Positions 1-64,000 of a DNA stretch of 64,000 bases are shown piece after piece. The position numbers were made by a program, and so were the translations under genes. The notes below the pieces were generated by a model. The model worked only from the letters and a program-made list of their open reading frames with translations. It had not been told where the DNA came from and searched no databases. Source of the DNA: Actinophytocola algeriensis (GTDB lineage Bacteria; Actinomycetota; Actinomycetes; Mycobacteriales; Pseudonocardiaceae); assembly GCF_014203735.1 (NCBI RefSeq), contig NZ_JACHJQ010000001.1:434001-498000 (forward strand). The letters run 5' to 3'. How positions within the stretch are numbered: the stretch's first letter is position 1; each line of letters begins with the position of its first letter.

Positions 1-1087
1 CGGTGATCGCGAGGTCGTGCACCGGACCGGGCCACACGGCGCGGAACTCGGCGTGGGCCGAGCCGAAGTCGACGTCGCGCATGAAGCTGAGCACGTTGAC
101 CGTCGGCCCGACGAGCCCGTCGACACCGTCCTCCAGGCCGAGTTCCCTCGCCAGCTCCTCCGCGCGGAACCGGCCGTGCCGCACCGTGTCCACGACCTCG
201 TCGGCGACCGCCGCGAGCAGCGCCGACACCGGCGCGTGCGGGTCGGCGGCCACCCGCATCGGCAGGATGTTCGACGTCATGCCCGGCACGTCCCACGCGG
301 CACGTCCGGCGACCGGCAGGCCCAGCACCAGGTCCCGCTCGCCGCTGACCCGGTGCGCGTACCCGAACGCCGCCGCGACCAGCAGCCGCGACGGCTTCGT
401 GCCCGCCAGGGCCGCGGCCGCCCGCAGTGGCGCGGCGTCGAGTTTGAACTCCCTGCGCACCAACCGTTCCGCGGGCGTCGCCGGCCGGTCGAGCAGCCGC
501 ACCGGGACTGGTGCGTCCGCGAACCGGGCGAGCCAGTGCGCGCGGTCGGCCTCGTGCGCCGGGCCCTCCCGGTAGGCGGTCTCGTCGTCGACCAGCCGCG
601 CCAGCGACCAGTCGGCCGTGTCGGGCGCGGCGCCGGCGTAGCGGGCCGCGACCCGGCGGACCAGCAGCGAACTGCCCCACCCGTCGATGACCGTGTGGTG
701 ATACCGCTGGTACCACCACACGTGGTCGTCGGCGAGCCGCAGGACCGCGTGGTGGCACAGGGGACCGGTCGTGAGGTCCATGGGGCGGGCCCGGTCCGCG
801 AGCATCCACTCCCTGGCCGCGTCCTCGGACGGGAAGTCCAGCACCGGCACGGAAACCGGAGCCGGCACCACCGTCTGCCGCGGCACACCGTCCACAGTGG
901 AGAACCGGACGTGCAGCGCCTCCGCCTCGGCGAGGGTCTGCTCGATCGCCGCGACCAGGCGGGGCACGTCGGATGCGCCCCGCAGGTCGACGACGAACGC
1001 CACGTTGAAGTCGGTGCCGTCCGGTTCCGCCTGCTGGGCGTACCAGACACCGGCCTGCGCACCGGTCAGAGGCAGACCTGTCCCCAT
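1..1087 (-). CDS. Siderophore non-ribosomal peptide synthetase, N-terminal condensation domain (partial)
   Basis: The gene runs off the left edge; only its first ~362 codons are present, starting at ATG 1087. The protein opens LPLTGAQAGVWYAQQ, the usual start of an NRPS condensation (C) domain. The C-domain active-site motif is present as HHTVIDGWG, preceded by WWYQRY. That resembles the first C domain of EntF-type synthetases (WYWYQRYHH), which join catecholate-loaded carriers to serine or another amino acid. The gene lies 16 bp downstream of a siderophore-binding lipoprotein on the same strand and behind the iron boxes at 2167-2220, so it is probably iron-repressed. What the siderophore is cannot be told from one domain. 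The reading frame is open throughout, but adenylation and carrier domains would lie outside the window. Confidence 0.85.
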   Translation of the reverse strand, partial: MGTGLPLTGAQAGVWYAQQAEPDGTDFNVAFVVDLRGASDVPRLVAAIEQTLAEAEALHVRFSTVDGVPRQTVVPAPVSVPVLDFPSEDAAREWMLADRARPMDLTTGPLCHHAVLRLADDHVWWYQRYHHTVIDGWGSSLLVRRVAARYAGAAPDTADWSLARLVDDETAYREGPAHEADRAHWLARFADAPVPVRLLDRPATPAERLVRREFKLDAAPLRAAAALAGTKPSRLLVAAAFGYAHRVSGERDLVLGLPVAGRAAWDVPGMTSNILPMRVAADPHAPVSALLAAVADEVVDTVRHGRFRAEELARELGLEDGVDGLVGPTVNVLSFMRDVDFGSAHAEFRAVWPGPVHDLAIT

Positions 1088-1103
1088 GATTTCTCCGACC
1101 GTC

Positions 1104-2126
1104 TCAGGACTTCTCGAGGAGCGGGACGAACTGGTCGATCGCGTACGGGATGCTGATCACGGTGTTGAACGACAGCGCGGCACCGATCGCGGGTGCCGAG
1201 TACGGCACGAACAGCACGCGGCCGTCCTTGACCGCCTGCAGGCCCTGCCACACCGGGCTGGCCTCGAGGCCCTGCTTGGCGGCGTTCGGGTCGAACGAGA
1301 GCACGACGATCAGGTCGGTGTCGATCATGTCGAACCGCTCGGCGGAGAGCTCGACCGCGTTGTTGCTCGTGCTCTCCCGTGCCGCCTCGTTGATCTCCTC
1401 GGGCACCTCGAAGCCCAGCTCCTCGAGGAACGCGGCCTTCGGGTCGGTCTCCTGGAACGCCGCGACCTTGCCGGGCTCGAACGGGTCGATGACCGAGACC
1501 GACTTGCCCTCCCAGTCCGGGTGCTCCTCGCGGATCTCGGCGAACCTGTCGTCGATGGCCTTGATCTGCTCGTCCAGCTCGGCCGTCTCGCCCATGGCCT
1601 GCGCGGCGAGCTTCGCCATGTCCTGCCACGGGGCGCCGTAGTCGTCGAAGCCCTTCGGCTGGCCGACGGTCGGCGCGATCTTCGACAGCTCCCCGTACTG
1701 CTGCTCGGACATGCCCGAGTACTGCGCCAGGATGAGGTCCGGCTTGAGGTTCAGGATCTTCTCGAGGTTGTAGTCGTCGCGCTCGCCGACGATCTCCGGT
1801 GGGGTGTCGCCCCAGAGGTCCTTCGTCCACGGCCACAGCCCGTACGGGCGCTCCTTGAACCAGTCGATCGCGCCGATCGGCTTCTGGCCCAGCGCCAGCA
1901 CCACGTCCTGGTCGGACAGCCCGAGCGTGACGATCTTCTCGGGCTTCTCCTGGATGGTGGTGGTGCCGTACTTGTGCTCGACCTCGACGGGGAAGGTCAC
2001 GGCCCGCGCCGTGCCACTGGCCGTGTCCTGACCACCCGAGGGCTCCTGCGCCGCGGGCGGGTCGCCGACCCCGCAGCCGGCGAGCACGAGAACCAGTAGA
2101 CCGGCGGCGACCTTGGCTAAGCGCAT
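1104..2126 (-). CDS. Iron-siderophore ABC transporter substrate-binding lipoprotein
   Basis: This 340-aa FepB/FecB-type periplasmic-binding protein captures ferric siderophore outside the membrane. It has a short lipoprotein signal with lipobox LVLAGC near residue 18. A Gly/Ser/Gln-rich linker follows, then a class III binding fold with the usual opening VEHKYGTTTIQEKPEKIVTL and a long central helix. The ATG at 2126 has a GAGGA ribosome site five bases upstream. It is the first gene of the leftward operon with the NRPS and diverges from the matching permease and ATPase genes. The iron box at 2167-2185 lies 41 bp upstream of its start. The family and role are clear; the exact ligand is not. 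Confidence 0.92.
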   Translation of the reverse strand: MRLAKVAAGLLVLVLAGCGVGDPPAAQEPSGGQDTASGTARAVTFPVEVEHKYGTTTIQEKPEKIVTLGLSDQDVVLALGQKPIGAIDWFKERPYGLWPWTKDLWGDTPPEIVGERDDYNLEKILNLKPDLILAQYSGMSEQQYGELSKIAPTVGQPKGFDDYGAPWQDMAKLAAQAMGETAELDEQIKAIDDRFAEIREEHPDWEGKSVSVIDPFEPGKVAAFQETDPKAAFLEELGFEVPEEINEAARESTSNNAVELSAERFDMIDTDLIVVLSFDPNAAKQGLEASPVWQGLQAVKDGRVLFVPYSAPAIGAALSFNTVISIPYAIDQFVPLLEKS

Positions 2127-2166
2127 GTGTTCCTCTTTGCTCCGGCAGGCGAAACCACGAAGAGAT

Positions 2167-2185
2167 GTAGGTAAGGCGAACCTAA
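2167..2185. promoter_or_regulatory. Iron box (DmdR/IdeR-type operator) for the leftward siderophore operon
   Basis: The sequence GTAGGTAAGGCGAACCTAA matches 16 of 19 positions of the actinobacterial iron box TTAGGTTAGGCTAACCTAA. It sits just upstream of the lipoprotein gene that starts at 2126. Fe(II)-bound DtxR-family repressors bind such boxes and shut off siderophore genes. Binding itself is inferred. Confidence 0.75.
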
Positions 2186-2201
2186 CATGCAGAGGTTGCG
2201 C

Positions 2202-2220
2202 TGAGGTATACCTACCCTAA
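2202..2220. promoter_or_regulatory. Second, weaker iron box for the rightward permease operon
   Basis: TGAGGTATACCTACCCTAA matches 13 of 19 positions of the iron-box consensus. It ends 25 bp before the permease start at 2245. With the box at 2167 it would let one repressor control both divergent transcripts. Confidence 0.55.
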
Positions 2221-2244
2221 GTTCCGCCGAGTAGGGTGAGCCAC

Positions 2245-3285
2245 ATGATCCAGACCCACGCCGCGCCCGTGGGCGCTCCTGCGCGTGGGCCCTCCCGTCG
2301 TCGCGGGACGTACCTCTTCGCGGGCCTCGCCGTACTGCTCGTGCTGTGCGTGCTGTCGCTCGCGATCGGCACCAGGAACCTCCCGCCCGGCGAGGTCGTC
2401 GCCGCGCTGTTCGGGCAGGGCGACGGCTCCGCGGACGCGATCATCTGGGGCACCCGCTTCCCCCGGACGCTGATGGGCATCGTCGTCGGCGTCGCGCTCG
2501 GCCTCGCGGGTGCGGTCATGCAGGCGCTGACCCGCAACCCGCTCGGCGACCCAGGGCTGCTCGGCATCAGCGCGGGCGCCGCGTTCGGCATCGTCGTGGC
2601 CGTCGCGACCACCGGCATCGCCTCGCTGTACGGCTACATCTGGTTCGCGTTCGCCGGCGCGGCGGTCGCGAGCGTCGTCGTCTACCTGCTCGGCAGCGCC
2701 GGCCGGGGTGGCGCCACCCCGGTCAAGCTCGCGCTGGCCGGTGTCGCGATCACCGCGCTGCTGACCTCGCTCACCAACGGCATCTCGCTCGTCGACCCGG
2801 AAGCGCTCAACCGGTACCGCTTCTGGGCGTCCGGCTCGCTCGCGGGACAGGACAACGGGGTGCTCCTGCGGGTGCTCCCGTTCATCGCCGTCGGCACGGT
2901 CATGGCACTCGCGTCGGCGAACGCGTTCAACAGCATGGCGCTGGGCGACGACGTCGCGAAGGCACTCGGCCGCCGCGTCGCGCTCACCCGGCTCCAGGGC
3001 GCGGTCGCCGTCACGCTGCTCACCGGCGCGGCCGTCGCCGTCGTCGGGCCGATCGTGTTCGTCGGGCTCGTCGTGCCGCACGTCGCCCGCGCCATCACCG
3101 GACCCGACCACCGCTGGCTGCTGCCGTACAGCATGGTGCTGTCCCCGATCCTGGTGCTCGCCGCGGACGTCATCGGCCGGGTCGTCGGCAGGCCGGGCGA
3201 GGTCGACGTCGGGATCGTGGTCGCGTTCATCGGCGCGCCGTTCTTCATCGCGCTGGTCCGCCGCCGCCGGCTGGCGGAGCTGTGA
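2245..3285 (+). CDS. FecCD-family iron-siderophore ABC transporter permease (first subunit)
   Basis: This is a multi-spanning FecCD/BtuC-type permease of about 346 aa, with an N-terminal helix (TYLFAGLAVLLVLCVLSLAIG). The conserved RFPRTLMGIVVGVALGLAG and QALTRNPLGDPGLLGISAGA motifs surround the segment that contacts the ATPase. I prefer ATG 2245, preceded by GGGTGAG at five bases, to the in-frame GTG at 2236. The stop overlaps the start of the next permease (GTGA at 3282), so the two are translationally coupled. It should form the membrane channel with the 3282 gene, driven by the 4318 ATPase and fed by the 1104 lipoprotein. Confidence 0.93.
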   Translation: MIQTHAAPVGAPARGPSRRRGTYLFAGLAVLLVLCVLSLAIGTRNLPPGEVVAALFGQGDGSADAIIWGTRFPRTLMGIVVGVALGLAGAVMQALTRNPLGDPGLLGISAGAAFGIVVAVATTGIASLYGYIWFAFAGAAVASVVVYLLGSAGRGGATPVKLALAGVAITALLTSLTNGISLVDPEALNRYRFWASGSLAGQDNGVLLRVLPFIAVGTVMALASANAFNSMALGDDVAKALGRRVALTRLQGAVAVTLLTGAAVAVVGPIVFVGLVVPHVARAITGPDHRWLLPYSMVLSPILVLAADVIGRVVGRPGEVDVGIVVAFIGAPFFIALVRRRRLAEL

Positions 3286-4316
3286 CCGCGCTCGCGATCC
3301 GGGTGGGCGGCGTCTCCGCGCGGGTGCGGCCGAGGCTGCTCGGCACCGCGCTGGTCCTCGCCGCCGCCGCGTTCCTGTTGTTCTGCCTCGGCATGACGAT
3401 CGGCGACTACGACCTGTCGGTGGCCAAGGTCGTCGCCGCGCTGTTCTCGCAGGGCGACTACTACGACCGGGTCGTCGTCTACGACTGGCGCATGCCGCGC
3501 GCGCTGTGCGGGTTGTTCGTCGGGCTCGCGTTCGGCATGTCCGGCGCGATCTTCCAGACCATCACCCGCAACCCGCTCGCGAGCCCGGACGTCATCGGCG
3601 TCTCCGCGGGCGCGACCACCGCGGTGGTCGGCGGCATCGTGCTCGGCATCGGCGCGGGCCTCGGCACGCAGACGCTCGGCCTGGTCGGCGCGCTCGGGTC
3701 CGCGCTGCTCATCTACGTGCTCGCGTGGCAGCGCGGCACCACCGGCTACCGCATCGTGCTCGTCGGCATCGGGGTGTCGTGGGCGTGCACGAGCGCCACC
3801 AGCTACCTGCTGGCGCACGCGAAGCTGTACGAGGCGCAGCAGGTCGTCGGGTGGATGGTCGGCAACCTCAACGACAGCACGTGGGCGCAGGCGACGCCGC
3901 TGCTGATCGCCATGTCCGTGCTCGTCCCGGTCACGCTCGCGATGAGCGGCTGGCTGCGGGAGCTGCACCTCGGCGACGACGTCGCCATCGGCCTCGGCAC
4001 GCCGGTCCAGGTGGCCCGCCTGACGCTGCTGATCGCGGGTGTCGGGCTGGTCGCGTTCGGCACCGCGGCCGCGGGCCCGGTCGCGTTCGTCGCGCTCGCG
4101 GCGCCGCAGATCGCGAAGCGGGTCGCGGGTACGCCGGTGCCGCCGCTGGTCACGTCCGGCATCTGCGGCGCGGCCGTGCTGCTGGGCAGCGACCTGCTGC
4201 CGAGGGTGCTGATGCCGGACTGGCAGATCCCGGTCGGCGTCGTGACCGGTGTGCTGGGCGCCCCGTTCCTGCTCTGGCTGCTGGCCAGGGCCAACCGAGC
4301 CGGTTCCGGAGGCTGA
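3282..4316 (+). CDS. FecCD-family iron-siderophore ABC transporter permease (second subunit)
   Basis: This 344-aa FecCD permease is the partner of the preceding one. It carries the same family signatures ([40 protein letters not shown]) and a C-terminal [15 protein letters not shown] segment. The start is GTG 3282, overlapping the upstream TGA. The frame is open further upstream, but that stretch is out-of-frame shadow of the first permease. The stop at 4316 is one base before the GTG of the ATPase gene, so this is a tight operon. It is probably iron-regulated through the 2202 box. Confidence 0.93.
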
Positions 4317-4317
4317 C

Positions 4318-5136
4318 GTGACTGAGCTGAGGGCGTCGGGTTTGCGCCTGGCCTACGACAACCGGGTCGTGGTCGAGGACCTGGACCTGCTGGTGCCGCC
4401 GGGCCGGATCAGCGTGATCGTCGGCGCGAACGCGTGCGGCAAGTCGACGCTCCTGCGTGCGCTGGCCCGGCTGCTGACGCCGAGGGCCGGGGTCGTGCAC
4501 CTGGACGGCAAATCGGTGCACGCGATGCCGACCCGCCAGGTGGCGAAGCAGCTGGGCATCCTGCCGCAGTCGCCGGTGGCGCCGGAGGGCCTGACGGTGA
4601 TCGACCTGGTCGCCCGCGGCCGGTCACCGCACCAGAGCTGGTGGCGCCAGTGGTCGGCGACGGACGAGGCCGCCGTGGCCGCGGCGCTGGCGGCGACCGA
4701 GATGACCGACCTCGCGGACCGCCCGGTGGACGAGCTGTCCGGCGGGCAGCGGCAGCGCGCGTGGATCGCGATGGCGGTGGCGCAGGAGACGCCTGTGCTG
4801 CTGCTGGACGAGCCGACGACCTTTCTCGACCTGGCGCACCAGATCGACGTGCTGGACCTGGTCGTGGACCTGAACCGCGGTGAGGGCAGGACGATCGTGA
4901 TGGTGCTGCACGACCTGAACCAGGCGTGCCGGTACGCCGATCACGTGATCGCGATGAAGGCGGGCCGGATCGTGGCGGAAGGGACCCCCTCGTCGGTGGT
5001 GACGCCCGCGCTGGTGTCGGACGTCTTCGACGTGCGCTGCCAGGTGACGCCCGATCCCGTCAGCGGAACACCGCTGGTCATTCCCACAGGGCGGCACCAC
5101 GCGCTCACGGAACGTGAAACCCAGCACTCTCGGTAA
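4318..5136 (+). CDS. Iron-siderophore ABC transporter ATP-binding protein (FepC type)
   Basis: This 272-aa ABC ATPase powers the FecCD permeases. Walker A reads GANACGKST, the form typical of FepC/FhuC proteins. The ABC signature is [14 protein letters not shown], Walker B is [12 protein letters not shown], and the switch histidine is in [10 protein letters not shown]. The start is GTG 4318, one base after the upstream stop; an ATG at 4249 in the same frame would lie deep in the permease gene and has no support. It is the last gene of the rightward iron-uptake operon. Confidence 0.95.
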
Positions 5137-5195
5137 CACTTTCGTGGGCCGCAGCGAAAAGCCAGGCATCGACGTGCCTGTTGTTTGGGGGTCAC

Positions 5196-5381
5196 ATGGC
5201 CATCCGGTGGATCGTCGGCCTTCTTGCCGCTGCCGCGTTCATCGTCGGTGTCGTGCTGCAACTGCTCGCGTTGACGATCGGCGGCCTGATCGGCCTTCTC
5301 CTCGCCGTGGTGGTGCGCTCAGGCCACAACCCACTGGCGGAGAGCTACCGCGACACCCGGGACCCGCGCGGCATGCCCTGA
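5196..5381 (+). CDS. Small two-helix membrane protein
   Basis: This is a 61-aa protein starting MAIRWIVGLLAAAAF with two predicted membrane helices, roughly residues 3-22 and 26-40, and a short polar tail. ATG 5196 is preceded by TGGGGG at a suitable spacing, which favours it over an in-frame TTG at 5181. It follows the iron ATPase by 59 bp and could be in the same transcript. I do not recognise a family, and a role in iron uptake cannot be claimed. Confidence 0.55.
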   Translation: MAIRWIVGLLAAAAFIVGVVLQLLALTIGGLIGLLLAVVVRSGHNPLAESYRDTRDPRGMP

Positions 5382-5426
5382 TGGGCCGTTGAGCCCTTCC
5401 GCTACGCGCCTTCGTCGGTGCGCCTC

Positions 5427-5469
5427 GAAGGGCACCTCCAGGAACCCCACCGTCCCGAAGGTGCCCTTC
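5427..5469. terminator. Inverted repeat between convergent genes; degenerate GAAGG repeat unit
   Basis: GAAGGGCACCT (5427-5437) and AGGTGCCCTTC (5459-5469) are perfectly complementary across a 21-base loop. They lie between the convergent small membrane protein gene and the chitinase gene, where a bidirectional terminator would be expected. The right arm is part of GAAGGTGCCCTTC, the same palindrome type as the arrays at 22344, 34848, 48924 and 62260, so this looks like a solitary or worn copy. Confidence 0.55.
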
Positions 5470-5482
5470 ATGGCGCGCCCGG

Positions 5483-6712
<1,230 letters not shown>

Positions 6713-6770
6713 CGTTCTCCTCGTGGATGCAGGGGTCCAGCGCATGAACGGAGATCCACTGTCCACTATG

Positions 6771-6782
6771 TGGTCTAGACCA
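6771..6782. promoter_or_regulatory. DasR-responsive element (dre) upstream of the chitinase gene
   Basis: TGGTCTAGACCA is a perfect palindrome identical to the core of the Streptomyces DasR site found upstream of chitinase genes. It lies about 59 bp upstream of the chitinase start. DasR is a GntR repressor released by glucosamine-6-phosphate. The match is seen; binding is inferred. Confidence 0.75.
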
Positions 6783-6794
6783 CGTCTCGTCAAG

Positions 6795-6806
6795 TGGTAC
6801 AGACCA
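6795..6806. promoter_or_regulatory. Second, imperfect dre
   Basis: TGGTACAGACCA keeps both TGGT and ACCA half-sites, 24 bp from the perfect site. Paired sites are common at actinomycete chitinase promoters. It lies closer to the divergent ercA-like gene (start 6875), so it could influence that promoter too. Confidence 0.6.
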
Positions 6807-6874
6807 ACTGGCAAATGTGAGGGCGCTGGCTACGCTGGTCGTCGGGTACGCGACGCCGCCGCCCTGGAGGTCCC

Positions 6875-8035
6875 ATGTCGGCCCGAGGCAAGCTCGAGAA
6901 GTTCCTCATCCCCGAGACGATCTTCGGGATCGGCAGCCTCGCGGAGGTCGGGGCCGCGGCCCGCGGGGCGGGCGGGTCCCGCGCGCTGCTGGTCACCGAT
7001 CCCGGTGTGCTGGCGGCCGGGTGGGTCGACAAGGCCGTGCCGCACCTGCGGGACGCCGGTCTCGCGTACGAGGTGTGGTCCGGCGTCACCCCCAACCCCA
7101 AGGACCACGAGGTCGAGGCCGGGTTCGCGGTCTACCGGGAGCGGGGCTGCGACGTGGTGGTCGCCATCGGCGGCGGCAGCCCGATCGACGCGGCCAAGGC
7201 CATCTCCGTGCTGTCCGGCAACGGCGGCCGGATCCTCGACTACGAGGGCATCGACACCGTGGGCAAACCGATCCCACCGATGGTGATGGTGCCGAGCACC
7301 GGCGGGTCCGGCGCGGACGTGTCGCAGTTCTGCGTCATCACCGACACCACGCGACGGATCAAGTGCACGATCGCGGGCCGTGCGCTGGTGCCGGACATCT
7401 CGGTGACCGACCCCAGCCTGCTCACCACCATGCCGCCGGAGCTGTCCGCGCACACCGCCATGGACGCGCTGAGCCACGGCATCGAGGCGTACGTGTCGCG
7501 CGCGGCGAGCTTCCTGTCCGACGGGCACGCCCTCGCCGCCGTCCGCGGCGTCCTGGAGCACCTGCTGCCGACCATGGACGACCCCGGCGACCTGCGTGCC
7601 CGCGAGGGCATCGCGCGGGCCAGCCTGCAGGCCGGGATCGCGTTCACCAACGCGCTGCTCGGCGCCACGCACGCGATCGCCCACCAGATCGGCGGCTACC
7701 TGGAGGTGCCGCACGGGCTGCTGAACGCGATCCTGCTGCCGCACGTGATGCGGTTCAACGCGGCGACGCACCCGGAGCGGTACACCGGCGTGGCCGCCGC
7801 GATGGGCGTCGAGACGCAGCGGCTCACCCCGCAGGAGGCGGCGGAGGCGGCGATCGCGACCGTGCAGCGGCTGCGGGAGAAGGTCGGCATCCCACCCGGA
7901 CTCGCCCGGGTGGGCGTCCGGCGCGAGCACCTGCCGCGGTTCGCGGAGAACGCGCTGCACGACGCGTACATCACGACCAACCCGAGGGTGGTGAGCAAGG
8001 AGGATGTCGAACAGATCTGCCTTGCCGCGCTCTGA
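6875..8035 (+). CDS. ercA: ErcA-like iron-containing alcohol dehydrogenase family protein
   Basis: This 386-aa member of the iron-dependent (type III) alcohol dehydrogenases has the nucleotide-binding motif GGGSPIDAAKAISVL near residue 100. The metal-site segments are AMDALSHGIEAYVS and ATHAIAHQIGG with VPHGLLNAILLPH. The protein most resembles the ErcA subgroup, which in pseudomonads acts with sensor kinases in controlling alcohol oxidation. The context supports that reading: the next two genes are a histidine kinase (overlapping by 32 bp) and a NarL-type regulator, and formaldehyde dehydrogenase follows. ATG 6875 has GGAGG just upstream. A plain catalytic alcohol dehydrogenase remains possible. 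Confidence 0.8.
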   Translation: MSARGKLEKFLIPETIFGIGSLAEVGAAARGAGGSRALLVTDPGVLAAGWVDKAVPHLRDAGLAYEVWSGVTPNPKDHEVEAGFAVYRERGCDVVVAIGGGSPIDAAKAISVLSGNGGRILDYEGIDTVGKPIPPMVMVPSTGGSGADVSQFCVITDTTRRIKCTIAGRALVPDISVTDPSLLTTMPPELSAHTAMDALSHGIEAYVSRAASFLSDGHALAAVRGVLEHLLPTMDDPGDLRAREGIARASLQAGIAFTNALLGATHAIAHQIGGYLEVPHGLLNAILLPHVMRFNAATHPERYTGVAAAMGVETQRLTPQEAAEAAIATVQRLREKVGIPPGLARVGVRREHLPRFAENALHDAYITTNPRVVSKEDVEQICLAAL

Positions 8036-9191
8036 GGAGTGGCTGGAGCGGCTCACCGGCGCGCGGTCGTCGAAACCGACGTTCTACGCGGAGTGGCGCC
8101 GCACGAGCCACGGCCTGGACCGCGCGGTCGAGGCGCTGCGTGCGATCTCGGCCGCGCTGTGCACGACCACGAGCGGCCCCGACGCGTTGTGCGCGGCCGT
8201 GGTCGACGCGCTGACCAGGCACTTCGGTGAGGGTGTCGTGTCGCTGAAGCTCGGCGCCTGCCAGGACGGCGTTCCGGTGCTGGTCGACGGTGCTCCGGTC
8301 GGCGCCCTGCTGGTGGCGCGGCCCGGTGACAGTGGCGCCCCTGACGCCCCTGACGCCCCTGACGCGTCTGACGCCTCTGACACCCCTGACGACAGCGACC
8401 TCGACGAGAGCGACCTCGCGATCCTCCAGATCGTCGCCAACCAGCTGGCGGTGGCACTGCAGAACGCCGTGCTGTACCAGGAGGCGCGTGAGCAGGCCCG
8501 TGAGCTCGCGGAACGCAACCGGCAGCTGGAGGTCGCGCACCGCAGGCTCGGTGAGGCGGGACAGCGGCAGCTGATCAGCCAGGAGCGGCACCGCATCGCC
8601 CGTGAGCTGCACGACAGCGTGGCGCAGCACCTGATCAGCATCGGCATGAACCTGGAGTGGTGCGGCCGCAACGAGCCGTCGCCCGTGGTCGGCAGGCGGG
8701 TGGTGGTGACCAAGGAGCTGACCCGCGCGGCGCTCACCCAGCTGCGCGCCGCGATCTTCGAACTGTCCGAACTGGACGGTCACGGTGGCGGGATGCGGGG
8801 CGTGCTGGTGGAGCTGGCGCGCGAGTTCCGCGCGATCACGCCGCTGCGCGTGCGGGTCCGCGTCCGGGGCGAGCCGGTGGTGCTGCCGCTCGCGACGCAG
8901 CACGCGTTGTTCCACATCGCGCAGGAGGCGATGTTCAACGTGGTGCGGCACGCGTCGGGCGGGAGCGTCTGGGTCGACCTGGCGTACGGCGCGGGCACGG
9001 TCGCGCTGACCGTGTCCGACGACGGCACCGGCGACCCGGCGGCGATCGCGGACCTGCTGAGTCGATCGGCGGCGCCGGCCGGGCTGGGCAACATCCGCGA
9101 ACGCACCCGCGAGCTGCACGGCTCGGTGCGGGCACTCGCGCGCCGCGGCGGCGGGGTGCGGATCCGCGTGACGGCACCGACCGATGGCTGA
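8004..9191 (+). CDS. Cytoplasmic GAF-domain sensor histidine kinase (NarX/DesK type)
   Basis: This 395-aa soluble kinase has no transmembrane segments. A GAF-like sensory region covers about residues 40-155. A coiled-coil linker (EAREQARELAERNRQLE) follows. The HisKA_3 motif RHRIARELHDS puts the phospho-histidine at His203, and the HATPase domain follows (HIAQEAMFNVVRHA, VSDDGTGD). The GAF domain is interrupted by a repetitive acidic loop (see 8337). ATG 8004 lies inside the end of the ercA-like gene, with AAGGAGG touching the ATG; a slightly later start is possible. The kinase shares an operon with the response regulator, overlapping its start by 8 bp. Confidence 0.9.
   Translation: MSNRSALPRSEEWLERLTGARSSKPTFYAEWRRTSHGLDRAVEALRAISAALCTTTSGPDALCAAVVDALTRHFGEGVVSLKLGACQDGVPVLVDGAPVGALLVARPGDSGAPDAPDAPDASDASDTPDDSDLDESDLAILQIVANQLAVALQNAVLYQEAREQARELAERNRQLEVAHRRLGEAGQRQLISQERHRIARELHDSVAQHLISIGMNLEWCGRNEPSPVVGRRVVVTKELTRAALTQLRAAIFELSELDGHGGGMRGVLVELAREFRAITPLRVRVRVRGEPVVLPLATQHALFHIAQEAMFNVVRHASGGSVWVDLAYGAGTVALTVSDDGTGDPAAIADLLSRSAAPAGLGNIRERTRELHGSVRALARRGGGVRIRVTAPTDG
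8337..8390 (+). repeat. Six 9-bp tandem repeats inside the kinase GAF region
   Basis: Three exact GCCCCTGAC units are followed by GCGTCTGAC, GCCTCTGAC and ACCCCTGAC, all in frame. They encode Ala-Pro-Asp three times, Ala-Ser-Asp twice and Thr-Pro-Asp, residues 112-129. Because the period is a multiple of three, slippage would lengthen or shorten the acidic loop without breaking the frame. Confidence 0.9.
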
Positions 9192-9792
9192 GCGCACCCG
9201 CGTGGTGATCGTGGACGACCACACGATCGTCCGCGAGGGCCTGCGCTCCATCCTCGAACTGGAGCCGGACATCACGGTGGTCGGCCACGCGGCGAGCCCG
9301 GCGGAGGCGCTGTCGACGGTCGCGGCCACGCAGCCGGATGTCGTGCTGCTGGACCTGAAACTCGACCGGGACGGCCCGGTCACCGGCCTCACCCTGTGCG
9401 GCGACCTCGTCGCGCGACACCCGGCGGCGAGCGTCGTGGTGCTGACGACGTTCCACGACCGGACGCTCGTGATGGAGGCACTTCGCCGCGGCGCGAAGGG
9501 CTACGTGCTCAAGGACGTCGACGTGGTGGACCTGTTGAAGATCATCCGTGGTGTCCGCACGGGGTCACTGATGGTCCACGTCGCGTCCGAACCGGACAGT
9601 CCGAGGCTCACTCGTCGTGAACTGGAGATCATGCGCCTGCTCGCCCGCGGGCTGACCAACCGGGAGATCGGCAAGGCGGCGTTGATCAGCGACAGCACGG
9701 TCAAGTTCCACGTCCGCGGCATCATGCGCAAGCTCGCCGTCCACCACCGCGCGGAGGTCGTCTACGCCGCGACGAAGCTCGGGATCCTGTAG
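9184..9792 (+). CDS. NarL/FixJ-family response regulator
   Basis: This 202-aa two-component regulator has an N-terminal receiver domain with acidic pair DD at residues 11-12, phospho-acceptor Asp57 in PDVVLLDLKLD and the conserved Lys in GAKGYVLKD. The C-terminal LuxR-type helix-turn-helix reads LTRRELEIMRLLARGLTNRE and ISDSTVKFHV. Its ATG at 9184 overlaps the kinase stop, so the pair is coupled. The next gene on the strand, 104 bp away, is formaldehyde dehydrogenase, the most likely target. Confidence 0.95.
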   Translation: MAERTRVVIVDDHTIVREGLRSILELEPDITVVGHAASPAEALSTVAATQPDVVLLDLKLDRDGPVTGLTLCGDLVARHPAASVVVLTTFHDRTLVMEALRRGAKGYVLKDVDVVDLLKIIRGVRTGSLMVHVASEPDSPRLTRRELEIMRLLARGLTNREIGKAALISDSTVKFHVRGIMRKLAVHHRAEVVYAATKLGIL

Positions 9793-9796
9793 CACC

Positions 9797-9812
9797 CTGC
9801 CCGTTCGGGTAG
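9797..9812. promoter_or_regulatory. Candidate regulator site upstream of fdhA
   Basis: CTGCCCGTTCGGGTAG is a near-perfect inverted repeat (7-2-7 with one mismatch). It lies 85-100 bp before the fdhA start and directly behind the response regulator gene. NarL-type regulators bind short inverted repeats, so it is a reasonable operator guess, but nothing else supports it. Confidence 0.3.
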
Positions 9813-9896
9813 GTGCGGTCCTGTCCGCCCGGTCAGTTACGCCTGCTCCGTCCGGCTCGTAGTTTTCCTTGTACGGACTGGGAAAGGGTGAGCGGA

Positions 9897-11111
9897 ATGC
9901 CGGACAATCGGGTTGTCGTCTACCAGGGACCGGGGAAGGTCGGCGTCGAGGGGGTCGAGTACCCCAGGCTCGAGCTGCCGGACGAGGTGGTCAACGGGCT
10001 GGGGCTGGCGAAGGGCGCGCCGCACGCGGTCATCCTGAAGGTCGTCACGTCCAACATCTGCGGCAGCGACCAGCACATGGTCCGCGGCCGCACCACCGCG
10101 CCGATCGGCCAGACGCTCGGGCACGAGATCACGGGCGAGGTCGTCGAGGCCGGTGACGACGTGCTGTTCCACAAGATCGGTGACATCTGCTCGGTGCCGT
10201 TCAACATCGCGTGCGGGCGGTGCCGGATGTGCAACGAGGGCAAGACAGGCGTGTGCCTGAACGTGAACCCGGCGCGGCCCGGCGCCGCCTACGGGTACGT
10301 CGACATGGGCGGCTGGATCGGCGGGCAGGCCGACTACGTGATGGTCCCGTTCGCGGACTTCAACCTGCTCAAGTTCCCCGACCGCGACCAGGCGCTGGAG
10401 AAGATCCTCGACCTGACGATGCTGTCGGACATCTTCCCGACCGGGTACCACGGGGCGTACACGGCCGGCGTGACGACGGGTTCCACTGTGTACGTGGCCG
10501 GTGCGGGACCGGTCGGGCTGGCGGCCGCGCACGCCGCCCAGCTGCTCGGTGCGTCCGTGGTGATCGTCGGGGACATGGTGCAGGAGAGGCTGGCGCAGGC
10601 GCGCAGTTTCGGTTGCGAGACGGTCGATCTCTCCGCCGACGGGACGTTGTCGGAGAAGATCGACGATGTTCTCGGCGAACCCGAGGTGGACGCCGCTGTC
10701 GACGCTGTGGGGTTCGAGGCCCGTGGGCACGGGGCCGGGGCGGCCGAGCAGCCCGCGACCGTGCTCAACGACGTGATGACGATCGCCCGGGCCGGTGCTT
10801 CGCTGGGAATTCCGGGGTTGTACGTGACCGGGGACCCCGGGGGGATCGACGAGCACGCGAAGGTCGGGCAGCTGGGGGTGCGGATCGGGCTCGGGTGGGC
10901 CAAGTCGCACCGGTTCACCACGGGGCAGTGCCCGGTGAAGCAGTACAACCGGGTGCTGATGAACATGATCCTGTCGGGACGGGCGCGGATCGCTTCTGCC
11001 GTGAACGCCACGAAGATCTCGCTGGACCAGGCCCCGGAGGGGTACCAGCAATTCGATCACGGGGCGGCTCGCAAGTACGTCCTTGATCCACACGGGATGG
11101 TGCCGGCTTAG
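9897..11111 (+). CDS. fdhA: Glutathione-independent formaldehyde dehydrogenase
   Basis: This 404-aa zinc-dependent medium-chain dehydrogenase matches Pseudomonas putida FdhA closely along its length. That enzyme oxidises formaldehyde to formate with tightly bound NAD and no thiol cofactor. Catalytic zinc ligands include Cys55 in NICGSDQH and His76 in LGHEITGEV. The structural zinc loop is CGRCRMCNEGKTGVC and the Rossmann motif is GAGPVGLAAA. Family landmarks AVDAVGFEARGHG and GLGWAKSHRF are intact. The start is ATG 9897; GTG 9888 is also in frame, and an ATG at 9813 would add 28 residues with no homology. The ercA-kinase-regulator genes just upstream probably control it. Confidence 0.93.
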   Translation: MPDNRVVVYQGPGKVGVEGVEYPRLELPDEVVNGLGLAKGAPHAVILKVVTSNICGSDQHMVRGRTTAPIGQTLGHEITGEVVEAGDDVLFHKIGDICSVPFNIACGRCRMCNEGKTGVCLNVNPARPGAAYGYVDMGGWIGGQADYVMVPFADFNLLKFPDRDQALEKILDLTMLSDIFPTGYHGAYTAGVTTGSTVYVAGAGPVGLAAAHAAQLLGASVVIVGDMVQERLAQARSFGCETVDLSADGTLSEKIDDVLGEPEVDAAVDAVGFEARGHGAGAAEQPATVLNDVMTIARAGASLGIPGLYVTGDPGGIDEHAKVGQLGVRIGLGWAKSHRFTTGQCPVKQYNRVLMNMILSGRARIASAVNATKISLDQAPEGYQQFDHGAARKYVLDPHGMVPA

Positions 11112-11187
11112 TGCCGGTCCCCTGCGGGCGCTTCTCTTCTGGGGAGGCGCCCGCAGGTCTGTGGATGGTTGTTCCGGTTTGTGGGTG

Positions 11188-11364
11188 TTGTCCTCGCCGG
11201 AGGTCCTGCTTCGTCGGGTTTGTGCTCGCCGGACGTTCTGCATGGTGTGGTTTGTCCTCGCCGGAGGGGCAGGTCTCCGAGATGGCAGGCAGCCTCGGGG
11301 GCGCTGTGGCCCGGCCTGCGCACCCTGACGACGTCCCGTTGTGCCGTGAAAGGCGCTTTCACGG
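11188..11364. repeat. Intergenic repeat lead module, with hairpin
   Basis: The 513 bp between fdhA and the MBL gene hold no credible gene. TTGTCCTCGCCGGAG or a close variant occurs three times (about 11188, 11219 and 11252). The last copy continues into GGGGCAGGTCTCCGAGATGG and a CAGGCAGCC tail, the lead module also seen at 29937, 34710, 48617 and 62122. It is followed by the hairpin described at 11342, but here no 30-bp array follows. The rest of the gap, to 11624, is featureless to me apart from a possible promoter just before 11625. Confidence 0.75.
11342..11364. terminator. Strong hairpin after fdhA
   Basis: GCCGTGAAAG and CTTTCACGGC form a perfect 10-bp stem around a three-base loop. 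The same GTGAAAGGCGCTTTC core recurs at 34814, 48890 and 62225 in front of the 30-bp arrays. Here it could also end fdhA transcription, although no U-tract follows. Confidence 0.55.
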
Positions 11365-11624
11365 CAAACCAGCCCACCCCGGCACGGGCATCACCGCCGG
11401 CTTGGCCGGACCCGCCGCAGGACCCGGCAAACGTTGGTGGACCCAGCACTAGCCGCGGCTGCCGCCGCGCAACCCATGCGGCTACGCCGCACCTCGCGCC
11501 CCCGCCATCCACCCACTGAGACAGTGCGTGAACCGCCAGTTGACGACGTGGTCTTGCGCACGTCACCGGCTCGGAAGTGAACCGGGATTTGCTAAGTTCG
11601 GTGTGCTGACGAGGAGGTGGCCGA

Positions 11625-12659
11625 ATGGCCGAGGACCGGCACGCGTGGGTTGAGCCGGGGGCGTACGAGGTGGCCCCCGGTGTGCACCGCATCCCGTTGC
11701 CGTTGCCCACTGACGGGCTGCGTGCGGTGAACATCTACGCCATCGAGTCCGGTGACGGCCTCGTCCTCGTCGACTCCGGGTGGGCGCTCGAGGTCGCGGA
11801 GCGGCAGCTCGAGACCGCGCTCGGCACGCTGGGCTACGACTTCGGTGACATCCAGCGGTTCCTCGTCACGCACGTGCACCGTGATCACTACACACTCGGG
11901 GTCTCGCTGCGGAAGATCTACGGCAGCAAGATCGCGCTCGGGATCGGCGAGCAGCCCTCCCTGGAGCGGATCATGGCTCGGCGGCTCGACGGCCAGGTCA
12001 GCGAGATGATCCGGTGGGGGGCGTCGCCGCTCATGCAGGAGTGGCGGGAGCAGTTCGTCGACCGGGACGAGCGGGAGGCGCCCGCCCGGTACGAGGAGCC
12101 AGACGAGTGGCTCGACGGCACCACCAAGATCGAACTCGGGGACCGGACGCTCGTCGCGCTGCCGACGCCGGGGCACACGCAGGGGCACGTCGTCTTCGTC
12201 GACGAGCAGGCCGGGGTCCTCTTCGCGGGCGACCACGTGTTGCCGCACATCACGCCGTCGATCGGGTTTCAGCCCGCGCCCGCGAAGCTGCCGCTCGGGG
12301 ACTACCTCGACAGCCTCCGCCTGGTGCGGTCCTACCCGGACCTGCGCCTGCTGCCCGCGCACGGGCCCGTCACCGCGAGCGTGCACGCGCGTGTCGATGA
12401 ACTACTGGCACATCACGAGGAACGGCTCGCCGAATCGCTCGCGGCGGTGCGCGACGGGGCAGGCACCGCGTTCGAAGCGGCGCGGCGGCTGGGGTGGACC
12501 CGTCGGCACCGCCGGTACGACGACCTCGACCTGTTCAACAAGACACTCGCGGCGGGGGAAACCGCGGCTCATCTCGACGTGCTGGTCGTGCGGGGTGACC
12601 TGCAGTCGTCCACAGTGGACGGAGTGGTCGAGTACTCGGTCACTCGACAGGGGTCTTGA
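11625..12659 (+). CDS. Metallo-beta-lactamase-fold hydrolase
   Basis: This 344-aa cytoplasmic enzyme has the dinuclear metal motif THVHRDHY (His83, His85, Asp87, His88), a further histidine in PTPGHTQGH and Asp/His in AGDHVLPH. The C-terminal ~100 residues carry a winged-helix-like extension, the layout of the LACTB2-like/MBL-fold hydrolases (usually thioesterases or nucleases). The substrate cannot be assigned. GAGGAGG stands nine bases before ATG 11625. Its 3' end overlaps the convergent small gene by 20 bp. A TCCACAGTGGA palindrome sits at 12609 near the end of the gene. Confidence 0.88.
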   Translation: MAEDRHAWVEPGAYEVAPGVHRIPLPLPTDGLRAVNIYAIESGDGLVLVDSGWALEVAERQLETALGTLGYDFGDIQRFLVTHVHRDHYTLGVSLRKIYGSKIALGIGEQPSLERIMARRLDGQVSEMIRWGASPLMQEWREQFVDRDEREAPARYEEPDEWLDGTTKIELGDRTLVALPTPGHTQGHVVFVDEQAGVLFAGDHVLPHITPSIGFQPAPAKLPLGDYLDSLRLVRSYPDLRLLPAHGPVTASVHARVDELLAHHEERLAESLAAVRDGAGTAFEAARRLGWTRRHRRYDDLDLFNKTLAAGETAAHLDVLVVRGDLQSSTVDGVVEYSVTRQGS

Positions 12660-12855
12660 TGGCCCCGTTCTCGTCGACTGTGTCGAGTCCCAGCATCGCG
12701 AGCAGGTTCGCGCAGTCCTGCGAGTCCGACGCGTGGCAGGCGACGGTCATCGCCGCCTTGCGGTTCTGAATGGCGTAGTGAACTTTCTCGCTCGCCCGCG
12801 CTTCGGCGAAGCGGCCTTGCTCAAGGGTCGGGCTGGCGTGTCGTGCCCAGGTCAT
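12640..12855 (-). CDS. Conserved small hypothetical protein
   Basis: This 71-aa soluble protein begins MTWARHASPTLEQGRF. The start at 12855 is chosen because AAAGG lies seven bases upstream. The frame extends to 13050, but that part is Arg-rich and looks non-coding. Small proteins of this type recur in Pseudonocardiaceae from memory; no function is known to me. It converges on and overlaps the MBL gene end. The region upstream of it, to about 13050, shows no gene. Confidence 0.55.
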   Translation of the reverse strand: MTWARHASPTLEQGRFAEARASEKVHYAIQNRKAAMTVACHASDSQDCANLLAMLGLDTVDENGAIKTPVE

Positions 12856-13054
12856 GCGGAGCCTTTCTGCCTGTCTGCCGCGGTGGCGTCGGGGCCATCT
12901 GCGGCAGCGCCATCGCTGATCGTATCGCTCGGTAATCGGGGGTCCGATCGGCACGATCGTCCGGGGAAACCTCCCGGCGGTCGCATCCTGACACTCGCGG
13001 CGGGCTTCACACCACCCCCGCGCTGGTCTGACCGCCGGTAACACGTGCACTAAA

Positions 13055-13140
13055 AAGATCGCTTATCGCCAGGTGAACCAGGCTTTAGGGTTTTAACCTC
13101 TCAGATTATTCCCAGCTTTCACGTATATTAGCGTGAAGCA
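13055..13140. other. AT-rich intergenic patch with an inverted repeat
   Basis: This patch between a small minus-strand gene and the SWIM gene terminator is far richer in A and T than its surroundings (TTTAGGGTTTTAAC, AGATTATT, TATATTAG). It includes the inverted repeat TTCACG (13118-13123) and CGTGAA (13132-13137). It may be a promoter or protein-binding site. A GTG at 13133 opens a frame on the plus strand, but no coding character is evident. Confidence 0.4.
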
Positions 13141-13161
13141 CGTTCCGGATTCGGTCGATCA

Positions 13162-13187
13162 CCCGGGGTGGGCGTGTTCACCCCGGG
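13162..13187. terminator. Hairpin terminator behind the SWIM gene
   Basis: CCCGGGGTG (13162-13170) and CACCCCGGG (13179-13187) form a perfect 9-bp stem with an 8-base loop. It starts 28 bp beyond the stop of the leftward SWIM gene. Two further short palindromes, GAACATGTTC (13199) and GTAACGTTAC (13209), lie between. Confidence 0.6.
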
Positions 13188-13214
13188 ATCACGGACGCGA
13201 ACATGTTCGTAACG

Positions 13215-13991
13215 TTACCCTGGGTGTTCGGCGAGGAGTTTTCTCGCCCGTGCCGCGGCGCGGGCCGCGATGCCTGCCAGCTCGTCGGGATCAATGCCCG
13301 GCGCGGGCGGGACCAGCAGTTTTCTCGGTGGTCCGGACACCGGCGGCAGCGCGGGAAGCGGTTTCGGCTCGGGTGCCTGCGCGGGAGCCGGCCGAACGCG
13401 TGCCGCGGCCCTGCGGCGCAGCTCCTCGGTGAGGTCGTCCTGACCGAGGCCACGCAGCAACAACAGTACGAACGGGTCCGCGTCGAGCAGCCACGCCGCC
13501 TGGAAACACAGTGCTGCGGCGTGCGTGCACGGCAGTTCCCAGCCCTCGCAGTCGCATTCCGGTTGCAGATCGCCGATTCCCGGCAGCAACGTGACATCCG
13601 CATCCGCGGCGGCTTCCACCAGGTCATTCGGCATGTCCCGGTCGAGCAGCGCGGCGATGTGGCCTGCCTTCGCGGCGACCTCGTCGAGGAACCGCCGCCA
13701 CTGCGCGTCGGACAGCCGGTCGACGAGCACGACCGTGTGGTGCACCGCGCCGTCGTCGCTCGTCACCTGCGCCGCGATGCGGCCCGCGCTGACCGTGATC
13801 GGCCCGACGAGGCCCGCGTAGGCGAACTTGCGGCCGCGTTTGAGCTGTGCGAGGTCCAGCGACGTGTCCTCCATCGCCTGCAGCCACGCGTTGCCCCACC
13901 ACGTGCGCGCGAAGCGCCCCGGCTTCCTTTTCGTGACAGGAAAAGCGGGGAATCCGGTGCCGATCGGCTCGCTGCGTTCCTCTGCTACCAC
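13215..13991 (-). CDS. SWIM zinc-finger protein, partner of the SNF2 helicase
   Basis: This 258-aa protein has a SWIM zinc-binding motif, CDCEGWELPCTHAAALC, in its middle, followed by a Pro/Ala-rich segment and a basic helical C-terminus. SWIM domains bind DNA or protein and are often encoded next to SNF2 ATPases in actinobacteria, as here with the 14062 gene. The N-terminus (GRFARTWWGNAWLQAMED) is typical of this bacterial group. The GTG at 13991 uses GGAGGG as its ribosome site; that site lies inside a sequence repeated at 40103. Function is likely DNA repair or remodelling, by family only. Confidence 0.85.
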   Translation of the reverse strand: MVAEERSEPIGTGFPAFPVTKRKPGRFARTWWGNAWLQAMEDTSLDLAQLKRGRKFAYAGLVGPITVSAGRIAAQVTSDDGAVHHTVVLVDRLSDAQWRRFLDEVAAKAGHIAALLDRDMPNDLVEAAADADVTLLPGIGDLQPECDCEGWELPCTHAAALCFQAAWLLDADPFVLLLLRGLGQDDLTEELRRRAAARVRPAPAQAPEPKPLPALPPVSGPPRKLLVPPAPGIDPDELAGIAARAAARARKLLAEHPG

Positions 13992-14053
13992 GTCGTCTTC
14001 CCTCCTCTCGTGCTCGTCAGTCCAGACGGTGCCCGCTCCGTCGCTCCGCTCGC
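13990..14053 (-). repeat. Dispersed repeat, copy 1 (second copy at 40103)
   Basis: On the minus strand this stretch reads GCGGAGCGACGGAGCGGGC, then CCGTCTGGACTGACGAGCAC, then AGGAGGGAAGACG. The 40103 copy differs at only a few bases, plus a 34-bp insertion. Copy 1 fills the gap between the SNF2 stop and the SWIM start and supplies the SWIM ribosome site. Confidence 0.8.
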
Positions 14054-14061
14054 GATCGCAC

Positions 14062-16428
14062 TCACAGGGCCTCCCTCAGTTCCACCAGCTCTGCCAGCTG
14101 TGCGTCCGACAGCTCGGTCAGCTCCGCGTCGTCCTGCTTGCCCAGCACGGCGTCCGCGAGCTCCTTCTTGGCCGCCAGCATGGTGGCGATGCGGTCCTCC
14201 AGGGTCCCCTCCGCGATGAGCCGGTGCACCTGCACCGGCCGGTCCTGACCGATCCGGTACGCCCGGTCGGTGGCCTGCGCCTCGACCGCCGGGTTCCACC
14301 AGCGGTCGTAGTGCACGACGTGATCGGCACGTGTCAGGTTCAACCCGGTGCCCGCCGCCTTGAGCGACAACAGGAACACCGGCGGCTCCGCGCTCTCCTG
14401 GAACGCCCTGACGAGCTCGTCCCGCTGCCGCACCGGGGTGCCGCCGTGCAGGAGCTGTGTGGGCACACCCCGCTCGCCGAGGTGCCGCTCCAGCAGCCGC
14501 GCCATCGTGACGTACTGCGTGAACACCAGCAGTCCGCCGCCCTCCGCGCGGATCGTGTCGACCAGCTCGTCCAGCAGCTCCAGCTTCCCGGACCGGCCCG
14601 GCAGCACACCGTCCTTCTCGCCGAGGTACTGGGCCGGGTGGTTGCACACCTGCTTGAGCGCGGTGAGCAGCTTGAGCACGAGCCCTTTCCGTTGCATGCC
14701 GGTGGTTTCCCGGATCCGCGCCATCGTCTCGCGCACCACCGCCTCGTACAGCCCGGCCTGCTCGCGGGTCAGGCCGACCGGCCGGTCGGTCTCGGTCTTC
14801 GGTGGCAGCTCGGGGGCGATGCCGGGGTCGGACTTGCGGCGCCGCAACAGGAACGGCGTGATCAACCGGGTGAGGTGCGCGGCCACGACCTGGTCGCCGG
14901 ACTCGACCGGCTGCGCCCACCGCGCCCGGAACTCGCCCAGCGAACCCAGCAGGCCGGGGGTCGTCCAGTCGAGGATCGCCCACAGCTCGGACAGGTTGTT
15001 CTCGACCGGCGTGCCGGTGAGCGCGACCCGTGCGGTCGCGGAGATGCGCCGCAGGGCCCGCGCGGTGTCCGACCTCGGGTTCTTCACGTGCTGCGCCTCG
15101 TCAGCCACGACGAGGTCCCAGTCCACGGTGGACAGTTCGTCGGCGTCGAGCCGCATCGTGCCGTACGTGGTGAGCACGAACCCTTCGGTGTCCACAATGG
15201 CGCGACCGCCACCGTGGTAGCGGTGCACGGGCACACCGGGTGCGAACCGGCGGATCTCCCGCTCCCAGTTGCCGAGCAGCGACGCCGGGCACACCACGAG
15301 CGTCGGCCCCGCCGCGCGGTGCAGGTGCAGCGCGATCAACGTGATCGTCTTGCCGAGGCCCATGTCGTCGGCGAGGCAGCCGCCCAGCCGCAGCTCGGTC
15401 ATCCGCGCGAGCCACCGCAGGCCGCGCAGCTGGTAGTCGCGCAGTGTCGCGGTCAGCGCCGCGGGCTGGTCCACGGTTTCCGTGCTGGACAGCTTGTCCC
15501 GCAACAACTCCAGGGGCCTGCTCGCCGCGACCGGCACCCACTCGCCGTCGACGTGCGCGCGGCCGGTGAGCGCGGCGCCGAGCGCCTCGACCGCCGTGAG
15601 CGGCTTCAGCACCCGGTCCCGCGCCAAACGGGCGATGTCGGGCGCGACCAGCGTCCACCGGTCCCGCAGCCGCACGACCGGCCGGTGCGCCTCGGCGAGC
15701 AGGTCCATCTCGGCCTCGGTCAGGGGCGCACCGCCGGCCGCGACCTGCCACGAGAAGTCCAGCACGCCGTCGAAGAACGACGGCAGCTCCGTGCCGCCGA
15801 CCAGCGCCGACGCCGTCACGTCCCGGTCCAGCTCCCTCGGCCAGTGCACGGGCACGCCCGCGGCGGCCAGGGCCTGCTCGCCGCCGCCCGCCAGGTCCCG
15901 CACCTCGTCGTCGGACAGTTCCAGCTGGTCCGGCACGGCCAGTTCCAGCAGCCGCGCGAGGGGTGCCCAGGCCTGCGCGGCACGCCGGACCTCCAGCACG
16001 GCGTCGAGCCGCTCCTGGTGCTCGAACACCTCACCCGCCCACACCGCGGCCGCGTCGGCGACCACCCCCGGCTCGGCCATGCTGTGCACCTGGAGCACGG
16101 CGGTGAGCGCGTCACCGGTCAGCTCGACCCGCAGCGACACCCGCGCGGACCGGTCGTGTTCCGCCGCGATCGCCGCCGCCCAGTCCCGCAGTTCCGGCAC
16201 GTGGTGCGGGACCGGGTCGGCGAACGGCGTGGTGGCGCCGGGCTCGCGCGCCAGCCGGTCGGCGACCTGGTCGAGCTGCCCGCGCGTGATCCCCAGCCGT
16301 CGCATCCGGTCCACATCGGACGGGTCGAGCGGTCCGACCCGCCACGCGGCGTACCCGTCTGCGGTCACCGTGGGCAGGAGGCGGCCACGGGCGACCAGGT
16401 GCAGCGCGAGCAACTCGGCCTCGGTCAT
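14062..16428 (-). CDS. SNF2/RapA-family DEAD-box helicase
   Basis: This 788-aa SWI2/SNF2 ATPase moves along double-stranded DNA. The N-terminal ~330 residues are the actinobacterial SNF2-associated region. The helicase core follows: motif I DDMGLGKTITL, motif II DEAQ (VVADEAQHVKN), motif III LTGTPVENN, motif V GTGLNLTRADHVVHYD and motif VI ATDRAYRIGQ. The start is ATG 16428, 7 bp after the stop of the exporter permease. It lies directly upstream of the SWIM protein, and the two probably act together. Confidence 0.93.
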   Translation of the reverse strand: MTEAELLALHLVARGRLLPTVTADGYAAWRVGPLDPSDVDRMRRLGITRGQLDQVADRLAREPGATTPFADPVPHHVPELRDWAAAIAAEHDRSARVSLRVELTGDALTAVLQVHSMAEPGVVADAAAVWAGEVFEHQERLDAVLEVRRAAQAWAPLARLLELAVPDQLELSDDEVRDLAGGGEQALAAAGVPVHWPRELDRDVTASALVGGTELPSFFDGVLDFSWQVAAGGAPLTEAEMDLLAEAHRPVVRLRDRWTLVAPDIARLARDRVLKPLTAVEALGAALTGRAHVDGEWVPVAASRPLELLRDKLSSTETVDQPAALTATLRDYQLRGLRWLARMTELRLGGCLADDMGLGKTITLIALHLHRAAGPTLVVCPASLLGNWEREIRRFAPGVPVHRYHGGGRAIVDTEGFVLTTYGTMRLDADELSTVDWDLVVADEAQHVKNPRSDTARALRRISATARVALTGTPVENNLSELWAILDWTTPGLLGSLGEFRARWAQPVESGDQVVAAHLTRLITPFLLRRRKSDPGIAPELPPKTETDRPVGLTREQAGLYEAVVRETMARIRETTGMQRKGLVLKLLTALKQVCNHPAQYLGEKDGVLPGRSGKLELLDELVDTIRAEGGGLLVFTQYVTMARLLERHLGERGVPTQLLHGGTPVRQRDELVRAFQESAEPPVFLLSLKAAGTGLNLTRADHVVHYDRWWNPAVEAQATDRAYRIGQDRPVQVHRLIAEGTLEDRIATMLAAKKELADAVLGKQDDAELTELSDAQLAELVELREAL

Positions 16429-16435
16429 CGATCTC

Positions 16436-17221
16436 CTATCGGGAGAGGCGCTGGAAGCGGCGGACGGACAACGGGGCGAAGATCGCGATCAGGACCACCG
16501 GCCACACGATCGCCATCAGCAGTGCGTGCTCGGCGACCCACGAGTCGGCGCCCCAGGACGGGTTGCCGAACAGGTCGCGCGTCGCCGCGACCGTGGAGGA
16601 CAACGGGTTCCACTCCGCGATGGTTCCCAGCCAGCCCGGCATCGTCCCCGGCGCCACGAACGTGTTCGACAGGAACGTGACCGGCCACACCAGGATCTGC
16701 ACCATCACCACGTTCTCCGGCCCCTTGATCACCAGGCCGAGGAAGATCCCCAGCCACAGCAGCGCGAACCGCAGCAGGAGCAGCAGCCCGACCGCGGCCA
16801 GCACCTCGGCGGGGCCGGTGTGCGCCTGCCAGCCGATCAGCAGCCCGGCGGCCATGATCACGGCGAGGCTGAGCGCCGAGTTGAGCATGTCCGCGCCCGC
16901 CCGGCCGGAGACCACCGCGGACGGCGCGATCGGCATCGAGCGGAACCGGTCGGTCACGCCCTTCTGCGCGTCCGTGCTGACCGCGATCATGGTGGCTTCC
17001 AGGCCGAACGCCATGGTCATGGCGAACATGCCCGGCACGATGAACTCGCGGTACCCGTCGCCGCCGCCCGGCACGGTCATCGCGCCGCCGAACAGGTAGC
17101 CGAACATCAGGACCATCAGCACCGGGAACAGCAGCCCGATGATCACCGGGCCCGGGTCGCGGGTCCAGTGCAGGATGTCGCGGCGGGTGATCGTCCACCC
17201 GTCGGCGAGGGCGTACCTCAT
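16436..17221 (-). CDS. ABC-2 type permease (DrrB family)
   Basis: This 261-aa membrane protein has six predicted helices (for example PVIIGLLFPVLMVLMFGYLF, LLLLRFALLWLGIFLGL). It is the membrane half of a daunorubicin-resistance-like drug exporter. The ATG at 17221 overlaps the ATPase stop by four bases (ATGA), so the pair is coupled. Substrates of such exporters are usually lipophilic drugs; none can be named here. Confidence 0.92.
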   Translation of the reverse strand: MRYALADGWTITRRDILHWTRDPGPVIIGLLFPVLMVLMFGYLFGGAMTVPGGGDGYREFIVPGMFAMTMAFGLEATMIAVSTDAQKGVTDRFRSMPIAPSAVVSGRAGADMLNSALSLAVIMAAGLLIGWQAHTGPAEVLAAVGLLLLLRFALLWLGIFLGLVIKGPENVVMVQILVWPVTFLSNTFVAPGTMPGWLGTIAEWNPLSSTVAATRDLFGNPSWGADSWVAEHALLMAIVWPVVLIAIFAPLSVRRFQRLSR

Positions 17222-18171
17222 GCGGCCACCTCCTTCTTCTCGTCACCGGTCAGGTGCAGGAACACCTCGTCCAGCGTCGGCCTGCGCAGTGCCACGTCCT
17301 CGACGGCGAGGCCCGCCTCCCGCAGTGCCCGCACCGCGTCGCCGAGGGCGGCGAGCGGGTCGGTCACTGGTGCGCTGACCATGCGGTTGTCGAGGTCGGT
17401 CTCGGGTGCCGCGCCCGCGACCCTCTCGACGACCCTGGCGGCCTCCGGCAGCGCCGCCACGTCGTGGAGGACCACGTCGAGCCGGTCGCCGCCCAGCCGT
17501 GCCTTGAGCGCGGCCGGGCTGCCCTCGGCGATCACGCGGCCGTGGTCGACGACCGAGATCTCGCTCGCGAGCTGGTCGGCCTCGTCGAGGTACTGCGTGG
17601 TCAGCAGCACCGTCGTGCCCTCGCGGACCAGTGCGCGGACCGCCTCCCACACCTCGTTGCGGCCACGCGGGTCCAGACCGGTGGTCGGCTCGTCGAGGAA
17701 CAGGACGCGGGGCCGCAGGATCAGGCTCGCGGCGAGGTCGAGGCGCCGCCGCATGCCGCCGGAGAACTGCTTCACCGCCTTGGTGCCGGTGTCCGCGAGG
17801 TCGAACCGGTCGAGCAGTTCGGTCGCGCGGGCCCGGGCGTCGCGGGTGTTCAGGTGGTAGAGCCGGCCGAACAGCTCGAGGTTCTGCCGCGCGGACAGGA
17901 CCTCGTCGACCGCGGCGTTCTGGCCGACCAGCCCGATGTGCGCACGCACCTGGTCGGGCCGGGCCATGACGTCGAAACCGGCCACCTCGGCGCGGCCCCC
18001 GTCGAGTTTCAGCAGCGTGGTGAGGATGCGGACGGCGGTGGTCTTGCCTGCGCCGTTCGGGCCGAGCACCCCGTGCACGGTGCCCGCCGCGACGGTCAGG
18101 TCGACCCCGTCGAGCGCGGTCTTGTCGCCGAACCGCTTGCGCAGTCCCTCGGCGACGATGGTCGGGCTCAC
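17218..18171 (-). CDS. ABC exporter ATP-binding protein (DrrA family)
   Basis: This 317-aa ABC ATPase has Walker A GPNGAGKTT, signature FSGGMRRRLDLAASL and Walker B VLFLDEPTTGLDPRGR, followed by the DrrA-specific C-terminal region (ALREAGLAVEDVALRRPTLDEVFLHLTG). The start is GTG 18171 with GGGAG about eight bases before it. It is the first gene of the exporter operon and diverges from a TetR gene, with paired operators in between. Confidence 0.94.
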   Translation of the reverse strand: MSPTIVAEGLRKRFGDKTALDGVDLTVAAGTVHGVLGPNGAGKTTAVRILTTLLKLDGGRAEVAGFDVMARPDQVRAHIGLVGQNAAVDEVLSARQNLELFGRLYHLNTRDARARATELLDRFDLADTGTKAVKQFSGGMRRRLDLAASLILRPRVLFLDEPTTGLDPRGRNEVWEAVRALVREGTTVLLTTQYLDEADQLASEISVVDHGRVIAEGSPAALKARLGGDRLDVVLHDVAALPEAARVVERVAGAAPETDLDNRMVSAPVTDPLAALGDAVRALREAGLAVEDVALRRPTLDEVFLHLTGDEKKEVAA

Positions 18172-18186
18172 CTGTCAGCTCCCTTG

Positions 18187-18233
18187 TCGTACGTTGTACG
18201 GAATTTGGTCGAACGCTACCGTACATCGTACGA
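18187..18233. promoter_or_regulatory. Paired TetR operators between exporter and regulator
   Basis: TCGTACGTTGTACGG (18187-18201) and CCGTACATCGTACGA (18219-18233) are near-perfect inverted copies. Each contains its own GTAC-N3-GTAC dyad. They cover the divergent promoters of the DrrAB exporter and the TetR gene at 18255, so repression of both is likely. Confidence 0.7.
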
Positions 18234-18254
18234 AGATTCTAGGATGTTACGGCG

Positions 18255-19046
18255 ATGGCAAAAAAAGATGAGAGCGCTGCTGAGACCAGGCACTACGGCG
18301 GCCGCGGCGACCCGGTGCGCAGCATGGAGCTGCTGTGGGGGACCAGCCCCGGGCCCAGGTCACGCGGCCCGAAACAGGGCCTCACGGTGGAGCGGATCGT
18401 GCAGGCGGGCATCGAGATCGCCGACGCGGAGGGCCTGGCGGCGGTGTCCATGCGCCGCGTCGCCGACCGGCTCGGCGTCGGCACCATGTCCCTCTACACC
18501 TACGTGCCGTCGAAGGCCGAGCTGGTCGACGTGATGTTCGACCGCGCGATCGGCACCGCGGCCCGGCCGGAGGTCGAGGGTGGCTGGCGGGAGAAGCTGA
18601 CGGCGGTGGCGCGGTCCGAATGGGACCTCTACCGGCGCCACCCGTGGCTGCTGCAGGTCATGGCCATGTCGCGGCCGCCGCTGGGCCCGAACAGCATCGC
18701 GGGCTACGACCACCAGCTCCGCGCCGTCGACGGTGTCGGTCTGACCGAGCTGGAGATGGACTCGGTGGTCAGCATGGTCGGCGTGTACGTCCAGGGCACG
18801 GCCCGCGCGGCCGCGGAGGCGGCGGCGTCGGCGCGGGACACGGGCCAGACCGACGACGAGTGGTGGTCGGTCTACGCGCCGCTGCTTGAGAAGGTCTTCG
18901 ACGCGGACAAGTACCCCGTGGCGGCCCGCGTCGGCGCGGTGGCGGGCGAGACCTACCAGTCCGCCTACGACGCGACGCACGGCTTCGAGTTCGGCCTGGC
19001 CCGCATCCTCGACGGCGTGGAGTCACTGATCAGTTCGCGCCGGTGA
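18255..19046 (+). CDS. TetR-family repressor of the DrrAB exporter
   Basis: This 263-aa regulator has its helix-turn-helix at about residues 60-100 (GLAAVSMRRVADRLGVGTMSLY, then TYVPSKAELVD). A larger C-terminal ligand domain of the TetR_C_1 type follows. The N-terminus has an unusual ~45-residue leader before the HTH (AKKDESAAETRHYGGRGDPV), common in this subgroup. It is divergent from the exporter ATPase and probably sensitive to the exported drug. Confidence 0.9.
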   Translation: MAKKDESAAETRHYGGRGDPVRSMELLWGTSPGPRSRGPKQGLTVERIVQAGIEIADAEGLAAVSMRRVADRLGVGTMSLYTYVPSKAELVDVMFDRAIGTAARPEVEGGWREKLTAVARSEWDLYRRHPWLLQVMAMSRPPLGPNSIAGYDHQLRAVDGVGLTELEMDSVVSMVGVYVQGTARAAAEAAASARDTGQTDDEWWSVYAPLLEKVFDADKYPVAARVGAVAGETYQSAYDATHGFEFGLARILDGVESLISSRR

Positions 19047-19104
19047 CCGTGGTTCGGCCTTTCGGCTGATTGTCACTTTGTCCGTTTGGTGTGACTCTCC
19101 GTCA

Positions 19105-19986
19105 ATGAACTCGTCGACGGCGACGACGGTCTTCCTGCCGGTCGCGCTCGGGATCGTCATGTTGGGGCTGGGCCTGTCGCTCACCGTCGCCGACTTCACC
19201 CGAGTGGTGCGGTACCCGAAGGCCACGATCGTGGCGCTGGGCTGCCAGATACTCGTGCTGCCCGCGGTGTGCCTCGGGCTGGTGCTGCTCTTCGACCTCG
19301 ATCCCGTCCTGGCGGTGGGCATGATGCTGCTCGCCGCCTCGCCCGGCGGGACCACGGCGAACCTGTTCAGCCACCTCGCGCGCGGGGACGTGGCGCTCAA
19401 CGTCACGCTCACGGCGATCAACTCGGTGCTCGCCGTCGTGACGCTGCCCATCGTGGTGAACCTCTCGCTCGCCGGCTTCCTCGGGGACGGCGACGACGCG
19501 ATCGGCCTCCAGCCGGCCAAGATGCTGCAGGTGTTCGCGATCGTGCTCGTGCCGGTCGCGATCGGGATGCTGATCCGGCGCAAGGCGCCCGACTTCACGG
19601 AACGTATGCGCGGACCGGTCAAGATCGCCTCGATCCTGGTGCTCGTCGCGGTGATCGTCGTCGCGGTGTGGCAGGAGCGGGACAACGTGCTCGGATACCT
19701 CCGGGACGTCGGCCTCGTCGCGGTCCTGCTGTGCGTGTTCAGCCTCACGATCGGGTACCTCGTGCCCCGCGCGGCGAAGATCGAGAGGCGGCAGTCGATC
19801 GCGTCCGCGTTCGAGATCGGCGTGCACAACTCGACCCTCGCCATCACGATCGCGCTGTCGCCGTCGCTGCTGAACAGCGCGGAGATGGCGGTTCCGGCGG
19901 CCGTCTACGGCATCCTCATGTTCATCCCGGCCGGTGTTCTCGCGTACCTCTTCGCACGTGACCGGGAACCCGCACCGATCCAGTAG
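19105..19986 (+). CDS. Bile acid:sodium symporter family (SBF/ASBT) transporter
   Basis: This ~293-aa integral membrane protein has about nine helices and SBF landmarks: LLAASPGGTTANLFSHLARGD, the crossover-helix motif, and EIGVHNSTLAITIALS. Members move organic acids with sodium; the substrate here is unknown. ATG 19105 is preferred to a TTG at 19078 that would add nine polar residues, although neither has a strong ribosome site. It follows the TetR gene by 58 bp. Confidence 0.88.
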   Translation: MNSSTATTVFLPVALGIVMLGLGLSLTVADFTRVVRYPKATIVALGCQILVLPAVCLGLVLLFDLDPVLAVGMMLLAASPGGTTANLFSHLARGDVALNVTLTAINSVLAVVTLPIVVNLSLAGFLGDGDDAIGLQPAKMLQVFAIVLVPVAIGMLIRRKAPDFTERMRGPVKIASILVLVAVIVVAVWQERDNVLGYLRDVGLVAVLLCVFSLTIGYLVPRAAKIERRQSIASAFEIGVHNSTLAITIALSPSLLNSAEMAVPAAVYGILMFIPAGVLAYLFARDREPAPIQ

Positions 19987-20033
19987 GCGGCAAAGGTCAC
20001 ACCCTGTTGTGCGACTCGCGGCCCGATCGGAAA

Positions 20034-20045
20034 TACTGGCGAGTA
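20034..20045. promoter_or_regulatory. Candidate operator upstream of the Fe-S reductase gene
   Basis: TACTGGCGAGTA is a short dyad (TACT-N4-AGTA) in the 120-bp gap before the reductase, where a regulator might bind. This is pattern only; no regulator is encoded nearby. Confidence 0.25.
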
Positions 20046-20107
20046 ACAAGTAAGACTGACACTCTTCAGGCCTTGCTCAGTCACTGTCGCCGGATGCGGG
20101 AGAGCTC

Positions 20108-22330
20108 GTGGTCGTTCGACTTATTCTCGGTCTGCTGATCACCGTCGTGGTGCTCGGCGTAGCGGCCCGGCGTGCGAAGTTCCTGTCCGACCTGATCAAG
20201 TCGGGTCAGCCGGTGGACCGCTTCGACCACCTCGGCCAGCGGCTGTGGGCGCAGGTCAAGGAGGTCTTCGGGCAGCGCAAGCTCCTCAAGTGGTCCATCC
20301 CGGGCGCGGCCCACGCGTTCACCTTCTGGGGCTTCGTCATCCTCATCTCGGTCTACCTGGAGGCCTACGGCGTCCTCTTCGACCACGACTTCCACATCCC
20401 GCTGATCGGCCGCTGGTCGGTACTCGGGTTCGTCCAGGACTTCATCGCGGTCATGGTCCTGGTGTCGCTGGTGGCGTTCGCGATCATCCGGTACCGGCAG
20501 GCGCCCGAGCGCAAGGAGCGGGCCTCCCGCTTCTACGGCTCGCACACCGGCGGCGCCTGGCTGATCCTCTTCATGATCTTCAACGTCATCTGGACGTTGT
20601 TCCTGTTCCGTGGTTCGGCCGCGGCGCTGGGCAACTTCCCCTACGAATCCGGCGCGTGGGTGTCGCTCGGGGTCGGCGAGCTGCTCGAAGGCGTGGACCA
20701 CACGGCGCTCGAGTGGATCGAGTCGATCGGCCTGCTCCTGCACATCGGGGTGGCGCTGTCGTTCCTGATCATCGTGCTCTACTCGAAGCACCTGCACATC
20801 TTCGTCGCGCCGATCAACGTCTCCACCAAGCGCCTGCCGGACGGGCTCGGCCCGCTGCTGCCGATGGAGTCCGACGGCAAGCCGATCGACTTCGAGGATC
20901 CCGGCGAGGACGACGTCTTCGGTCGCGGCAAGATCGAGGACTTCACGTGGAAGGGCATGCTCGACTTCGCCACGTGCACCGAGTGCGGGCGCTGCCAGAG
21001 CCAGTGCCCCGCGTGGAACACGGGCAAGCCGCTGTCGCCGAAGCTCGTGATCATGGACCTGCGCGACCACCTGTTCGCGAAGGCGCCGTACCTGATCGGC
21101 GGCCAGGAGGTGCCCGACCACTCCGGTGTCGACGTGCTGGCGCTCGCCGAGGGCGACAACGGCCACCGCGGGGTGCCCGAGTCCGGCTTCGGGCGCGTTC
21201 CGGGTTCCGGTGCGGAGCAGGCGGTGCGGCCGCTGGTCGGGTCGGCCGAGGTCGGCGGCGTCATCGACCCCGACGTGCTGTGGTCCTGCACGACCTGCGG
21301 CGCGTGCGTCGAGCAGTGCCCGGTGGACATCGAGCACGTCGACCACATCGTCGACATGCGCCGCTACCAGGTCATGATCGAGTCGGAGTTCCCGTCCGAG
21401 CTGGGCACCCTGTTCCGCAACCTGGAGAACAAGGGCAACCCGTGGGGCCAGAACAACAACGCGCGCATGGACTGGGCGAAGGACCTGCCGTTCGAGGTGC
21501 CGATCTACGACGGCACCCTGGAGCCGGACGTCGAGTACCTGTACTGGATCGGCTGCGCGGGCTCGTTCGACGACCAGGCCAAGAAGACCGTGAAGGCCAC
21601 CGCCGAGCTGCTGCACATCGCGGGCGTCAAGTACGTGGTGCTGGGCAACGAGGAGTCCTGCACCGGTGACCCGGCGCGGCGCGCGGGCAACGAGTTCCTG
21701 TTCCAGATGATGGCGCAGCAGACCGCGGAGATGCTCAACACCGTGTTCGAGGGCCGCGAGCCGGAGAAGCGGAAGATCATCACCACCTGCCCGCACTGCA
21801 TGAACACGCTCGCCCGCGAGTACCCGCAGCTGGAGGGCATGATCCCGACGTTCGAGGGCACGAACGGGCACTGGGACGTGCTGCACCACACGCAGGTACT
21901 GAACCGCCTGGTCCGCGACAAGAAGCTGACGCCCGTCAAGCCCCCCGAGGGCAGCACGCCGGTCACCTACCACGACCCGTGCTACCTGGGCCGCCACAAC
22001 AAGGTCTACGAGGCGCCACGCGAGCTGGTCGGCGCGACCGGCATGGAGCTGACGGAGATGCCGCGCCACGCGGACCGCTCCCTGTGCTGTGGCGCCGGCG
22101 GCGCGCGGATGTGGATGGAGGAGCACCTCGGCAAGCGCATCAACCTGGAGCGCGTCGACGAGGCACTGGACACGAACGCGAAGGAGGTCGTCACGGGCTG
22201 CCCGTTCTGCCGCGTGATGATCACCGACGGCCTCGTGCAGCGCCAGAGCGAGGACAAGGGCACCGACGTCCAGGTCCGCGACGTCTCCCAGATGCTCCTG
22301 GAGTCGGTGAAGCGCGGTCAGAACGCCTGA
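20108..22330 (+). CDS. Membrane-bound Fe-S reductase (Rv0338c/heterodisulfide-reductase-like)
   Basis: This 740-aa protein has several N-terminal membrane helices (first at residues 3-19, then about 70-230) resembling a heme-b or quinone-reactive module. Two 4Fe-4S ferredoxin motifs follow: CTECGRCQSQCP from Cys290 and CTTCGACVEQCP from Cys394. Two CCG domains come next (the CGAGG motif in DRSLCCGAGGARMW, and YHDPCYLGRHN). This is the layout of mycobacterial Rv0338c and of DsrK/GlpC-like electron-transfer proteins. It may feed electrons to or from quinone. The GTG at 20108 has GGGAGAG upstream. A degenerate 30-bp array lies just after its stop, and KorAB, a ferredoxin-dependent enzyme, follows on the same strand. 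Confidence 0.88.
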   Translation: MVVRLILGLLITVVVLGVAARRAKFLSDLIKSGQPVDRFDHLGQRLWAQVKEVFGQRKLLKWSIPGAAHAFTFWGFVILISVYLEAYGVLFDHDFHIPLIGRWSVLGFVQDFIAVMVLVSLVAFAIIRYRQAPERKERASRFYGSHTGGAWLILFMIFNVIWTLFLFRGSAAALGNFPYESGAWVSLGVGELLEGVDHTALEWIESIGLLLHIGVALSFLIIVLYSKHLHIFVAPINVSTKRLPDGLGPLLPMESDGKPIDFEDPGEDDVFGRGKIEDFTWKGMLDFATCTECGRCQSQCPAWNTGKPLSPKLVIMDLRDHLFAKAPYLIGGQEVPDHSGVDVLALAEGDNGHRGVPESGFGRVPGSGAEQAVRPLVGSAEVGGVIDPDVLWSCTTCGACVEQCPVDIEHVDHIVDMRRYQVMIESEFPSELGTLFRNLENKGNPWGQNNNARMDWAKDLPFEVPIYDGTLEPDVEYLYWIGCAGSFDDQAKKTVKATAELLHIAGVKYVVLGNEESCTGDPARRAGNEFLFQMMAQQTAEMLNTVFEGREPEKRKIITTCPHCMNTLAREYPQLEGMIPTFEGTNGHWDVLHHTQVLNRLVRDKKLTPVKPPEGSTPVTYHDPCYLGRHNKVYEAPRELVGATGMELTEMPRHADRSLCCGAGGARMWMEEHLGKRINLERVDEALDTNAKEVVTGCPFCRVMITDGLVQRQSEDKGTDVQVRDVSQMLLESVKRGQNA

Positions 22331-22343
22331 CGGACCCAACGCG

Positions 22344-22463
22344 ACGAAGGGCTCCTCGGTCACGTCGGGTGTGAGGAAGGACTCCTTCGTCACGCCCGGT
22401 GTGAGGAAGGAGCCCTTCGTTGCGCCCGAGGTGAGGAAGGGCCCCTTCATCACGCCCGGTCAG
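22344..22463 (+). repeat. Degenerate 30-bp palindrome array (4 units)
   Basis: GAAGG-centred units start at 22344, 22374, 22404 and 22434 with an exact 30-bp period. The last contains the perfect palindrome GAAGGGCCCCTTC. The spacer reads ATCACGCCCGGT instead of the ATCACACCGGGC of the younger-looking arrays. It lies between the Fe-S reductase and korA. Confidence 0.85.
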
Positions 22464-22516
22464 GCGCTCTAGCCGGATTCGTCCCGGGCTCGGCCGGGGT
22501 CACAGACACTGGGTCG

Positions 22517-24393
22517 GTGATCTCCGGAGGAAAGCCCGCTGGCCGGGTGCGACTTGACCGGGTGGTGATCCGGTTCGCCGGTGACTCGGGTGATGGGATG
22601 CAGCTCACCGGTGACCGGTTCACCTCCGAGGCCGCCGCGTTCGGGAACGACCTCGCGACGCTGCCCAACTTCCCCGCGGAGATCCGCGCGCCCGCGGGCA
22701 CGCTGCCGGGTGTCTCGTCGTTCCAGCTGCACTTCGCGGACGACGACATCCTGACGCCGGGTGACCGGCCGGACGTGCTCGTCGCGATGAACCCGGCCGC
22801 GTTGAAGGCGAACATCGGCGACGTGCCGCAGGGCGGGACCCTGCTCGTCAACACCGACGAGTTCGTCAAGCGCAACCTCGGCAAGGTCGGCTACGACGCG
22901 AACCCCCTCGAGGACGGCTCGCTCGACGCGTACCAGCTGCTGCCCGTCGCGATGGCGACGCTCACGCAGGGCGCGCTCGCCGACACCGGTCTGTCGAAGA
23001 AGGACGCCGAGCGCTGCAAGAACATGTTCGCGCTCGGGCTGCTGTCGTGGATGTACGGCAGGCCGACCGAGGGCACGGAGCGGTTCCTGCGGGAGAAGTT
23101 CGCCCGCAAGCCCGACATCGCCGAGGCCAACGTCCTCGCGTTTCGGGCGGGCTGGAACTACGGCGAGACGACCGAGGCGTTCGCGACCACCTACGAGGTC
23201 GCGCCCGCGAAGTTCCCGCCGGGGGAGTACCGCCAGATCACCGGCAACGCCGCGCTGTCGTACGGGATCGTCGCGGCGGGCCAGTGCGCGCAGCTCCCCG
23301 TGTTCCTCGGCAGCTACCCGATCACGCCGGCGTCGGACATCCTGCACGAGCTGTCGAAGCACAAGAACTTCAACGTGATCACCATGCAGGCCGAGGACGA
23401 GATCGCCGGTGTCGGCGCCGCGCTGGGCGCGGCGTACGGCGGCGCACTCGGGGTCACGACCACGTCCGGGCCGGGCATCGCGCTCAAGGCCGAGACGATC
23501 GGGCTCGCGGTCATGCAGGAGCTGCCGCTGCTGGTGATCGACGTGCAGCGCGGCGGCCCGTCCACCGGGCTGCCGACCAAGACGGAACAGGCGGACCTGC
23601 TGCAGGCCCTGCACGGCCGCAACGGCGAGTCGCCGGTGCCGGTGCTGGCGCCGCTGTCGCCGGGGGACTGCTTCGACGTCGTCATCGACGCGGTCCGGAT
23701 CGCGTTGCGGTACCGGACGCCGGTGCTGGTCCTGTCGGACGGCGCGCTCGCGAACGGGTCCGAGCCGTGGCTGATCCCGGACGTCGACGAGCTGCCGGAC
23801 CTCCGCGTCACGTTCGCGACCGAGCCCAACGCGACGGACGGCAGCGGTGAGCACTGGCCGTACGTCCGCGACGAGTCCCTCGCCCGCGAGTGGGCCATCC
23901 CGGGTACGCCGGGTCTGCAGCACCGCATCGGCGGGCTGGAGAAGGCCGACGGCAAGGGCAGCATCTCCTACGACCCGGACAACCACGACCGGATGGTCCG
24001 GCTGCGCCAGGCCAAGATCGACGGTGTCGAGGTGCCCGGTCTCGAGGTCGAGGACCCCGGCGGCCACGCGGACGTGCTGGTGCTGGGCTGGGGTTCGACG
24101 TACGGGCCGATCGGCGCCGCGTGCCGGGCGATCCGCAAGAGGGGGCAGTCGATCGCGCAGGCGCACCTGCGGCACCTGAACCCGTTCCCCGCCAACCTCG
24201 GCGAGGTGCTGGCGCGGTACGGGACGGTCATCGTGCCGGAGATGAACCTGGGGCAGCTGTCGCTGCTGCTGCGCGCCAGATACCTGGTGGACGTGGTGTC
24301 GTACACGAAGGTGGCCGGCACGCCGTTCATGGAGTCGGAACTGGTCGACGTGTTCTCCGAACACCTGGGCACGACGTTGGCGGAGGCGGCCTG

Positions 24394-24394
<1 letters not shown>
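22517..24394 (+). CDS. korA: 2-oxoglutarate:ferredoxin oxidoreductase alpha subunit
   Basis: This 625-aa fused gamma-alpha subunit of the CoA-dependent 2-oxoacid:ferredoxin oxidoreductases decarboxylates 2-oxoglutarate to succinyl-CoA and passes electrons to ferredoxin. The N-terminal gamma domain has GDSGDGMQLTGDRF. The pyrimidine-binding alpha domain follows, with QAEDEIAGVGAALGAAYGG, TSGPGIALKAET and QRGGPSTGLPTKTEQADLL. Length and order match mycobacterial KorA. The start is GTG 22517. Its stop overlaps the korB start by one base. Confidence 0.94.
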
Positions 24395-25407
<1,013 letters not shown>

Positions 25408-25765
25408 GCAGCGCAGCCACACCGGACTCCGCGTCCCCCACTCCCATTCCCGGTACGCGCGCACGACCAGCGCGTGGAACCGCCGCCGTGCGGCCGGGCC
25501 GGCGTCGACGAGAACGACCGCCGGCCTGAGGCTGCGTGGCACGCCCTGATGCGTCATCTCGGCCTCCTTCACGCGCTGTGGCCAGGATGCGAGCCGCGCC
25601 TCGAATCTCGCTCGCAACACGGATGAGAACTCGCGGTAGCGGTCCCTTTACCACGAGTGGCGATGATGAGGACCGGCTGTCGAGCGGCCTTCCAGCCGCA
25701 TTCCAGCGGCGGTGAGGAAACTCACAGGGAGCCCTGCCACTCGAGCCACTGGAGGGAGCGGAACC

Positions 25766-26269
25766 ATGGTGGAACTGAAGATCTGGACGACACGCCAGCG
25801 GTTCAAGGTCGCCGCCCTGCCCAAGCGCGTCTACGAGCTGGTCGCCGACATCGAGGGCTGGCCAACGGTCTTCGACACGGTGGCCACCGTCGAGCCACTC
25901 GGGATCGAACGGGCCTGCGAGCGGTTCCGGATCGTCGAGCGGTCGGGGAACTCCTGGGTCTCGGTGCGTGAGGCGAACCCGAGGCGGCTGCAGGTGCGGT
26001 ACCGGCGGACCGACGCCCCGACGCCGCTCGAGTCGATGGCCGGCGTGTGGCGGATCGAGCCGAAGGCGGTCGGGGTGGTGGTGGCCCTCGACCACTACTT
26101 CAGCGTCGCGGACGACGACGCGGAGACCGCGGCCGAGGCGGGGCGGCGGATCACCGCCATCGGCGCCGCGATGCTCGGCTCGCTGCGGCGGACCGCGGAG
26201 TTCGGCGTGGTGACACACCACCTCCCGACCCCCGCCGACCGAGCGGCCCAGGAAAGGAAGGCCTCATGA
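25766..26269 (+). CDS. SRPBCC-family protein, polyketide aromatase/cyclase-like
   Basis: This 167-aa START-fold protein has the opening VYELVADIEGWPTVFDTV and a curved-sheet pattern resembling the aromatase/cyclases of type II polyketide clusters, but it is a single domain. Residues PLESMAGVWRI and the C-terminal helix fit the cavity-forming fold. ATG 25766 has GGAGGGAG upstream, unlike the GTG at 25712. It is coupled (ATGA) to the next gene. There is no polyketide synthase in the window, so its substrate is unknown. Confidence 0.75.
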   Translation: MVELKIWTTRQRFKVAALPKRVYELVADIEGWPTVFDTVATVEPLGIERACERFRIVERSGNSWVSVREANPRRLQVRYRRTDAPTPLESMAGVWRIEPKAVGVVVALDHYFSVADDDAETAAEAGRRITAIGAAMLGSLRRTAEFGVVTHHLPTPADRAAQERKAS

Positions 26270-26997
26270 CCTCGTTCGCAGATCTGCCGGTCGGCTCGGT
26301 CGACGTGCTGCCCAGCCGCGCCGCGGCGAGCTGGCCCGACCGCGCCGCGCTGCGCACGTCCAGCAGCACGGTGACGTTCGCCGAGCTGGACCGTGCCGTG
26401 TCCCGGCTCGCGTTCGGGCTGCGGCAGCGGCTCGGTGGTGACGGGTTGACCGTCGTCGTGGCCGCGCTGCCCGGCACCCACTTCCCGACGGCGTTCTACG
26501 CGATCGTCCGCAGCGGCAATGTGGCGGCGCCCGTCACCCCGGACATGCCCGCCGACGCGTTCGCCGATTTCCTCGCGGTGACCCGGGCTCGGGCGGTGGT
26601 GCTGGGACGTGCGATGTACGAGCGGGTCCGCTCGGTGCTGCCGGATTCGTTGGAGCTGGTGCTGCTGCTGGACGCGCCTGCCGAGCCTGGTGTGCTGACG
26701 TGCGCCGAGCTGTCGACCGGTGGGTCGTTGCTGGTCGAGCCGCGTGACCGGGACGAGCGGGCACCGGCTGCCATCCTGTCCGGGCTGGTGACGCACGAGG
26801 CGCTGAAGGTTCGTGCGGCCGCCGTGAACCTGACCGCGGACGCGGTGATCCTGACCACGACCCCTTCGTACGACCCGGTCACCCTGAGCGCGGCGCTGAT
26901 GACGGGCGCGACCCAGGTGTTGTCCCGTCACGACGACCTGCCGGCCTACCGCCCGCCCACGCACGTGTTGACGGAAGCGGGTTTGACGGCTGCCTGA
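26266..26997 (+). CDS. Truncated AMP-binding (acyl-CoA ligase) domain protein
   Basis: This 243-aa protein corresponds only to the N-terminal part of an ANL-family ligase (PSRAAASWPDRAALRTS, VTFAELDRAVSRLAFGLRQ, FYAIVRSGNVAAPVTPD). Full enzymes have about 500 residues or more. The phosphate-binding loop (TSGTTGxPKG) is absent: the protein goes from AAILSG directly to LVTHEALKVRAAAVN, as if about ten residues had been removed. No adenylation activity is expected. It could be a decayed gene or a non-catalytic domain. The start overlaps the SRPBCC stop, and GGAAAGGAAGG lies before it. Confidence 0.7.
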   Translation: MTSFADLPVGSVDVLPSRAAASWPDRAALRTSSSTVTFAELDRAVSRLAFGLRQRLGGDGLTVVVAALPGTHFPTAFYAIVRSGNVAAPVTPDMPADAFADFLAVTRARAVVLGRAMYERVRSVLPDSLELVLLLDAPAEPGVLTCAELSTGGSLLVEPRDRDERAPAAILSGLVTHEALKVRAAAVNLTADAVILTTTPSYDPVTLSAALMTGATQVLSRHDDLPAYRPPTHVLTEAGLTAA

Positions 26998-27003
26998 CCT
27001 CGC

Positions 27004-27029
27004 GGGCTCGCGCTGCTCGGCGCGAGCCC
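27004..27029. terminator. Bidirectional hairpin terminator
   Basis: GGGCTCGCGC and GCGCGAGCCC form a perfect 10-bp stem around TGCTCG. It sits in the 46-bp gap between two convergent genes that stop at 26997 and 27044. Confidence 0.75.
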
Positions 27030-27043
27030 ACGACGGTGTGGTC

Positions 27044-28867
27044 TCAGGGCTGGAGGATCTTGTCGTCCGGGGTGTCCGCGAACAGTGAGTCGATCTCCGT
27101 CGCGTACTTCTGTGCGATGGGCTTGCGGCGGAGCTTCATGGTCGGGGTCAGCTCGTCGCCGCCCGGCTCCCACGTCGACGGGAGCAGTCGCAGGCGCTTC
27201 ACCTGCTCCACCCGTGCCAGCTTCTGGTTGCCTTCCTTGACACCGGCCAGCACCGCGGCGCGCAGCTCGGGGTGCTCGACCAGCTCGTCCGGTGACGCGC
27301 CGCCGAACCCGTGCTGTTTCGCGAAGGCCGCCGCCGAGTCGGGGTCCAGCACCGCGATCGCCGCCACGTAGGGCCGGTCGTCGCCGATCGCGACCACCTG
27401 GCCGACCAGGGACGTCGCCGCCTTGATCGCGTTCTCGATGTTCGAAGGGGACATGTTCTTCCCCGACGCGTTGATGATCAGTTCCTTCTTGCGGTCGACG
27501 ATCCTGACGTACCCGTCCGCGTCGACCTCCGCGATGTCGCCGGTGTGCAGCCACCCGTCGGCGTCGATGGTCTCCGCCGTCTTCTCCGGGTCGTTGCGGT
27601 AGCCGCGCATGATCGTCGGGCCCTTGGTGAGCAGCTCGCCGTCCTCGGCGATCTTGATCTCCATGTCCTTCACCGCGCGGCCGACCGTGCCGAGCTTGGT
27701 CTGCCCCGGCGCGTTCGCCGTGGTGGCGCCGCCGGTCTCGGACATGCCCCACACCTCGTACACCGGGATCCCGAGGCCCCAGAAGAACTCGAGGATGTCC
27801 GGCGAGATCGCCGACGCGCCGGACGCCGGGCCGGTCACCTCGTCGAGGCCGAGCTTGTCGCGCAGCTTCGCCAGCACGAGCTTGTCCGCGACCCGGTGCT
27901 GCGCCGCGAGCACCGGCGGCAGCGGACGTCCCGCCAGCTTGTGCCGGGCCGCCTTGACGCCGGTCTCGATGGCCCAGGTCGCGATCCGCCGCTTGGCGCC
28001 GCTCGGCTCCGCCGCGAGCCCGACGTCGATGGCCGCCTTCAGCTTCTGCCACACCCTCGGCACCGCGAAGAACGAGTGCGGGCGCACGTCCTGCAGCGCC
28101 TCGGCGAGCTTGGTCAGGTCGGCGACGCACGTGACCTGGATGCCGAACAGGATCGCGAAGTACTGCGCGGTCACCCGGTCCGCGATGTGCGCGGCGGGCA
28201 GGTAGGACAGCACCCGGTCGCCCGCGTTGGCGTTGAACAGGATCCGCACCGCGTCCGCCTCGGCGATCACGTTGGCGTGGGTCAGCTCGACGCCCTTCGG
28301 CGGGCCCGTGGTGCCGGACGTGTAGATGATCGTCGACAGGTCACCCGGCTCGACGGCCTGCCACGCGGCGTCGAAGTCGAAGTCCGGGTCGCCCTTGGCC
28401 TCCAGATCGGCCAGCGTCAGCACACCGTCCACATCGGACACGTCGTCCACGCTCACGATGTGCTCGACCCCGCCGCCCGCCTCCTGGACGCGGGGCAGGA
28501 ACCGCTCGTCGCAGAACACGACCTTGTTCCCCGCGTTACCGAACAGGTACGCGATCTGCTCCGGCGTCGAGGTGTTGTAGATGGAGAACGGCGCCGCGCC
28601 GAGGTGCAGTGCGGCCGCGTCCACGAGGTGGAACTCGGGCCGGTTCGCGAGCATCAGCCCGACCGTGTCACCGCGCTTGACGCCAAGCGCCGCGAGCCCC
28701 GCGGCGAGCTTGCGCACCCGCTTGTCCCACTCGCGCCAGGTGATCTCCGTGGCGCCGCCGGGCGTGCGGATGATGACCTCGTCCGGTGTCTTCTTGACGA
28801 AATCCTGGAACGACGCGCACAAGGTGCGGTGCAAGGACGTGCGGTGCGAAGACGTCGTTTCGTTCAT
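27044..28867 (-). CDS. Long-chain fatty-acid-CoA ligase (FadD15-like)
   Basis: This 607-aa ANL enzyme activates fatty acids to acyl-CoA. The P-loop is TSGTTGPPKG near residue 185, the central motif is EVWGMSETGG, and the aspartate/hinge region is DGWLHTGDIAEVDADGYVRI followed by DRKKELIINASGKNMSP. All core motifs are present, so it should be active. The start is ATG 28867 (MNETTSSHRT); the frame continues upstream, but that leader has no sequence character. The enoyl-CoA hydratase upstream of it on the same strand suggests fatty-acid degradation. Confidence 0.92.
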   Translation of the reverse strand: MNETTSSHRTSLHRTLCASFQDFVKKTPDEVIIRTPGGATEITWREWDKRVRKLAAGLAALGVKRGDTVGLMLANRPEFHLVDAAALHLGAAPFSIYNTSTPEQIAYLFGNAGNKVVFCDERFLPRVQEAGGGVEHIVSVDDVSDVDGVLTLADLEAKGDPDFDFDAAWQAVEPGDLSTIIYTSGTTGPPKGVELTHANVIAEADAVRILFNANAGDRVLSYLPAAHIADRVTAQYFAILFGIQVTCVADLTKLAEALQDVRPHSFFAVPRVWQKLKAAIDVGLAAEPSGAKRRIATWAIETGVKAARHKLAGRPLPPVLAAQHRVADKLVLAKLRDKLGLDEVTGPASGASAISPDILEFFWGLGIPVYEVWGMSETGGATTANAPGQTKLGTVGRAVKDMEIKIAEDGELLTKGPTIMRGYRNDPEKTAETIDADGWLHTGDIAEVDADGYVRIVDRKKELIINASGKNMSPSNIENAIKAATSLVGQVVAIGDDRPYVAAIAVLDPDSAAAFAKQHGFGGASPDELVEHPELRAAVLAGVKEGNQKLARVEQVKRLRLLPSTWEPGGDELTPTMKLRRKPIAQKYATEIDSLFADTPDDKILQP

Positions 28868-29069
28868 GTGCCACGCTCCGATGCGCCGGGGTCGGCTCCC
28901 GAGTAGGGCGTGATCGTAAGCACCAGTGATGGTCCACGTCCACGTCGAACCGGGCATTGACGACAAACGGAGGCTACTGTCACTATTGGCGACCGGTCAA
29001 TAACGGTGTGCCAGAAACTTCGCGGCGGCGGCCTCGGTCACGCGCGCAGACGCGCGGGGCCCGCGTGGA

Positions 29070-29909
29070 TCACCCCTGGTCGGTGCGCCAGGGCAGGTGG
29101 TCCGGCAGGTCGTCCGGGACCTTTCCAGTCCACTGTGGATCGCGGCGTTGCAGGAACGACATGATGCCCTCGACGGTGTCGGGGTTCGCCGCGCTGCCCG
29201 CGATCAGGCGGGAGTCCAGCCGCTGCACCGGGAACGGCGAGTCGGTCTGTGCCGCCCGGTAGAGCATCTGCCGGATCACCGCGACCGACACCGGCGCGGT
29301 GGTCCTGATCAGCTCGCGCGCCAGCTCGTAGGCCTTGTCGAGCACCTCGTCCGGCTCGTGCAGTGCGTGCACCATGCCCGCGGCGAGTGCCTCTGGCGCG
29401 TCGAACACGCGGCCGCTGACCATCCAGTCCATGGCCCGGCCCAGCCCGACGAGCCGCGGCAGGAACCACGTCGACGCGCCTTCCGGGTACAGCCCGCGCC
29501 GCGAGAACACGAACCCGAAGCGCGCGTCGGTGGCGGCGAGCCGGAAGTCCGCGGGCAGGATGATCGTCGACCCCGCGCCGACGGCCGCGCCCCGGATGGC
29601 CGCGATGACCGGCTTGTTCATCGCGAAGATCCGCATCGAGCACCGGCCCGCCGGCTCGTGCCACGTCTCGGCGTTGTCCGCGGACAGGTCCAGCCCACCC
29701 GCCGACAGGTCGGCGCCGACGCAGAAGTCCTTGCCCGCGCCCGTCAGCACCGCCACCCGTACGGACCGGTCGCGGTCGGCCTCGTCGAACGCCGCCGCCA
29801 GCTCGTCCGCCATCGTGACCGTGTAGCCGTTGCGGGCCTCCGGCCGGTTCAGCGTCACCGTCGCGATGCCGTCGGACACCGCATAGCTCACGTGTTCCAC
29901 AGCGCTCAC
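29070..29909 (-). CDS. Enoyl-CoA hydratase/isomerase family protein
   Basis: This 279-aa crotonase-fold enzyme has the oxyanion-hole segments TGAGKDFCVGADLS and IRGAAVGAGSTIILPADFRLA, then the FSRRGLYPEGASTWFLPRLVG helix region. Members hydrate or isomerise enoyl-CoA thioesters; the exact substrate is unclear. GTG 29909 is used; a GTG three codons later is also possible. A TCCACTGTGGA palindrome occurs at 29129, in a different reading frame from the other copies. Confidence 0.88.
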   Translation of the reverse strand: MSAVEHVSYAVSDGIATVTLNRPEARNGYTVTMADELAAAFDEADRDRSVRVAVLTGAGKDFCVGADLSAGGLDLSADNAETWHEPAGRCSMRIFAMNKPVIAAIRGAAVGAGSTIILPADFRLAATDARFGFVFSRRGLYPEGASTWFLPRLVGLGRAMDWMVSGRVFDAPEALAAGMVHALHEPDEVLDKAYELARELIRTTAPVSVAVIRQMLYRAAQTDSPFPVQRLDSRLIAGSAANPDTVEGIMSFLQRRDPQWTGKVPDDLPDHLPWRTDQG

Positions 29910-29936
29910 GTTAGTGCTGTGTCGGGGTTGTCCTCG

Positions 29937-30010
29937 CCGGGCGGGCTTTGCCTCCGGCGGCTCCTCGCCAGAGGGGCTGGTCTCCCGGGATGGCCGGCAG
30001 CCTCGGGAGT
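29937..30010. repeat. Lead-module repeat copy without an array
   Basis: CTCCTCGCCAGAGGGGCTGG, then TCTCCCGGGATGG and CCGGCAGCC, resemble the lead module at 34710 and 62122. No hairpin core or 30-bp array follows. It lies between the convergently spaced enoyl-CoA hydratase start and the TetR gene end. Confidence 0.55.
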
Positions 30011-30107
30011 GGTGTGTGTGGCTCGCGCCCCGGCGCCTGCGCGCCTTCCGCGCTTCCGCGTTTTCCGTGGCGCCGGTGGTGCTGTGGAGCGCACCGGCCG
30101 CGGCTCG

Positions 30108-30665
30108 TCACGCCAGTGCCATCACGAGCAGATCCCGGCATGCCGCCCGGAGCTCGTTCTCACCGCCGCCGACGCGCGTCAGCTCGTGCAGCGCCAGCCC
30201 GTCGAGGTGGGCGACCAAGGTCCGGCCGCGCCGCTCCGGTTCGCTCGCCCCGGCCGCCGCGATGGTCTTCTCGGCCATCAGCCGGAACATCGTGCCGTAC
30301 TCGAGCATCTTCTCCCGCAGCTCCGGGCGCCGCGTCGACTCCAGTGTCAGCTCGAAGCGGGCGAGCGTGCGTTCGCGGCCCACGGTCAGCCACCGGCGCA
30401 TGACCGAGGTCAGCAGGTCGGTCAGCGCCTCCAGGTCCACCTCGCCGCCCCGGTCTGGCACGTCGCCGACGTCGAGCGCGTCCAGCTCGGCCATCCGCGC
30501 GAGCGCCGCGAAGATCAGCGACTCGCGGGTGCGGAAGTAGTACGAGGTGGAGCCCTCCGCCAGGCCCGCGATGCGGTCCACCGCGCGGTGGGTGAAGCCA
30601 CGCATGCCCTCGCGCGCGATGGTCGCGATCGCTGCGTCGGCTATCACAGTTCGCCGGTCTGTCAC
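30108..30665 (-). CDS. TetR-family regulator
   Basis: This 185-aa repressor has the N-terminal helix-turn-helix GFTHRAVDRIAGLAEGSTSYYF (residues ~24-45) and a C-terminal ligand domain rich in Arg and Glu. GTG 30665. It diverges from the FAD monooxygenase with a 51-bp gap containing two dyads (30674, 30694), so it probably represses itself and that enzyme. Confidence 0.88.
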   Translation of the reverse strand: MTDRRTVIADAAIATIAREGMRGFTHRAVDRIAGLAEGSTSYYFRTRESLIFAALARMAELDALDVGDVPDRGGEVDLEALTDLLTSVMRRWLTVGRERTLARFELTLESTRRPELREKMLEYGTMFRLMAEKTIAAAGASEPERRGRTLVAHLDGLALHELTRVGGGENELRAACRDLLVMALA

Positions 30666-30673
30666 GCCTTCAC

Positions 30674-30705
30674 TCTACGGGTGTAGAGTCCACTACATCT
30701 GTAGA
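30674..30705. promoter_or_regulatory. TetR operators between regulator and monooxygenase
   Basis: CTCTACGGGTGTAGAG (30674-30689) is a 6-4-6 perfect dyad and CTACATCTGTAG (30694-30705) a 5-2-5 one, offset by 20 bp. The second overlaps the ribosome-site region of the monooxygenase gene. Confidence 0.65.
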
Positions 30706-30716
30706 GGAGGGGTGTC

Positions 30717-31874
30717 ATGGAAGCGGTAGTGGCAGGCGGGGGCATCGGCGGACTCGCCGTGGCGGCGGGGTTGAGCAGGCGTGGCTGGGACGTGACCGTG
30801 CTGGAGCAGACGTCGGAGTTCGGCGTCGTCGGGTCCGCGATCTCGTTGTGGCCCAACGCGTTCCGCGCGCTGGACACGGTCGGCGTGACGCTGGGTGCCG
30901 AGCGGCTCGGCGCCGCGGGCGGGCTGCGGGACTGGCGTGGCGGGTGGATCGTCCGCATGGACGACGACGCGGACGCGGTCGCGCACACGGCCAAGGCCGT
31001 CGTCGCGCACCGGCACGACCTGCGGACCGCGTTGCTGGCGCGGGTGCCGGACGCCGCGCAGCTGCCGGGGGTGCGGGTCACGGGCGCGCGGGTCGAGGGG
31101 GCCCGCGCGGTCGTCGAGCACGACGGCGGCGAACTGTCGGCGGACCTGCTGATCGGTGCCGACGGAGTCCACAGCCCGGTCCGGCGGGCGTTGTGGCCCG
31201 AGGCCGCGCCCGCGAGGTACTCGGGGCAGACGGCGTGGCGGCTGATCCTGCCGCGCCCGGAGATCCTCATGGGCGCCGGTGTGGCGATGTGGGCCGAGAC
31301 GTGGGGGCCGGGCGCGGTGTTCGGCATGTTCCCGATGGCCGACGGCCGCGTGTACTGCTACGGCACGGGCACGGTCCCGCCGGGCACCCGCGGCCCGGAC
31401 GGTGAACTGGCCGAGCTGCGGCGTCGCTTCGGTGACTGGTGCGAGCCGATCCCGACGATCCTGGCGGGGGCGACCGAGGAACAGGTGCTGCGCAACGACA
31501 TCTACTACCTGCCCCGGCTGCCTGCCTACGTGCGTGGCCCGGTCGCGTTGCTCGGCGACGCGGCCCACGCGATGACGCCGAACCTCGGCCAGGGCGGCTG
31601 CCAGGCCCTCGAGGACGCGGCGACGCTGTCGGTCGCGGTGGAGACACAGCCCGATCTGGCCACCGCGCTGCGGCGCTACGACGCGCTGCGCCGCCCGAGG
31701 ACACAGGCCATGGGGCGGAAGGCGTTGATGAGCCGGGACGTGTCGCACCTGTCGTGGCCACCGGCGAGGTCGGCCAGGAACGTCCTCCTGCGGGCCATGC
31801 CGAAGTCGGTGTTCATCAGGTCGCTGGCGCAACCGTTCAGCTGGCGCCCGGAGGAGGGTCTGGTCCGCGGTTAA
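30717..31874 (+). CDS. FAD-dependent monooxygenase (salicylate-hydroxylase-like)
   Basis: This 385-aa class A flavoprotein hydroxylase has the dinucleotide motif GGGIGGLAVAAGLSRRG, then GADGVHSPVRRALWP and the flavin motif LLGDAAHAMTPNLGQGGCQ. It should oxidise an aromatic or related compound with NAD(P)H and oxygen. ATG 30717 has an AGGAGGGG ribosome site. The divergent TetR suggests induction by the substrate. Confidence 0.92.
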   Translation: MEAVVAGGGIGGLAVAAGLSRRGWDVTVLEQTSEFGVVGSAISLWPNAFRALDTVGVTLGAERLGAAGGLRDWRGGWIVRMDDDADAVAHTAKAVVAHRHDLRTALLARVPDAAQLPGVRVTGARVEGARAVVEHDGGELSADLLIGADGVHSPVRRALWPEAAPARYSGQTAWRLILPRPEILMGAGVAMWAETWGPGAVFGMFPMADGRVYCYGTGTVPPGTRGPDGELAELRRRFGDWCEPIPTILAGATEEQVLRNDIYYLPRLPAYVRGPVALLGDAAHAMTPNLGQGGCQALEDAATLSVAVETQPDLATALRRYDALRRPRTQAMGRKALMSRDVSHLSWPPARSARNVLLRAMPKSVFIRSLAQPFSWRPEEGLVRG

Positions 31875-31914
31875 ACCGCGTGGCGGGCCGCCGCGGTTCG
31901 GGGATACTCCCGCC

Positions 31915-32739
31915 ATGTTCCACGAACGGGCGATCGCCCACGTCACGACGTTGTCCTCGGGTGCGCCCGCGGACCCGTCGTGGCGCGTGACGCTGCACTT
32001 CCACCCGGACCGCCTCGTGGCCGGGGAACCGATCCTGCGGCTCATGGCGCGCGACAAGGTCTACCGGTCGCAGTTCGAGACCGGGACCAGCAACGGCGGT
32101 CTGACCGCACACCCCGGCGGCGACCGCTGGCGGTGGGAGAGCCGGATCTTCGACGGCGCCTACGACGACGCACCGGCCGAGGAACGGCCCAAGTACGGGT
32201 CGCTGAACTTCCGCGGCCGCCTGGTCGGCGGGTCGCCGCGCTTCGGCTCGGCCCACGTGCGCCTGCGCCCGCACACCATCGACCGGACCACGTTCTGCTA
32301 CCCGGACAGCGTGTTCGAGCCCGCGCACTTCGGTGTGGGGGCACGGCTGACCACGCTGGTCGCCATGGCCGAGGCGGACGACAAGGACGCGCTCGACGAC
32401 TACGTCGAGGCACACGTGCACGGCGTGCTCGACCTCGCGGCGGACGTCGAGGCCCTGGTGCTCGACCCCTGCTACCGCGGCACGGAGATCGAGGCCGCGG
32501 CTCAGGCGCTGGCGTGCCCGGTCGAATGGCACGGCGGCTTCACGCTGACCACCACCGAACTGCGCCGCCACCCCGGCTACCGCGGCCCGGAGTTCGTGGC
32601 GCTCGGCGAGTCCATCGCCCGCGACGGCCTGCTCGACCCCGGGGTCATCGGCGACGCGTCCCGCACCGGCGCGCACGACGAGCAGGCCCTGAAACGGGTC
32701 TGGCACTACGTGGCCCGGTTCGGCAGTCCGGAGATGTAA
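31915..32739 (+). CDS. DUF3626 family protein
   Basis: This 274-aa cytoplasmic protein has the family segments RPKYGSLNFRG, GSPRFGSAHVRLRP and RTTFCYPDSVF, followed by a C-terminal region with VEALVLDPCYRGTEIEAAA. DUF3626 proteins are found in scattered bacteria and have no known function. ATG 31915 opens the gene 40 bp after the monooxygenase stop. Confidence 0.8.
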   Translation: MFHERAIAHVTTLSSGAPADPSWRVTLHFHPDRLVAGEPILRLMARDKVYRSQFETGTSNGGLTAHPGGDRWRWESRIFDGAYDDAPAEERPKYGSLNFRGRLVGGSPRFGSAHVRLRPHTIDRTTFCYPDSVFEPAHFGVGARLTTLVAMAEADDKDALDDYVEAHVHGVLDLAADVEALVLDPCYRGTEIEAAAQALACPVEWHGGFTLTTTELRRHPGYRGPEFVALGESIARDGLLDPGVIGDASRTGAHDEQALKRVWHYVARFGSPEM

Positions 32740-32775
32740 CACCGATCGCACCGGCGGTGTGGTCGGCTGTGCCGC

Positions 32776-33444
32776 GTGGACCTGCTCGCCGATACGGCTG
32801 CCGAGGTGCTCGTGACGGGAGTGGTCGCCCTCGTGGTGGTCACCTTCAGCGAGCTGTGGCGGCCTGCCCGCAACGTGATCACAATCGTGCACGAGGCGGG
32901 CCACGCGCTGGTCGCGGTGCTGGCGGGCAGGCGGCTGTCGGGGATCCGGCTGCACTCGGACACGTCCGGGCTCACGCTCACCAGGGGCAAGCCGTACGGG
33001 CCGGGCATGGTGTCGACCGCGCTCGCCGGGTACGTCGCGCCGTCGCTGCTCGGGCTCGCGTTCGCGGCGCTCGTCGGGGCCGAGCTGACCGCCTCGGTGC
33101 TCGTGGTGTGCGGGGTGCTCCTGCTCGGTGTCCTGGTGATGGTGCGCAACGTGTACGGGTTCTTCTCCGTGCTGCTGACCGGCGCCGTGCTGTTCGGGGT
33201 CGCCTGGTGGACCAGTCCCGTCGTGCAGGCCGCGTTCGCGCACCTGATCACGTGGTTCCTCCTGCTGGGTGGTGTTCGTCCGGTCGGTGAGCTGCAGAGC
33301 AAGCGGCGGCGCGGGTGGGCGCGGGACTCGGACGCCGACCAGCTCGCGCGGCTCACCGGGACGCCCGGCCTGTTGTGGGTGGGCATGTTCTTCTTCGTCA
33401 ACCTGGGTGCGCTGGCACTCGCGGCAATGTGGTTGTTGGGGTGA
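32776..33444 (+). CDS. M50-type intramembrane metalloprotease-like protein
   Basis: This 222-aa membrane protein has the zinc motif HEAGH near residue 40, flanked by helix VTGVVALVVVTFSEL and several later helices. This is the compact M50B-like group of actinobacteria, without a PDZ domain. It probably cleaves membrane substrates; none is known. The start is GTG 32776. proA follows after 14 bp. Confidence 0.82.
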   Translation: MDLLADTAAEVLVTGVVALVVVTFSELWRPARNVITIVHEAGHALVAVLAGRRLSGIRLHSDTSGLTLTRGKPYGPGMVSTALAGYVAPSLLGLAFAALVGAELTASVLVVCGVLLLGVLVMVRNVYGFFSVLLTGAVLFGVAWWTSPVVQAAFAHLITWFLLLGGVRPVGELQSKRRRGWARDSDADQLARLTGTPGLLWVGMFFFVNLGALALAAMWLLG

Positions 33445-33458
33445 GGCAGACTTGGGAC

Positions 33459-34703
33459 ATGACTGTGGTGTCCGAGTCCGTTTCGTCCGTTGTCGCCTCG
33501 TGTGCGTCCGCCGCGTACCGCGCCGCGCCGTCCTTGGCCGCGGCACCCGACTCGGCGATCGACGGTGCGCTGTCGGCCATGGCGGCCCGCCTCCGGTCCT
33601 CGGCCGACACGCTGATGGCGGCGAACGAGGCGGACGTGTCGGCGGCCGAGTCGGCAGGCATGAGCGCGGGCCTGCTCGACCGGCTGCGCCTTTCCCCGGA
33701 GCGCCTCGAGTCGATGGCCGCCGCGCTGGACCTGCTCGCGTCCACGCCGCACCCGCCGCGGTCGGAGTTCGTCCGTGACCTGCCCGGCGGCCTCAAGCTG
33801 TACGAGCGCCGCCGCCCGGTCGGGGTCATCGGCGCCAACTACGAGGCCCGCCCGAACGTGACGGTCGACGTCGCGTCGCAGCTGGTCAAGTCGCGCAACG
33901 CCGGTGTCCTCCGCACCGGTGGCGCGGCACTGAGCTCGGCGACGGCGCTGCTCGAGTCGGTCGTGGCCCCCGCGCTGTCGGCGGCGTCCCTCGACCCGGC
34001 CGCGATCCAGCTCGTGCCCACGCCGGACCGCGCGGCCGCGTCGGCGCTGGTGGCGCAGCCCGCCCACGTCCCGCTGGTGATCCTGCGGGGGAGCGGCGAC
34101 ACGACCCGCACGCTGGGCGAGGAGGCCGCGCGCCACGGCGTGCGCACACTGGCCCACGCCGACGGCGGCGGCGTGCTGTACGTGGACGTCGACGCGGATG
34201 TGTCGCGGGCGCTGTCGCTGGTCCGCGAGAGCGTCGACCGGCTGGGCGTGTGCAACCGGCTGAACCTGCTGCTGATCCACTCGTCGCTGCACGACTCACT
34301 GCTGCCCCGCGTGGAGTCGTTGCTGGCGGACCTGAAGATCGCGGTCTCGCTCCCACCCCACAACCACCCGATCGGGTACGAATGGGCCCTCGACTCCGAC
34401 CGCGAGGCGACGGTCACCGTGCTGCCGGTGACGTCGGCACAGGAGGCCGCGGAGGTGGCGAACGCGGAGACGTCGGGCCTGGCGGCGTCGATCGTCACCA
34501 CGTCCGAGCCCACGGCGACGGCGTTCATGGACGCCTACACCGGCACGGGCGTCTTCTGGAACGCGACGACCCGCCTGCTGGACGGCTTCAAACTGCTGGC
34601 CGTCCCGGAGACGGGCATCAACATCGACAAGGTGCCCGGCCCCCGAGGCCCGGTCACCTACCCGGACCTGTGCCTGCGCCAGTACGCCATCGTCCCGGCC
34701 TGA
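33459..34703 (+). CDS. proA: Glutamate-5-semialdehyde dehydrogenase (proline synthesis)
   Basis: This 414-aa gamma-glutamyl phosphate reductase catalyses the second step of proline biosynthesis. Landmarks are RRPVGVIGANYEARPNVTVD, the catalytic cysteine in DRLGVCNRLNLLL and a C-terminal ATTRLLDGF. Length is normal. The start is ATG 33459; the in-frame extension upstream is protease-gene shadow. A repeat element starts seven bases after the stop. Confidence 0.95.
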   Translation: MTVVSESVSSVVASCASAAYRAAPSLAAAPDSAIDGALSAMAARLRSSADTLMAANEADVSAAESAGMSAGLLDRLRLSPERLESMAAALDLLASTPHPPRSEFVRDLPGGLKLYERRRPVGVIGANYEARPNVTVDVASQLVKSRNAGVLRTGGAALSSATALLESVVAPALSAASLDPAAIQLVPTPDRAAASALVAQPAHVPLVILRGSGDTTRTLGEEAARHGVRTLAHADGGGVLYVDVDADVSRALSLVRESVDRLGVCNRLNLLLIHSSLHDSLLPRVESLLADLKIAVSLPPHNHPIGYEWALDSDREATVTVLPVTSAQEAAEVANAETSGLAASIVTTSEPTATAFMDAYTGTGVFWNATTRLLDGFKLLAVPETGINIDKVPGPRGPVTYPDLCLRQYAIVPA

Positions 34704-34709
34704 CTTCCT

Positions 34710-34847
34710 GGGGTGTGCCCTCCGGGGCTCCTCGCCGGAGGGGCAGGTCTCTGGGATGGCAGGGAGCCCCTTGGTGGCGGGCTTCCGCCCTGTGCTCGGT
34801 TCACCTTCGTGCCGTGAAAGGCGCTTTTCGGGGCTGTGGCGGTGTCA
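34710..34847 (+). repeat. Repeat lead module and hairpin before the 34848 array
   Basis: The order is GGGGTGTGCCCTCC, CTCCTCGCCGGAGGGGCAGG, TCTCTGGGATGGCAGGGAGC, then a G+C-rich stretch and GTGCCGTGAAAGGCGCTTT. The 62122 copy is nearly identical over about 125 bp. It follows proA directly. Confidence 0.85.
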
Positions 34848-35027
34848 TGAAGGGCCCCTTCATCACACCGGGCGTTACGAAGGGGTCCTTCATCACGGTG
34901 AGCGCAACGAAGGGGCCCTTCATCACAGCGGACGTTATGAAGGGGTCCTTCGTCGCGCCGGACGTTACGAAGGGGTCCTTCGTCGCATCGAGCGCAACGA
35001 AGGGGTCCTTCGTGGCATCGGGCGCCA
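34848..35027 (+). repeat. 30-bp palindrome array, 6 units
   Basis: Six units of exactly 30 bp start at 34848, 34878, 34908, 34938, 34968 and 34998. Each has a GAAGGGGTCCTTC-type palindrome followed by a 17-base linker such as ATCACACCGGGCGTTAC. Linkers ending GGGCGTT, or the variant GGACGTT, and GAGCGCA roughly alternate. The rest of the gap, to the LacI gene stop at 35085, has no gene. Confidence 0.95.
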
Positions 35028-35084
35028 AGACCGAGTTGTGCTCGGTGACGACACCCTCCGCGTCCGGCGGCTGCCGATCTGACC

Positions 35085-36101
35085 TCAGTCCCGGGGCTCG
35101 GCCAGGGACTCGCGGTGGATGACCTCCGCAGGCACCTCTTCCACGCGAGGTGACGGCTGCGGTGCGTCCAGCGCCATCGTGATCGCCCGCGCGCCGATCT
35201 CCACCAGCGGCAGCCGGACCGTGGTCAGCGGTGGGGTGACATCCCGCGCGATGGGCATGTCGTCGAAGCCCACCACCGACACGTCACCCGGCACCGACAG
35301 GCCCCGCTCCCGCAGGGCCGACAGCGCACCGATCGCCATCGAGTCGTTCAGTGCCACGATCGCCGTCAGGCGAGGGTCCGCGTCCAGCAGGGCGGCGGTG
35401 GCCGCCGCGCCGCCGTCGCGGTCGAACTCGGCGTAGGCGATCCGCTTCGACGGCAGGGTCCGGTGGTGTTCCCTGGCCGCGCGCCGCAGCCCGGCCAGCC
35501 GGTCCGTCGTCGTGGTCAGCTGGCGCGGGGCCGCCACCACACCCACGTGCCGGTGCCCGGCCGAGAAGACCGCCGACCCGATCAGGTAGCCGCCCTCCTC
35601 GTTGGCGGGCATGACCGCGTCGCCGGCGAGCTTGTGGCGGCCCACCACCGACACGCGGCCGCCGGTCGCCATGTACGCCGACAGCTTCGCGTTCAGCGAC
35701 TTCGTGAACGCCGGGTCGTGGTAGCCCGAACCGGCCAGGATGATCGACTCGACCTGGTGGGCACGCAGCAGCTCGACGTACTCCAGCTCACGATCGGGGT
35801 CGCGGTACGAGTTGCAGATGATCACCAGGCGCCCCTGCTCGGACGCCACCCGCTGCAGACCACGCGTGATCTCCGCGAAGTACGGGTCGGACACGTCGTG
35901 CACGATCACGCCGACCGTCGTCCGGTGGGAGCGGGCCAGGAGCTGCGCGTGCGCGTTCGGCACGTACTGCAACTCCTGCACCGCGCGCAACACCCGCTCG
36001 CGCAGCTCCTCGGACACGATCTTGGGGCTGCCGTTCACGATCCGTGACACGGTCGCAGCGGAAACCCCGGCCTTGCGCGCCACATCGGCAAGCGTCGCCA
36101 T
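35085..36101 (-). CDS. LacI-family transcriptional regulator
   Basis: This 338-aa regulator has the helix-turn-helix TLADVARKAGVSAATVSRIV at residues 3-22 and hinge YVPNAHAQLLARSHRTTVGV. A periplasmic-binding-like sugar domain follows (VVGFDDMPIARDVTPPLTTV). ATG 36101 has GGAGG seven bases upstream, better than the extended frame to 36128. GGGAAAGCCCTTTCCC lies 57 bp upstream, and related sites stand before the 37047 gene, so it probably controls itself and the sugar operon that diverges from it. Confidence 0.93.
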   Translation of the reverse strand: MATLADVARKAGVSAATVSRIVNGSPKIVSEELRERVLRAVQELQYVPNAHAQLLARSHRTTVGVIVHDVSDPYFAEITRGLQRVASEQGRLVIICNSYRDPDRELEYVELLRAHQVESIILAGSGYHDPAFTKSLNAKLSAYMATGGRVSVVGRHKLAGDAVMPANEEGGYLIGSAVFSAGHRHVGVVAAPRQLTTTTDRLAGLRRAAREHHRTLPSKRIAYAEFDRDGGAAATAALLDADPRLTAIVALNDSMAIGALSALRERGLSVPGDVSVVGFDDMPIARDVTPPLTTVRLPLVEIGARAITMALDAPQPSPRVEEVPAEVIHRESLAEPRD

Positions 36102-36157
36102 TGCCAGACCTCCGCCGTTGACACCCAATACTCTGCCCGCCTAGCGTCAGGCTACTA

Positions 36158-36173
36158 GGGAAAGCCCTTTCCC
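36158..36173. promoter_or_regulatory. LacI-type operator
   Basis: GGGAAAGCCCTTTCCC is a perfect 7-2-7 dyad. It has the CG-centred AAAGC/CTTT style typical of LacI-family operators and lies between the lacI-type gene and the cupin gene. Confidence 0.7.
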
Positions 36174-36251
36174 CGCGCCTGGAGGCGTGATTACCGCCAG
36201 TGTCCATTGTGCGGCCCCGCAACAGCAAGGCCGCCACGCCGAGGGGTACCG

Positions 36252-36953
36252 ATGCGTGATCCACTGCCCGGCGCGGTAGGCGTCTCGAAACTCTGTGTGT
36301 ACGACACCGCGACCCCCGACGGCCTCCCGGGCGGCACCCCCCACCTGCACCTGTGCTGCACCGAGGCGTACGTCGTCATCGGCGGCACCGGAGAGGTCCA
36401 GACCCTCTCCGGTCAGGACGGCTTCGCCGAGCACGAGCTGCGCCCCGGCACGGTCCTGTGGTTCACCCCCGGCACCATCCACCGCCTGGTCAACCACGGT
36501 GGCCTGGAGATCATCGTGCTGATGGCCAACACCGGCCTGCCGGAGGCGGGGGACGCCGTGCTGACGTTCCCGCTCGACGTCGTCCGCGACCCCGAGCGCT
36601 ACGCCGAGGCGGTCAGCCTGCCGGACGGCGGCGCCCCCGGCACCGACATCACCACCGCGTACCGCCGCCGCGACCTCGCCGTGCGGGGCTTCCACGAGCT
36701 GCGCGACGGCGGCAAGCTCGACGAGTTCTACGAAGCGGCGGTGCGGCTCAAGCAGCCGCTCCTCGGCGACTGGCGCGAGCGGTGGGAGCAGGGGGCCCGC
36801 GAGGCCGCGGAGCGGACCGGCCGCCAGATCGCCGCCCTGATCGACAACGACCCGGCCCACCTGCGGGAATCCCGGGTGAGCACGAAGCCGGTGCCGGACG
36901 AGGTGGGCCGACTCGGCATGTGCGGGCTCCTCAACACGTACCGTTACGACTGA
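36252..36953 (+). CDS. Cupin-domain protein
   Basis: This 233-aa protein has one cupin barrel in its N-terminal half. Candidate metal ligands are in TPHLHLCCTEAYVVIGG (motif 1) and GTIHRLVN (motif 2). The C-terminal ~110 residues are helical and unassigned. ATG 36252 has GAGGGG upstream; the longer frame to 36207 has no ribosome site. It is the first gene right of the LacI operator. In sugar loci such proteins are often isomerases or sensors, but no activity can be assigned. Confidence 0.8.
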   Translation: MRDPLPGAVGVSKLCVYDTATPDGLPGGTPHLHLCCTEAYVVIGGTGEVQTLSGQDGFAEHELRPGTVLWFTPGTIHRLVNHGGLEIIVLMANTGLPEAGDAVLTFPLDVVRDPERYAEAVSLPDGGAPGTDITTAYRRRDLAVRGFHELRDGGKLDEFYEAAVRLKQPLLGDWRERWEQGAREAAERTGRQIAALIDNDPAHLRESRVSTKPVPDEVGRLGMCGLLNTYRYD

Positions 36954-36958
36954 TCACA

Positions 36959-37015
36959 GGAAAGCCCTTGCCTCCGCCGGGTTCGGACAAATAGCATCCT
37001 AGGAAAGCGCTTGCC
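36959..37015. promoter_or_regulatory. Two further LacI-type operators
   Basis: GGAAAGCCCTTGCC (36959-36972) and GGAAAGCGCTTGCC (37002-37015) share the half-sites of the 36158 operator. They flank the likely promoter of the 37047 gene. Because the second overlaps the TTG at 37011, that TTG is unlikely to be the true start. Confidence 0.65.
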
Positions 37016-37046
37016 TGGCAAAGTGGCCCTCGGCGGGAGGACTTTC

Positions 37047-40000
37047 GTGCGCAACCGGAGACGCGTCATCACGTTGGTAACGGCCCTGGTGCTCGGCCTG
37101 GTCGCGGCACCGTCCGCGGTGGCCCAAGCCCGCTTCACCGTGCTCGTCTTCTCGAAGGTCAACGGCTACTACCACGACTCCATCCCCGCCGGTCAGCAGG
37201 CGATCACCGAACTGGGCGCCGAAGAGGGCTTCGAGGTCGTCGTGAGCGACGACGCGACCCTGTTCACCGACGCAGGCCTCAGCCGCTTCGACGCGGTCGT
37301 CTTCAACAACACCAACGGCCGCGACGGCGCCATCCTCGACGCGAACCAGCGCGCGGCCTTCGAGCGCTACATCAGGGCGGGCGGCGGCTACGCGGGCATC
37401 CACGCCGCGAGCGGCACCGAGTACGACTGGGCCTGGTACGGCCGCCTCATGGGCGCCTTCTTCGACAAGCACCCCGCCATCCAGCCGCTGAAGGTCCAGG
37501 TCGACGACCGCGCACACCCGTCGACCAGGGAACTGCCGCAGACGTGGGAGCGCACCGAGGAGCCCTACGACTTCCGGAGCAACCCGCGCGGCGGCGTCCA
37601 CGTACTCGCGAGCTACGACACCCGCAGCTACACCGGCCACACCATGGGCGCCGACCACCCCATCTCGTGGTGCCAGAACTTCGAGGGCGGCCGCTCCTGG
37701 TACACCGGCCTCGGGCACGCCGCCGCCGACTACGGCGACCCCGCGTTCCGGTCCCACATCCTCGGCGGCATCGAATGGGCCGCGGGTGCCGTGCCCGGTG
37801 ACTGCGGCGCCACCGAGGACGACCGGTACGTCAAGACCCTCCTCGATGGCGACACCGACGACCCGCTCGCCATGGAGATCGACAACTCGGGCCGCGTCTT
37901 CTACATCCAGCGCGGCGGGCAGCTGAACGTGTACGACCCGAAGAAGGGCTACAGCCACGAGGCGGGCAGGTTCGACGCGTTCGTGCTCCACACGCACGGC
38001 ATGCACGGCCTTGTCCTCGACCCGCACTTCGAGGACAACGGCTACCTCTACGTCTACTACTCGCCACGCACCAAGGGCGTGAACCGCCTGTCCCGCGTCC
38101 GGTTCGACGAGTTCACCAACACCGTCCGCGACGAGAAGGTCCTGCTGGAGTTCTTCTCCCAGCGCGAGATCAACGCCCACGAGGGCGGCGGCATGGCGTT
38201 CGACAGAGAGGGCAACCTGTACCTGTCGACCGGCGACAACGTCGACCCGTGCTGCGAGGGCTTCGCCCCCATCGACGAGCGCGCCGGCCGGAGGAACCAG
38301 GACGCGCAGGGCACCTCGGCCAACACCAACGACCTGCGCGGCAAGATCCTCCGGATCCACCCCGAGGACGACGGTACCTACACGATCCCCGAGGGCAACC
38401 TGTTCCCGCCGGGCACGGACAGGACACGCCCGGAGATCTGGGTGATGGGCCTGCGCAACCCGTACCGCCTGCACATCGATCCGGAGACCGGCTGGGTGTA
38501 CTGGGGCGAGGTCGGCCCGGACGCGCAGAACGACAACGCGCTGCGCGGTCCCATGGGCTACGACGAGTTCAACGTCGCCAAGGAGGCGGGCAACTTCGGC
38601 TGGCCGCTGTGCATCGGCCACAACCGCGCGTACGTCGAGTACGACTTCACGACCGGCCAGTCCGGCCAGCCGTACGACTGCGCGGGCGGCCCGGCCAACA
38701 ACTCGCCCAACAACACCGGCCTGACGAAGCTGCCGCCCGCGCAGCCCGCGTGGCTGCCCTACCCGTACCGCGTGTCCGACGAGTGGCCAGAGCTGGGCAC
38801 CGGCGGGCGGCTCGCGATCGGCGGCCCGACCTACCACTACGACCAGGAGCTCGAGTCGGAGACCAAGTTCCCGGAGTACTACGACGACACCACGATCATC
38901 GCCGACTGGACCCGCAACGCGATGTTCGAGGTGAAGCAGGACGACGGCGACGGCGGCACAGCGGGGAACGCCGTGTCCCTCAACAGGTTCCTGCCGCGCG
39001 GCGGTTTCCTGCGGCCCATCGACATGGAGTTCGGCCCGGACGGTTCGCTGTACGTCATCGAGTGGGGCACCAACTACGGCGGCTCCGGCCGCGGCGACCC
39101 CAACTGGGACTCGGGCATCCACCGCATCGACTACATCCGCCCCGGCGAGCGCGCACCGATCGCGAAGGCGTCGGTGAGCCCGTCGTCCGGGAAGGCCCCG
39201 CTGACGGTCCGGTTCACCGACAAGTCGACCGACCCGGACGGGCACGCGCTCACACACGAGTGGGACTTCGACGGCAACGGCACGGTCGACTCGACCGCCG
39301 CGAACCCGACCCACACGTTCACCGAGAACGGCACGCACCTGGCCCGCCTGATCGTCACCGACCCGACGGGCCGCCGGGAACCGGTGAACGTCAAGGTGAC
39401 CGTCGGCAACACCGCGCCGAAGGTGACGTTCCAGTCCCCGCGCGACGGCGAGGTCTTCGACTGGGGCGTGCCGATTCCCTACCGCCTCAGGGTGACCGAC
39501 GCCGACGGCGGCGTGGACTGCGAGGAGCCGCTCGTCAAGGGCGGTGTCGGGCACGCACGTCAGGTGCACGTGGTGAGCCAGGTCCGGGGCTGCGCCGGGG
39601 AGCTGGTGCCCTCGATCGTCGACGGGCACACCGCGGCCGACGACCTGACCTACGTCCTCGACGCGAGCCACACCGACACGGGACGGCCGAAGCTGACCGA
39701 CCGCGCCACGGTCACGTTGCAGCCGCGCCGCAAGGAAGCCGAGCACTACGACCGGTCGAACGGCATCCGCGTGGTCCGCAACGACGCCGGCGGCGGGCTC
39801 GTCTCCGGGGTCTCCAGCGGTGACTGGCTGTCCGTCACCCCGGTGAACCTGAGGAACGTGGGCAGCCTGACGTTCCGGGTGGCGAGCAGCGCCAACGGTG
39901 GGACCATCGAGGTCCGGTTCGGCGCCCCGGACGGTCCGCTGCTCGGCTCGGTCGCGGTGCCGGTGACCGGTGGCGGCCAGACGTGGACCGAGGTGACCGC

Positions 40001-40220
40001 CCCGGTCGTCGACCCCGGGAGCACGCACGAGTTGTTCCTGGTAGCGAAGAATCCCGGCGCGACCGGGGACCTGTTCAACGTGGACTGGTTCGAGTTCGGC
40101 TCGCGGAGCGGAGCGGCGGAGCGGGCGCCGTCTGGACTGACGAGCACGGAGGCCCGGCGAGGAACGAGTCCTGGGTCTCCGCGCGCAGGAGGGAAGACGG
40201 CGTCTAGCGGAGCTGCGTAG
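37047..40220 (+). CDS. Secreted ThuA / sugar dehydrogenase / PKD / CBM6 fusion protein
   Basis: This 1057-aa exported protein starts at GTG 37047, with GGGAGG at six bases. After a Sec signal (cleavage near AQA, residue ~28) comes a ThuA-like domain, residues ~30-245 (FSKVNGYYHDSIPAG, HAASGTEYDWAWYG). A GSDH/sorbosone-dehydrogenase beta-propeller follows (HTHGMHGLVLDPHF, NDLRGKILRIHPED, VMGLRNPYRLHID), then a PKD domain (about 700-790) and a CBM6-like beta-sandwich (about 890-1020). The gene is probably part of extracellular oxidation of a saccharide. The last ~35 residues come from a dispersed repeat (40103) and are unlikely to be functional. Confidence 0.9.
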   Translation: MRNRRRVITLVTALVLGLVAAPSAVAQARFTVLVFSKVNGYYHDSIPAGQQAITELGAEEGFEVVVSDDATLFTDAGLSRFDAVVFNNTNGRDGAILDANQRAAFERYIRAGGGYAGIHAASGTEYDWAWYGRLMGAFFDKHPAIQPLKVQVDDRAHPSTRELPQTWERTEEPYDFRSNPRGGVHVLASYDTRSYTGHTMGADHPISWCQNFEGGRSWYTGLGHAAADYGDPAFRSHILGGIEWAAGAVPGDCGATEDDRYVKTLLDGDTDDPLAMEIDNSGRVFYIQRGGQLNVYDPKKGYSHEAGRFDAFVLHTHGMHGLVLDPHFEDNGYLYVYYSPRTKGVNRLSRVRFDEFTNTVRDEKVLLEFFSQREINAHEGGGMAFDREGNLYLSTGDNVDPCCEGFAPIDERAGRRNQDAQGTSANTNDLRGKILRIHPEDDGTYTIPEGNLFPPGTDRTRPEIWVMGLRNPYRLHIDPETGWVYWGEVGPDAQNDNALRGPMGYDEFNVAKEAGNFGWPLCIGHNRAYVEYDFTTGQSGQPYDCAGGPANNSPNNTGLTKLPPAQPAWLPYPYRVSDEWPELGTGGRLAIGGPTYHYDQELESETKFPEYYDDTTIIADWTRNAMFEVKQDDGDGGTAGNAVSLNRFLPRGGFLRPIDMEFGPDGSLYVIEWGTNYGGSGRGDPNWDSGIHRIDYIRPGERAPIAKASVSPSSGKAPLTVRFTDKSTDPDGHALTHEWDFDGNGTVDSTAANPTHTFTENGTHLARLIVTDPTGRREPVNVKVTVGNTAPKVTFQSPRDGEVFDWGVPIPYRLRVTDADGGVDCEEPLVKGGVGHARQVHVVSQVRGCAGELVPSIVDGHTAADDLTYVLDASHTDTGRPKLTDRATVTLQPRRKEAEHYDRSNGIRVVRNDAGGGLVSGVSSGDWLSVTPVNLRNVGSLTFRVASSANGGTIEVRFGAPDGPLLGSVAVPVTGGGQTWTEVTAPVVDPGSTHELFLVAKNPGATGDLFNVDWFEFGSRSGAAERAPSGLTSTEARRGTSPGSPRAGGKTASSGAA
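40103..40203 (+). repeat. Dispersed repeat, copy 2, forming the protein tail
   Basis: The GCGGAGCGGAGCGGCGGAGC core, CCGTCTGGACTGACGAGCAC and AGGAGGGAAGACG match copy 1 at 13990 with few changes. A 34-bp insertion, flanked by the inverted sequence GGAGGCCC...GGGTCTCC, separates the last two blocks. Here the repeat is translated as the C-terminus of the upstream protein. Confidence 0.8.
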
Positions 40221-40239
40221 CGACATAGAAGGCAGAGGA

Positions 40240-41112
40240 ATGATGACAGTGACCAACGAGACCCGGGCCGATCCGGCACCCCCGACGCCGGCCCGTGAAC
40301 CGGTGCGGAGGATCGACATCGGTACCCGGCTGCTGCGTCTGGTGGACGCGATCTGGCGGCCCGCCGCACTGCTGGCGCTGATCTTCGTGGCGTGGTGGGT
40401 GATCACCGCCCAGGGCTGGGTGGCGGACTACCTCGTGCCGACGCCCGTGCAGGTGTGGGAGCGGACGACACAGGACTGGTCGTCGCTGATGTACCACTCC
40501 TACGTCACGCTGTACGAGACAGTCGTCGGCTTCCTGCTGGCGAGCGTGCTCGGTCTCGCGACCGCCGTCGCGATCGCGTACTCGAGGACGCTGGAGCGCA
40601 CGCTCTACCCGATCGTCCTGTTCGCACAGGTGATCCCGAAGATCGCGATCGCGCCGCTGATCGTGGTGTGGTTCGGCAACGACCTCGCCCCGAAGATCAT
40701 CCTGGCGGTGCTGATCGCGTTCTTCCCGGTGGTCGTGTCGGGGGTCGCGGGCCTCCGGTCGACCGATCCCGAGTTGCTGGAGCTGTCCGCCACCATGGGT
40801 GCGAGCCGGTGGCAGACGTTCCGCAAGATCCGTTTCCCGAACGCGCTGCCGCACCTGATGGCGGGCGAGAAGGTGGCGGTGACGCTCGCCGTGGTCGGTG
40901 CGGTGGTCGGCGAGTTCGTCGGCGCCAGCGAGGGCCTCGGCTACCAGCTGATGATCGCGAACGGCAACCTCGACGCACCCCTGCTGTTCGCCGCGCTGAT
41001 CCTCATGTCGCTCATCGGCATCCTCCTGTTCGTGATCGTCGAGGTGCTGGAGGCGCTGCTCATCCCGTGGCACGCCAGCCGCCGGTCGGCGACCCCGCTC
41101 ACCACTTCCTGA
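40240..41112 (+). CDS. ABC transporter permease (SsuC/TauC type)
   Basis: This 290-aa permease of the nitrate/sulfonate/taurine import family has about six helices and the EAA-like loop LELSATMGASRWQTFRKIRFP. Residues 1-30 are a polar leader. The start is ATG 40240 or the next codon, with AGAGGA just before. It pairs with the lipoprotein at 41126 and the ATPase at 42145. Confidence 0.92.
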   Translation: MMTVTNETRADPAPPTPAREPVRRIDIGTRLLRLVDAIWRPAALLALIFVAWWVITAQGWVADYLVPTPVQVWERTTQDWSSLMYHSYVTLYETVVGFLLASVLGLATAVAIAYSRTLERTLYPIVLFAQVIPKIAIAPLIVVWFGNDLAPKIILAVLIAFFPVVVSGVAGLRSTDPELLELSATMGASRWQTFRKIRFPNALPHLMAGEKVAVTLAVVGAVVGEFVGASEGLGYQLMIANGNLDAPLLFAALILMSLIGILLFVIVEVLEALLIPWHASRRSATPLTTS

Positions 41113-41125
41113 AAGGTCGAACTCG

Positions 41126-42148
41126 ATGAAGCGTTTACTCACAGGAATAGCCGCGGCAGCTCTGCTGGTCGCGGGCTGCGCCCCGAGCGGACAGGACAGC
41201 GGTGGCTCCGGCAACACCGAAGCTCCCGCCGACGCCACCGAGGTCACGTTCACCCTCAACTGGGTGCCCTACGGCGAGCACGCGCCCTTCTACTACGGGA
41301 TCCAGAAGGGTTTCTACGCCGACGAGGGCATCGACCTGAAGATCGAGCCGGGCAGCGGCTCCGGCAACACGATCAAGGCCGTCGCCCAGGACCAGACGAT
41401 GTTCGGCTGGGCGGACACCCCGCCGCTGCTCAACGCGATCACCTCCGGCATGCCGGTCAAGAGCGTCGGCGTGTTCCTGCAGAAGGGCCCGTCGTCCGTC
41501 GAGTTCCTGTCGGACAAGGGTTTCAAGTCCATCAAGGACCTCAAGGGCAAGCGGGTCGGCGGCACCCCTGGTGACGCCATGTACGCGACGTTCCCCGCGC
41601 TGCTGGCCGCGAACGGCATGCAGCCCTCCGACGTGACCGTCGTGAACATGGACGCCGCCAACAAGATCGCGCAGCTGGCCGAGGGCCAGGTCGACGCGAT
41701 CATGGGCTTCTTCCACGACCAGGGCCCGACCATCGAGGCCCGCACCGGCAAGGAGGTGGACCACCTGCTGTTCGCCGACTCGGGGCTGAACCTGCTCGGC
41801 ACCGGCATCGTGGTCAGCGACGAGACGCTGTCGTCGCAGAAGGACCTGGTCGGCAAGTTCGTCCGGGCCACGCAGAAGTCGTGGGCGGAGGCCGTGAAGA
41901 ACCCGGAGGACGCCGCGAAGGCGATGGTCGACCTGGCGGAGAACGAGCCGCCGGAGGAGGTGCTCGTCAAGCAGCTCAAGCTCGCGGAACCGTTGCTGCA
42001 GCTGGACACCGCCGGTGCGCCGGGCGTCAACACCGAGGACCAGTGGACCGACACCATCGGCATCATGGCCGACAACGCGGGCCTCAAGGACGCGGGAGAG
42101 CCGTCGAAGTACTGGGACGGCAGCCACGCCGAGAGCGACGGGTCATGA
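41126..42148 (+). CDS. NMT1/SsuA-type substrate-binding lipoprotein
   Basis: This 340-aa extracytoplasmic binding protein has lipobox LLVAGC (Cys about residue 18) and a Ser/Gly linker, then the NMT1/THI5 opening VTFTLNWVPYGEHAPFYYGI. The family binds small ligands such as sulfonates, thiamine precursors or riboflavin. Its association with sugar enzymes here is unusual. Codon 4 is TTA (41135-41137), the rare codon that makes translation depend on bldA tRNA in streptomycetes. It overlaps the ATPase start (ATGA). Confidence 0.92.
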   Translation: MKRLLTGIAAAALLVAGCAPSGQDSGGSGNTEAPADATEVTFTLNWVPYGEHAPFYYGIQKGFYADEGIDLKIEPGSGSGNTIKAVAQDQTMFGWADTPPLLNAITSGMPVKSVGVFLQKGPSSVEFLSDKGFKSIKDLKGKRVGGTPGDAMYATFPALLAANGMQPSDVTVVNMDAANKIAQLAEGQVDAIMGFFHDQGPTIEARTGKEVDHLLFADSGLNLLGTGIVVSDETLSSQKDLVGKFVRATQKSWAEAVKNPEDAAKAMVDLAENEPPEEVLVKQLKLAEPLLQLDTAGAPGVNTEDQWTDTIGIMADNAGLKDAGEPSKYWDGSHAESDGS

Positions 42149-42930
42149 CGAGCGTGCTCACCGGGACCGCCGTCGACGTGAAGAACCTCTCGGTGCGGTT
42201 CCGTTCCAAGCGGTCCAGCACCACCGCGCTCGACGACGTCACCATGCGGGTCGAGGCAGGGGAGTTCATCTCGATCGTCGGCCCGTCCGGCTGCGGGAAG
42301 TCCACGCTGCTCAAGGTGGTCGCGGGTCTGGTGAAGCCGAGCGACGGCCAGGTGTCGCTGTTCGGCGACGAGGTGAAGGGCGCGCAGCGGAACATCGGCT
42401 TCGCGTTCCAGCGGGCCGCGCTGCTCGAGTGGCGCGGTGTGCGCAAGAACATCCTGCTGCAGGCCGAGATCCGCGGCATCGACAAGGCGAAGGCGGCCCG
42501 CCGGGCCGACGAGCTGATCGAGCTGACCGGCTTGGCGGGGTTCGAGAAGGCGTTGCCGCACGAGCTGTCGGGCGGCATGCAGCAGCGGGTGGCGTTGTGC
42601 CGCGCGCTGCTGCACGAGCCGCCGGTGCTGCTCATGGACGAGCCGTTCGGCGCGCTGGACGCGCTCACGAGGGAGCAGCTCAACGCCGAGCTGAACAAGA
42701 TCTGGCGGGAGACCGGTACCACGATCCTGCTGGTCACGCACTCCATCGCCGAGGCGGTTTTCCTCGGCACCCGGGTGGAGGTGATGAGCCCGCGCCCGGG
42801 CAGGCTGATGCGGACCCTTCCGGTCGACCTGCCGAGGGAGCGGGACTACGCGCAGGTGATGACGGACCCCCGGTTCGGCTCACTCACCCGCGAGATCCGC
42901 CAACTGCTCGGCGCGCACGAATCTCACTAG
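42145..42930 (+). CDS. ABC transporter ATP-binding protein (SsuB/TauB type)
   Basis: This 261-aa import ATPase has Walker A GPSGCGKST, Q-loop FQRAALLEWRGV, signature LSGGMQQRVALCRAL and Walker B VLLMDEPFGALD. The start is ATG 42145, overlapping the binding-protein stop. The longer frame from 41881 is shadow. It completes a one-permease, one-ATPase importer with 40240 and 41126. Confidence 0.95.
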   Translation: MTSVLTGTAVDVKNLSVRFRSKRSSTTALDDVTMRVEAGEFISIVGPSGCGKSTLLKVVAGLVKPSDGQVSLFGDEVKGAQRNIGFAFQRAALLEWRGVRKNILLQAEIRGIDKAKAARRADELIELTGLAGFEKALPHELSGGMQQRVALCRALLHEPPVLLMDEPFGALDALTREQLNAELNKIWRETGTTILLVTHSIAEAVFLGTRVEVMSPRPGRLMRTLPVDLPRERDYAQVMTDPRFGSLTREIRQLLGAHESH

Positions 42931-42948
42931 AAAACGAGGAACATCGAC

Positions 42949-44109
42949 ATGACCGACAACGCCGGCCGCCGGACCATCGGCATCGTCCTCAACGGCGTGA
43001 CCGGACGCATGGGCTACCGCCAGCACCTGGTCCGCTCGCTCCTGGCCATCCGCGACGACGGCGGCCTCCCGCTGCCGGACGGCACGGTGGTCTGGCCGGA
43101 GCCGGTGCTGGTCGGCCGCAACGAGCGCAAGCTCGCCGAGATCGCGGAGCGGCACGGGTTGTCCGACTGGACGACGGACCTGCACGCCGCGCTGGAGCGC
43201 GACGACGTCGAGATCTACTTCGACGCGCTCACCACCCAGCGGCGCGAGAAGGCGATCAGGCAGGCGATCGACGCTGGCAAGCACATCTACACCGAGAAGC
43301 CCCTCGCCATGGACCTCGCCGGCGCGCAGGAACTCGCGCGTGCCGCCGAGGCGGCGGGGGTGCGCAACGGTGTGGTGGCCGACAAGATCTTCCTGCCCGG
43401 GCTGCGGAAGCTGAAGCGGCTCGTGGACGGCGGCTTCTTCGGCCGGGTGCTGTCGGTGCGCGCCGAGTTCGGTTACTGGGTGTTCGAGGGCGACTGGCAG
43501 TCCGCGCAGCGGCCGTCCTGGAACTACCGGGCCGAGGACGGCGGCGGCGTCGTGCTGGACATGTTCCCGCACTGGCATTACGTGCTGGAGAACCTGTTCG
43601 GCCCGGTCCGCGCGGTGCAGGCGACGATCCGGACGCACATCCCGCGCCGCTGGGACGAGAACGGCGACGAGTACGCGGCCACCGCCGACGACGCGGCGTA
43701 CGCGATCTTCGAGCTGGACGACGGCCTCGTCGCGCAGTTCAACTCGTCCTGGTGCGTGCGGGTGTTCCGGGACGAGCTGGTCGAGTTCCAGGTGGACGGC
43801 ACGCACGGCAGCGCGGTCGCGGGCCTGCGCCGGTGCCGCGCCCAGTCCAGGGCCGCCACGCCGATGCCGGTGTGGAACCCGGACGCGCCGCCGTCGGTGG
43901 ACGCGCGCGGCGACTGGGCGGAGGTGCCCGACAACGAGCACTTCGACAACGGGTTCCGCGTGCAGTGGGAGCGGTTCCTGCGCCACGTCGTGGCCGACGA
44001 GCCGTTCCCGTGGGACTTCGCCGCGGCCGCCCGCGGTGTGCAGCTCGCCGAGCTGGGCCTGCGGGCTGCGACCGAGGGCAGGCGGATCGAGATCCCGGAG
44101 CTGACGTGA
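42949..44109 (+). CDS. Gfo/Idh/MocA-family oxidoreductase
   Basis: This 386-aa NAD(P)-dependent dehydrogenase has an N-terminal Rossmann segment (GIVLNGVTGRMGYRQH) and the family lysine in HIYTEKPLAMDLAGAQELAR. A C-terminal alpha/beta domain follows (EDGGGVVLDMFPHWHYVL). Members oxidise or rearrange sugars and inositols; ThuB-type relatives make 3-keto-glycosides. GAGGA lies eight bases before ATG 42949. Its stop overlaps the next start (GTGA). Confidence 0.92.
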   Translation: MTDNAGRRTIGIVLNGVTGRMGYRQHLVRSLLAIRDDGGLPLPDGTVVWPEPVLVGRNERKLAEIAERHGLSDWTTDLHAALERDDVEIYFDALTTQRREKAIRQAIDAGKHIYTEKPLAMDLAGAQELARAAEAAGVRNGVVADKIFLPGLRKLKRLVDGGFFGRVLSVRAEFGYWVFEGDWQSAQRPSWNYRAEDGGGVVLDMFPHWHYVLENLFGPVRAVQATIRTHIPRRWDENGDEYAATADDAAYAIFELDDGLVAQFNSSWCVRVFRDELVEFQVDGTHGSAVAGLRRCRAQSRAATPMPVWNPDAPPSVDARGDWAEVPDNEHFDNGFRVQWERFLRHVVADEPFPWDFAAAARGVQLAELGLRAATEGRRIEIPELT

Positions 44110-45251
44110 CCGCCATCGTGTTGCCGGGCGGGGAGCGCTACGAGCTGCGTGGCGCTGCCCCGTCCGGTGCCGGGGTGTCCCCGTCGACCAGCCGGATCGC
44201 GTACGCGGCCGCGCACGTCGTCGCGGATCCCCTCGCGGAGAACGTGCCCGGCGCGCCCGCGGTGGTGGACTGGGACGCGACGCTGAAGTTCCGGCACCAC
44301 CTGTGGCGCCACGGGCTCGGCGTCGCGGAGGCCATGGACACCGCACAGCGCGGCATGGGCCTGGACTACCCGGCAGTGCGGGAGCTGGTGCGCCGGGGTG
44401 CGGCCGAGGCCAGGTCGGTCGGCGGCCGGATCGTGGCCGGGGTCGCCACCGACCAGCTGACCGGTCCGGCGACCGTCGCACAGGTGCTCGACGCGTACCG
44501 GGAACAGCTCGCGGACGTGCTGGAGGCGGGTGCGGTGCCGGTGCTGATGTGCAGCAGGCACCTCGCGGCCGCCGCGAAGGGGCCCGACGACTACGTGTCG
44601 GTGTACTCGGCACTTCTGTCCGAAGTGGACGATCCGGTGCTGCTGCACTGGCTGGGCCCCATGTTCGACCCGGCGCTGGCGGGTTACTGGGGCTCGGCGG
44701 ATCCCCGCGCCGCCGCGGACACGGTGCTGGCGCTGCTGAAGGACCACGCGTCCACTGTGGACGGCATCAAGATGTCGCTGCTGGACGACGAGTTCGAGGT
44801 CGAGCTGCGCGGCAAGCTGCCGTCCGGTGTCCGGATGTACACCGGCGACGACTTCAACTACCCGAGCCTCATCGCGGGCGACGAGCACGGCCACTCCGAC
44901 GCGCTGCTGGGGGTGTTCGCCGCGCTGGCGCCGCTGGTCGGCCCGGCGCTGCACAAGCTCGACACGGGTGACGCGGCCGGGTTCCGTGCCGCGCTGGACC
45001 CGACGGTCCCGCTGGCCCGCCACCTGTTCGGCGCGCCGACGCAGTACTACAAGACGGGAATCGTGTTCCTGTCGTGGCTTTCCGGCCACCAGGACCACTT
45101 CGTCATGGTCGGCGGCCTGCAGTCGGGCCGGTCGGTGGCGCACCTCGCGAAGCTCCTGGTGCTGGCCGACGAGGTGGGACTGCTGCCGCACGCCGACCTG
45201 GCCGCGGCGCGGGCACGATCGTTCTTCGCGACAGCAGGGGTGGCGCAGTGA
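44106..45251 (+). CDS. DUF993 protein (dihydrodipicolinate-synthase-like fold)
   Basis: This 381-aa TIM-barrel protein of the DUF993 family has landmarks DWDATLKFRHHLWRHGLGVA and GIKMSLLDDEFEVELR, with YTGDDFNYPSLIAGD, a likely aldolase-type pocket. It is almost always found between a Gfo/Idh enzyme and a sugar isomerase in actinobacteria, so a carbon-carbon or dehydratase step on a keto-sugar is the best guess. GTG 44106 overlaps the upstream stop; the longer frame from 42015 is shadow. Confidence 0.85.
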   Translation: MTAIVLPGGERYELRGAAPSGAGVSPSTSRIAYAAAHVVADPLAENVPGAPAVVDWDATLKFRHHLWRHGLGVAEAMDTAQRGMGLDYPAVRELVRRGAAEARSVGGRIVAGVATDQLTGPATVAQVLDAYREQLADVLEAGAVPVLMCSRHLAAAAKGPDDYVSVYSALLSEVDDPVLLHWLGPMFDPALAGYWGSADPRAAADTVLALLKDHASTVDGIKMSLLDDEFEVELRGKLPSGVRMYTGDDFNYPSLIAGDEHGHSDALLGVFAALAPLVGPALHKLDTGDAAGFRAALDPTVPLARHLFGAPTQYYKTGIVFLSWLSGHQDHFVMVGGLQSGRSVAHLAKLLVLADEVGLLPHADLAAARARSFFATAGVAQ

Positions 45252-46057
45252 GGCCGTTCTCGTTCAACCAGGCCACCGCGAAGTACTGGCCGCTCGTGGA
45301 CGTCGTGAAGGGCTGCGAGGCGGCGGGTGTGCGGTACGTGGGCCTGTGGCGCGAACCGGTCGAGGAGTACGGCCTCGCGCGGTCGGCCCAGCTGGTGCGC
45401 GACGCGGGCCTGACCGTCACTTCCCTGTGCCGAGGCGGGTTCTTCGGCGCCGACGACTGGTTCGACGACAACCGCCGCGCGCTCGACGAGTGCGCCGAGC
45501 TGGGTGCGCCCGCGCTGGTGCTGGTGTGCGGCGGGCTGTTCGGCCGTCCGCTCGTCGAGGCACGCGCCCGGGTGGCGGCGGGCCTGGAGGCGCTGGCCCC
45601 GCACGCGCTGGACGTGGGCGTGACCCTTGCCGTGGAACCGATGCACCCGATGTTCGCCGCCGACCGCAGCGTGGTGGCGTCGCTGGCGGGGGCGCTGGAG
45701 CTGTGCGCCCCGTTCCCGGCGGCGGCCGTCGGCATCACGCTGGACACCTACCACGTGTGGTGGGACGAGCAGGTCCTGCCGCTGATCGAGGCGAACGGCG
45801 ACCGGATCGCGAGCTTCCAGCTCGCCGACTGGGTGGTGCCGCTGCCCGCCGACGTGCTCGTCGGCCGGGGTCTGCCGGGCACGGGACACGTGGACTTCGC
45901 GCCGCTGGTCAAGGCCGTCCTCGCCGCGGGCTACGACCGCCCGATCGAGGTGGAGGTCTTCAACGAGGAGCTGTGGCAGCGCAGAGGAGAGGACGTCCTC
46001 CGCGACACGATCGCCGCGTACGAGTCGGTCATGGGCATGGCATCCTCGACCGGGTGA
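45248..46057 (+). CDS. Sugar phosphate isomerase/epimerase (AP-endonuclease-2 fold)
   Basis: This 269-aa xylose-isomerase-like TIM barrel has metal-ligand regions VEPMHPMFAADRSVV, GITLDTYHVWW, SFQLADWV and the C-terminal IEVEVFNEELW. It likely isomerises or epimerises a product of the two preceding enzymes. The start is GTG 45248, overlapping the DUF993 stop. It is the end of the sugar operon proper, but the next gene also overlaps it by four bases. Confidence 0.9.
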   Translation: MRPFSFNQATAKYWPLVDVVKGCEAAGVRYVGLWREPVEEYGLARSAQLVRDAGLTVTSLCRGGFFGADDWFDDNRRALDECAELGAPALVLVCGGLFGRPLVEARARVAAGLEALAPHALDVGVTLAVEPMHPMFAADRSVVASLAGALELCAPFPAAAVGITLDTYHVWWDEQVLPLIEANGDRIASFQLADWVVPLPADVLVGRGLPGTGHVDFAPLVKAVLAAGYDRPIEVEVFNEELWQRRGEDVLRDTIAAYESVMGMASSTG

Positions 46058-46683
46058 GCTACTCCAACCAGGCGTTGCCGCGCGAGTTCAGGATGGTGGG
46101 CGGCGGCTTCGGCAGGATGGCGCTGCCGTACGTGTTCCTGCTGATCTTCTTCGCCGTGGTCATGCTGCTGCTCGGTTCGGTGTTCGGCGGGCTCGTGGGC
46201 GGGATCATCGCCGCGGTCGTCGGTACCGGCGCGCTGGTCGGTGTCCTGTACGCGAAGTTCAACCGGCTGAAGCAGGGCACGACGGTCCGCTTCTCCGAGT
46301 ACGGCGTGGAGCTGAGCGACACCCTGGGCTACCAGATCCGCCTCAACTGGCCGGACATCACGCGCATCGGCGAGGTCAAGAGCCAGATGTCGAACCCGAC
46401 CGCGATCGGCGCCGAAGGCGGCCTGCAGGTCGGCGCGGGCGCGGTGCGGACGCAGGGCATCATCGGCTGGGGGCACCGGGTGCTTCCGCCGAACGCGCCC
46501 GGCTGGATGCGGCAGCAGCTGGCCATGGCGCCGGTCCACCCGCACGACGGCCGTCCCGAGGTGGCCATCCCGTTGAGCGGCATCGACCCGAACTGGATGC
46601 AGGGCGCCATGGGGCAGTGGGTGCGCATGTACCGGCCGGACCTGTTCGGCGGCTACCCGCAGTACGGCTACCCGCCGCGGTGA
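46054..46683 (+). CDS. Membrane protein of unknown function
   Basis: This 209-aa protein has two N-terminal helices (YVFLLIFFAVVMLLLG, VGGIIAAVVGTGALVGVLY) followed by a soluble domain like a PH/YdbT fold (VRFSEYGVELSDTLGYQI). A Pro/Tyr/Gly-rich end follows (YPQYGYPPR). GTG 46054 overlaps the upstream stop, and its own stop overlaps the next start. No clear family. Confidence 0.75.
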   Translation: MSYSNQALPREFRMVGGGFGRMALPYVFLLIFFAVVMLLLGSVFGGLVGGIIAAVVGTGALVGVLYAKFNRLKQGTTVRFSEYGVELSDTLGYQIRLNWPDITRIGEVKSQMSNPTAIGAEGGLQVGAGAVRTQGIIGWGHRVLPPNAPGWMRQQLAMAPVHPHDGRPEVAIPLSGIDPNWMQGAMGQWVRMYRPDLFGGYPQYGYPPR

Positions 46684-47285
46684 CGGTCAAGGCGGCCGGT
46701 CTCGGCATGCACGCCGGGGAGCAGTGGCTGTTCCGCGGCCTGGACCTGGACGTGGCGGCGGGCGAGTGCCTCGTGCTCGTCGGCGACAACGGCAGCGGCA
46801 AGTCGACCGTCCTGCATCTGCTGTACGGACTCCGCGCCCCGTCCGAGGGCACGATCGAGGTCGCGGGCGAGGAACCGGACGAACGCGCGGTGTCGTTCCG
46901 CCGCAAGGTCGCGGTCCTGCTCGACGACTCCGAGCTGTTCGTCGAGCTGTCGCCTCGGCAGCACCTCGAACTGCTGCTGACCTCGTTCGACGCGGACGGC
47001 GCCGTGGCCGACTGGCTCGCCGCCGCGGGCCTTTCGGAACGCGCTGACGTGCACGCCTACTACCTGTCCGCCGGCCAGCGCCGCCGCCTGCTGCTGCTCG
47101 GCGCGGTGGCCAGACCGCACGAGGTGCTGCTGCTGGACGAGCCGGAACGGGCCCTCGACGGCCAGGGCAAGGAGTGGCTGGCCGAGTTGGTCGAACAGGA
47201 GCGCGCGGCGGGCCGGACGGTCGTGCTGGCGACGCACCACCCCGCGCTGCTGGAGGTGGCGGACCACGTGGTGCGCCTCGGATGA
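46680..47285 (+). CDS. ABC transporter ATP-binding protein
   Basis: This 201-aa compact ABC ATPase has Walker A GDNGSGKST, a signature modified to LSAGQRRRLLLLGAVA and Walker B LLLDEPERALDG. The absence of the conserved GG in the signature (SAGQ) is common in small exporter ATPases such as CcmA-like ones. It is coupled by four-base overlaps to the membrane protein genes on both sides, so the three probably form an export system. Confidence 0.88.
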   Translation: MTVKAAGLGMHAGEQWLFRGLDLDVAAGECLVLVGDNGSGKSTVLHLLYGLRAPSEGTIEVAGEEPDERAVSFRRKVAVLLDDSELFVELSPRQHLELLLTSFDADGAVADWLAAAGLSERADVHAYYLSAGQRRRLLLLGAVARPHEVLLLDEPERALDGQGKEWLAELVEQERAAGRTVVLATHHPALLEVADHVVRLG

Positions 47286-48553
47286 GGGCATTCGCCCGCC
47301 GATGGCTGTCCGGCGACGAACGCACGCTGGGCGCGTTCCTGGTGGTCGGCGTGCTGACGATGGCGTTCTTCCGCCTGGACACGCTGCGCGCCGAGCTGGG
47401 GTCCGGCGCCGATCCACTGGCATTGCTGGTGGTAGCCACGGCCGTCACCTGGTGGTCACTGCTGCCCAGATCCTTCGTGTGGCGCGACCCGGCGGACCTG
47501 ACGTGGCGTGACAATGCCGACACCCACCGAGCCCACACCGACCGAGCGGCGATCGTGTCGCAGCGGTTGACAGGCCACTGGCTGGGCCGCGTGCTGGTGC
47601 TGGGTTACCTGCTGGCGGTGCTGGCAGCCGTAGTGGCGGCACCCTTGCTGTGGGTACTGGCCGGTTCATCCGTGCTGGTGGGTGCCGCGTTCCTGGCGCT
47701 GTCGGTGGTGCGGACGGCCCCGGCGCGGCTGGAATGGGTGGTGCCGCTGGTGCTGGCGGGCGCGGCCGTGGCGCTGGAGCCGGGCCCTTCGCTCCTGTTC
47801 GTGACGGCAGCGGCACTGCTCGTGGCCGGCACCTTCCTGTTCCGCCCCGGCACACCGCCGATAGCCGACGCGAGCAGGCAGACGCTGGTCGACGGGTGGC
47901 GGGACCGGGTGCTGCGGGTGAGCGGCGTCCAGTTCATGGACCTGGCGCTGATGCTGCCCGCCGCCCGCCCGGCCGGCGGGCTCCGGCTGACGAGCGGCCT
48001 CCGCCTGGCGTGGCTGGGCGTGCTGGGCCGGACACGACACGTCCCGACCGCGGTCCTGCTGGCGGTGACCGCGGTGGCGGTGCACAGAACGTTCCCTGCG
48101 CTGCCGGGCCTGCCGGTGTTCGCCGTGTTCGGCTACGCGTCACTGGTGCCGCTGGTCGCGGGCCTGGGGGAGCTGTGGCGCTCCCCGGGCCGGCGCCGGT
48201 GGGCAGGACTGGGCGACGTGGCACTGCGGTGGCACCACCTGCTGGTGGCAACGGCCCTGGCAGCGGTGTGGGCCGTCCCGGTGTGGCTGGCGGGCGGCTG
48301 GACCGCGGAGGTGCTGTTCACCGTCCCGGTACTGGCCGCGGCCACGATCCGCACCATGACCCGCCGCCCCCCGACGTACGACAACCTGATCCCGGTCGAC
48401 ACCCCGATCGGCGCGCTGCCCCTGCGGCTGATCGCCCAGACACTCCGCGGCCCCGACCTGGGCGCGGTGGCGCTGGTCCTCATGGTGGGCACACCGTGGT
48501 GGGCAACGTCGCTGGTGGCAGCCGCGGCGATGGCCATGGCCGTCCTGCGCTGA
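47282..48553 (+). CDS. Large integral membrane protein, probable ABC permease partner
   Basis: This 423-aa protein has about ten hydrophobic segments (for example LVLGYLLAVLAAVVAAPLLW, LLVATALAAVWAVPVWLAGG) and a charged loop after residue 80. It resembles the poorly known actinobacterial permeases encoded beside compact ABC ATPases. It starts at ATG 47282, overlapping the ATPase stop. It has no recognisable catalytic motif. Confidence 0.75.
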   Translation: MRAFARRWLSGDERTLGAFLVVGVLTMAFFRLDTLRAELGSGADPLALLVVATAVTWWSLLPRSFVWRDPADLTWRDNADTHRAHTDRAAIVSQRLTGHWLGRVLVLGYLLAVLAAVVAAPLLWVLAGSSVLVGAAFLALSVVRTAPARLEWVVPLVLAGAAVALEPGPSLLFVTAAALLVAGTFLFRPGTPPIADASRQTLVDGWRDRVLRVSGVQFMDLALMLPAARPAGGLRLTSGLRLAWLGVLGRTRHVPTAVLLAVTAVAVHRTFPALPGLPVFAVFGYASLVPLVAGLGELWRSPGRRRWAGLGDVALRWHHLLVATALAAVWAVPVWLAGGWTAEVLFTVPVLAAATIRTMTRRPPTYDNLIPVDTPIGALPLRLIAQTLRGPDLGAVALVLMVGTPWWATSLVAAAAMAMAVLR

Positions 48554-48616
48554 CCGGGTGATGCCCTGAAGACGCTTTCGGGGCGTTGGGCCTGGTTGGG
48601 GTGTTCGCCGGTGGCT

Positions 48617-48923
48617 TGTGCCCTCCGGGGGCTCCTCGCCGGAGGGGCAGGTCTCTGGGATGGCCTCTCGGTTTTGCAGTTCTTCTTGCGTTGGGTGCGG
48701 GTCTGCCTGCCATCCCGTCGACCTCCCTACGGGCTATCACACCGGCTCAAGGGGGCGGTTCCAGCGTTTGGCGCCGGTTTGGGTTGTTGGTGCCCCCTTG
48801 AGCCGGTGTGATCGGGCTTCGCCAGGTCGACGGGATGGCAGGGAGCCCCTTTGCGCGGGCTTCCGCCCGTGCTCGGTTGGCCTTCGTGCCCTGAAAGGCA
48901 CTTTCAGGACGTGGCCCGATGGC
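48617..48923 (+). repeat. Lead module interrupted by a 175-bp insertion
   Basis: The lead module runs from 48617 to GGGATGG (48657-48663). It then breaks and resumes with CAGGGAGCCCC at 48839, continuing to the hairpin core CTGAAAGGCACTTTCAGG. The 34710 and 62122 copies are uninterrupted. The 753 bp from 48554 to the ctaD start contain these repeats and no gene that I can support. Confidence 0.85.
48707..48841. repeat. Long imperfect hairpin inserted in the lead module
   Basis: CTGCCATCCCGTCGACCT (48707-48724) pairs perfectly with 48824-48841. TCACACCGGCTCAAGGGGGC (48737-48756) pairs perfectly with 48792-48811. The two stems are separated by a 12-nt internal bulge on each side and closed by a 35-nt loop. 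Total span is 135 bp. Confidence 0.9.
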
Positions 48924-49073
48924 ATGAAGGGCCCCTTCATCACACCGGGCGCAACGAAGGGGTCCTTCATCACGGTGAGCGCAACGAAGGGGTCCTTCAT
49001 CACACCGGGCGTGACGAAGGGGCCCTTAATCGCACCGGGCGCAACGAAGGGGTCCTTCATCCCACCGGGCGCT
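48924..49073 (+). repeat. 30-bp palindrome array, 5 units
   Basis: Units begin at 48924, 48954, 48984, 49014 and 49044. The fourth has a T-to-A change within the palindrome (GGGCCCTTAATC). The array is in the same orientation as those at 34848 and 62260. It is followed by about 230 bp with no gene before ctaD. Confidence 0.93.
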
Positions 49074-49306
49074 ACCGGCGGCCGACCCGCCGTGCGCCTC
49101 CGGGGACGTGCACGGCGCACCGGGAAAGGTGGTGACCGTCACCGCGGCTTGCGTACTGATCGACATGGCGGGATGGTGTCAGCGCGAACGCCGCCCACGC
49201 TCGGCATTTACCCACGCCAGCCCAACCGCGCCGGGCAGATACGCGCGGGCTACGATCGCCCGTGAATCACGGTAAGGCGTGGTTGCAGACTCGCAGGAGG
49301 CATGGA

Positions 49307-51094
49307 GTGACGGCAGTAGCCCCGAAGCCGATCGCAACGCGGCCGTACCCGGCGCGTCCGGCAGCCAAGGGTTCTTACCTGCTGCAGCTGTTCCGGGAGA
49401 CCGATCCGAAGAAGATCGGCGTGATGTACCTGGTCACGGCGTTCGCGTTCTTCATGATCGGCGGCGCGATGGCCATGCTCATCCGCTCCGAGCTGGCGTT
49501 CCCCGGGCAGCAGTTCCTCTCGCAGGAGCAGTACAACCAGCTGTTCACCATGCACGGCACGATCATGCTGCTGCTGTACGCGACGCCGATCCTCTTCGGC
49601 TTCGCGAACTTCGTGCTGCCGATCCAGATCGGCGCGCCAGACGTCGCGTTCCCGCGCCTGAACGCCTTCTCGTACTGGCTGTTCCTGTTCGGCGGCATCA
49701 TCGTGATCTCCGGCTTCCTGACGCCGGGTGGCGCCGCCGACTTCGGCTGGTTCGCCTACACCCCGCTGTCGGACAAGATCCACTCGCCCGGTGTGGGCGG
49801 TGACCTGTGGATCGTCGGACTGATCCTGTCCGGTCTCGGCACCATCCTCGGTGGCGTGAACATGCTGACCACCGTGGTCTGCCTGCGTGCGCCGGGCATG
49901 ACGATGTTCCGGATGCCGATCTTCGTGTGGAACATCTTCATCACGTCGATCCTGATCCTGATCGCGTTCCCGATCCTGACCGCGGCGCTGTTCGGCCTGC
50001 TGGCGGACCGCCAGCTCGGTGCGCACGTGTTCGACCCGGCCAACGGCGGCGTGATCCTCTGGCAGCACCTCTTCTGGTTCTTCGGCCACCCAGAGGTGTA
50101 CATCGTGGCGCTGCCGTTCTTCGGCATCGTCTCCGAGATCTTCCCGGTGTTCAGCCGCAAGCCGCTGTTCGGCTATCGCGGCCTGGTCTACGCGACCCTG
50201 GGCATCGCGGCCCTGTCCGTGGCGGTGTGGGCGCACCACATGTACGCCACCGGCGCCGTGCTGCTGCCGTTCTTCGCGTTCATGACGTTCCTCATCGCGG
50301 TCCCGACCGGGGTGAAGTTCTTCAACTGGATCGGCACCATGTGGAAGGGACAGCTGACCTTCGAGACACCGATGCTGTTCAGCGTCGGCTTCCTGGTCAC
50401 GTTCCTCTTCGGTGGTCTCACCGGCATCCTGCTGGCCGCGCCCGCCATCGACTTCCACGTGTCCGACACCTACTTCGTGGTCGCACACTTCCACTACGTG
50501 CTGTACGGCACGATCGCGTTCGCGACCTTCGCGGGCATCTACTTCTGGTTCCCGAAGATCACCGGCCGCTACCTCGACGAGGGCCTCGGCAAGCTGCACT
50601 TCTGGACCACGTTCCTCGGCTTCCACGGCACGTTCCTCGTGCAGCACTGGCTGGGCAACGAGGGCATGCCGCGCCGGTACGCCGACTACCTGGCCAGCGA
50701 CGGCTTCACCACGCTGAACACGATCTCCACGATCGGCGCGTACATCCTCGGTGCCTCGACGCTGCCGTTCATCTGGAACGTGTTCAAGAGCTACCGGTAC
50801 GGCGAGATGACCACGGCCGACGACCCGTGGGGCTACGGCAACTCGCTCGAGTGGGCCACGACCACCCCGCCGCCGAGGCACAACTTCAAGGAGCTGCCGC
50901 GGATCCGGTCCGAGCGGCCCGCGTTCGACCTGCACTACCCGCACGCCATCGAGGACGCCCACCGCGACAAGTACGTGGGTGCCTTCAGCGGCAAGCACAA
51001 GGCCGCGTTGCCGGACGCCCCGTCGGAGAAGCTCTCCCACGCGATGGAGGACGAGCCGTCCGACAAGCCTGACAAGCCCGTCGACAGCGACTGA
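49307..51094 (+). CDS. ctaD: Cytochrome c oxidase subunit I (aa3 type)
   Basis: This 595-aa heme-copper oxidase catalytic subunit reduces oxygen to water in the plasma membrane. It has twelve helices. Heme and CuB ligands are seen in [41 protein letters not shown] and HFHYVLYG. The C-terminal extension is charged. The start is GTG 49307, with AGGAGG at six bases; the in-frame GTG at 49262 has no comparable site. ctaD followed at once by serB is a normal actinobacterial order. Confidence 0.96.
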
Positions 51095-53091
<1,997 letters not shown>

Positions 53092-53109
53092 CGAACGAAC
53101 CGCCCGTCG

Positions 53110-53205
53110 TCAGTGGACGCCGCCGAGGTGGCCGCCGTCGACGCGGATGGTGGCGCCGCTGACGCAGTCGGCGAGTGGGCAGGCAAGGCAGGCCACCGCG
53201 GCCTG
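53110..53205 (-). pseudogene. C-terminal remnant of a short-chain dehydrogenase
   Basis: The minus strand encodes the typical SDR ending CLACPLADCVSGATIRVDGG followed by HLGGVH and a stop at 53110. Only about 31 residues match; upstream of them there is no SDR sequence, and the region runs into the plus-strand gene at 53240. The cysteines where Ala, Ser or Tyr are usual (CLACPLADC) suggest decay. Confidence 0.75.
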
Positions 53206-53239
53206 CCCTGAAGCTGTTGTATGCCGCCATAATTCAGAG

Positions 53240-54391
53240 GTGCGTGTCGACATCGCCCAGATCACCCCGTCCACGCCCCCGACGGCCATCGCCCACCACT
53301 CCGACGACGTTCTGGTGTCGGTGGTGCTCGACCGGCGGCAGGAGTGGTGGCGGCGCAGGATCTGCGCACTAGCCCTGTCCGGCCGGGTCCCGGCGGGGTA
53401 CGTGCCCGCCCTGCTCGACGTCGTGCGTGACAGTCGGGTCACCACCGAGATCCGGGTCGCGCTGCTGGAGATCCTCCCGCTGTCGGACGAGTTGCTGACC
53501 TGGTTGCGCACCGCCGCCGACGACGCGCTCGCCCTCGCCATCATCCGCACGCGGGCTCGCTTCGGCGACACCACCGTGGTCCCGGACCTGGTGCGGCTGA
53601 TGGAAAGCGAGTGGCATCACCGCCGCATGGTCGCCGAGCAGGGCATCGACATGCTGGGAGAGCGGGCGGTGCTCGACGCGCTGGGTTTCGACTCGGCCCT
53701 GTCCCTCATGCTGTTCGGCGACACCCCCGCCACCCGGGTGCTCGGCGTGCGCTGGGCCGACCCCGACATCACGCAGGCCCTCGCCGACGAGGAGCGGATG
53801 GTGGCCCGCGAGGCCTACGACCGGCTGGCGGACGTGTCCGACAACCACGGTGAACTGTTCCGCATGGTCGTCGACCGCGCGCCAGGTCACCTCTGGGCGC
53901 TGGCGGTCCTCGCGGCGCGCGGCGAACCGATCGACGACCAGTGGGCGGCTCTCGGCAGGCCGAGGGTGGACGTGCCAGGCCTGCCGGCGGACGTACGCGC
54001 GGCGATCGTCCGCCAGTACGTCCCCGGCACCCGCGAGACCGATCCGCGGTGGATGTTGGAAGCGGCGTGCCTCCCGGCCCCGGAGCCGGAGGACGTGCTG
54101 ACGGAGGCACTGGCCGCGCTGGCCCCCTTCACACCGGCGACTCCCGTGACGGCGGGCGACCACCACCAGCAGGGCGAGGGCACCTACCACGTGGTCGACA
54201 CCGCCGCGGGCCGTGTCATGGTGAGCACGCTGGGCCGGTTCTACTGGGCCGACAACATCCCGGACCTGCCGGGTTTCCGCCGCATCGACGACACCCTGGG
54301 CGCGATCGTGGTCACCGGGCTGCCCGTGTACTTCTTCGGTCACCGCGAGCCGCTGACCGTCCACGACCTGGTGTTCTACTGGCAGGACTGA
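53240..54391 (+). CDS. HEAT-like alpha-helical protein of unknown function
   Basis: This 383-aa protein is built of repeated paired helices (RRQEWWRRRICALALSGR, VPDLVRLMESEWHHRRMVAE, WADPDITQALADEERMVARE), like HEAT/Armadillo folds. A C-terminal beta-rich domain follows (DTAAGRVMVSTLGRFYWAD). Although the frame opens at 53147, that part is antisense to the SDR remnant, so GTG 53240 is chosen. It has no ribosome site but lies about seven bases after a CATAAT -10-like box, so it may be leaderless. No family assigned. Confidence 0.7.
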   Translation: MRVDIAQITPSTPPTAIAHHSDDVLVSVVLDRRQEWWRRRICALALSGRVPAGYVPALLDVVRDSRVTTEIRVALLEILPLSDELLTWLRTAADDALALAIIRTRARFGDTTVVPDLVRLMESEWHHRRMVAEQGIDMLGERAVLDALGFDSALSLMLFGDTPATRVLGVRWADPDITQALADEERMVAREAYDRLADVSDNHGELFRMVVDRAPGHLWALAVLAARGEPIDDQWAALGRPRVDVPGLPADVRAAIVRQYVPGTRETDPRWMLEAACLPAPEPEDVLTEALAALAPFTPATPVTAGDHHQQGEGTYHVVDTAAGRVMVSTLGRFYWADNIPDLPGFRRIDDTLGAIVVTGLPVYFFGHREPLTVHDLVFYWQD

Positions 54392-54408
54392 CCTGTTCGC
54401 AGCAGGCC

Positions 54409-54849
54409 CTACCGCACGGCTTGCTTCACCAGATCCGCGATGCGGGCCTCGACCTCGGGCGTGATCTCGGTCAGGGCGAAGCTCGTCGCCCACATCTCGC
54501 CGTCGTCCAGTTTCGCTTCCTCCTCGAAGCCGAACGTGGCGTAGCGGGTCTTGAACTTCGCCGCGGGCTGGAAGAAGCAGACGTTCTTGCCGTCCAGCTG
54601 GTACGCGGGCATGCCGTACCAGAGCTTCGGCGCCAGCACCGGGGCCGTGGTCGTGACGATCTCGTGGACGCGTTCGGCCATGGCACGGTCGGCGCCGGTC
54701 ATCTCGGCGATCTTCGCGAGCAGGTCCCGCTCCGCCGCGGCCGCCTTGTCCGCCTTCGAGCCGCGGCGCGACTCCTTCTTCATCTGCTGGGCGTGCTCTT
54801 TCATCGCGGCCCGCTCTTCGGCCGAGAAGCCCTCGTACGTGTTGGTCAT
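54409..54849 (-). CDS. DUF1801 family protein
   Basis: This 146-aa small cytoplasmic protein of the YdhG/DUF1801 fold has the central segment LWYGMPAYQLDGKNVCFFQP, its most conserved part. GGAAAGG stands eight bases before ATG 54849. It is the second gene of a pair with the VOC protein 33 bp upstream. The two often occur together in actinobacteria; their joint role is not known to me. Confidence 0.82.
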   Translation of the reverse strand: MTNTYEGFSAEERAAMKEHAQQMKKESRRGSKADKAAAAERDLLAKIAEMTGADRAMAERVHEIVTTTAPVLAPKLWYGMPAYQLDGKNVCFFQPAAKFKTRYATFGFEEEAKLDDGEMWATSFALTEITPEVEARIADLVKQAVR

Positions 54850-54881
54850 GGCGATCACCTTTCCGGGGTGGTTGAGGCACA

Positions 54882-55508
54882 TCAGGATTCCGCCGAGACC
54901 GAGCTGGTCTCCCAGGCGAAGCCGTCGGGGTCGGTGAGCTGCTCGGGTGCGCCGCCGAGCGCGATGCGGTGCGATCCGCTGCCGTCGGGGGCGACACCGG
55001 CGTCCTTGGCGAGCGCGCGGCGCCGGTACAGCCCCAGCTTGACCGCACCCGGCGCACTGTCGAACTCGATGTACATGTTGCGGAAGCTCTTCGCCACGGT
55101 GAGGCCGTGGTCGAGGTAGAACTGCTTGCTCGCGGCCACGTCGGCGGCGCCCAGCAGCAGCACGATGTCGTCGTATCTCGGCGCGGCCGGGCCAGTGTTC
55201 TTCTTGTTCGGGGTCGCGACCTTCCAGATCGTCCCGTCGGGGGCCTGGAACACGCCGCCGTAGCCCCAGAAGGACTTCTTGGCCGGCTTGAGCACGGTCG
55301 CCCCGGCGTCGACGGCGGCCTCGAACAGGGCGTCACCGTCGGCGGGCTGCGCCACGATGAGCGACAGGCTGAAGCCGCGGAAGCCGTCGGTCGGTTCCTG
55401 CGAGGCCCGCACGCGCACCCGGTGGTCGGACCCGAGGACGGCGGCGTAGAAGGTTTCTGCGGCCGCGATGTCGGCCACTTCGAGGGTGATGGTGTCGATC
55501 GATGTCAT
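54882..55508 (-). CDS. Two-domain VOC (glyoxalase-fold) family protein
   Basis: This 208-aa protein has two vicinal-oxygen-chelate modules, residues ~5-100 (ITLEVADIAAAETFYAAVLG) and ~112-200 (VLLLGAADVAASKQFYLDHG). Standard metal ligands are incomplete (the C-terminal Glu is present in some positions, while several His are missing), so a binding role is as likely as catalysis. The start is ATG 55508. Confidence 0.87.
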   Translation of the reverse strand: MTSIDTITLEVADIAAAETFYAAVLGSDHRVRVRASQEPTDGFRGFSLSLIVAQPADGDALFEAAVDAGATVLKPAKKSFWGYGGVFQAPDGTIWKVATPNKKNTGPAAPRYDDIVLLLGAADVAASKQFYLDHGLTVAKSFRNMYIEFDSAPGAVKLGLYRRRALAKDAGVAPDGSGSHRIALGGAPEQLTDPDGFAWETSSVSAES

Positions 55509-55566
55509 GCCCAGAACGCTATGGCGGTGCGGTGACCTGCGCTTCTCGATTCCTGACCGGTATTCC

Positions 55567-56004
55567 TCAGCAGGTGTCGGGCCCGTTGACGCGGATCGCG
55601 ACCAGCGAGTCGAGCAGGCGCGTGGGCAGCCGGTTGATCAGGTAGTGCGGCGGCAGCCGTTCCAGCCACGCGAGGAAGTGCCCGGACACGGCGTAGAGGT
55701 GCAACGTGAAGTGCCGGACGTCGGTCTTCTCGCCGAGCACCACGTCCTCGGCGACCCAGCCCGCGTCGTCGAAGCGCAGCTCCGCCGCGAAGTACATGGT
55801 GGTCGCGTCGGGCGGCTGGACGAACAGGGCCGCGTGCCCCTCAGCGGGACGCGGGCCGGTACCGACGTAGTCGGCACAGTGCGGGACGGTGCTGACGGGG
55901 TCGAAGGAGACCTGGGTGGAGCGGGCCACCGGGGTGGGGTGGCCGGGGACCGAGCAGGCGGCCAGCAGCACGACCGCGAGCAGGAGAGTTCTGGTCAGGA
56001 CCAC
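55567..56004 (-). CDS. Putative lipoprotein
   Basis: This 145-aa protein has a lipobox-containing signal (TLLLAVVLLAACSVPG, Cys about residue 17) and a compact beta-rich domain including a second Cys near PHCADYVG and a terminal Cys. The GTG start at 56004 overlaps the DUF397 gene end. No known family. Confidence 0.72.
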   Translation of the reverse strand: MVLTRTLLLAVVLLAACSVPGHPTPVARSTQVSFDPVSTVPHCADYVGTGPRPAEGHAALFVQPPDATTMYFAAELRFDDAGWVAEDVVLGEKTDVRHFTLHLYAVSGHFLAWLERLPPHYLINRLPTRLLDSLVAIRVNGPDTC

Positions 56005-56165
56005 TCAAGCAGGGCACGCCACGCGGCGGCGGGGACGACGAGCGTGGGCCCGTCGGTGTTTTTGGAGTCCCGCACGGCGGTCGCCTCATCGAGGAGCGCG
56101 ACCTCGACGCAGCTGTCGTTGCCGCCGCCTTCGCCGCCGCTGAAGCTGCTCTTACGCCACTTCAC
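55995..56165 (-). CDS. DUF397 protein
   Basis: This 56-aa protein has the family hallmarks WRKSSFSGGEGG and CVEVALLD, then AVRDSKN and the closing WRALLEWS. DUF397 proteins are encoded beside XRE/DUF5753 regulators throughout actinomycetes (for example BldB-like/AbaA systems) and are thought to partner with them. GTG 56165 starts it; the regulator gene ends 15 bp upstream. Confidence 0.9.
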   Translation of the reverse strand: MKWRKSSFSGGEGGGNDSCVEVALLDEATAVRDSKNTDGPTLVVPAAAWRALLEWS

Positions 56166-56180
56166 AGTGTTCGCCTCTTC

Positions 56181-57026
56181 TCAGCTCGACCACAGTTCGT
56201 CGGCAACCCGATCGATCAGCGCGACCGACTCGTCGGGGTCCAACGCCATCGCCCGGAGGCGGGCAAACCGTAGTCTAGCTGGCTCGACGAACTCGGATTT
56301 GTCCTGACGTTCGTCGCCGAGGGCATGCATCGCATGGCACATACTGGGATGGCCGGGCTGTGGGAAGTCGAGGACGTTGAAACCGCCATAGGCCGCTTCG
56401 GACGAGAAGGCCGACGCGGGAAGCACGCGCAGGGTCACCGTCGGCAGTTCGTTGATCAGCGCGAGGTGGCCGAGTTGGGCTCGCATGACGGCCGGGCGGC
56501 CCACGGGGTTGCGCAGGGCGAACTCGTGCACGACCGCTTCCAGGACGAGCGGGTGTTCCTCGTCGGTGAGCCGTTCCTGGCGCGTCAGGCGGACTTCGAG
56601 CTGGTTGGCGATCCAGTCCTCGGTCCGCTGCCTGCTGCCCGAGGTGAAGACGGCCCGGGCGTATTCGGCTGTCTGCAGGAGGCCCGGCACCAGGGTGACT
56701 TCGTAGACGCTGATCCGGGTCGCGGCGGTCTCGAGCGCGATGAAGTCCTTGTCCGAGATGCCGTACTGCTTCCACCAGCCCGGGGCTCTGGCCTGGCGGA
56801 TCATGTCGAGGACGTCGTCCATGCGCTGGTCGTAGACGTCCATCATCGACTTGAGCAGGTGGACGTTCACCCTGCCGATGCCGTTCTCGAAGCGGCTCAG
56901 CGCGCTCCTCGTGATCTCCAGGCGCGCCGCCGCCTCGACGACTGTCAGCCCGGTGTGCTGCCTGGCCAGGCGGATGCGCCGGCCGACCTCCTGGCGCAGC
57001 ACGACCGGGCTGATGTGTGTGGCCAC
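56181..57026 (-). CDS. XRE-family regulator with DUF5753
   Basis: This 281-aa regulator has a helix-turn-helix near the N-terminus (RRIRLARQHTGLTVVEAAAR, then EITRSALSRFENG). A DUF5753 domain follows (VPGLLQTAEYARAVF, LPTVTLRVLPASAF, FNVLDFPQPGHPSM). It forms the usual pair with the DUF397 gene downstream. GTG 57026 is chosen from family length; in-frame starts exist a little further upstream. Confidence 0.9.
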   Translation of the reverse strand: MATHISPVVLRQEVGRRIRLARQHTGLTVVEAAARLEITRSALSRFENGIGRVNVHLLKSMMDVYDQRMDDVLDMIRQARAPGWWKQYGISDKDFIALETAATRISVYEVTLVPGLLQTAEYARAVFTSGSRQRTEDWIANQLEVRLTRQERLTDEEHPLVLEAVVHEFALRNPVGRPAVMRAQLGHLALINELPTVTLRVLPASAFSSEAAYGGFNVLDFPQPGHPSMCHAMHALGDERQDKSEFVEPARLRFARLRAMALDPDESVALIDRVADELWSS

Positions 57027-57079
57027 AAGACCAGGGTCCACGCGCACGCCCGCGCGTGGGATCTCACCACCCGATCGAG

Positions 57080-57403
57080 CTACTTCTTCCGTTGCCACAC
57101 GACGAAAAGGCCGTCCTCGACCGTCGTCATGGCTTCGATGAAGGCGTCGTTGTCGAAGTCCGGCAGTGATTGCAGACGGCTCATCAGGTCGTCGGCCGAC
57201 GGGTGGCCCGCCGGGACGGCGCATCCGCCGCCGCCTTCGGCGACCAGCAGGAAGAACACGTCTTCCTTCCACGGGCCTTCCGGGGTGGTCCTGATCGCGA
57301 CCTCCGACAGCTTCGCCCAGGTCACCGACTCCTCGGTGCCGTCGGCGAGTTGCCGGCGGACGCCATCCTCGTCGACCGTGATGCCGGTGTCAGCAGTGGA
57401 CAC
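57080..57403 (-). CDS. Small hypothetical protein
   Basis: This 107-aa acidic protein starts VSTADTGITVDEDGVRRQL, with a probable small alpha/beta fold (VTWAKLSEVAIRTTPEG, VFFLLVAEGGGGCAVPAG). AAGGAG lies five to six bases before GTG 57403. The much longer frame to 58486 is shadow of the helicase gene. It follows the helicase by 14 bp and may be co-transcribed. Confidence 0.75.
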   Translation of the reverse strand: MSTADTGITVDEDGVRRQLADGTEESVTWAKLSEVAIRTTPEGPWKEDVFFLLVAEGGGGCAVPAGHPSADDLMSRLQSLPDFDNDAFIEAMTTVEDGLFVVWQRKK

Positions 57404-57417
57404 GCATTCTCCTTTGA

Positions 57418-59451
57418 TCAGTCCGCCGAGGTGTCGAGGCGGCCGAGCGCCGCCCTGACCACTTCGGGGTCGCTCGTCGTCCAGTAGCTCGGCAGCGACG
57501 AGCGGAGGAAACCGCCATAGCGCGCGGTAGCCAGGCGTGGGTCGAGGATCGCGATCACGCCGCGGTCGTCGGTGCTGCGCAGCAGGCGGCCGGTGCCCTG
57601 CGCGAGCAGCAGCGCGGCGTGGGTGGCCGCGACCGACAGAAAACCGTTGCCGCCACGGGCTTCCACGGCCCGCTGCCGTGCCGAGGCCAGCGGGTCGTCC
57701 GGCCGGGGGAACGGGATGCGGTCGACGATCACGAGTTGCAGCGACGGGCCGGGCACGTCGACGCCCTGCCACAGCGACAGCGTGCCGAACAGGCAGGTGG
57801 CCTCGTCCTCGGCGAACTTGCGCACCAGCAGCGCCGTCGAGTCCTCGCCCTGGCACAGGATCTCCAGGCTCGTCCGCTTCCGCAGCTCCTCCGTGGCCTG
57901 CTTGGCCGCGCGCATCGACGAGAACAGGCCCAGGGTGCGGCCGCCCGCCGACTCCATCAGTTCCTTGATCTCGTCCAGGTACGCGGGCGGCAGCCCGTCG
58001 CGGCCCGGCGGCGGCAGGTGCTTCGCCAGGTACAGGATGCCCTTGCGGGCGTGGTCGAACGGCGACCCGACGTCCAGCGACGTCCACTTGGGACCCTCGA
58101 TGGACTTCTCCGTCGCCGCACCCGGCAGCTGCTCGCTCGGGCCGTTCTCGGGCGGCAGGCCCCACGACCGCGCCATGGAGTCGAAGTTGCCGCCCAGCGT
58201 CAGGGTCGCGGACGTGAGCACGGTCGTGGTCTGGCCGAACAGCCGCTCCCGCAACAACCCGGACACGGCCAGCGGCGCCACCTTGATGGTCGGCGGCCGA
58301 GGCGGGCCCATGCCGCTGTCGCCGGTGCGCCACACGACGTCGCGGCGCTGTGACACGTCGCCGTCCCACGCGTCGAGCAGCCGCACCGCGGTGTCGTGCA
58401 CTTCCTCCAGTTGCGACAGTGCGAGCTTGCGCGCCGTCTGCACGTCGACGTCGCCGGACTTCTCCGAGCCCAGCCCGGTGATGCACGCGTGCGCGGCGTC
58501 GCGCAGCGCGGTCAGCGTGCCGGACAGCGGCTTCGGCATCTCGTCCAGCCGCCCGACCGGCAGGTCGTCCATGATGAGCGCGAGCCCGTCACCGGCCTCC
58601 AGCAGCCGGTCGGCGATCTCCTGGTCGACGATCCGCGCCGCGCGGCGGGCCGCCGCGGTGACGACACCGGAGGTCAGCTCCGCGGTGGCGACGGAGGTGA
58701 CGCGGTCGACGAGGTCGTGCGCCTCGTCCACGATCACCAGGTCGTGCTCGGGCAACACCTGGTAGCCCTGCAGCGCGTCGATGGCCAGCAGCGCGTGGTT
58801 GGTGACGATCAGGTCCGCGCGCCCGGCCTCCTCGCGGGCCTTCTCGGCGAAGCAGTCCGCGCCCATGGGGCAGCGGGACTTGCCGAGGCATTCCCGCGCC
58901 GACACCGCCACCTGCCGCCAGGCCTGTTCGGACACGCCGGGCACCAGCTCGTCGCGGTCGCCGGTCTCGGTGTCCGACACCCACTCCCGCAGCCGCGTGA
59001 CCTCCCGGCCGATCCGCGACACCGCGAACGGGTCGAACAGGACGGCGTCGTCGGGCTCGTCCTCCATGCCGCTGTCGAGCTTGTTGAGGCACAGGTAGTT
59101 GCGGCGGCCCTTGAGGATCGCGAACGTCGGCTTGCGGCCCAGCTCCTTGGCCAGCGCCTTCTCCAGGCGGGGCAGGTCGCGGTCGATGAGCTGGCGCTGC
59201 AGCGCGATGGTCGCGGTCGAGACCACGACCGTCCCCTCGGTCGCCACCGCGTGCCGCAGGGCCGGGACCAGGTACGCCAGCGACTTGCCCGTGCCGGTGC
59301 CCGCCTGCACGGCGAGGTGGTCGCCGGTGCGGATCGAACGACCGACGGCCTCAGCCATGGCAACCTGACCAGGGCGTTCGCTGCCGCCGACCGCGCCGAC
59401 CGCGGTCGCGAGCAGCTCGTTCACTCCAGGTAGGTGGGTGGTAGACGGCAC
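57418..59451 (-). CDS. DinG/XPD-family ATP-dependent DNA helicase
   Basis: This 677-aa superfamily 2 helicase has Walker A AGTGTGKSLAY near residue 54 and DEAH motif IVDEAHDLVD. The cysteines characteristic of a 4Fe-4S cluster occur in the intervening region (CLNKLDSG, CLGKSRCPMGADCF). Late motifs are LWQGVDVPGPSLQ and QGTGRLLRS. Such enzymes unwind damaged or structured DNA. The start is GTG 59451; the frame continues to 59796, but that portion overlaps the divergent gene and lacks homology. Confidence 0.93.
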   Translation of the reverse strand: MPSTTHLPGVNELLATAVGAVGGSERPGQVAMAEAVGRSIRTGDHLAVQAGTGTGKSLAYLVPALRHAVATEGTVVVSTATIALQRQLIDRDLPRLEKALAKELGRKPTFAILKGRRNYLCLNKLDSGMEDEPDDAVLFDPFAVSRIGREVTRLREWVSDTETGDRDELVPGVSEQAWRQVAVSARECLGKSRCPMGADCFAEKAREEAGRADLIVTNHALLAIDALQGYQVLPEHDLVIVDEAHDLVDRVTSVATAELTSGVVTAAARRAARIVDQEIADRLLEAGDGLALIMDDLPVGRLDEMPKPLSGTLTALRDAAHACITGLGSEKSGDVDVQTARKLALSQLEEVHDTAVRLLDAWDGDVSQRRDVVWRTGDSGMGPPRPPTIKVAPLAVSGLLRERLFGQTTTVLTSATLTLGGNFDSMARSWGLPPENGPSEQLPGAATEKSIEGPKWTSLDVGSPFDHARKGILYLAKHLPPPGRDGLPPAYLDEIKELMESAGGRTLGLFSSMRAAKQATEELRKRTSLEILCQGEDSTALLVRKFAEDEATCLFGTLSLWQGVDVPGPSLQLVIVDRIPFPRPDDPLASARQRAVEARGGNGFLSVAATHAALLLAQGTGRLLRSTDDRGVIAILDPRLATARYGGFLRSSLPSYWTTSDPEVVRAALGRLDTSAD

Positions 59452-59578
59452 AGGCAGACGGTACCTCCGACCCCCGACAGTCCCGTGCAGCCACCCGGTT
59501 ACCACGACCGGGTTGTCTGTGTGCACTGGCGAGTGGCTGCTCTGGCCCGCGGAGTCGGTGGCGGGTCTCCTCTGTGCC

Positions 59579-60217
59579 ATGAGACTTCGCAGCACACTCA
59601 CCGCGGCGTTCCTGACCGTCGCGGGACTCGGAATCGTGGTGGCACCGGCCCAGGCGTCCCCCGGCGACGCGGTCGCGGAGGCGTCGGCGGGCGCGCTCAC
59701 CATCGGTGCGACCACCGTCGAACCGATCGCCGCGTGCAGCACAGAGGGTGAACCCTCCGGCCAGTCGGGTGAGGTCGTCGTGCCGAACGTGGCCACCTAC
59801 TCCTCCGGCGAGTCGACCTGCACCATCGACGAGGCGGGCGAGATCGCGAAGACGACCGTGACCGGCGGCCGGTTCCGCTTCGACGCGCTGCGGCAGTACG
59901 GCGGCCCCAGGATCCGGCTGACCAGCTACACCGCGAAGTGCGAGACGACGCTGGCCGGCAGCAGCTCGTCGGTCCAGTTCTCCGGCCTGACCGGCGTGAC
60001 GGTGCCGTCGCCGCTGCCGTCGAACTACGTCGTGACCATCCCGGGCGGCCCGGACGGCAAGCCGATGGCGACGGTGACGTTCAACGAGGCGCTGTTCCCG
60101 TCGCCCGCCGACGGCAGCATGACCGTGCACCTCATGCACATCCGCATGTTCCCGCGGGGCGGGCCGGCATCCGGGGACGCGTACGTCGGCACAGTGCGCT
60201 GCGCGCCCGTGTCCTGA
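59579..60217 (+). CDS. Secreted choice-of-anchor P-type protein
   Basis: This 212-aa exported protein has a Sec signal (RLRSTLTAAFLTVAGLGIVV, cleavage about AQA at residue 27). The beta-rich domain has the family pattern VRCAPVS at the end and NEALFPSPADGSMTVHLMHI. Such proteins are common in Streptomyces and relatives and have no known role. ATG 59579 is chosen by the signal peptide. Confidence 0.8.
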   Translation: MRLRSTLTAAFLTVAGLGIVVAPAQASPGDAVAEASAGALTIGATTVEPIAACSTEGEPSGQSGEVVVPNVATYSSGESTCTIDEAGEIAKTTVTGGRFRFDALRQYGGPRIRLTSYTAKCETTLAGSSSSVQFSGLTGVTVPSPLPSNYVVTIPGGPDGKPMATVTFNEALFPSPADGSMTVHLMHIRMFPRGGPASGDAYVGTVRCAPVS

Positions 60218-60239
60218 GGTTCGTGGCGGCGCCGGTGAC

Positions 60240-60563
60240 CTACCGGCGCCGCTTGATCTTGATGAGGTTCATGTCGGTGGCGGACGCCTTCAGGTCCCGG
60301 AAGTCCACCCCGAGGTCCGCCACCGCCCGCGCGGCGAGCGTCTTCCCCCGGTCGCACACGGCCTTCTCCTCCTTGTCGTTCAGCTCGACGCGGAACGAGA
60401 AGAAGTCGAGCGCATGGTCGTAGGCCAGCGACCCGGTCCCGCTGAACCCGGCGGTGAGCACGTCGTGCTCCCCGGCCGCCGCGCGTAGTCGCGTCCGGCC
60501 GTCGTCGTCCAGGTCGGTGAACCGGCCGCGTACCAGCACGCGGTAGGTGTGCTCCTCGGTCAT
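60240..60563 (-). CDS. DUF6204-like hypothetical protein
   Basis: This 107-aa protein starts MTEEHTYRVLVRGRFTDLDD and has an alpha/beta pattern followed by a basic tail (IKIKRRR). It is similar to the actinobacterial DUF6204 group as I remember it. Its start overlaps the methyltransferase gene end by four bases, so the two are coupled. Confidence 0.7.
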   Translation of the reverse strand: MTEEHTYRVLVRGRFTDLDDDGRTRLRAAAGEHDVLTAGFSGTGSLAYDHALDFFSFRVELNDKEEKAVCDRGKTLAARAVADLGVDFRDLKASATDMNLIKIKRRR

Positions 60564-61282
60564 GCGCTCTCCTTGCGGACGATGAAGACGTACTCGGTGC
60601 TGTCCGGGGTGAACGGTTCGCGCGCGAACCCGCCGTACAGCGCTTCCAGTGGCAGGCCCGCGACGTCGATCAGGCCGAGCCATTCGTTCTTGGTCGCCCA
60701 CCAGAGGGTGCTGGTGGTCCCGTCGTCCCGGACGATGTCGATCCGGTTCTCGCCGACGGAGTACCGCATGGTGTGCGGCGCGGGTTCGGTCTGGCGGACC
60801 CCGTCGAGCCGCACGGCGACGTGGTGGTCGAACGCGAAGGCGTTCCACGCGAACCGTCCGCCGGGTTTGAGTGCGGCGGCCACGTTCTCGAAGACCCGGC
60901 GCCGGTCGGCCCACGTCGGTACGTGCAGCAGCGCGCGGAACGGGCAGTAGATCAGAGCCGCGGGTTCGTCGAGGGTGAAGTCACGCATGTCGGCGTGGCG
61001 CAGGTCGAGCAGCGGGTCGTTCGCCTTGGCGAGCATCGCGGGCGACGAGTCGATCCCGATCACCTTCCGCTCGATCGCCCGCGCGACGGGTGTCGCGACC
61101 CGTCCCGTCCCGACGGCCAGCTCGACGACGGGTCCGTCGGCCTCGCGGGCGAGGTCCACGTAGAAGGGGATGTCCTCGGTCAGGTGCGCGGCCCACTCGT
61201 CGTACCGGTCCGCGAGTGCTTCGTCCCAGCTCACCCGGGCAGGCTCCCACCCGTGGGCCGGTGGCGGCCACTCAATTGCCAC
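60560..61282 (-). CDS. Class I SAM-dependent methyltransferase
   Basis: This is a ~240-aa enzyme with motif I VVELAVGTGRVATPVA, motif II GIDSSPAMLAKA and post-I HADMRDFTLDEPAA. Its substrate is unknown. The ORF can start at GTG 61282 (overlapping the upstream gene end by 11 bp, no clear ribosome site) or at GTG 61235 (VSWDEALADRYDEW). I list the longer one. Confidence 0.85.
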   Translation of the reverse strand: MAIEWPPPAHGWEPARVSWDEALADRYDEWAAHLTEDIPFYVDLAREADGPVVELAVGTGRVATPVARAIERKVIGIDSSPAMLAKANDPLLDLRHADMRDFTLDEPAALIYCPFRALLHVPTWADRRRVFENVAAALKPGGRFAWNAFAFDHHVAVRLDGVRQTEPAPHTMRYSVGENRIDIVRDDGTTSTLWWATKNEWLGLIDVAGLPLEALYGGFAREPFTPDSTEYVFIVRKESA

Positions 61283-61772
61283 GCCAGGGGATCGTGTCGG
61301 CGAGGGTGGGATCGGTGAACGCGAGCACCGACTCGTCCAAGCGGCAGAAGTACAGGTTGTCGCCCCAGTCCTCGTACGCCTCGCCCGCGAGGAGCAGGAG
61401 CGGCCGCGCTCCGATCCGGAGGGAGACCTCGGCCAGGACGCCGCGCTCGCGGCGCACGGTCACGTCGTCGATCCGGCCGGTCGGCAGCTCGGGCAGGTGC
61501 CGCTCGCGGAAGATCCCGTCCGAACCCCCGGGACCGAGCGGTTGGGTCCACAGGCCCCACGCGTCGTCGTCCTGGTAGGTGACGACCGAGAGCACCTCGC
61601 CGTCCAGTGTCGCGTGGAGGCTGGACAACTGGAGGAACGGCGCGCGGGGGTCGTCGAACCGGGGCGGGTCCTCGAAGAACGCCATCTCCACGCCGGTCCA
61701 CGCGCGCACGGTCCGGCCGCGCAGAGCGGTGAACTCCCGCTCGCGCTCGCTCAGCCACTCCTCGCCCACCAC
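61272..61772 (-). CDS. Conserved hypothetical protein
   Basis: This is a ~165-aa soluble protein with no recognised domain, starting VVGEEWLSEREREFTALRG. It has a mixed alpha/beta pattern (GEVLSVVTYQDDDAWGLW, VSLRIGARPLLLLAGEAYED). GTG 61772 or 61769 is used; the upstream extension to 61943 is antisense shadow or pseudogene. It is first in a leftward run with the methyltransferase and DUF6204 genes. Confidence 0.7.
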   Translation of the reverse strand: MVGEEWLSEREREFTALRGRTVRAWTGVEMAFFEDPPRFDDPRAPFLQLSSLHATLDGEVLSVVTYQDDDAWGLWTQPLGPGGSDGIFRERHLPELPTGRIDDVTVRRERGVLAEVSLRIGARPLLLLAGEAYEDWGDNLYFCRLDESVLAFTDPTLADTIPWRGN

Positions 61773-62113
61773 GGCGCGAGTATCGCGGCGTACCGGGGCG
61801 TCCGGCGAACGGTTTGCACCACGACCGCCACGAGCGTGCCCAGGGCTGCCAGTGCCATGTCCTTGTGCGGGTCCCACAGGTCGCCCTGCTGACCGTTGTA
61901 CGACTCGGCCATGCCCGGTGCCATCACCGCGGCCACGCCCCACTCGAACAGTGCGCCGGTCCAGTCGTCGTACGCACCGACGAGTACAGCCAGCGCGCCG
62001 CGATCGTGTGCAGCGTCAGGAAGACCAGCGCACACACCCACACCCGCGGCGGCAGCCCCACGCGGCGGTGCACCACCGTCAGCGACGTGTGCAACGCCTG
62101 CTCGACCGGCCAC
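61751..62113 (-). pseudogene. Decayed YjdF/DUF2238 membrane-protein gene
   Basis: Minus-strand sequence encodes the typical DUF2238 segments LHTIAARWLYS, YDDWTGALFEWG and AESYNGQQGDLWDPHKDMAL. The first is in a different frame from the rest: around 61974 GTGCGTACG replaces the expected GTGCCGTACG, a one-base loss. The middle of the family (between DDW and LFEWG) appears deleted, and the N-terminus is replaced by the repeat at 62122. The 3' end slightly overlaps the next gene's start. Confidence 0.7.
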
Positions 62114-62121
62114 GGCCCGGT

Positions 62122-62259
62122 GGGGTGTGCCCTCCGGGAGCTCCTCGCCGGAGGGGCAGGTCTCTGGGATGGCAGGGAGCCCCTCGGTGGCGGGCTTCGG
62201 CCCTGTGCTCGGTTGGCCTTCGTGCCGTGAAAGGCGCTTTCAGGACGTGGCCCGATGTC
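62122..62259 (+). repeat. Repeat lead module and hairpin before the 62260 array
   Basis: The sequence is the same over most of its length as 34710-34847. It contains GTGCCGTGAAAGGCGCTTT and then CAGGACGTGGCCCGATGTC, as in the 48617 copy. It interrupts the N-terminal end of the YjdF-like pseudogene. Confidence 0.88.
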
Positions 62260-62469
62260 ATGAAGGGGCCCTTCGTCACACCGGGCGTTACGAAGGGCCC
62301 CTTCATCACGTCGAGCACAACGAAGGGGCCCTTCATCACACCGGGCGTTACGAAGGGGTCCTTCATCACAGTGAGCGCAACGAAGGGGTCCTTCATCGCG
62401 CCGGGCGTTACGAAGGGGTCCTTCATCACGCCGAGCACAACGAAGGGGGCTTTCGTGGCATCGCTGCTG
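62260..62469 (+). repeat. 30-bp palindrome array, 7 units
   Basis: Units start every 30 bp from 62260 to 62440. Linkers mostly alternate between ACACCGGGCGTTAC types and types ending GAGCACAAC or GAGCGCAAC. The last unit is worn (GAAGGGGGCTTTC). The array ends 26 bp before the pncA stop at 62495. Confidence 0.95.
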
Positions 62470-62494
62470 TCTCGACAGCGTCTTTCAGGGCAGG

Positions 62495-63055
62495 TCAGCC
62501 GACGTGTGGCGTGCCGGTCAGCGTCACGCCCGCTTCGCCTAGCCGAGCGAGTGCGGACTCCACAGTGGACGCCGCCACCCCGGCCGTCAGGTCCAGCAGC
62601 ACCCGCGTCCGGAACCCGGCGGCGGCGGCGTCCAGGGCCGTTGCCCGCACGCAGTGGTCCGTCGCGATGCCGACCACGTCCACATCGGACACGTCGTGTG
62701 CGCGCAGCCAGTCGGCGAGCGTCGTCCCGTCCGGTGTGGCGCCCTCGAAGCCCGAGTACGCCGCCGCGTGGGCGCCCTTGGAGAACACCGCCTGGATCCC
62801 GGCGACGTCCAGTGCCGGGTGGAACGACGCGCCCGGCGTACCGGCCCGGCAGTGCACGGGCCAGGTGTCCACGAAGTCCGGCTCGTCGGAGAAGTGCCCG
62901 CCGGGGTCGATGTGGTAGTCCCTGGTCGCCACGACCTGGTCGTAGCCGCCGTACAGACCGGAGATCGCCGCCGCGACCGCCGCGCCGCCCGTCACCGCGA
63001 GCGAACCGCCCTCGCAGAAGTCGTTCTGCACGTCGACCACAATGAGTGCTGTCAT
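62495..63055 (-). CDS. pncA: Nicotinamidase
   Basis: This 186-aa nicotinamidase deaminates nicotinamide to nicotinate for NAD salvage. The catalytic triad is Asp8 (VVDVQNDF), Lys93 (FSKGAH) and Cys135 (ATDHCV). Metal ligands Asp46, His48 and His54 are present, with His68 nearby. ATG 63055 overlaps the pncB stop by one base, so the two are coupled. A TCCACAGTGGA palindrome lies at 62559 in the gene. Confidence 0.95.
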   Translation of the reverse strand: MTALIVVDVQNDFCEGGSLAVTGGAAVAAAISGLYGGYDQVVATRDYHIDPGGHFSDEPDFVDTWPVHCRAGTPGASFHPALDVAGIQAVFSKGAHAAAYSGFEGATPDGTTLADWLRAHDVSDVDVVGIATDHCVRATALDAAAAGFRTRVLLDLTAGVAASTVESALARLGEAGVTLTGTPHVG

Positions 63056-64000
63056 CACTTCTCCACGTACACGGTCGGGATCGCCGGCTCGCCCTGGGAC
63101 AGCTTGAGCCCCTCCCACGGGAGGCTCACCAGTCCGTCCCGGACGCGTTGCCTGCTCTCCTCAAGACTGGGCAGCTCACCGGCCGGTTGTCCACCCCGGA
63201 GCAGCGGCACCTGCAGCTGCCGGTCGTGCGGCTCCTCCTCGACGGCCGCGCCGACCACGTACACGACCTCCTCGAGCGCCGTCCCGGTCGGCTTGTGCCG
63301 CCGCAGCGCCGCCTTGCGCCCGGCCTTGGACTCCTTGTGCGAGCTGCGTTTCGCCACCGGCCGCCCGTCGACCTCGACCAGCTTGTAGACCATCCCGGCC
63401 GTCGGCGAGCCCGAGCCCGTCACCAGGGAGGTGCCCACGCCGTACGCGTCCACCGGCTCCGCGCGCAGCGCCGCGATCGCGTACTCGTCCAGGTCGCCGG
63501 ACACCACGATCCGGGTGTTGCGCGCACCCAGCGAGTCCAGCTGCTGGCGGGCCTGCCGCGCCAGCACACCCACGTCACCGGAGTCGATGCGGATCGCGCC
63601 GAGGCCAGTGCCCGCCACCTCGATGGCCGTCTCGATGCCCTGGGTGATGTCGTACGTGTCGACCAGCAGCGTCGTGTCCGTGCCGAGCGCCTCGACCTGC
63701 GCGGTGAACGCGGCGTGCTCGCTGTCGTGCAGCAGCGTGAACGCGTGCGCGCACGTGCCCGCGGTCGGGATCCCGTACCGGCGCTTCGCCTCCAGGTTGG
63801 ACGTCGTCGCGAAGCCGGCCAGGTACGCGGCCCGCGCCGAGGCGACCGCCGCCTCCTCGTGCGTGCGCCGCCCGCCCATCTCGATGATCGGCCGCCCGTT
63901 CGCGGCGCTCACCATCCGCGCACCGGCCGACACGATCGCGCTGTCGTGGTTGAGGATCGACAGCACCAGCGTCTCCAGCACGACCCCCTCGGCGAACGTG
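63055..64000 (-). CDS. pncB: Nicotinate phosphoribosyltransferase (partial)
   Basis: The C-terminal ~315 residues are present; the gene runs off the right edge. Landmarks are FATTSNLEAKRRYGIPTAGT, the DTYDITQG segment, IRIDSGDVG and AYGVGTSLVTG, all conserved in PncB. The enzyme joins nicotinate to PRPP with ATP. Together with pncA this is the Preiss-Handler entry to NAD. Confidence 0.95.
   Translation of the reverse strand, partial: TFAEGVVLETLVLSILNHDSAIVSAGARMVSAANGRPIIEMGGRRTHEEAAVASARAAYLAGFATTSNLEAKRRYGIPTAGTCAHAFTLLHDSEHAAFTAQVEALGTDTTLLVDTYDITQGIETAIEVAGTGLGAIRIDSGDVGVLARQARQQLDSLGARNTRIVVSGDLDEYAIAALRAEPVDAYGVGTSLVTGSGSPTAGMVYKLVEVDGRPVAKRSSHKESKAGRKAALRRHKPTGTALEEVVYVVGAAVEEEPHDRQLQVPLLRGGQPAGELPSLEESRQRVRDGLVSLPWEGLKLSQGEPAIPTVYVEK

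Follow-up and report, generated by a model that had tools for sequence, protein, structure and literature searches.

Arrays of 30-bp palindromic units and the dispersed mosaic around them in Actinophytocola algeriensis

REP/BIME elements are best known from Proteobacteria, and gyrase and IHF bind BIMEs. Two further kinds of element invite comparison: the mycobacterial MIRU/VNTR loci, which are intergenic tandem repeats of variable unit number, and the MITEs, ORF-free dispersed copies with inverted outer arms. For REP elements, passages of PMC3733652 report palindromes, copy number, mosaic order and a 3' location near stop codons, and the word "Actinobacteria" is absent from its main text; the spread of REP/BIME is attributed to RAYT transposases in passages of PMC2817692. 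Clusters of hairpins are reported in part of PMC8355165 to act as terminators for which poly-U is unnecessary. The open-access literature searched yielded no description of the repeat motifs or topic treated here, the sole motif match being a trypanosome paper.

The arrays described here were found in a window of 64,000 nucleotides of Actinophytocola algeriensis (contig NZ_JACHJQ010000001.1, positions 434,001 to 498,000; its genome is called G000 below). Like REP/BIME in the passages of PMC3733652 and PMC2817692, they are short extragenic palindromes in more than 100 copies that form mosaics and occupy convergent or unidirectional gaps near stop codons. REP/BIME alternate in orientation, whereas the units here are mostly head-to-tail; no RAYT gene was found, and the GTAG foot is absent and CGTC rare (0 and 28 of the 302 unit ends in G000, with CATC at 109). 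The mosaic also differs in having a head that comes from a structured element of ~220 nt, and in being nearly confined, in the samples, to one family. Our reading, to which we give a probability of roughly 55%, is that the arrays form the portion able to expand within a dispersed mosaic of REP/BIME type, ORF-free and not RAYT-driven, and that their hairpins would form a cluster at the ends of transcripts.

Arrays in the window and the modules around them

The original prediction named four arrays of 4, 6, 5 and 7 units, and TRF together with a direct scan recovered these unit numbers, with starts within 1–2 bases of those given. The arrays, and a lone hairpin of related architecture, are as follows:

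22346-22448, minus strand (weak, by linkers): bare array of 4 units, mosaic modules not found (scan, linker types)
34849-35011, plus strand: array of six 30-bp units flanked by convergent genes with stops at 34703 and 35085 (TRF, scan)
48926-49058, plus strand: array of five 30-bp units flanked by two plus-strand genes (TRF, scan)
62262-62454, plus strand: array of 7 units of 30 bp, the last one degenerate, between two minus-strand genes (TRF, scan)
5427-5469, no strand assigned: lone 43-nt hairpin with array-unit architecture and central triplets GCA/TGC, in a convergent gap (scan)

The observation of the arrays is confirmed and its interpretation partly supported. The exact 30-bp period held, the unit-to-unit step being exactly 30 in 114 of 123 cases in sampled G000 DNA, in a scan that tolerated spacings of 28–32, and the gene calls bore out the position of the array at 62262 between minus-strand genes. 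The common direction claimed for all four stands for the three on the plus strand and is doubtful for the array at 22346, whose linkers have 11 mismatches to the main linker types on the minus strand versus 15 on the plus. CRISPR, which the prediction had discounted, was rejected since the 17-base linkers are a few recurring types and not unique spacers. The 30-bp unit is a member of a 43-nt hairpin type. Unit number per array was 2–9 in the sample and would shift through slippage, or through unequal recombination of one 30-bp repeat with another. Like MIRU/VNTR, the arrays are tandem repeats that lie between the genes of an actinobacterium and vary in unit number; the palindromic unit and the mosaic with separate arms set them apart from MIRU, by description only. 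A cytochrome oxidase subunit encoded at 49307-51094, beyond the third array, has a small top group of PDB chain matches, e.g., 6adq and 7q21, which we take to be mycobacterial and corynebacterial chains and hence a hint of the class; the matches of a helicase-like protein gave no such hint.

Two things had been missed: each sampled array is usually a single component within a larger mosaic of near-constant order, and the head of that mosaic derives from an element widespread in the family, R1. Using blastn of module consensus sequences, which were themselves derived from the G000 copies, at least one further module was found at 22 of 28 sampled arrays, with the same order in 21. In the window, three of the four arrays sit inside such a mosaic and hence are not free-standing; their modules, and a solitary H1, lie at the following positions:

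34712-34813, plus strand: head (H1 hairpin, short R1 form) and MID (blastn 98% and 95%; R1 model 34723-34825, 29.5 bits)
34804-34854, plus strand: LEND, a GAAAG..CTTTC hairpin bordering the array (86.8% to module consensus)
48832-48931, plus strand: MID and LEND (95.0% and 94.3% to consensuses)
62124-62226, plus strand: head (H1, short R1 form) and MID (98.0% and 95.1%; R1 model 62136-62210, 31.2 bits)
62215-62268, plus strand: LEND (100% to module consensus)
62452-62492, plus strand: REND tail (97.6% to module consensus)
29951-29994, plus strand: solitary H1 (88.6% to H1 consensus)

The REND tail ends at 62492, two bases from the stop codon of a minus-strand gene called at 62495-63055. A full copy would run from an R1-derived head through a mid piece and a GAAAG-type hairpin arm to the 30-bp palindromic units and a matching outer arm; its folding energy was −202 kcal/mol on the plus strand (z −6.7) and −200 on the minus (z −10.9). 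Over the aligned part, seven copies of H1 match their consensus at 100% identity, and for the INS module six full copies are 95.6–98.1% identical to the consensus and two are 89.4–90.8%. Because the H1 and INS copies are so alike while the proteins of the window and their G002 orthologs are mostly 75–95% identical, the spread of the mosaic looks recent. MITEs are likewise ORF-free and dispersed, and LEND and REND look by eye like inverted outer arms; unlike MITEs, the mosaic had no cognate transposase identified, and target-site duplications were rejected, as inspection by eye of the borders of 15 copies showed none.

Copies, stems and gene context

Within the G000 assembly, which is 98% complete, the unit pattern at up to 2 mismatches had 376 matches (203 and 173 on the two strands) versus 2 (1 and 1) for the reversed control, and the adjacent-pair pattern had 224 versus 0. 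The count exceeds the 100 short palindromic extragenic copies expected of REP/BIME, and the regular mosaic order seen in 21 of the 22 module-bearing arrays is also of their kind. The original prediction of a dispersed, amplifying element with further copies in the genome is supported by these counts; its single orientation failed, as units occur genome-wide on both strands.

The stem GAAGG/CCTTC is mostly kept in G000 units and the central triplet is variable. A scan that tolerated up to 2 stem mismatches, and that itself favours kept stems, accepted 151 units; 133 of their stems were intact, 17 were broken on one side and 1 was compensated. On these numbers compensatory evolution within the genome, which had also been claimed, was rejected, and the variants quoted for it are distinguished by the central triplet alone. 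Reverse-complementary neighbouring triplets make up 15 of 123 cases in G000, fewer than the shuffled mean of 29.6, and 6 of 22 in G002 (4.7 in shuffles, hence not above chance), with only G125 above chance at 10 of 16 versus 3.9. Other genomes vary in triplet and linker with pairing retained, and the 43-nt hairpin covaries strongly in an alignment (A1) of 50 43-mers hand-picked among the matches listed, with near-duplicates dropped, one apparent coding match kept and no G000 sequence, in which the search pattern fixes 20 columns so that only 9 pairs were tested. The hairpin type is present in 84 of 297 family genomes, and its copy number is very uneven among genomes of the genus g16, from 0 to 464.

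Copies of the mosaic are dispersed and highly alike and keep a near-constant module order; every gap that holds one in the sample has the end of a gene on at least one side. The preference for 3' regions that had been predicted is evident from three genomes (G000, G002 and G125), in which, with genes called by a home-made caller, none of the 45 intergenic arrays or hairpins lay between divergent genes; excluded from this count were three arrays that overlapped called genes (in G002 and G125) and a further one, at the end of a contig in G000, that also overlaps a called gene. All 27 counted G000 arrays are intergenic, 17 of them convergent, 10 tandem and none divergent, divergent gaps making up 23% of intergenic bases, and the 20 arrays of the unbiased contiguous part are distributed 11, 9 and 0; the corresponding numbers are 6, 2 and 0 in G002, and 5, 5 and 0 in G125. 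An array was present in 17 of the 97 convergent gaps, in 10 of the 355 tandem ones and in none of the 114 divergent ones, and the median distance to a stop codon was 36 bp in G000. Convergent enrichment had a p of ~1e-4 in all the G000 DNA fetched, part of which was selected for arrays, and ~0.005 in the unbiased part, both being binomial values that presume too much independence, as the arrays are copies. Several orthologous gaps contained no GAAGG units: at site 1 (22346) those of G002 (55 bp) and G003 (54 bp), at site 2 that of G004, with 15 bp between the convergent stops, and at site 3 those of G003 (183 bp) and G004 (241 bp). Because certain gene pairs that have an array here have none in relatives, the position of an array seems to be tolerated, possibly useful, and not required.

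Readings of the arrays

A hairpin cluster at transcript ends would be the likeliest role of the arrays. The hairpins would gather at the mRNA 3' ends of the neighbouring genes; there they may terminate or slow down transcription coming from both directions, or hinder decay from the 3' end. The copies would spread through an activity other than the known RAYT. The readings considered below overlap with this one and are not mutually exclusive with it.

That the element is a selfish or neutral repeat, whose mosaic spreads and whose array slips without function while copies in promoters and genes are purged by selection, is possible, if somewhat unlikely. Selection against promoter insertion could alone explain the 3' bias of the arrays; the lack of divergent placements and the mere three overlaps with called genes (contig end aside) fit purifying removal, and the arrayless orthologous gene pairs, the range of copy number among g16 genomes and the lack of compensatory changes in G000 are all compatible with it. 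Against this, 7 of the 10 tandem-gap arrays in G000, a small sample, are closer to the upstream stop than to the downstream start, and neutrality would not predict the strong covariation of the 43-nt hairpin elsewhere, although template switching could yield it.

A dedicated bidirectional terminator or insulator of convergent genes, i.e., a selected, U-tract-free cluster of hairpins, we regard as unlikely. It would account for the convergent enrichment and the covarying hairpins, and the arrays are like the hairpin-cluster terminators described in part of PMC8355165, where termination without poly-U is reported, in having several consecutive hairpins near stop codons. They are unlike them in being one repeat family of up to 9 units that is missing from most gene ends, several orthologous ones among them, and a terminating function of the arrays is putative. 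In the sample, 80 of the 97 convergent gaps are arrayless, and the 15 bp between the stops in G004 leave no space for an array. The U-tract that follows the hairpin of a canonical intrinsic terminator was not seen at the arrays (U-tracts or U-rich stretches at 0 of 56 array ends), and a simple terminator scan of 48500-62600 gave 2 sites versus 4.6 in shuffles. Both results, the arrayless convergent gaps and the neighbouring units that do not covary in G000 and G002 also weigh against the transcript-end reading given above. A strand-specific RNA role was rejected, since at only 15 of 25 arrays was the stabler RNA strand the one of the nearest upstream gene, another point against that reading. 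The arrays offer a test case of whether hairpin clusters end transcription without U-tracts in a GC-rich genome.

It is distinctly improbable that the arrays are rows of sites for a DNA-binding protein (a nucleoid protein, gyrase or a regulator), with the 13-bp palindrome as the putative site. The mostly kept GAAGG/CCTTC around a varying triplet has the look of an operator with two half-sites, in a scan that favours kept stems, and gyrase and IHF on BIMEs are a precedent, but the arrays have no promoter association, and the pairing kept in other genomes despite changes in triplet and linker favours structure over sequence. A classical REPIN or BIME moved by a RAYT transposase is scarcely credible and was rejected, for while copy number, palindromes, mosaic order and 3' location match those in passages of PMC3733652, the transposase family (Y1_Tnp, PF01797) was not found in the nearly complete genome, in any of 6 genomes of its genus or in any of 12 in g16, occurring in 2 of 29 overall (both g41, one hairpin-rich and one without hairpins), and the unit ends have the GTAG and CGTC counts given above. 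As this is a high-copy mosaic in a genome in which no RAYT family was found, another route of spread should therefore exist.

The R1 head

The head of the mosaic has its source in R1, a long-stem element of ~220 nt, of which the window holds two copies outside the short forms listed above:

48627-48849, plus strand: full-length R1 (178 bits with the R1 model, which was built partly from this same copy; alignment, predicted pairs)
11249-11375, plus strand: R1 remnant (H1 and GAAAG hairpin) with no array (31.7 bits with R1; module blastn)

The R1 model had matches in 99 of 150 family genomes tested, up to 19 of which contributed sequences to the model and two of which (G012 and G149) have matches at E above 1e-4, on a par with the weak matches outside the family, which were seen in 6 of 196 other genomes of a class-wide sample; 15 candidates were scored per family genome and 11 per class-sample genome, making copy counts lower bounds. 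The homologs fetched were best blast matches with three candidates scored per genome, their counts again being lower bounds, and the G072 stretches were picked near expected R1 places. Alignment A2 comprises 18 of the 20 fetched homologs and the window copy, L122 having been dropped for its poor 5' end and L125 as near-identical to L126. A known RNA family was rejected for the head: at gathering score, Rfam had no match in the window, three tRNAs were its only matches among the homolog loci (19 of 20, all but L126), and its best match to the full window R1 had an E of 0.1, far below gathering. As a conserved structure without an Rfam match, the head gives studies of RNA and DNA something definite to work on.

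A more speculative view, less likely than not, is that R1 is an undescribed interspersed structured element largely confined to the family, perhaps fold-switching, invertible and array-recruiting, of which the window arrays are one instance. It may switch between two folds because its 5' segment and its 3' arm, which are near-identical, compete for the same middle strand, and it can be inverted in place between related species. On this view R1 recruits lineage-specific arrays, 30-bp palindromes downstream here and 55–56-bp units upstream in another genus; if this is true, the present arrays are a single case of a general mobile architecture of R1 plus array. A plasmid or phage origin of the head was rejected, one G019 homolog having no match in plasmid and phage collections, and so was a constant gene neighbour, contexts being mixed at 20 loci of two genomes. 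The 20 ORFs neighbouring head homologs included DUF218 twice and GntR-UTRA twice, the rest having single families or none.

The 30-bp arrays and their mosaic

The four arrays of 30-bp palindromic units described in the original prediction are real, starting at most one to two bases from where it had placed them, i.e., at 22346 (four units), 34849 (six), 48926 (five) and 62262 (seven), with the period of 30 confirmed at all four. The unit is GAAGG-NNN-CCTTC plus a 17-base linker; for two of the window arrays TRF also reported a period of 60 bp, and visual inspection suggests a tendency of two types of linker to alternate. Since the linkers recur and are not unique, the arrays are not CRISPR, as had been argued. 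That the element is dispersed was also upheld: in the 9.73-Mb genome that holds the window (C1:434001-498000), the unit pattern had 203+173 matches versus 1+1 for the reversed control, and the adjacent-pair pattern had 224 versus 0.

The flanks of many arrays were alike from locus to locus, and blast searches with five modules gave the order H1, optional INS, MID, LEND, array, REND, where H1 is the short form of a ~220-nt long-stem element, R1. At least one module accompanied 22 of 28 arrays, and the order was kept in 21 of these 22 (the exception being C1:753242). Modules also occur alone, e.g., at 11255 and 29951 in the window. Seven copies of H1 equalled the module consensus across the aligned part, and full INS copies were 95.6-98.1% (six) or 89.4-90.8% (two) identical to theirs.

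Hairpin, array and mosaics in the window
5427-5469, single hairpin
22346, bare array
34712-35011, mosaic
48617-49058, mosaic
62124-62492, mosaic (full copy)

On visual inspection LEND and REND look like an inverted pair, which would place the array within the loop of a GAAAG-type hairpin enclosing it. The full copy has a predicted folding energy of -202.3 kcal/mol (z -6.7) for the plus strand and -200.3 kcal/mol (z -10.9) for the minus strand.

Location behind genes and possible role

Gene calls came from a self-trained codon-usage script (coding fraction 0.80-0.93 for the window genome and G125, 0.82-0.89 for relatives) and covered 764 kb of the window genome in three contiguous blocks, window included, plus 100 kb picked around further arrays, as well as 200 kb of a relative, G002, and 400 kb of G125. 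The 27 intergenic arrays of at least two units in the window genome (one further array, at a contig end and overlapping a called gene, was left out) lay in 17 convergent, 10 tandem and 0 divergent gaps, bearing out the anticipated preference for gene 3' ends, with a median distance of 36 bp to the stop codon. Divergent gaps make up 23% of intergenic bases (depletion p about 0.001) and convergent gaps 28% (enrichment p about 1e-4), and the unbiased contiguous part (20 arrays: 11 convergent, 9 tandem, 0 divergent) gave enrichment in convergent gaps at p about 0.005 and depletion in divergent gaps at about 0.004; all these p-values overstate independence because the arrays are copies of each other. 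Counted by gap, 17/97 convergent, 10/355 tandem and 0/114 divergent gaps held an array. Divergent gaps were likewise empty in G002 (6 convergent, 2 tandem, 2 others within called genes) and G125 (5 convergent, 5 tandem, 1 other within a called gene).

Orthologous sites were compared in syntenic stretches of four relatives (G002 to G005). At site 22346, the gaps of 55 bp (G002) and 54 bp (G003) had no GAAGG units, with other short inverted repeats possible. At site 34849, G004 has a gap of 15 bp, G003 one of 2.6 kb that is devoid of units, and G002 two units at a 30-bp spacing whose type is spelled differently (GAAGGACGCCTTC). An unrelated tandem repeat with GTTGGACTC/GAGTCCAAC motifs (L107, about 9400-9620) lies within the G005 counterpart of this convergent gap (window 34703-35085). 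Site 48926 corresponds to unit-free gaps in G003 (183 bp) and G004 (241 bp), and G002, where the neighbour gene differs, has no units there either. The lack of this array at the three sites points to its family having been gained, or replaced, in the lineage of the window genome.

The best-supported reading is a BIME-like, ORF-free mosaic that would spread by some activity, with an array that probably changes length by slippage and copies that persist behind genes. Its dispersal, module order, location, foldability and absence from several orthologous sites are shown; slippage, function and the agent of spread are inferred. Abundance, palindromy, mosaics and convergent or unidirectional location near stop codons are common to these repeats and the REPs described in PMC3733652 and PMC2817692. 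Three defining REP/BIME features were looked for and do not fit: no RAYT gene was found in the window genome, its unit ends lacked GTAG feet and had few CGTC feet, and its arrays did not show alternating orientation. The mosaic, which works like a BIME, is not filed as a RAYT-type one. No description of these repeats was found in the open-access literature searched by motif and topic.

As to why copies stay behind genes, pure tolerance, with copies purged from promoters, accounts for their location equally well, and a transcript-end or mRNA-protecting function is therefore given only moderate weight. Transcription arriving from either side may be ended by the hairpin cluster, which fits its location at gene ends, and PMC8355165 reports hairpin clusters terminating without poly-U. 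Against a terminator role, the U-tract was missing at 56/56 array ends, a simple terminator scan of 48500-62600 showed no excess, strand preference was absent (15/25), 80 of the 97 convergent gaps had no array, and relatives do without it at orthologous sites. Alternatively, the cluster may protect mRNA 3' ends.

The unit in other genomes

Of 297 family genomes, 84 had the pair pattern (control 0), as did 4/393 of a class-wide sample outside the family; one of these four, G570, apparently has the same coding match as G079, G042 and G262, judging by the sequence they share. The family name, Pseudonocardiaceae, is that of the original prediction, and PDB matches hint at an actinobacterium. Many matches among those listed consisted of one 43-nt inverted repeat. 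Fifty examples of it were picked by hand; in these, 85.3% of cells at free positions paired versus 51.6% shuffled and 32-37% slid, and 151 cells were altered on both sides versus 50.8. Neighbouring triplets were reverse-complementary in 10/16 pairs in G125 (shuffled 3.9), in 6/22 in G002 (4.7, not above chance) and in 15/123 in the window genome (29.6, below chance), where 133 of 151 stems were intact, 17 broken and 1 compensated. The compensatory variation of the original prediction thus found no support in its own genome, whose arrays, by these triplet and stem counts, are mainly head-to-tail duplications. One genome of genus g43, G264, had 135 GAAGG hairpin pairs, with none in the 18 other g43 genomes listed; this may be a lineage-specific burst, or an oddity of assembly (900 contigs) or taxonomy.

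The head module R1

Blast with the left arm of one window mosaic (48617-48930) found homologs in 96/200 family genomes, and an R1 covariance model (E up to 0.001) matched 99/150 family genomes in 36/46 genera, with up to 19 of the 99 being sources of model sequences. Ten of the genomes listed had at least 15 copies. Outside the family there were six matches in 196 class-wide genomes, all of 28.4 bits or less; R1 had no match in Rfam, nor did one homolog in plasmid and phage collections. Among 47 predicted pairs in an alignment of 19 sequences, 17 had double changes and many others were invariant. The 5' segment approximates a copy of the element's own 3' arm, and the middle strand can pair with either; the alternative pairing held in 91.7% of cells versus 88.3% shuffled, with 8 double changes versus 1.9, a small effect that might also be produced by gene conversion between these copies. 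Judging by sequence, the short heads of the window genome seem to have arisen by deletion between the two direct repeats.

In G017, of another genus, tandem arrays with 55-56-bp units stood directly upstream of R1 at the two loci checked, and the upstream flanks of R1 were common to many of 15 copies. Eight loci matched between G017 and G072 comprised five collinear, two with R1 inverted and one without a matching R1.

R1 loci in other genomes
L160 5241-5794, 55-56-bp tandem array upstream of R1
L162 5481-5752, 55-56-bp tandem array upstream of R1
L169 6346-6584 versus L188 7845-8087, R1 inverted between collinear flanks
L171 6552-6864 versus L201 11839-12147, R1 inverted between collinear flanks

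A string similar to the 55-56-bp units also lies within the R1 loop of L162. The gene neighbourhoods of R1 were mixed across 20 loci in G017 and G118, five of them being divergent gaps, so the R1 head alone is not a 3'-end element.

Other repeats were also seen. At window 40103-40220, a dispersed ~100-bp repeat encodes the last ~36 residues of a large protein (37023-40220); parts of it recur at window 14004-14055, at L031 12180-12292 and every 140 bp in G002 (L099). G125 (C1:90001-490000, L071-L090) has another intergenic repeat family, with 11-mers within GAAAGCCACTTTCGCAACCTTC and CATCCAGAGGACGAAACG present in 10-15 of 248 gaps.
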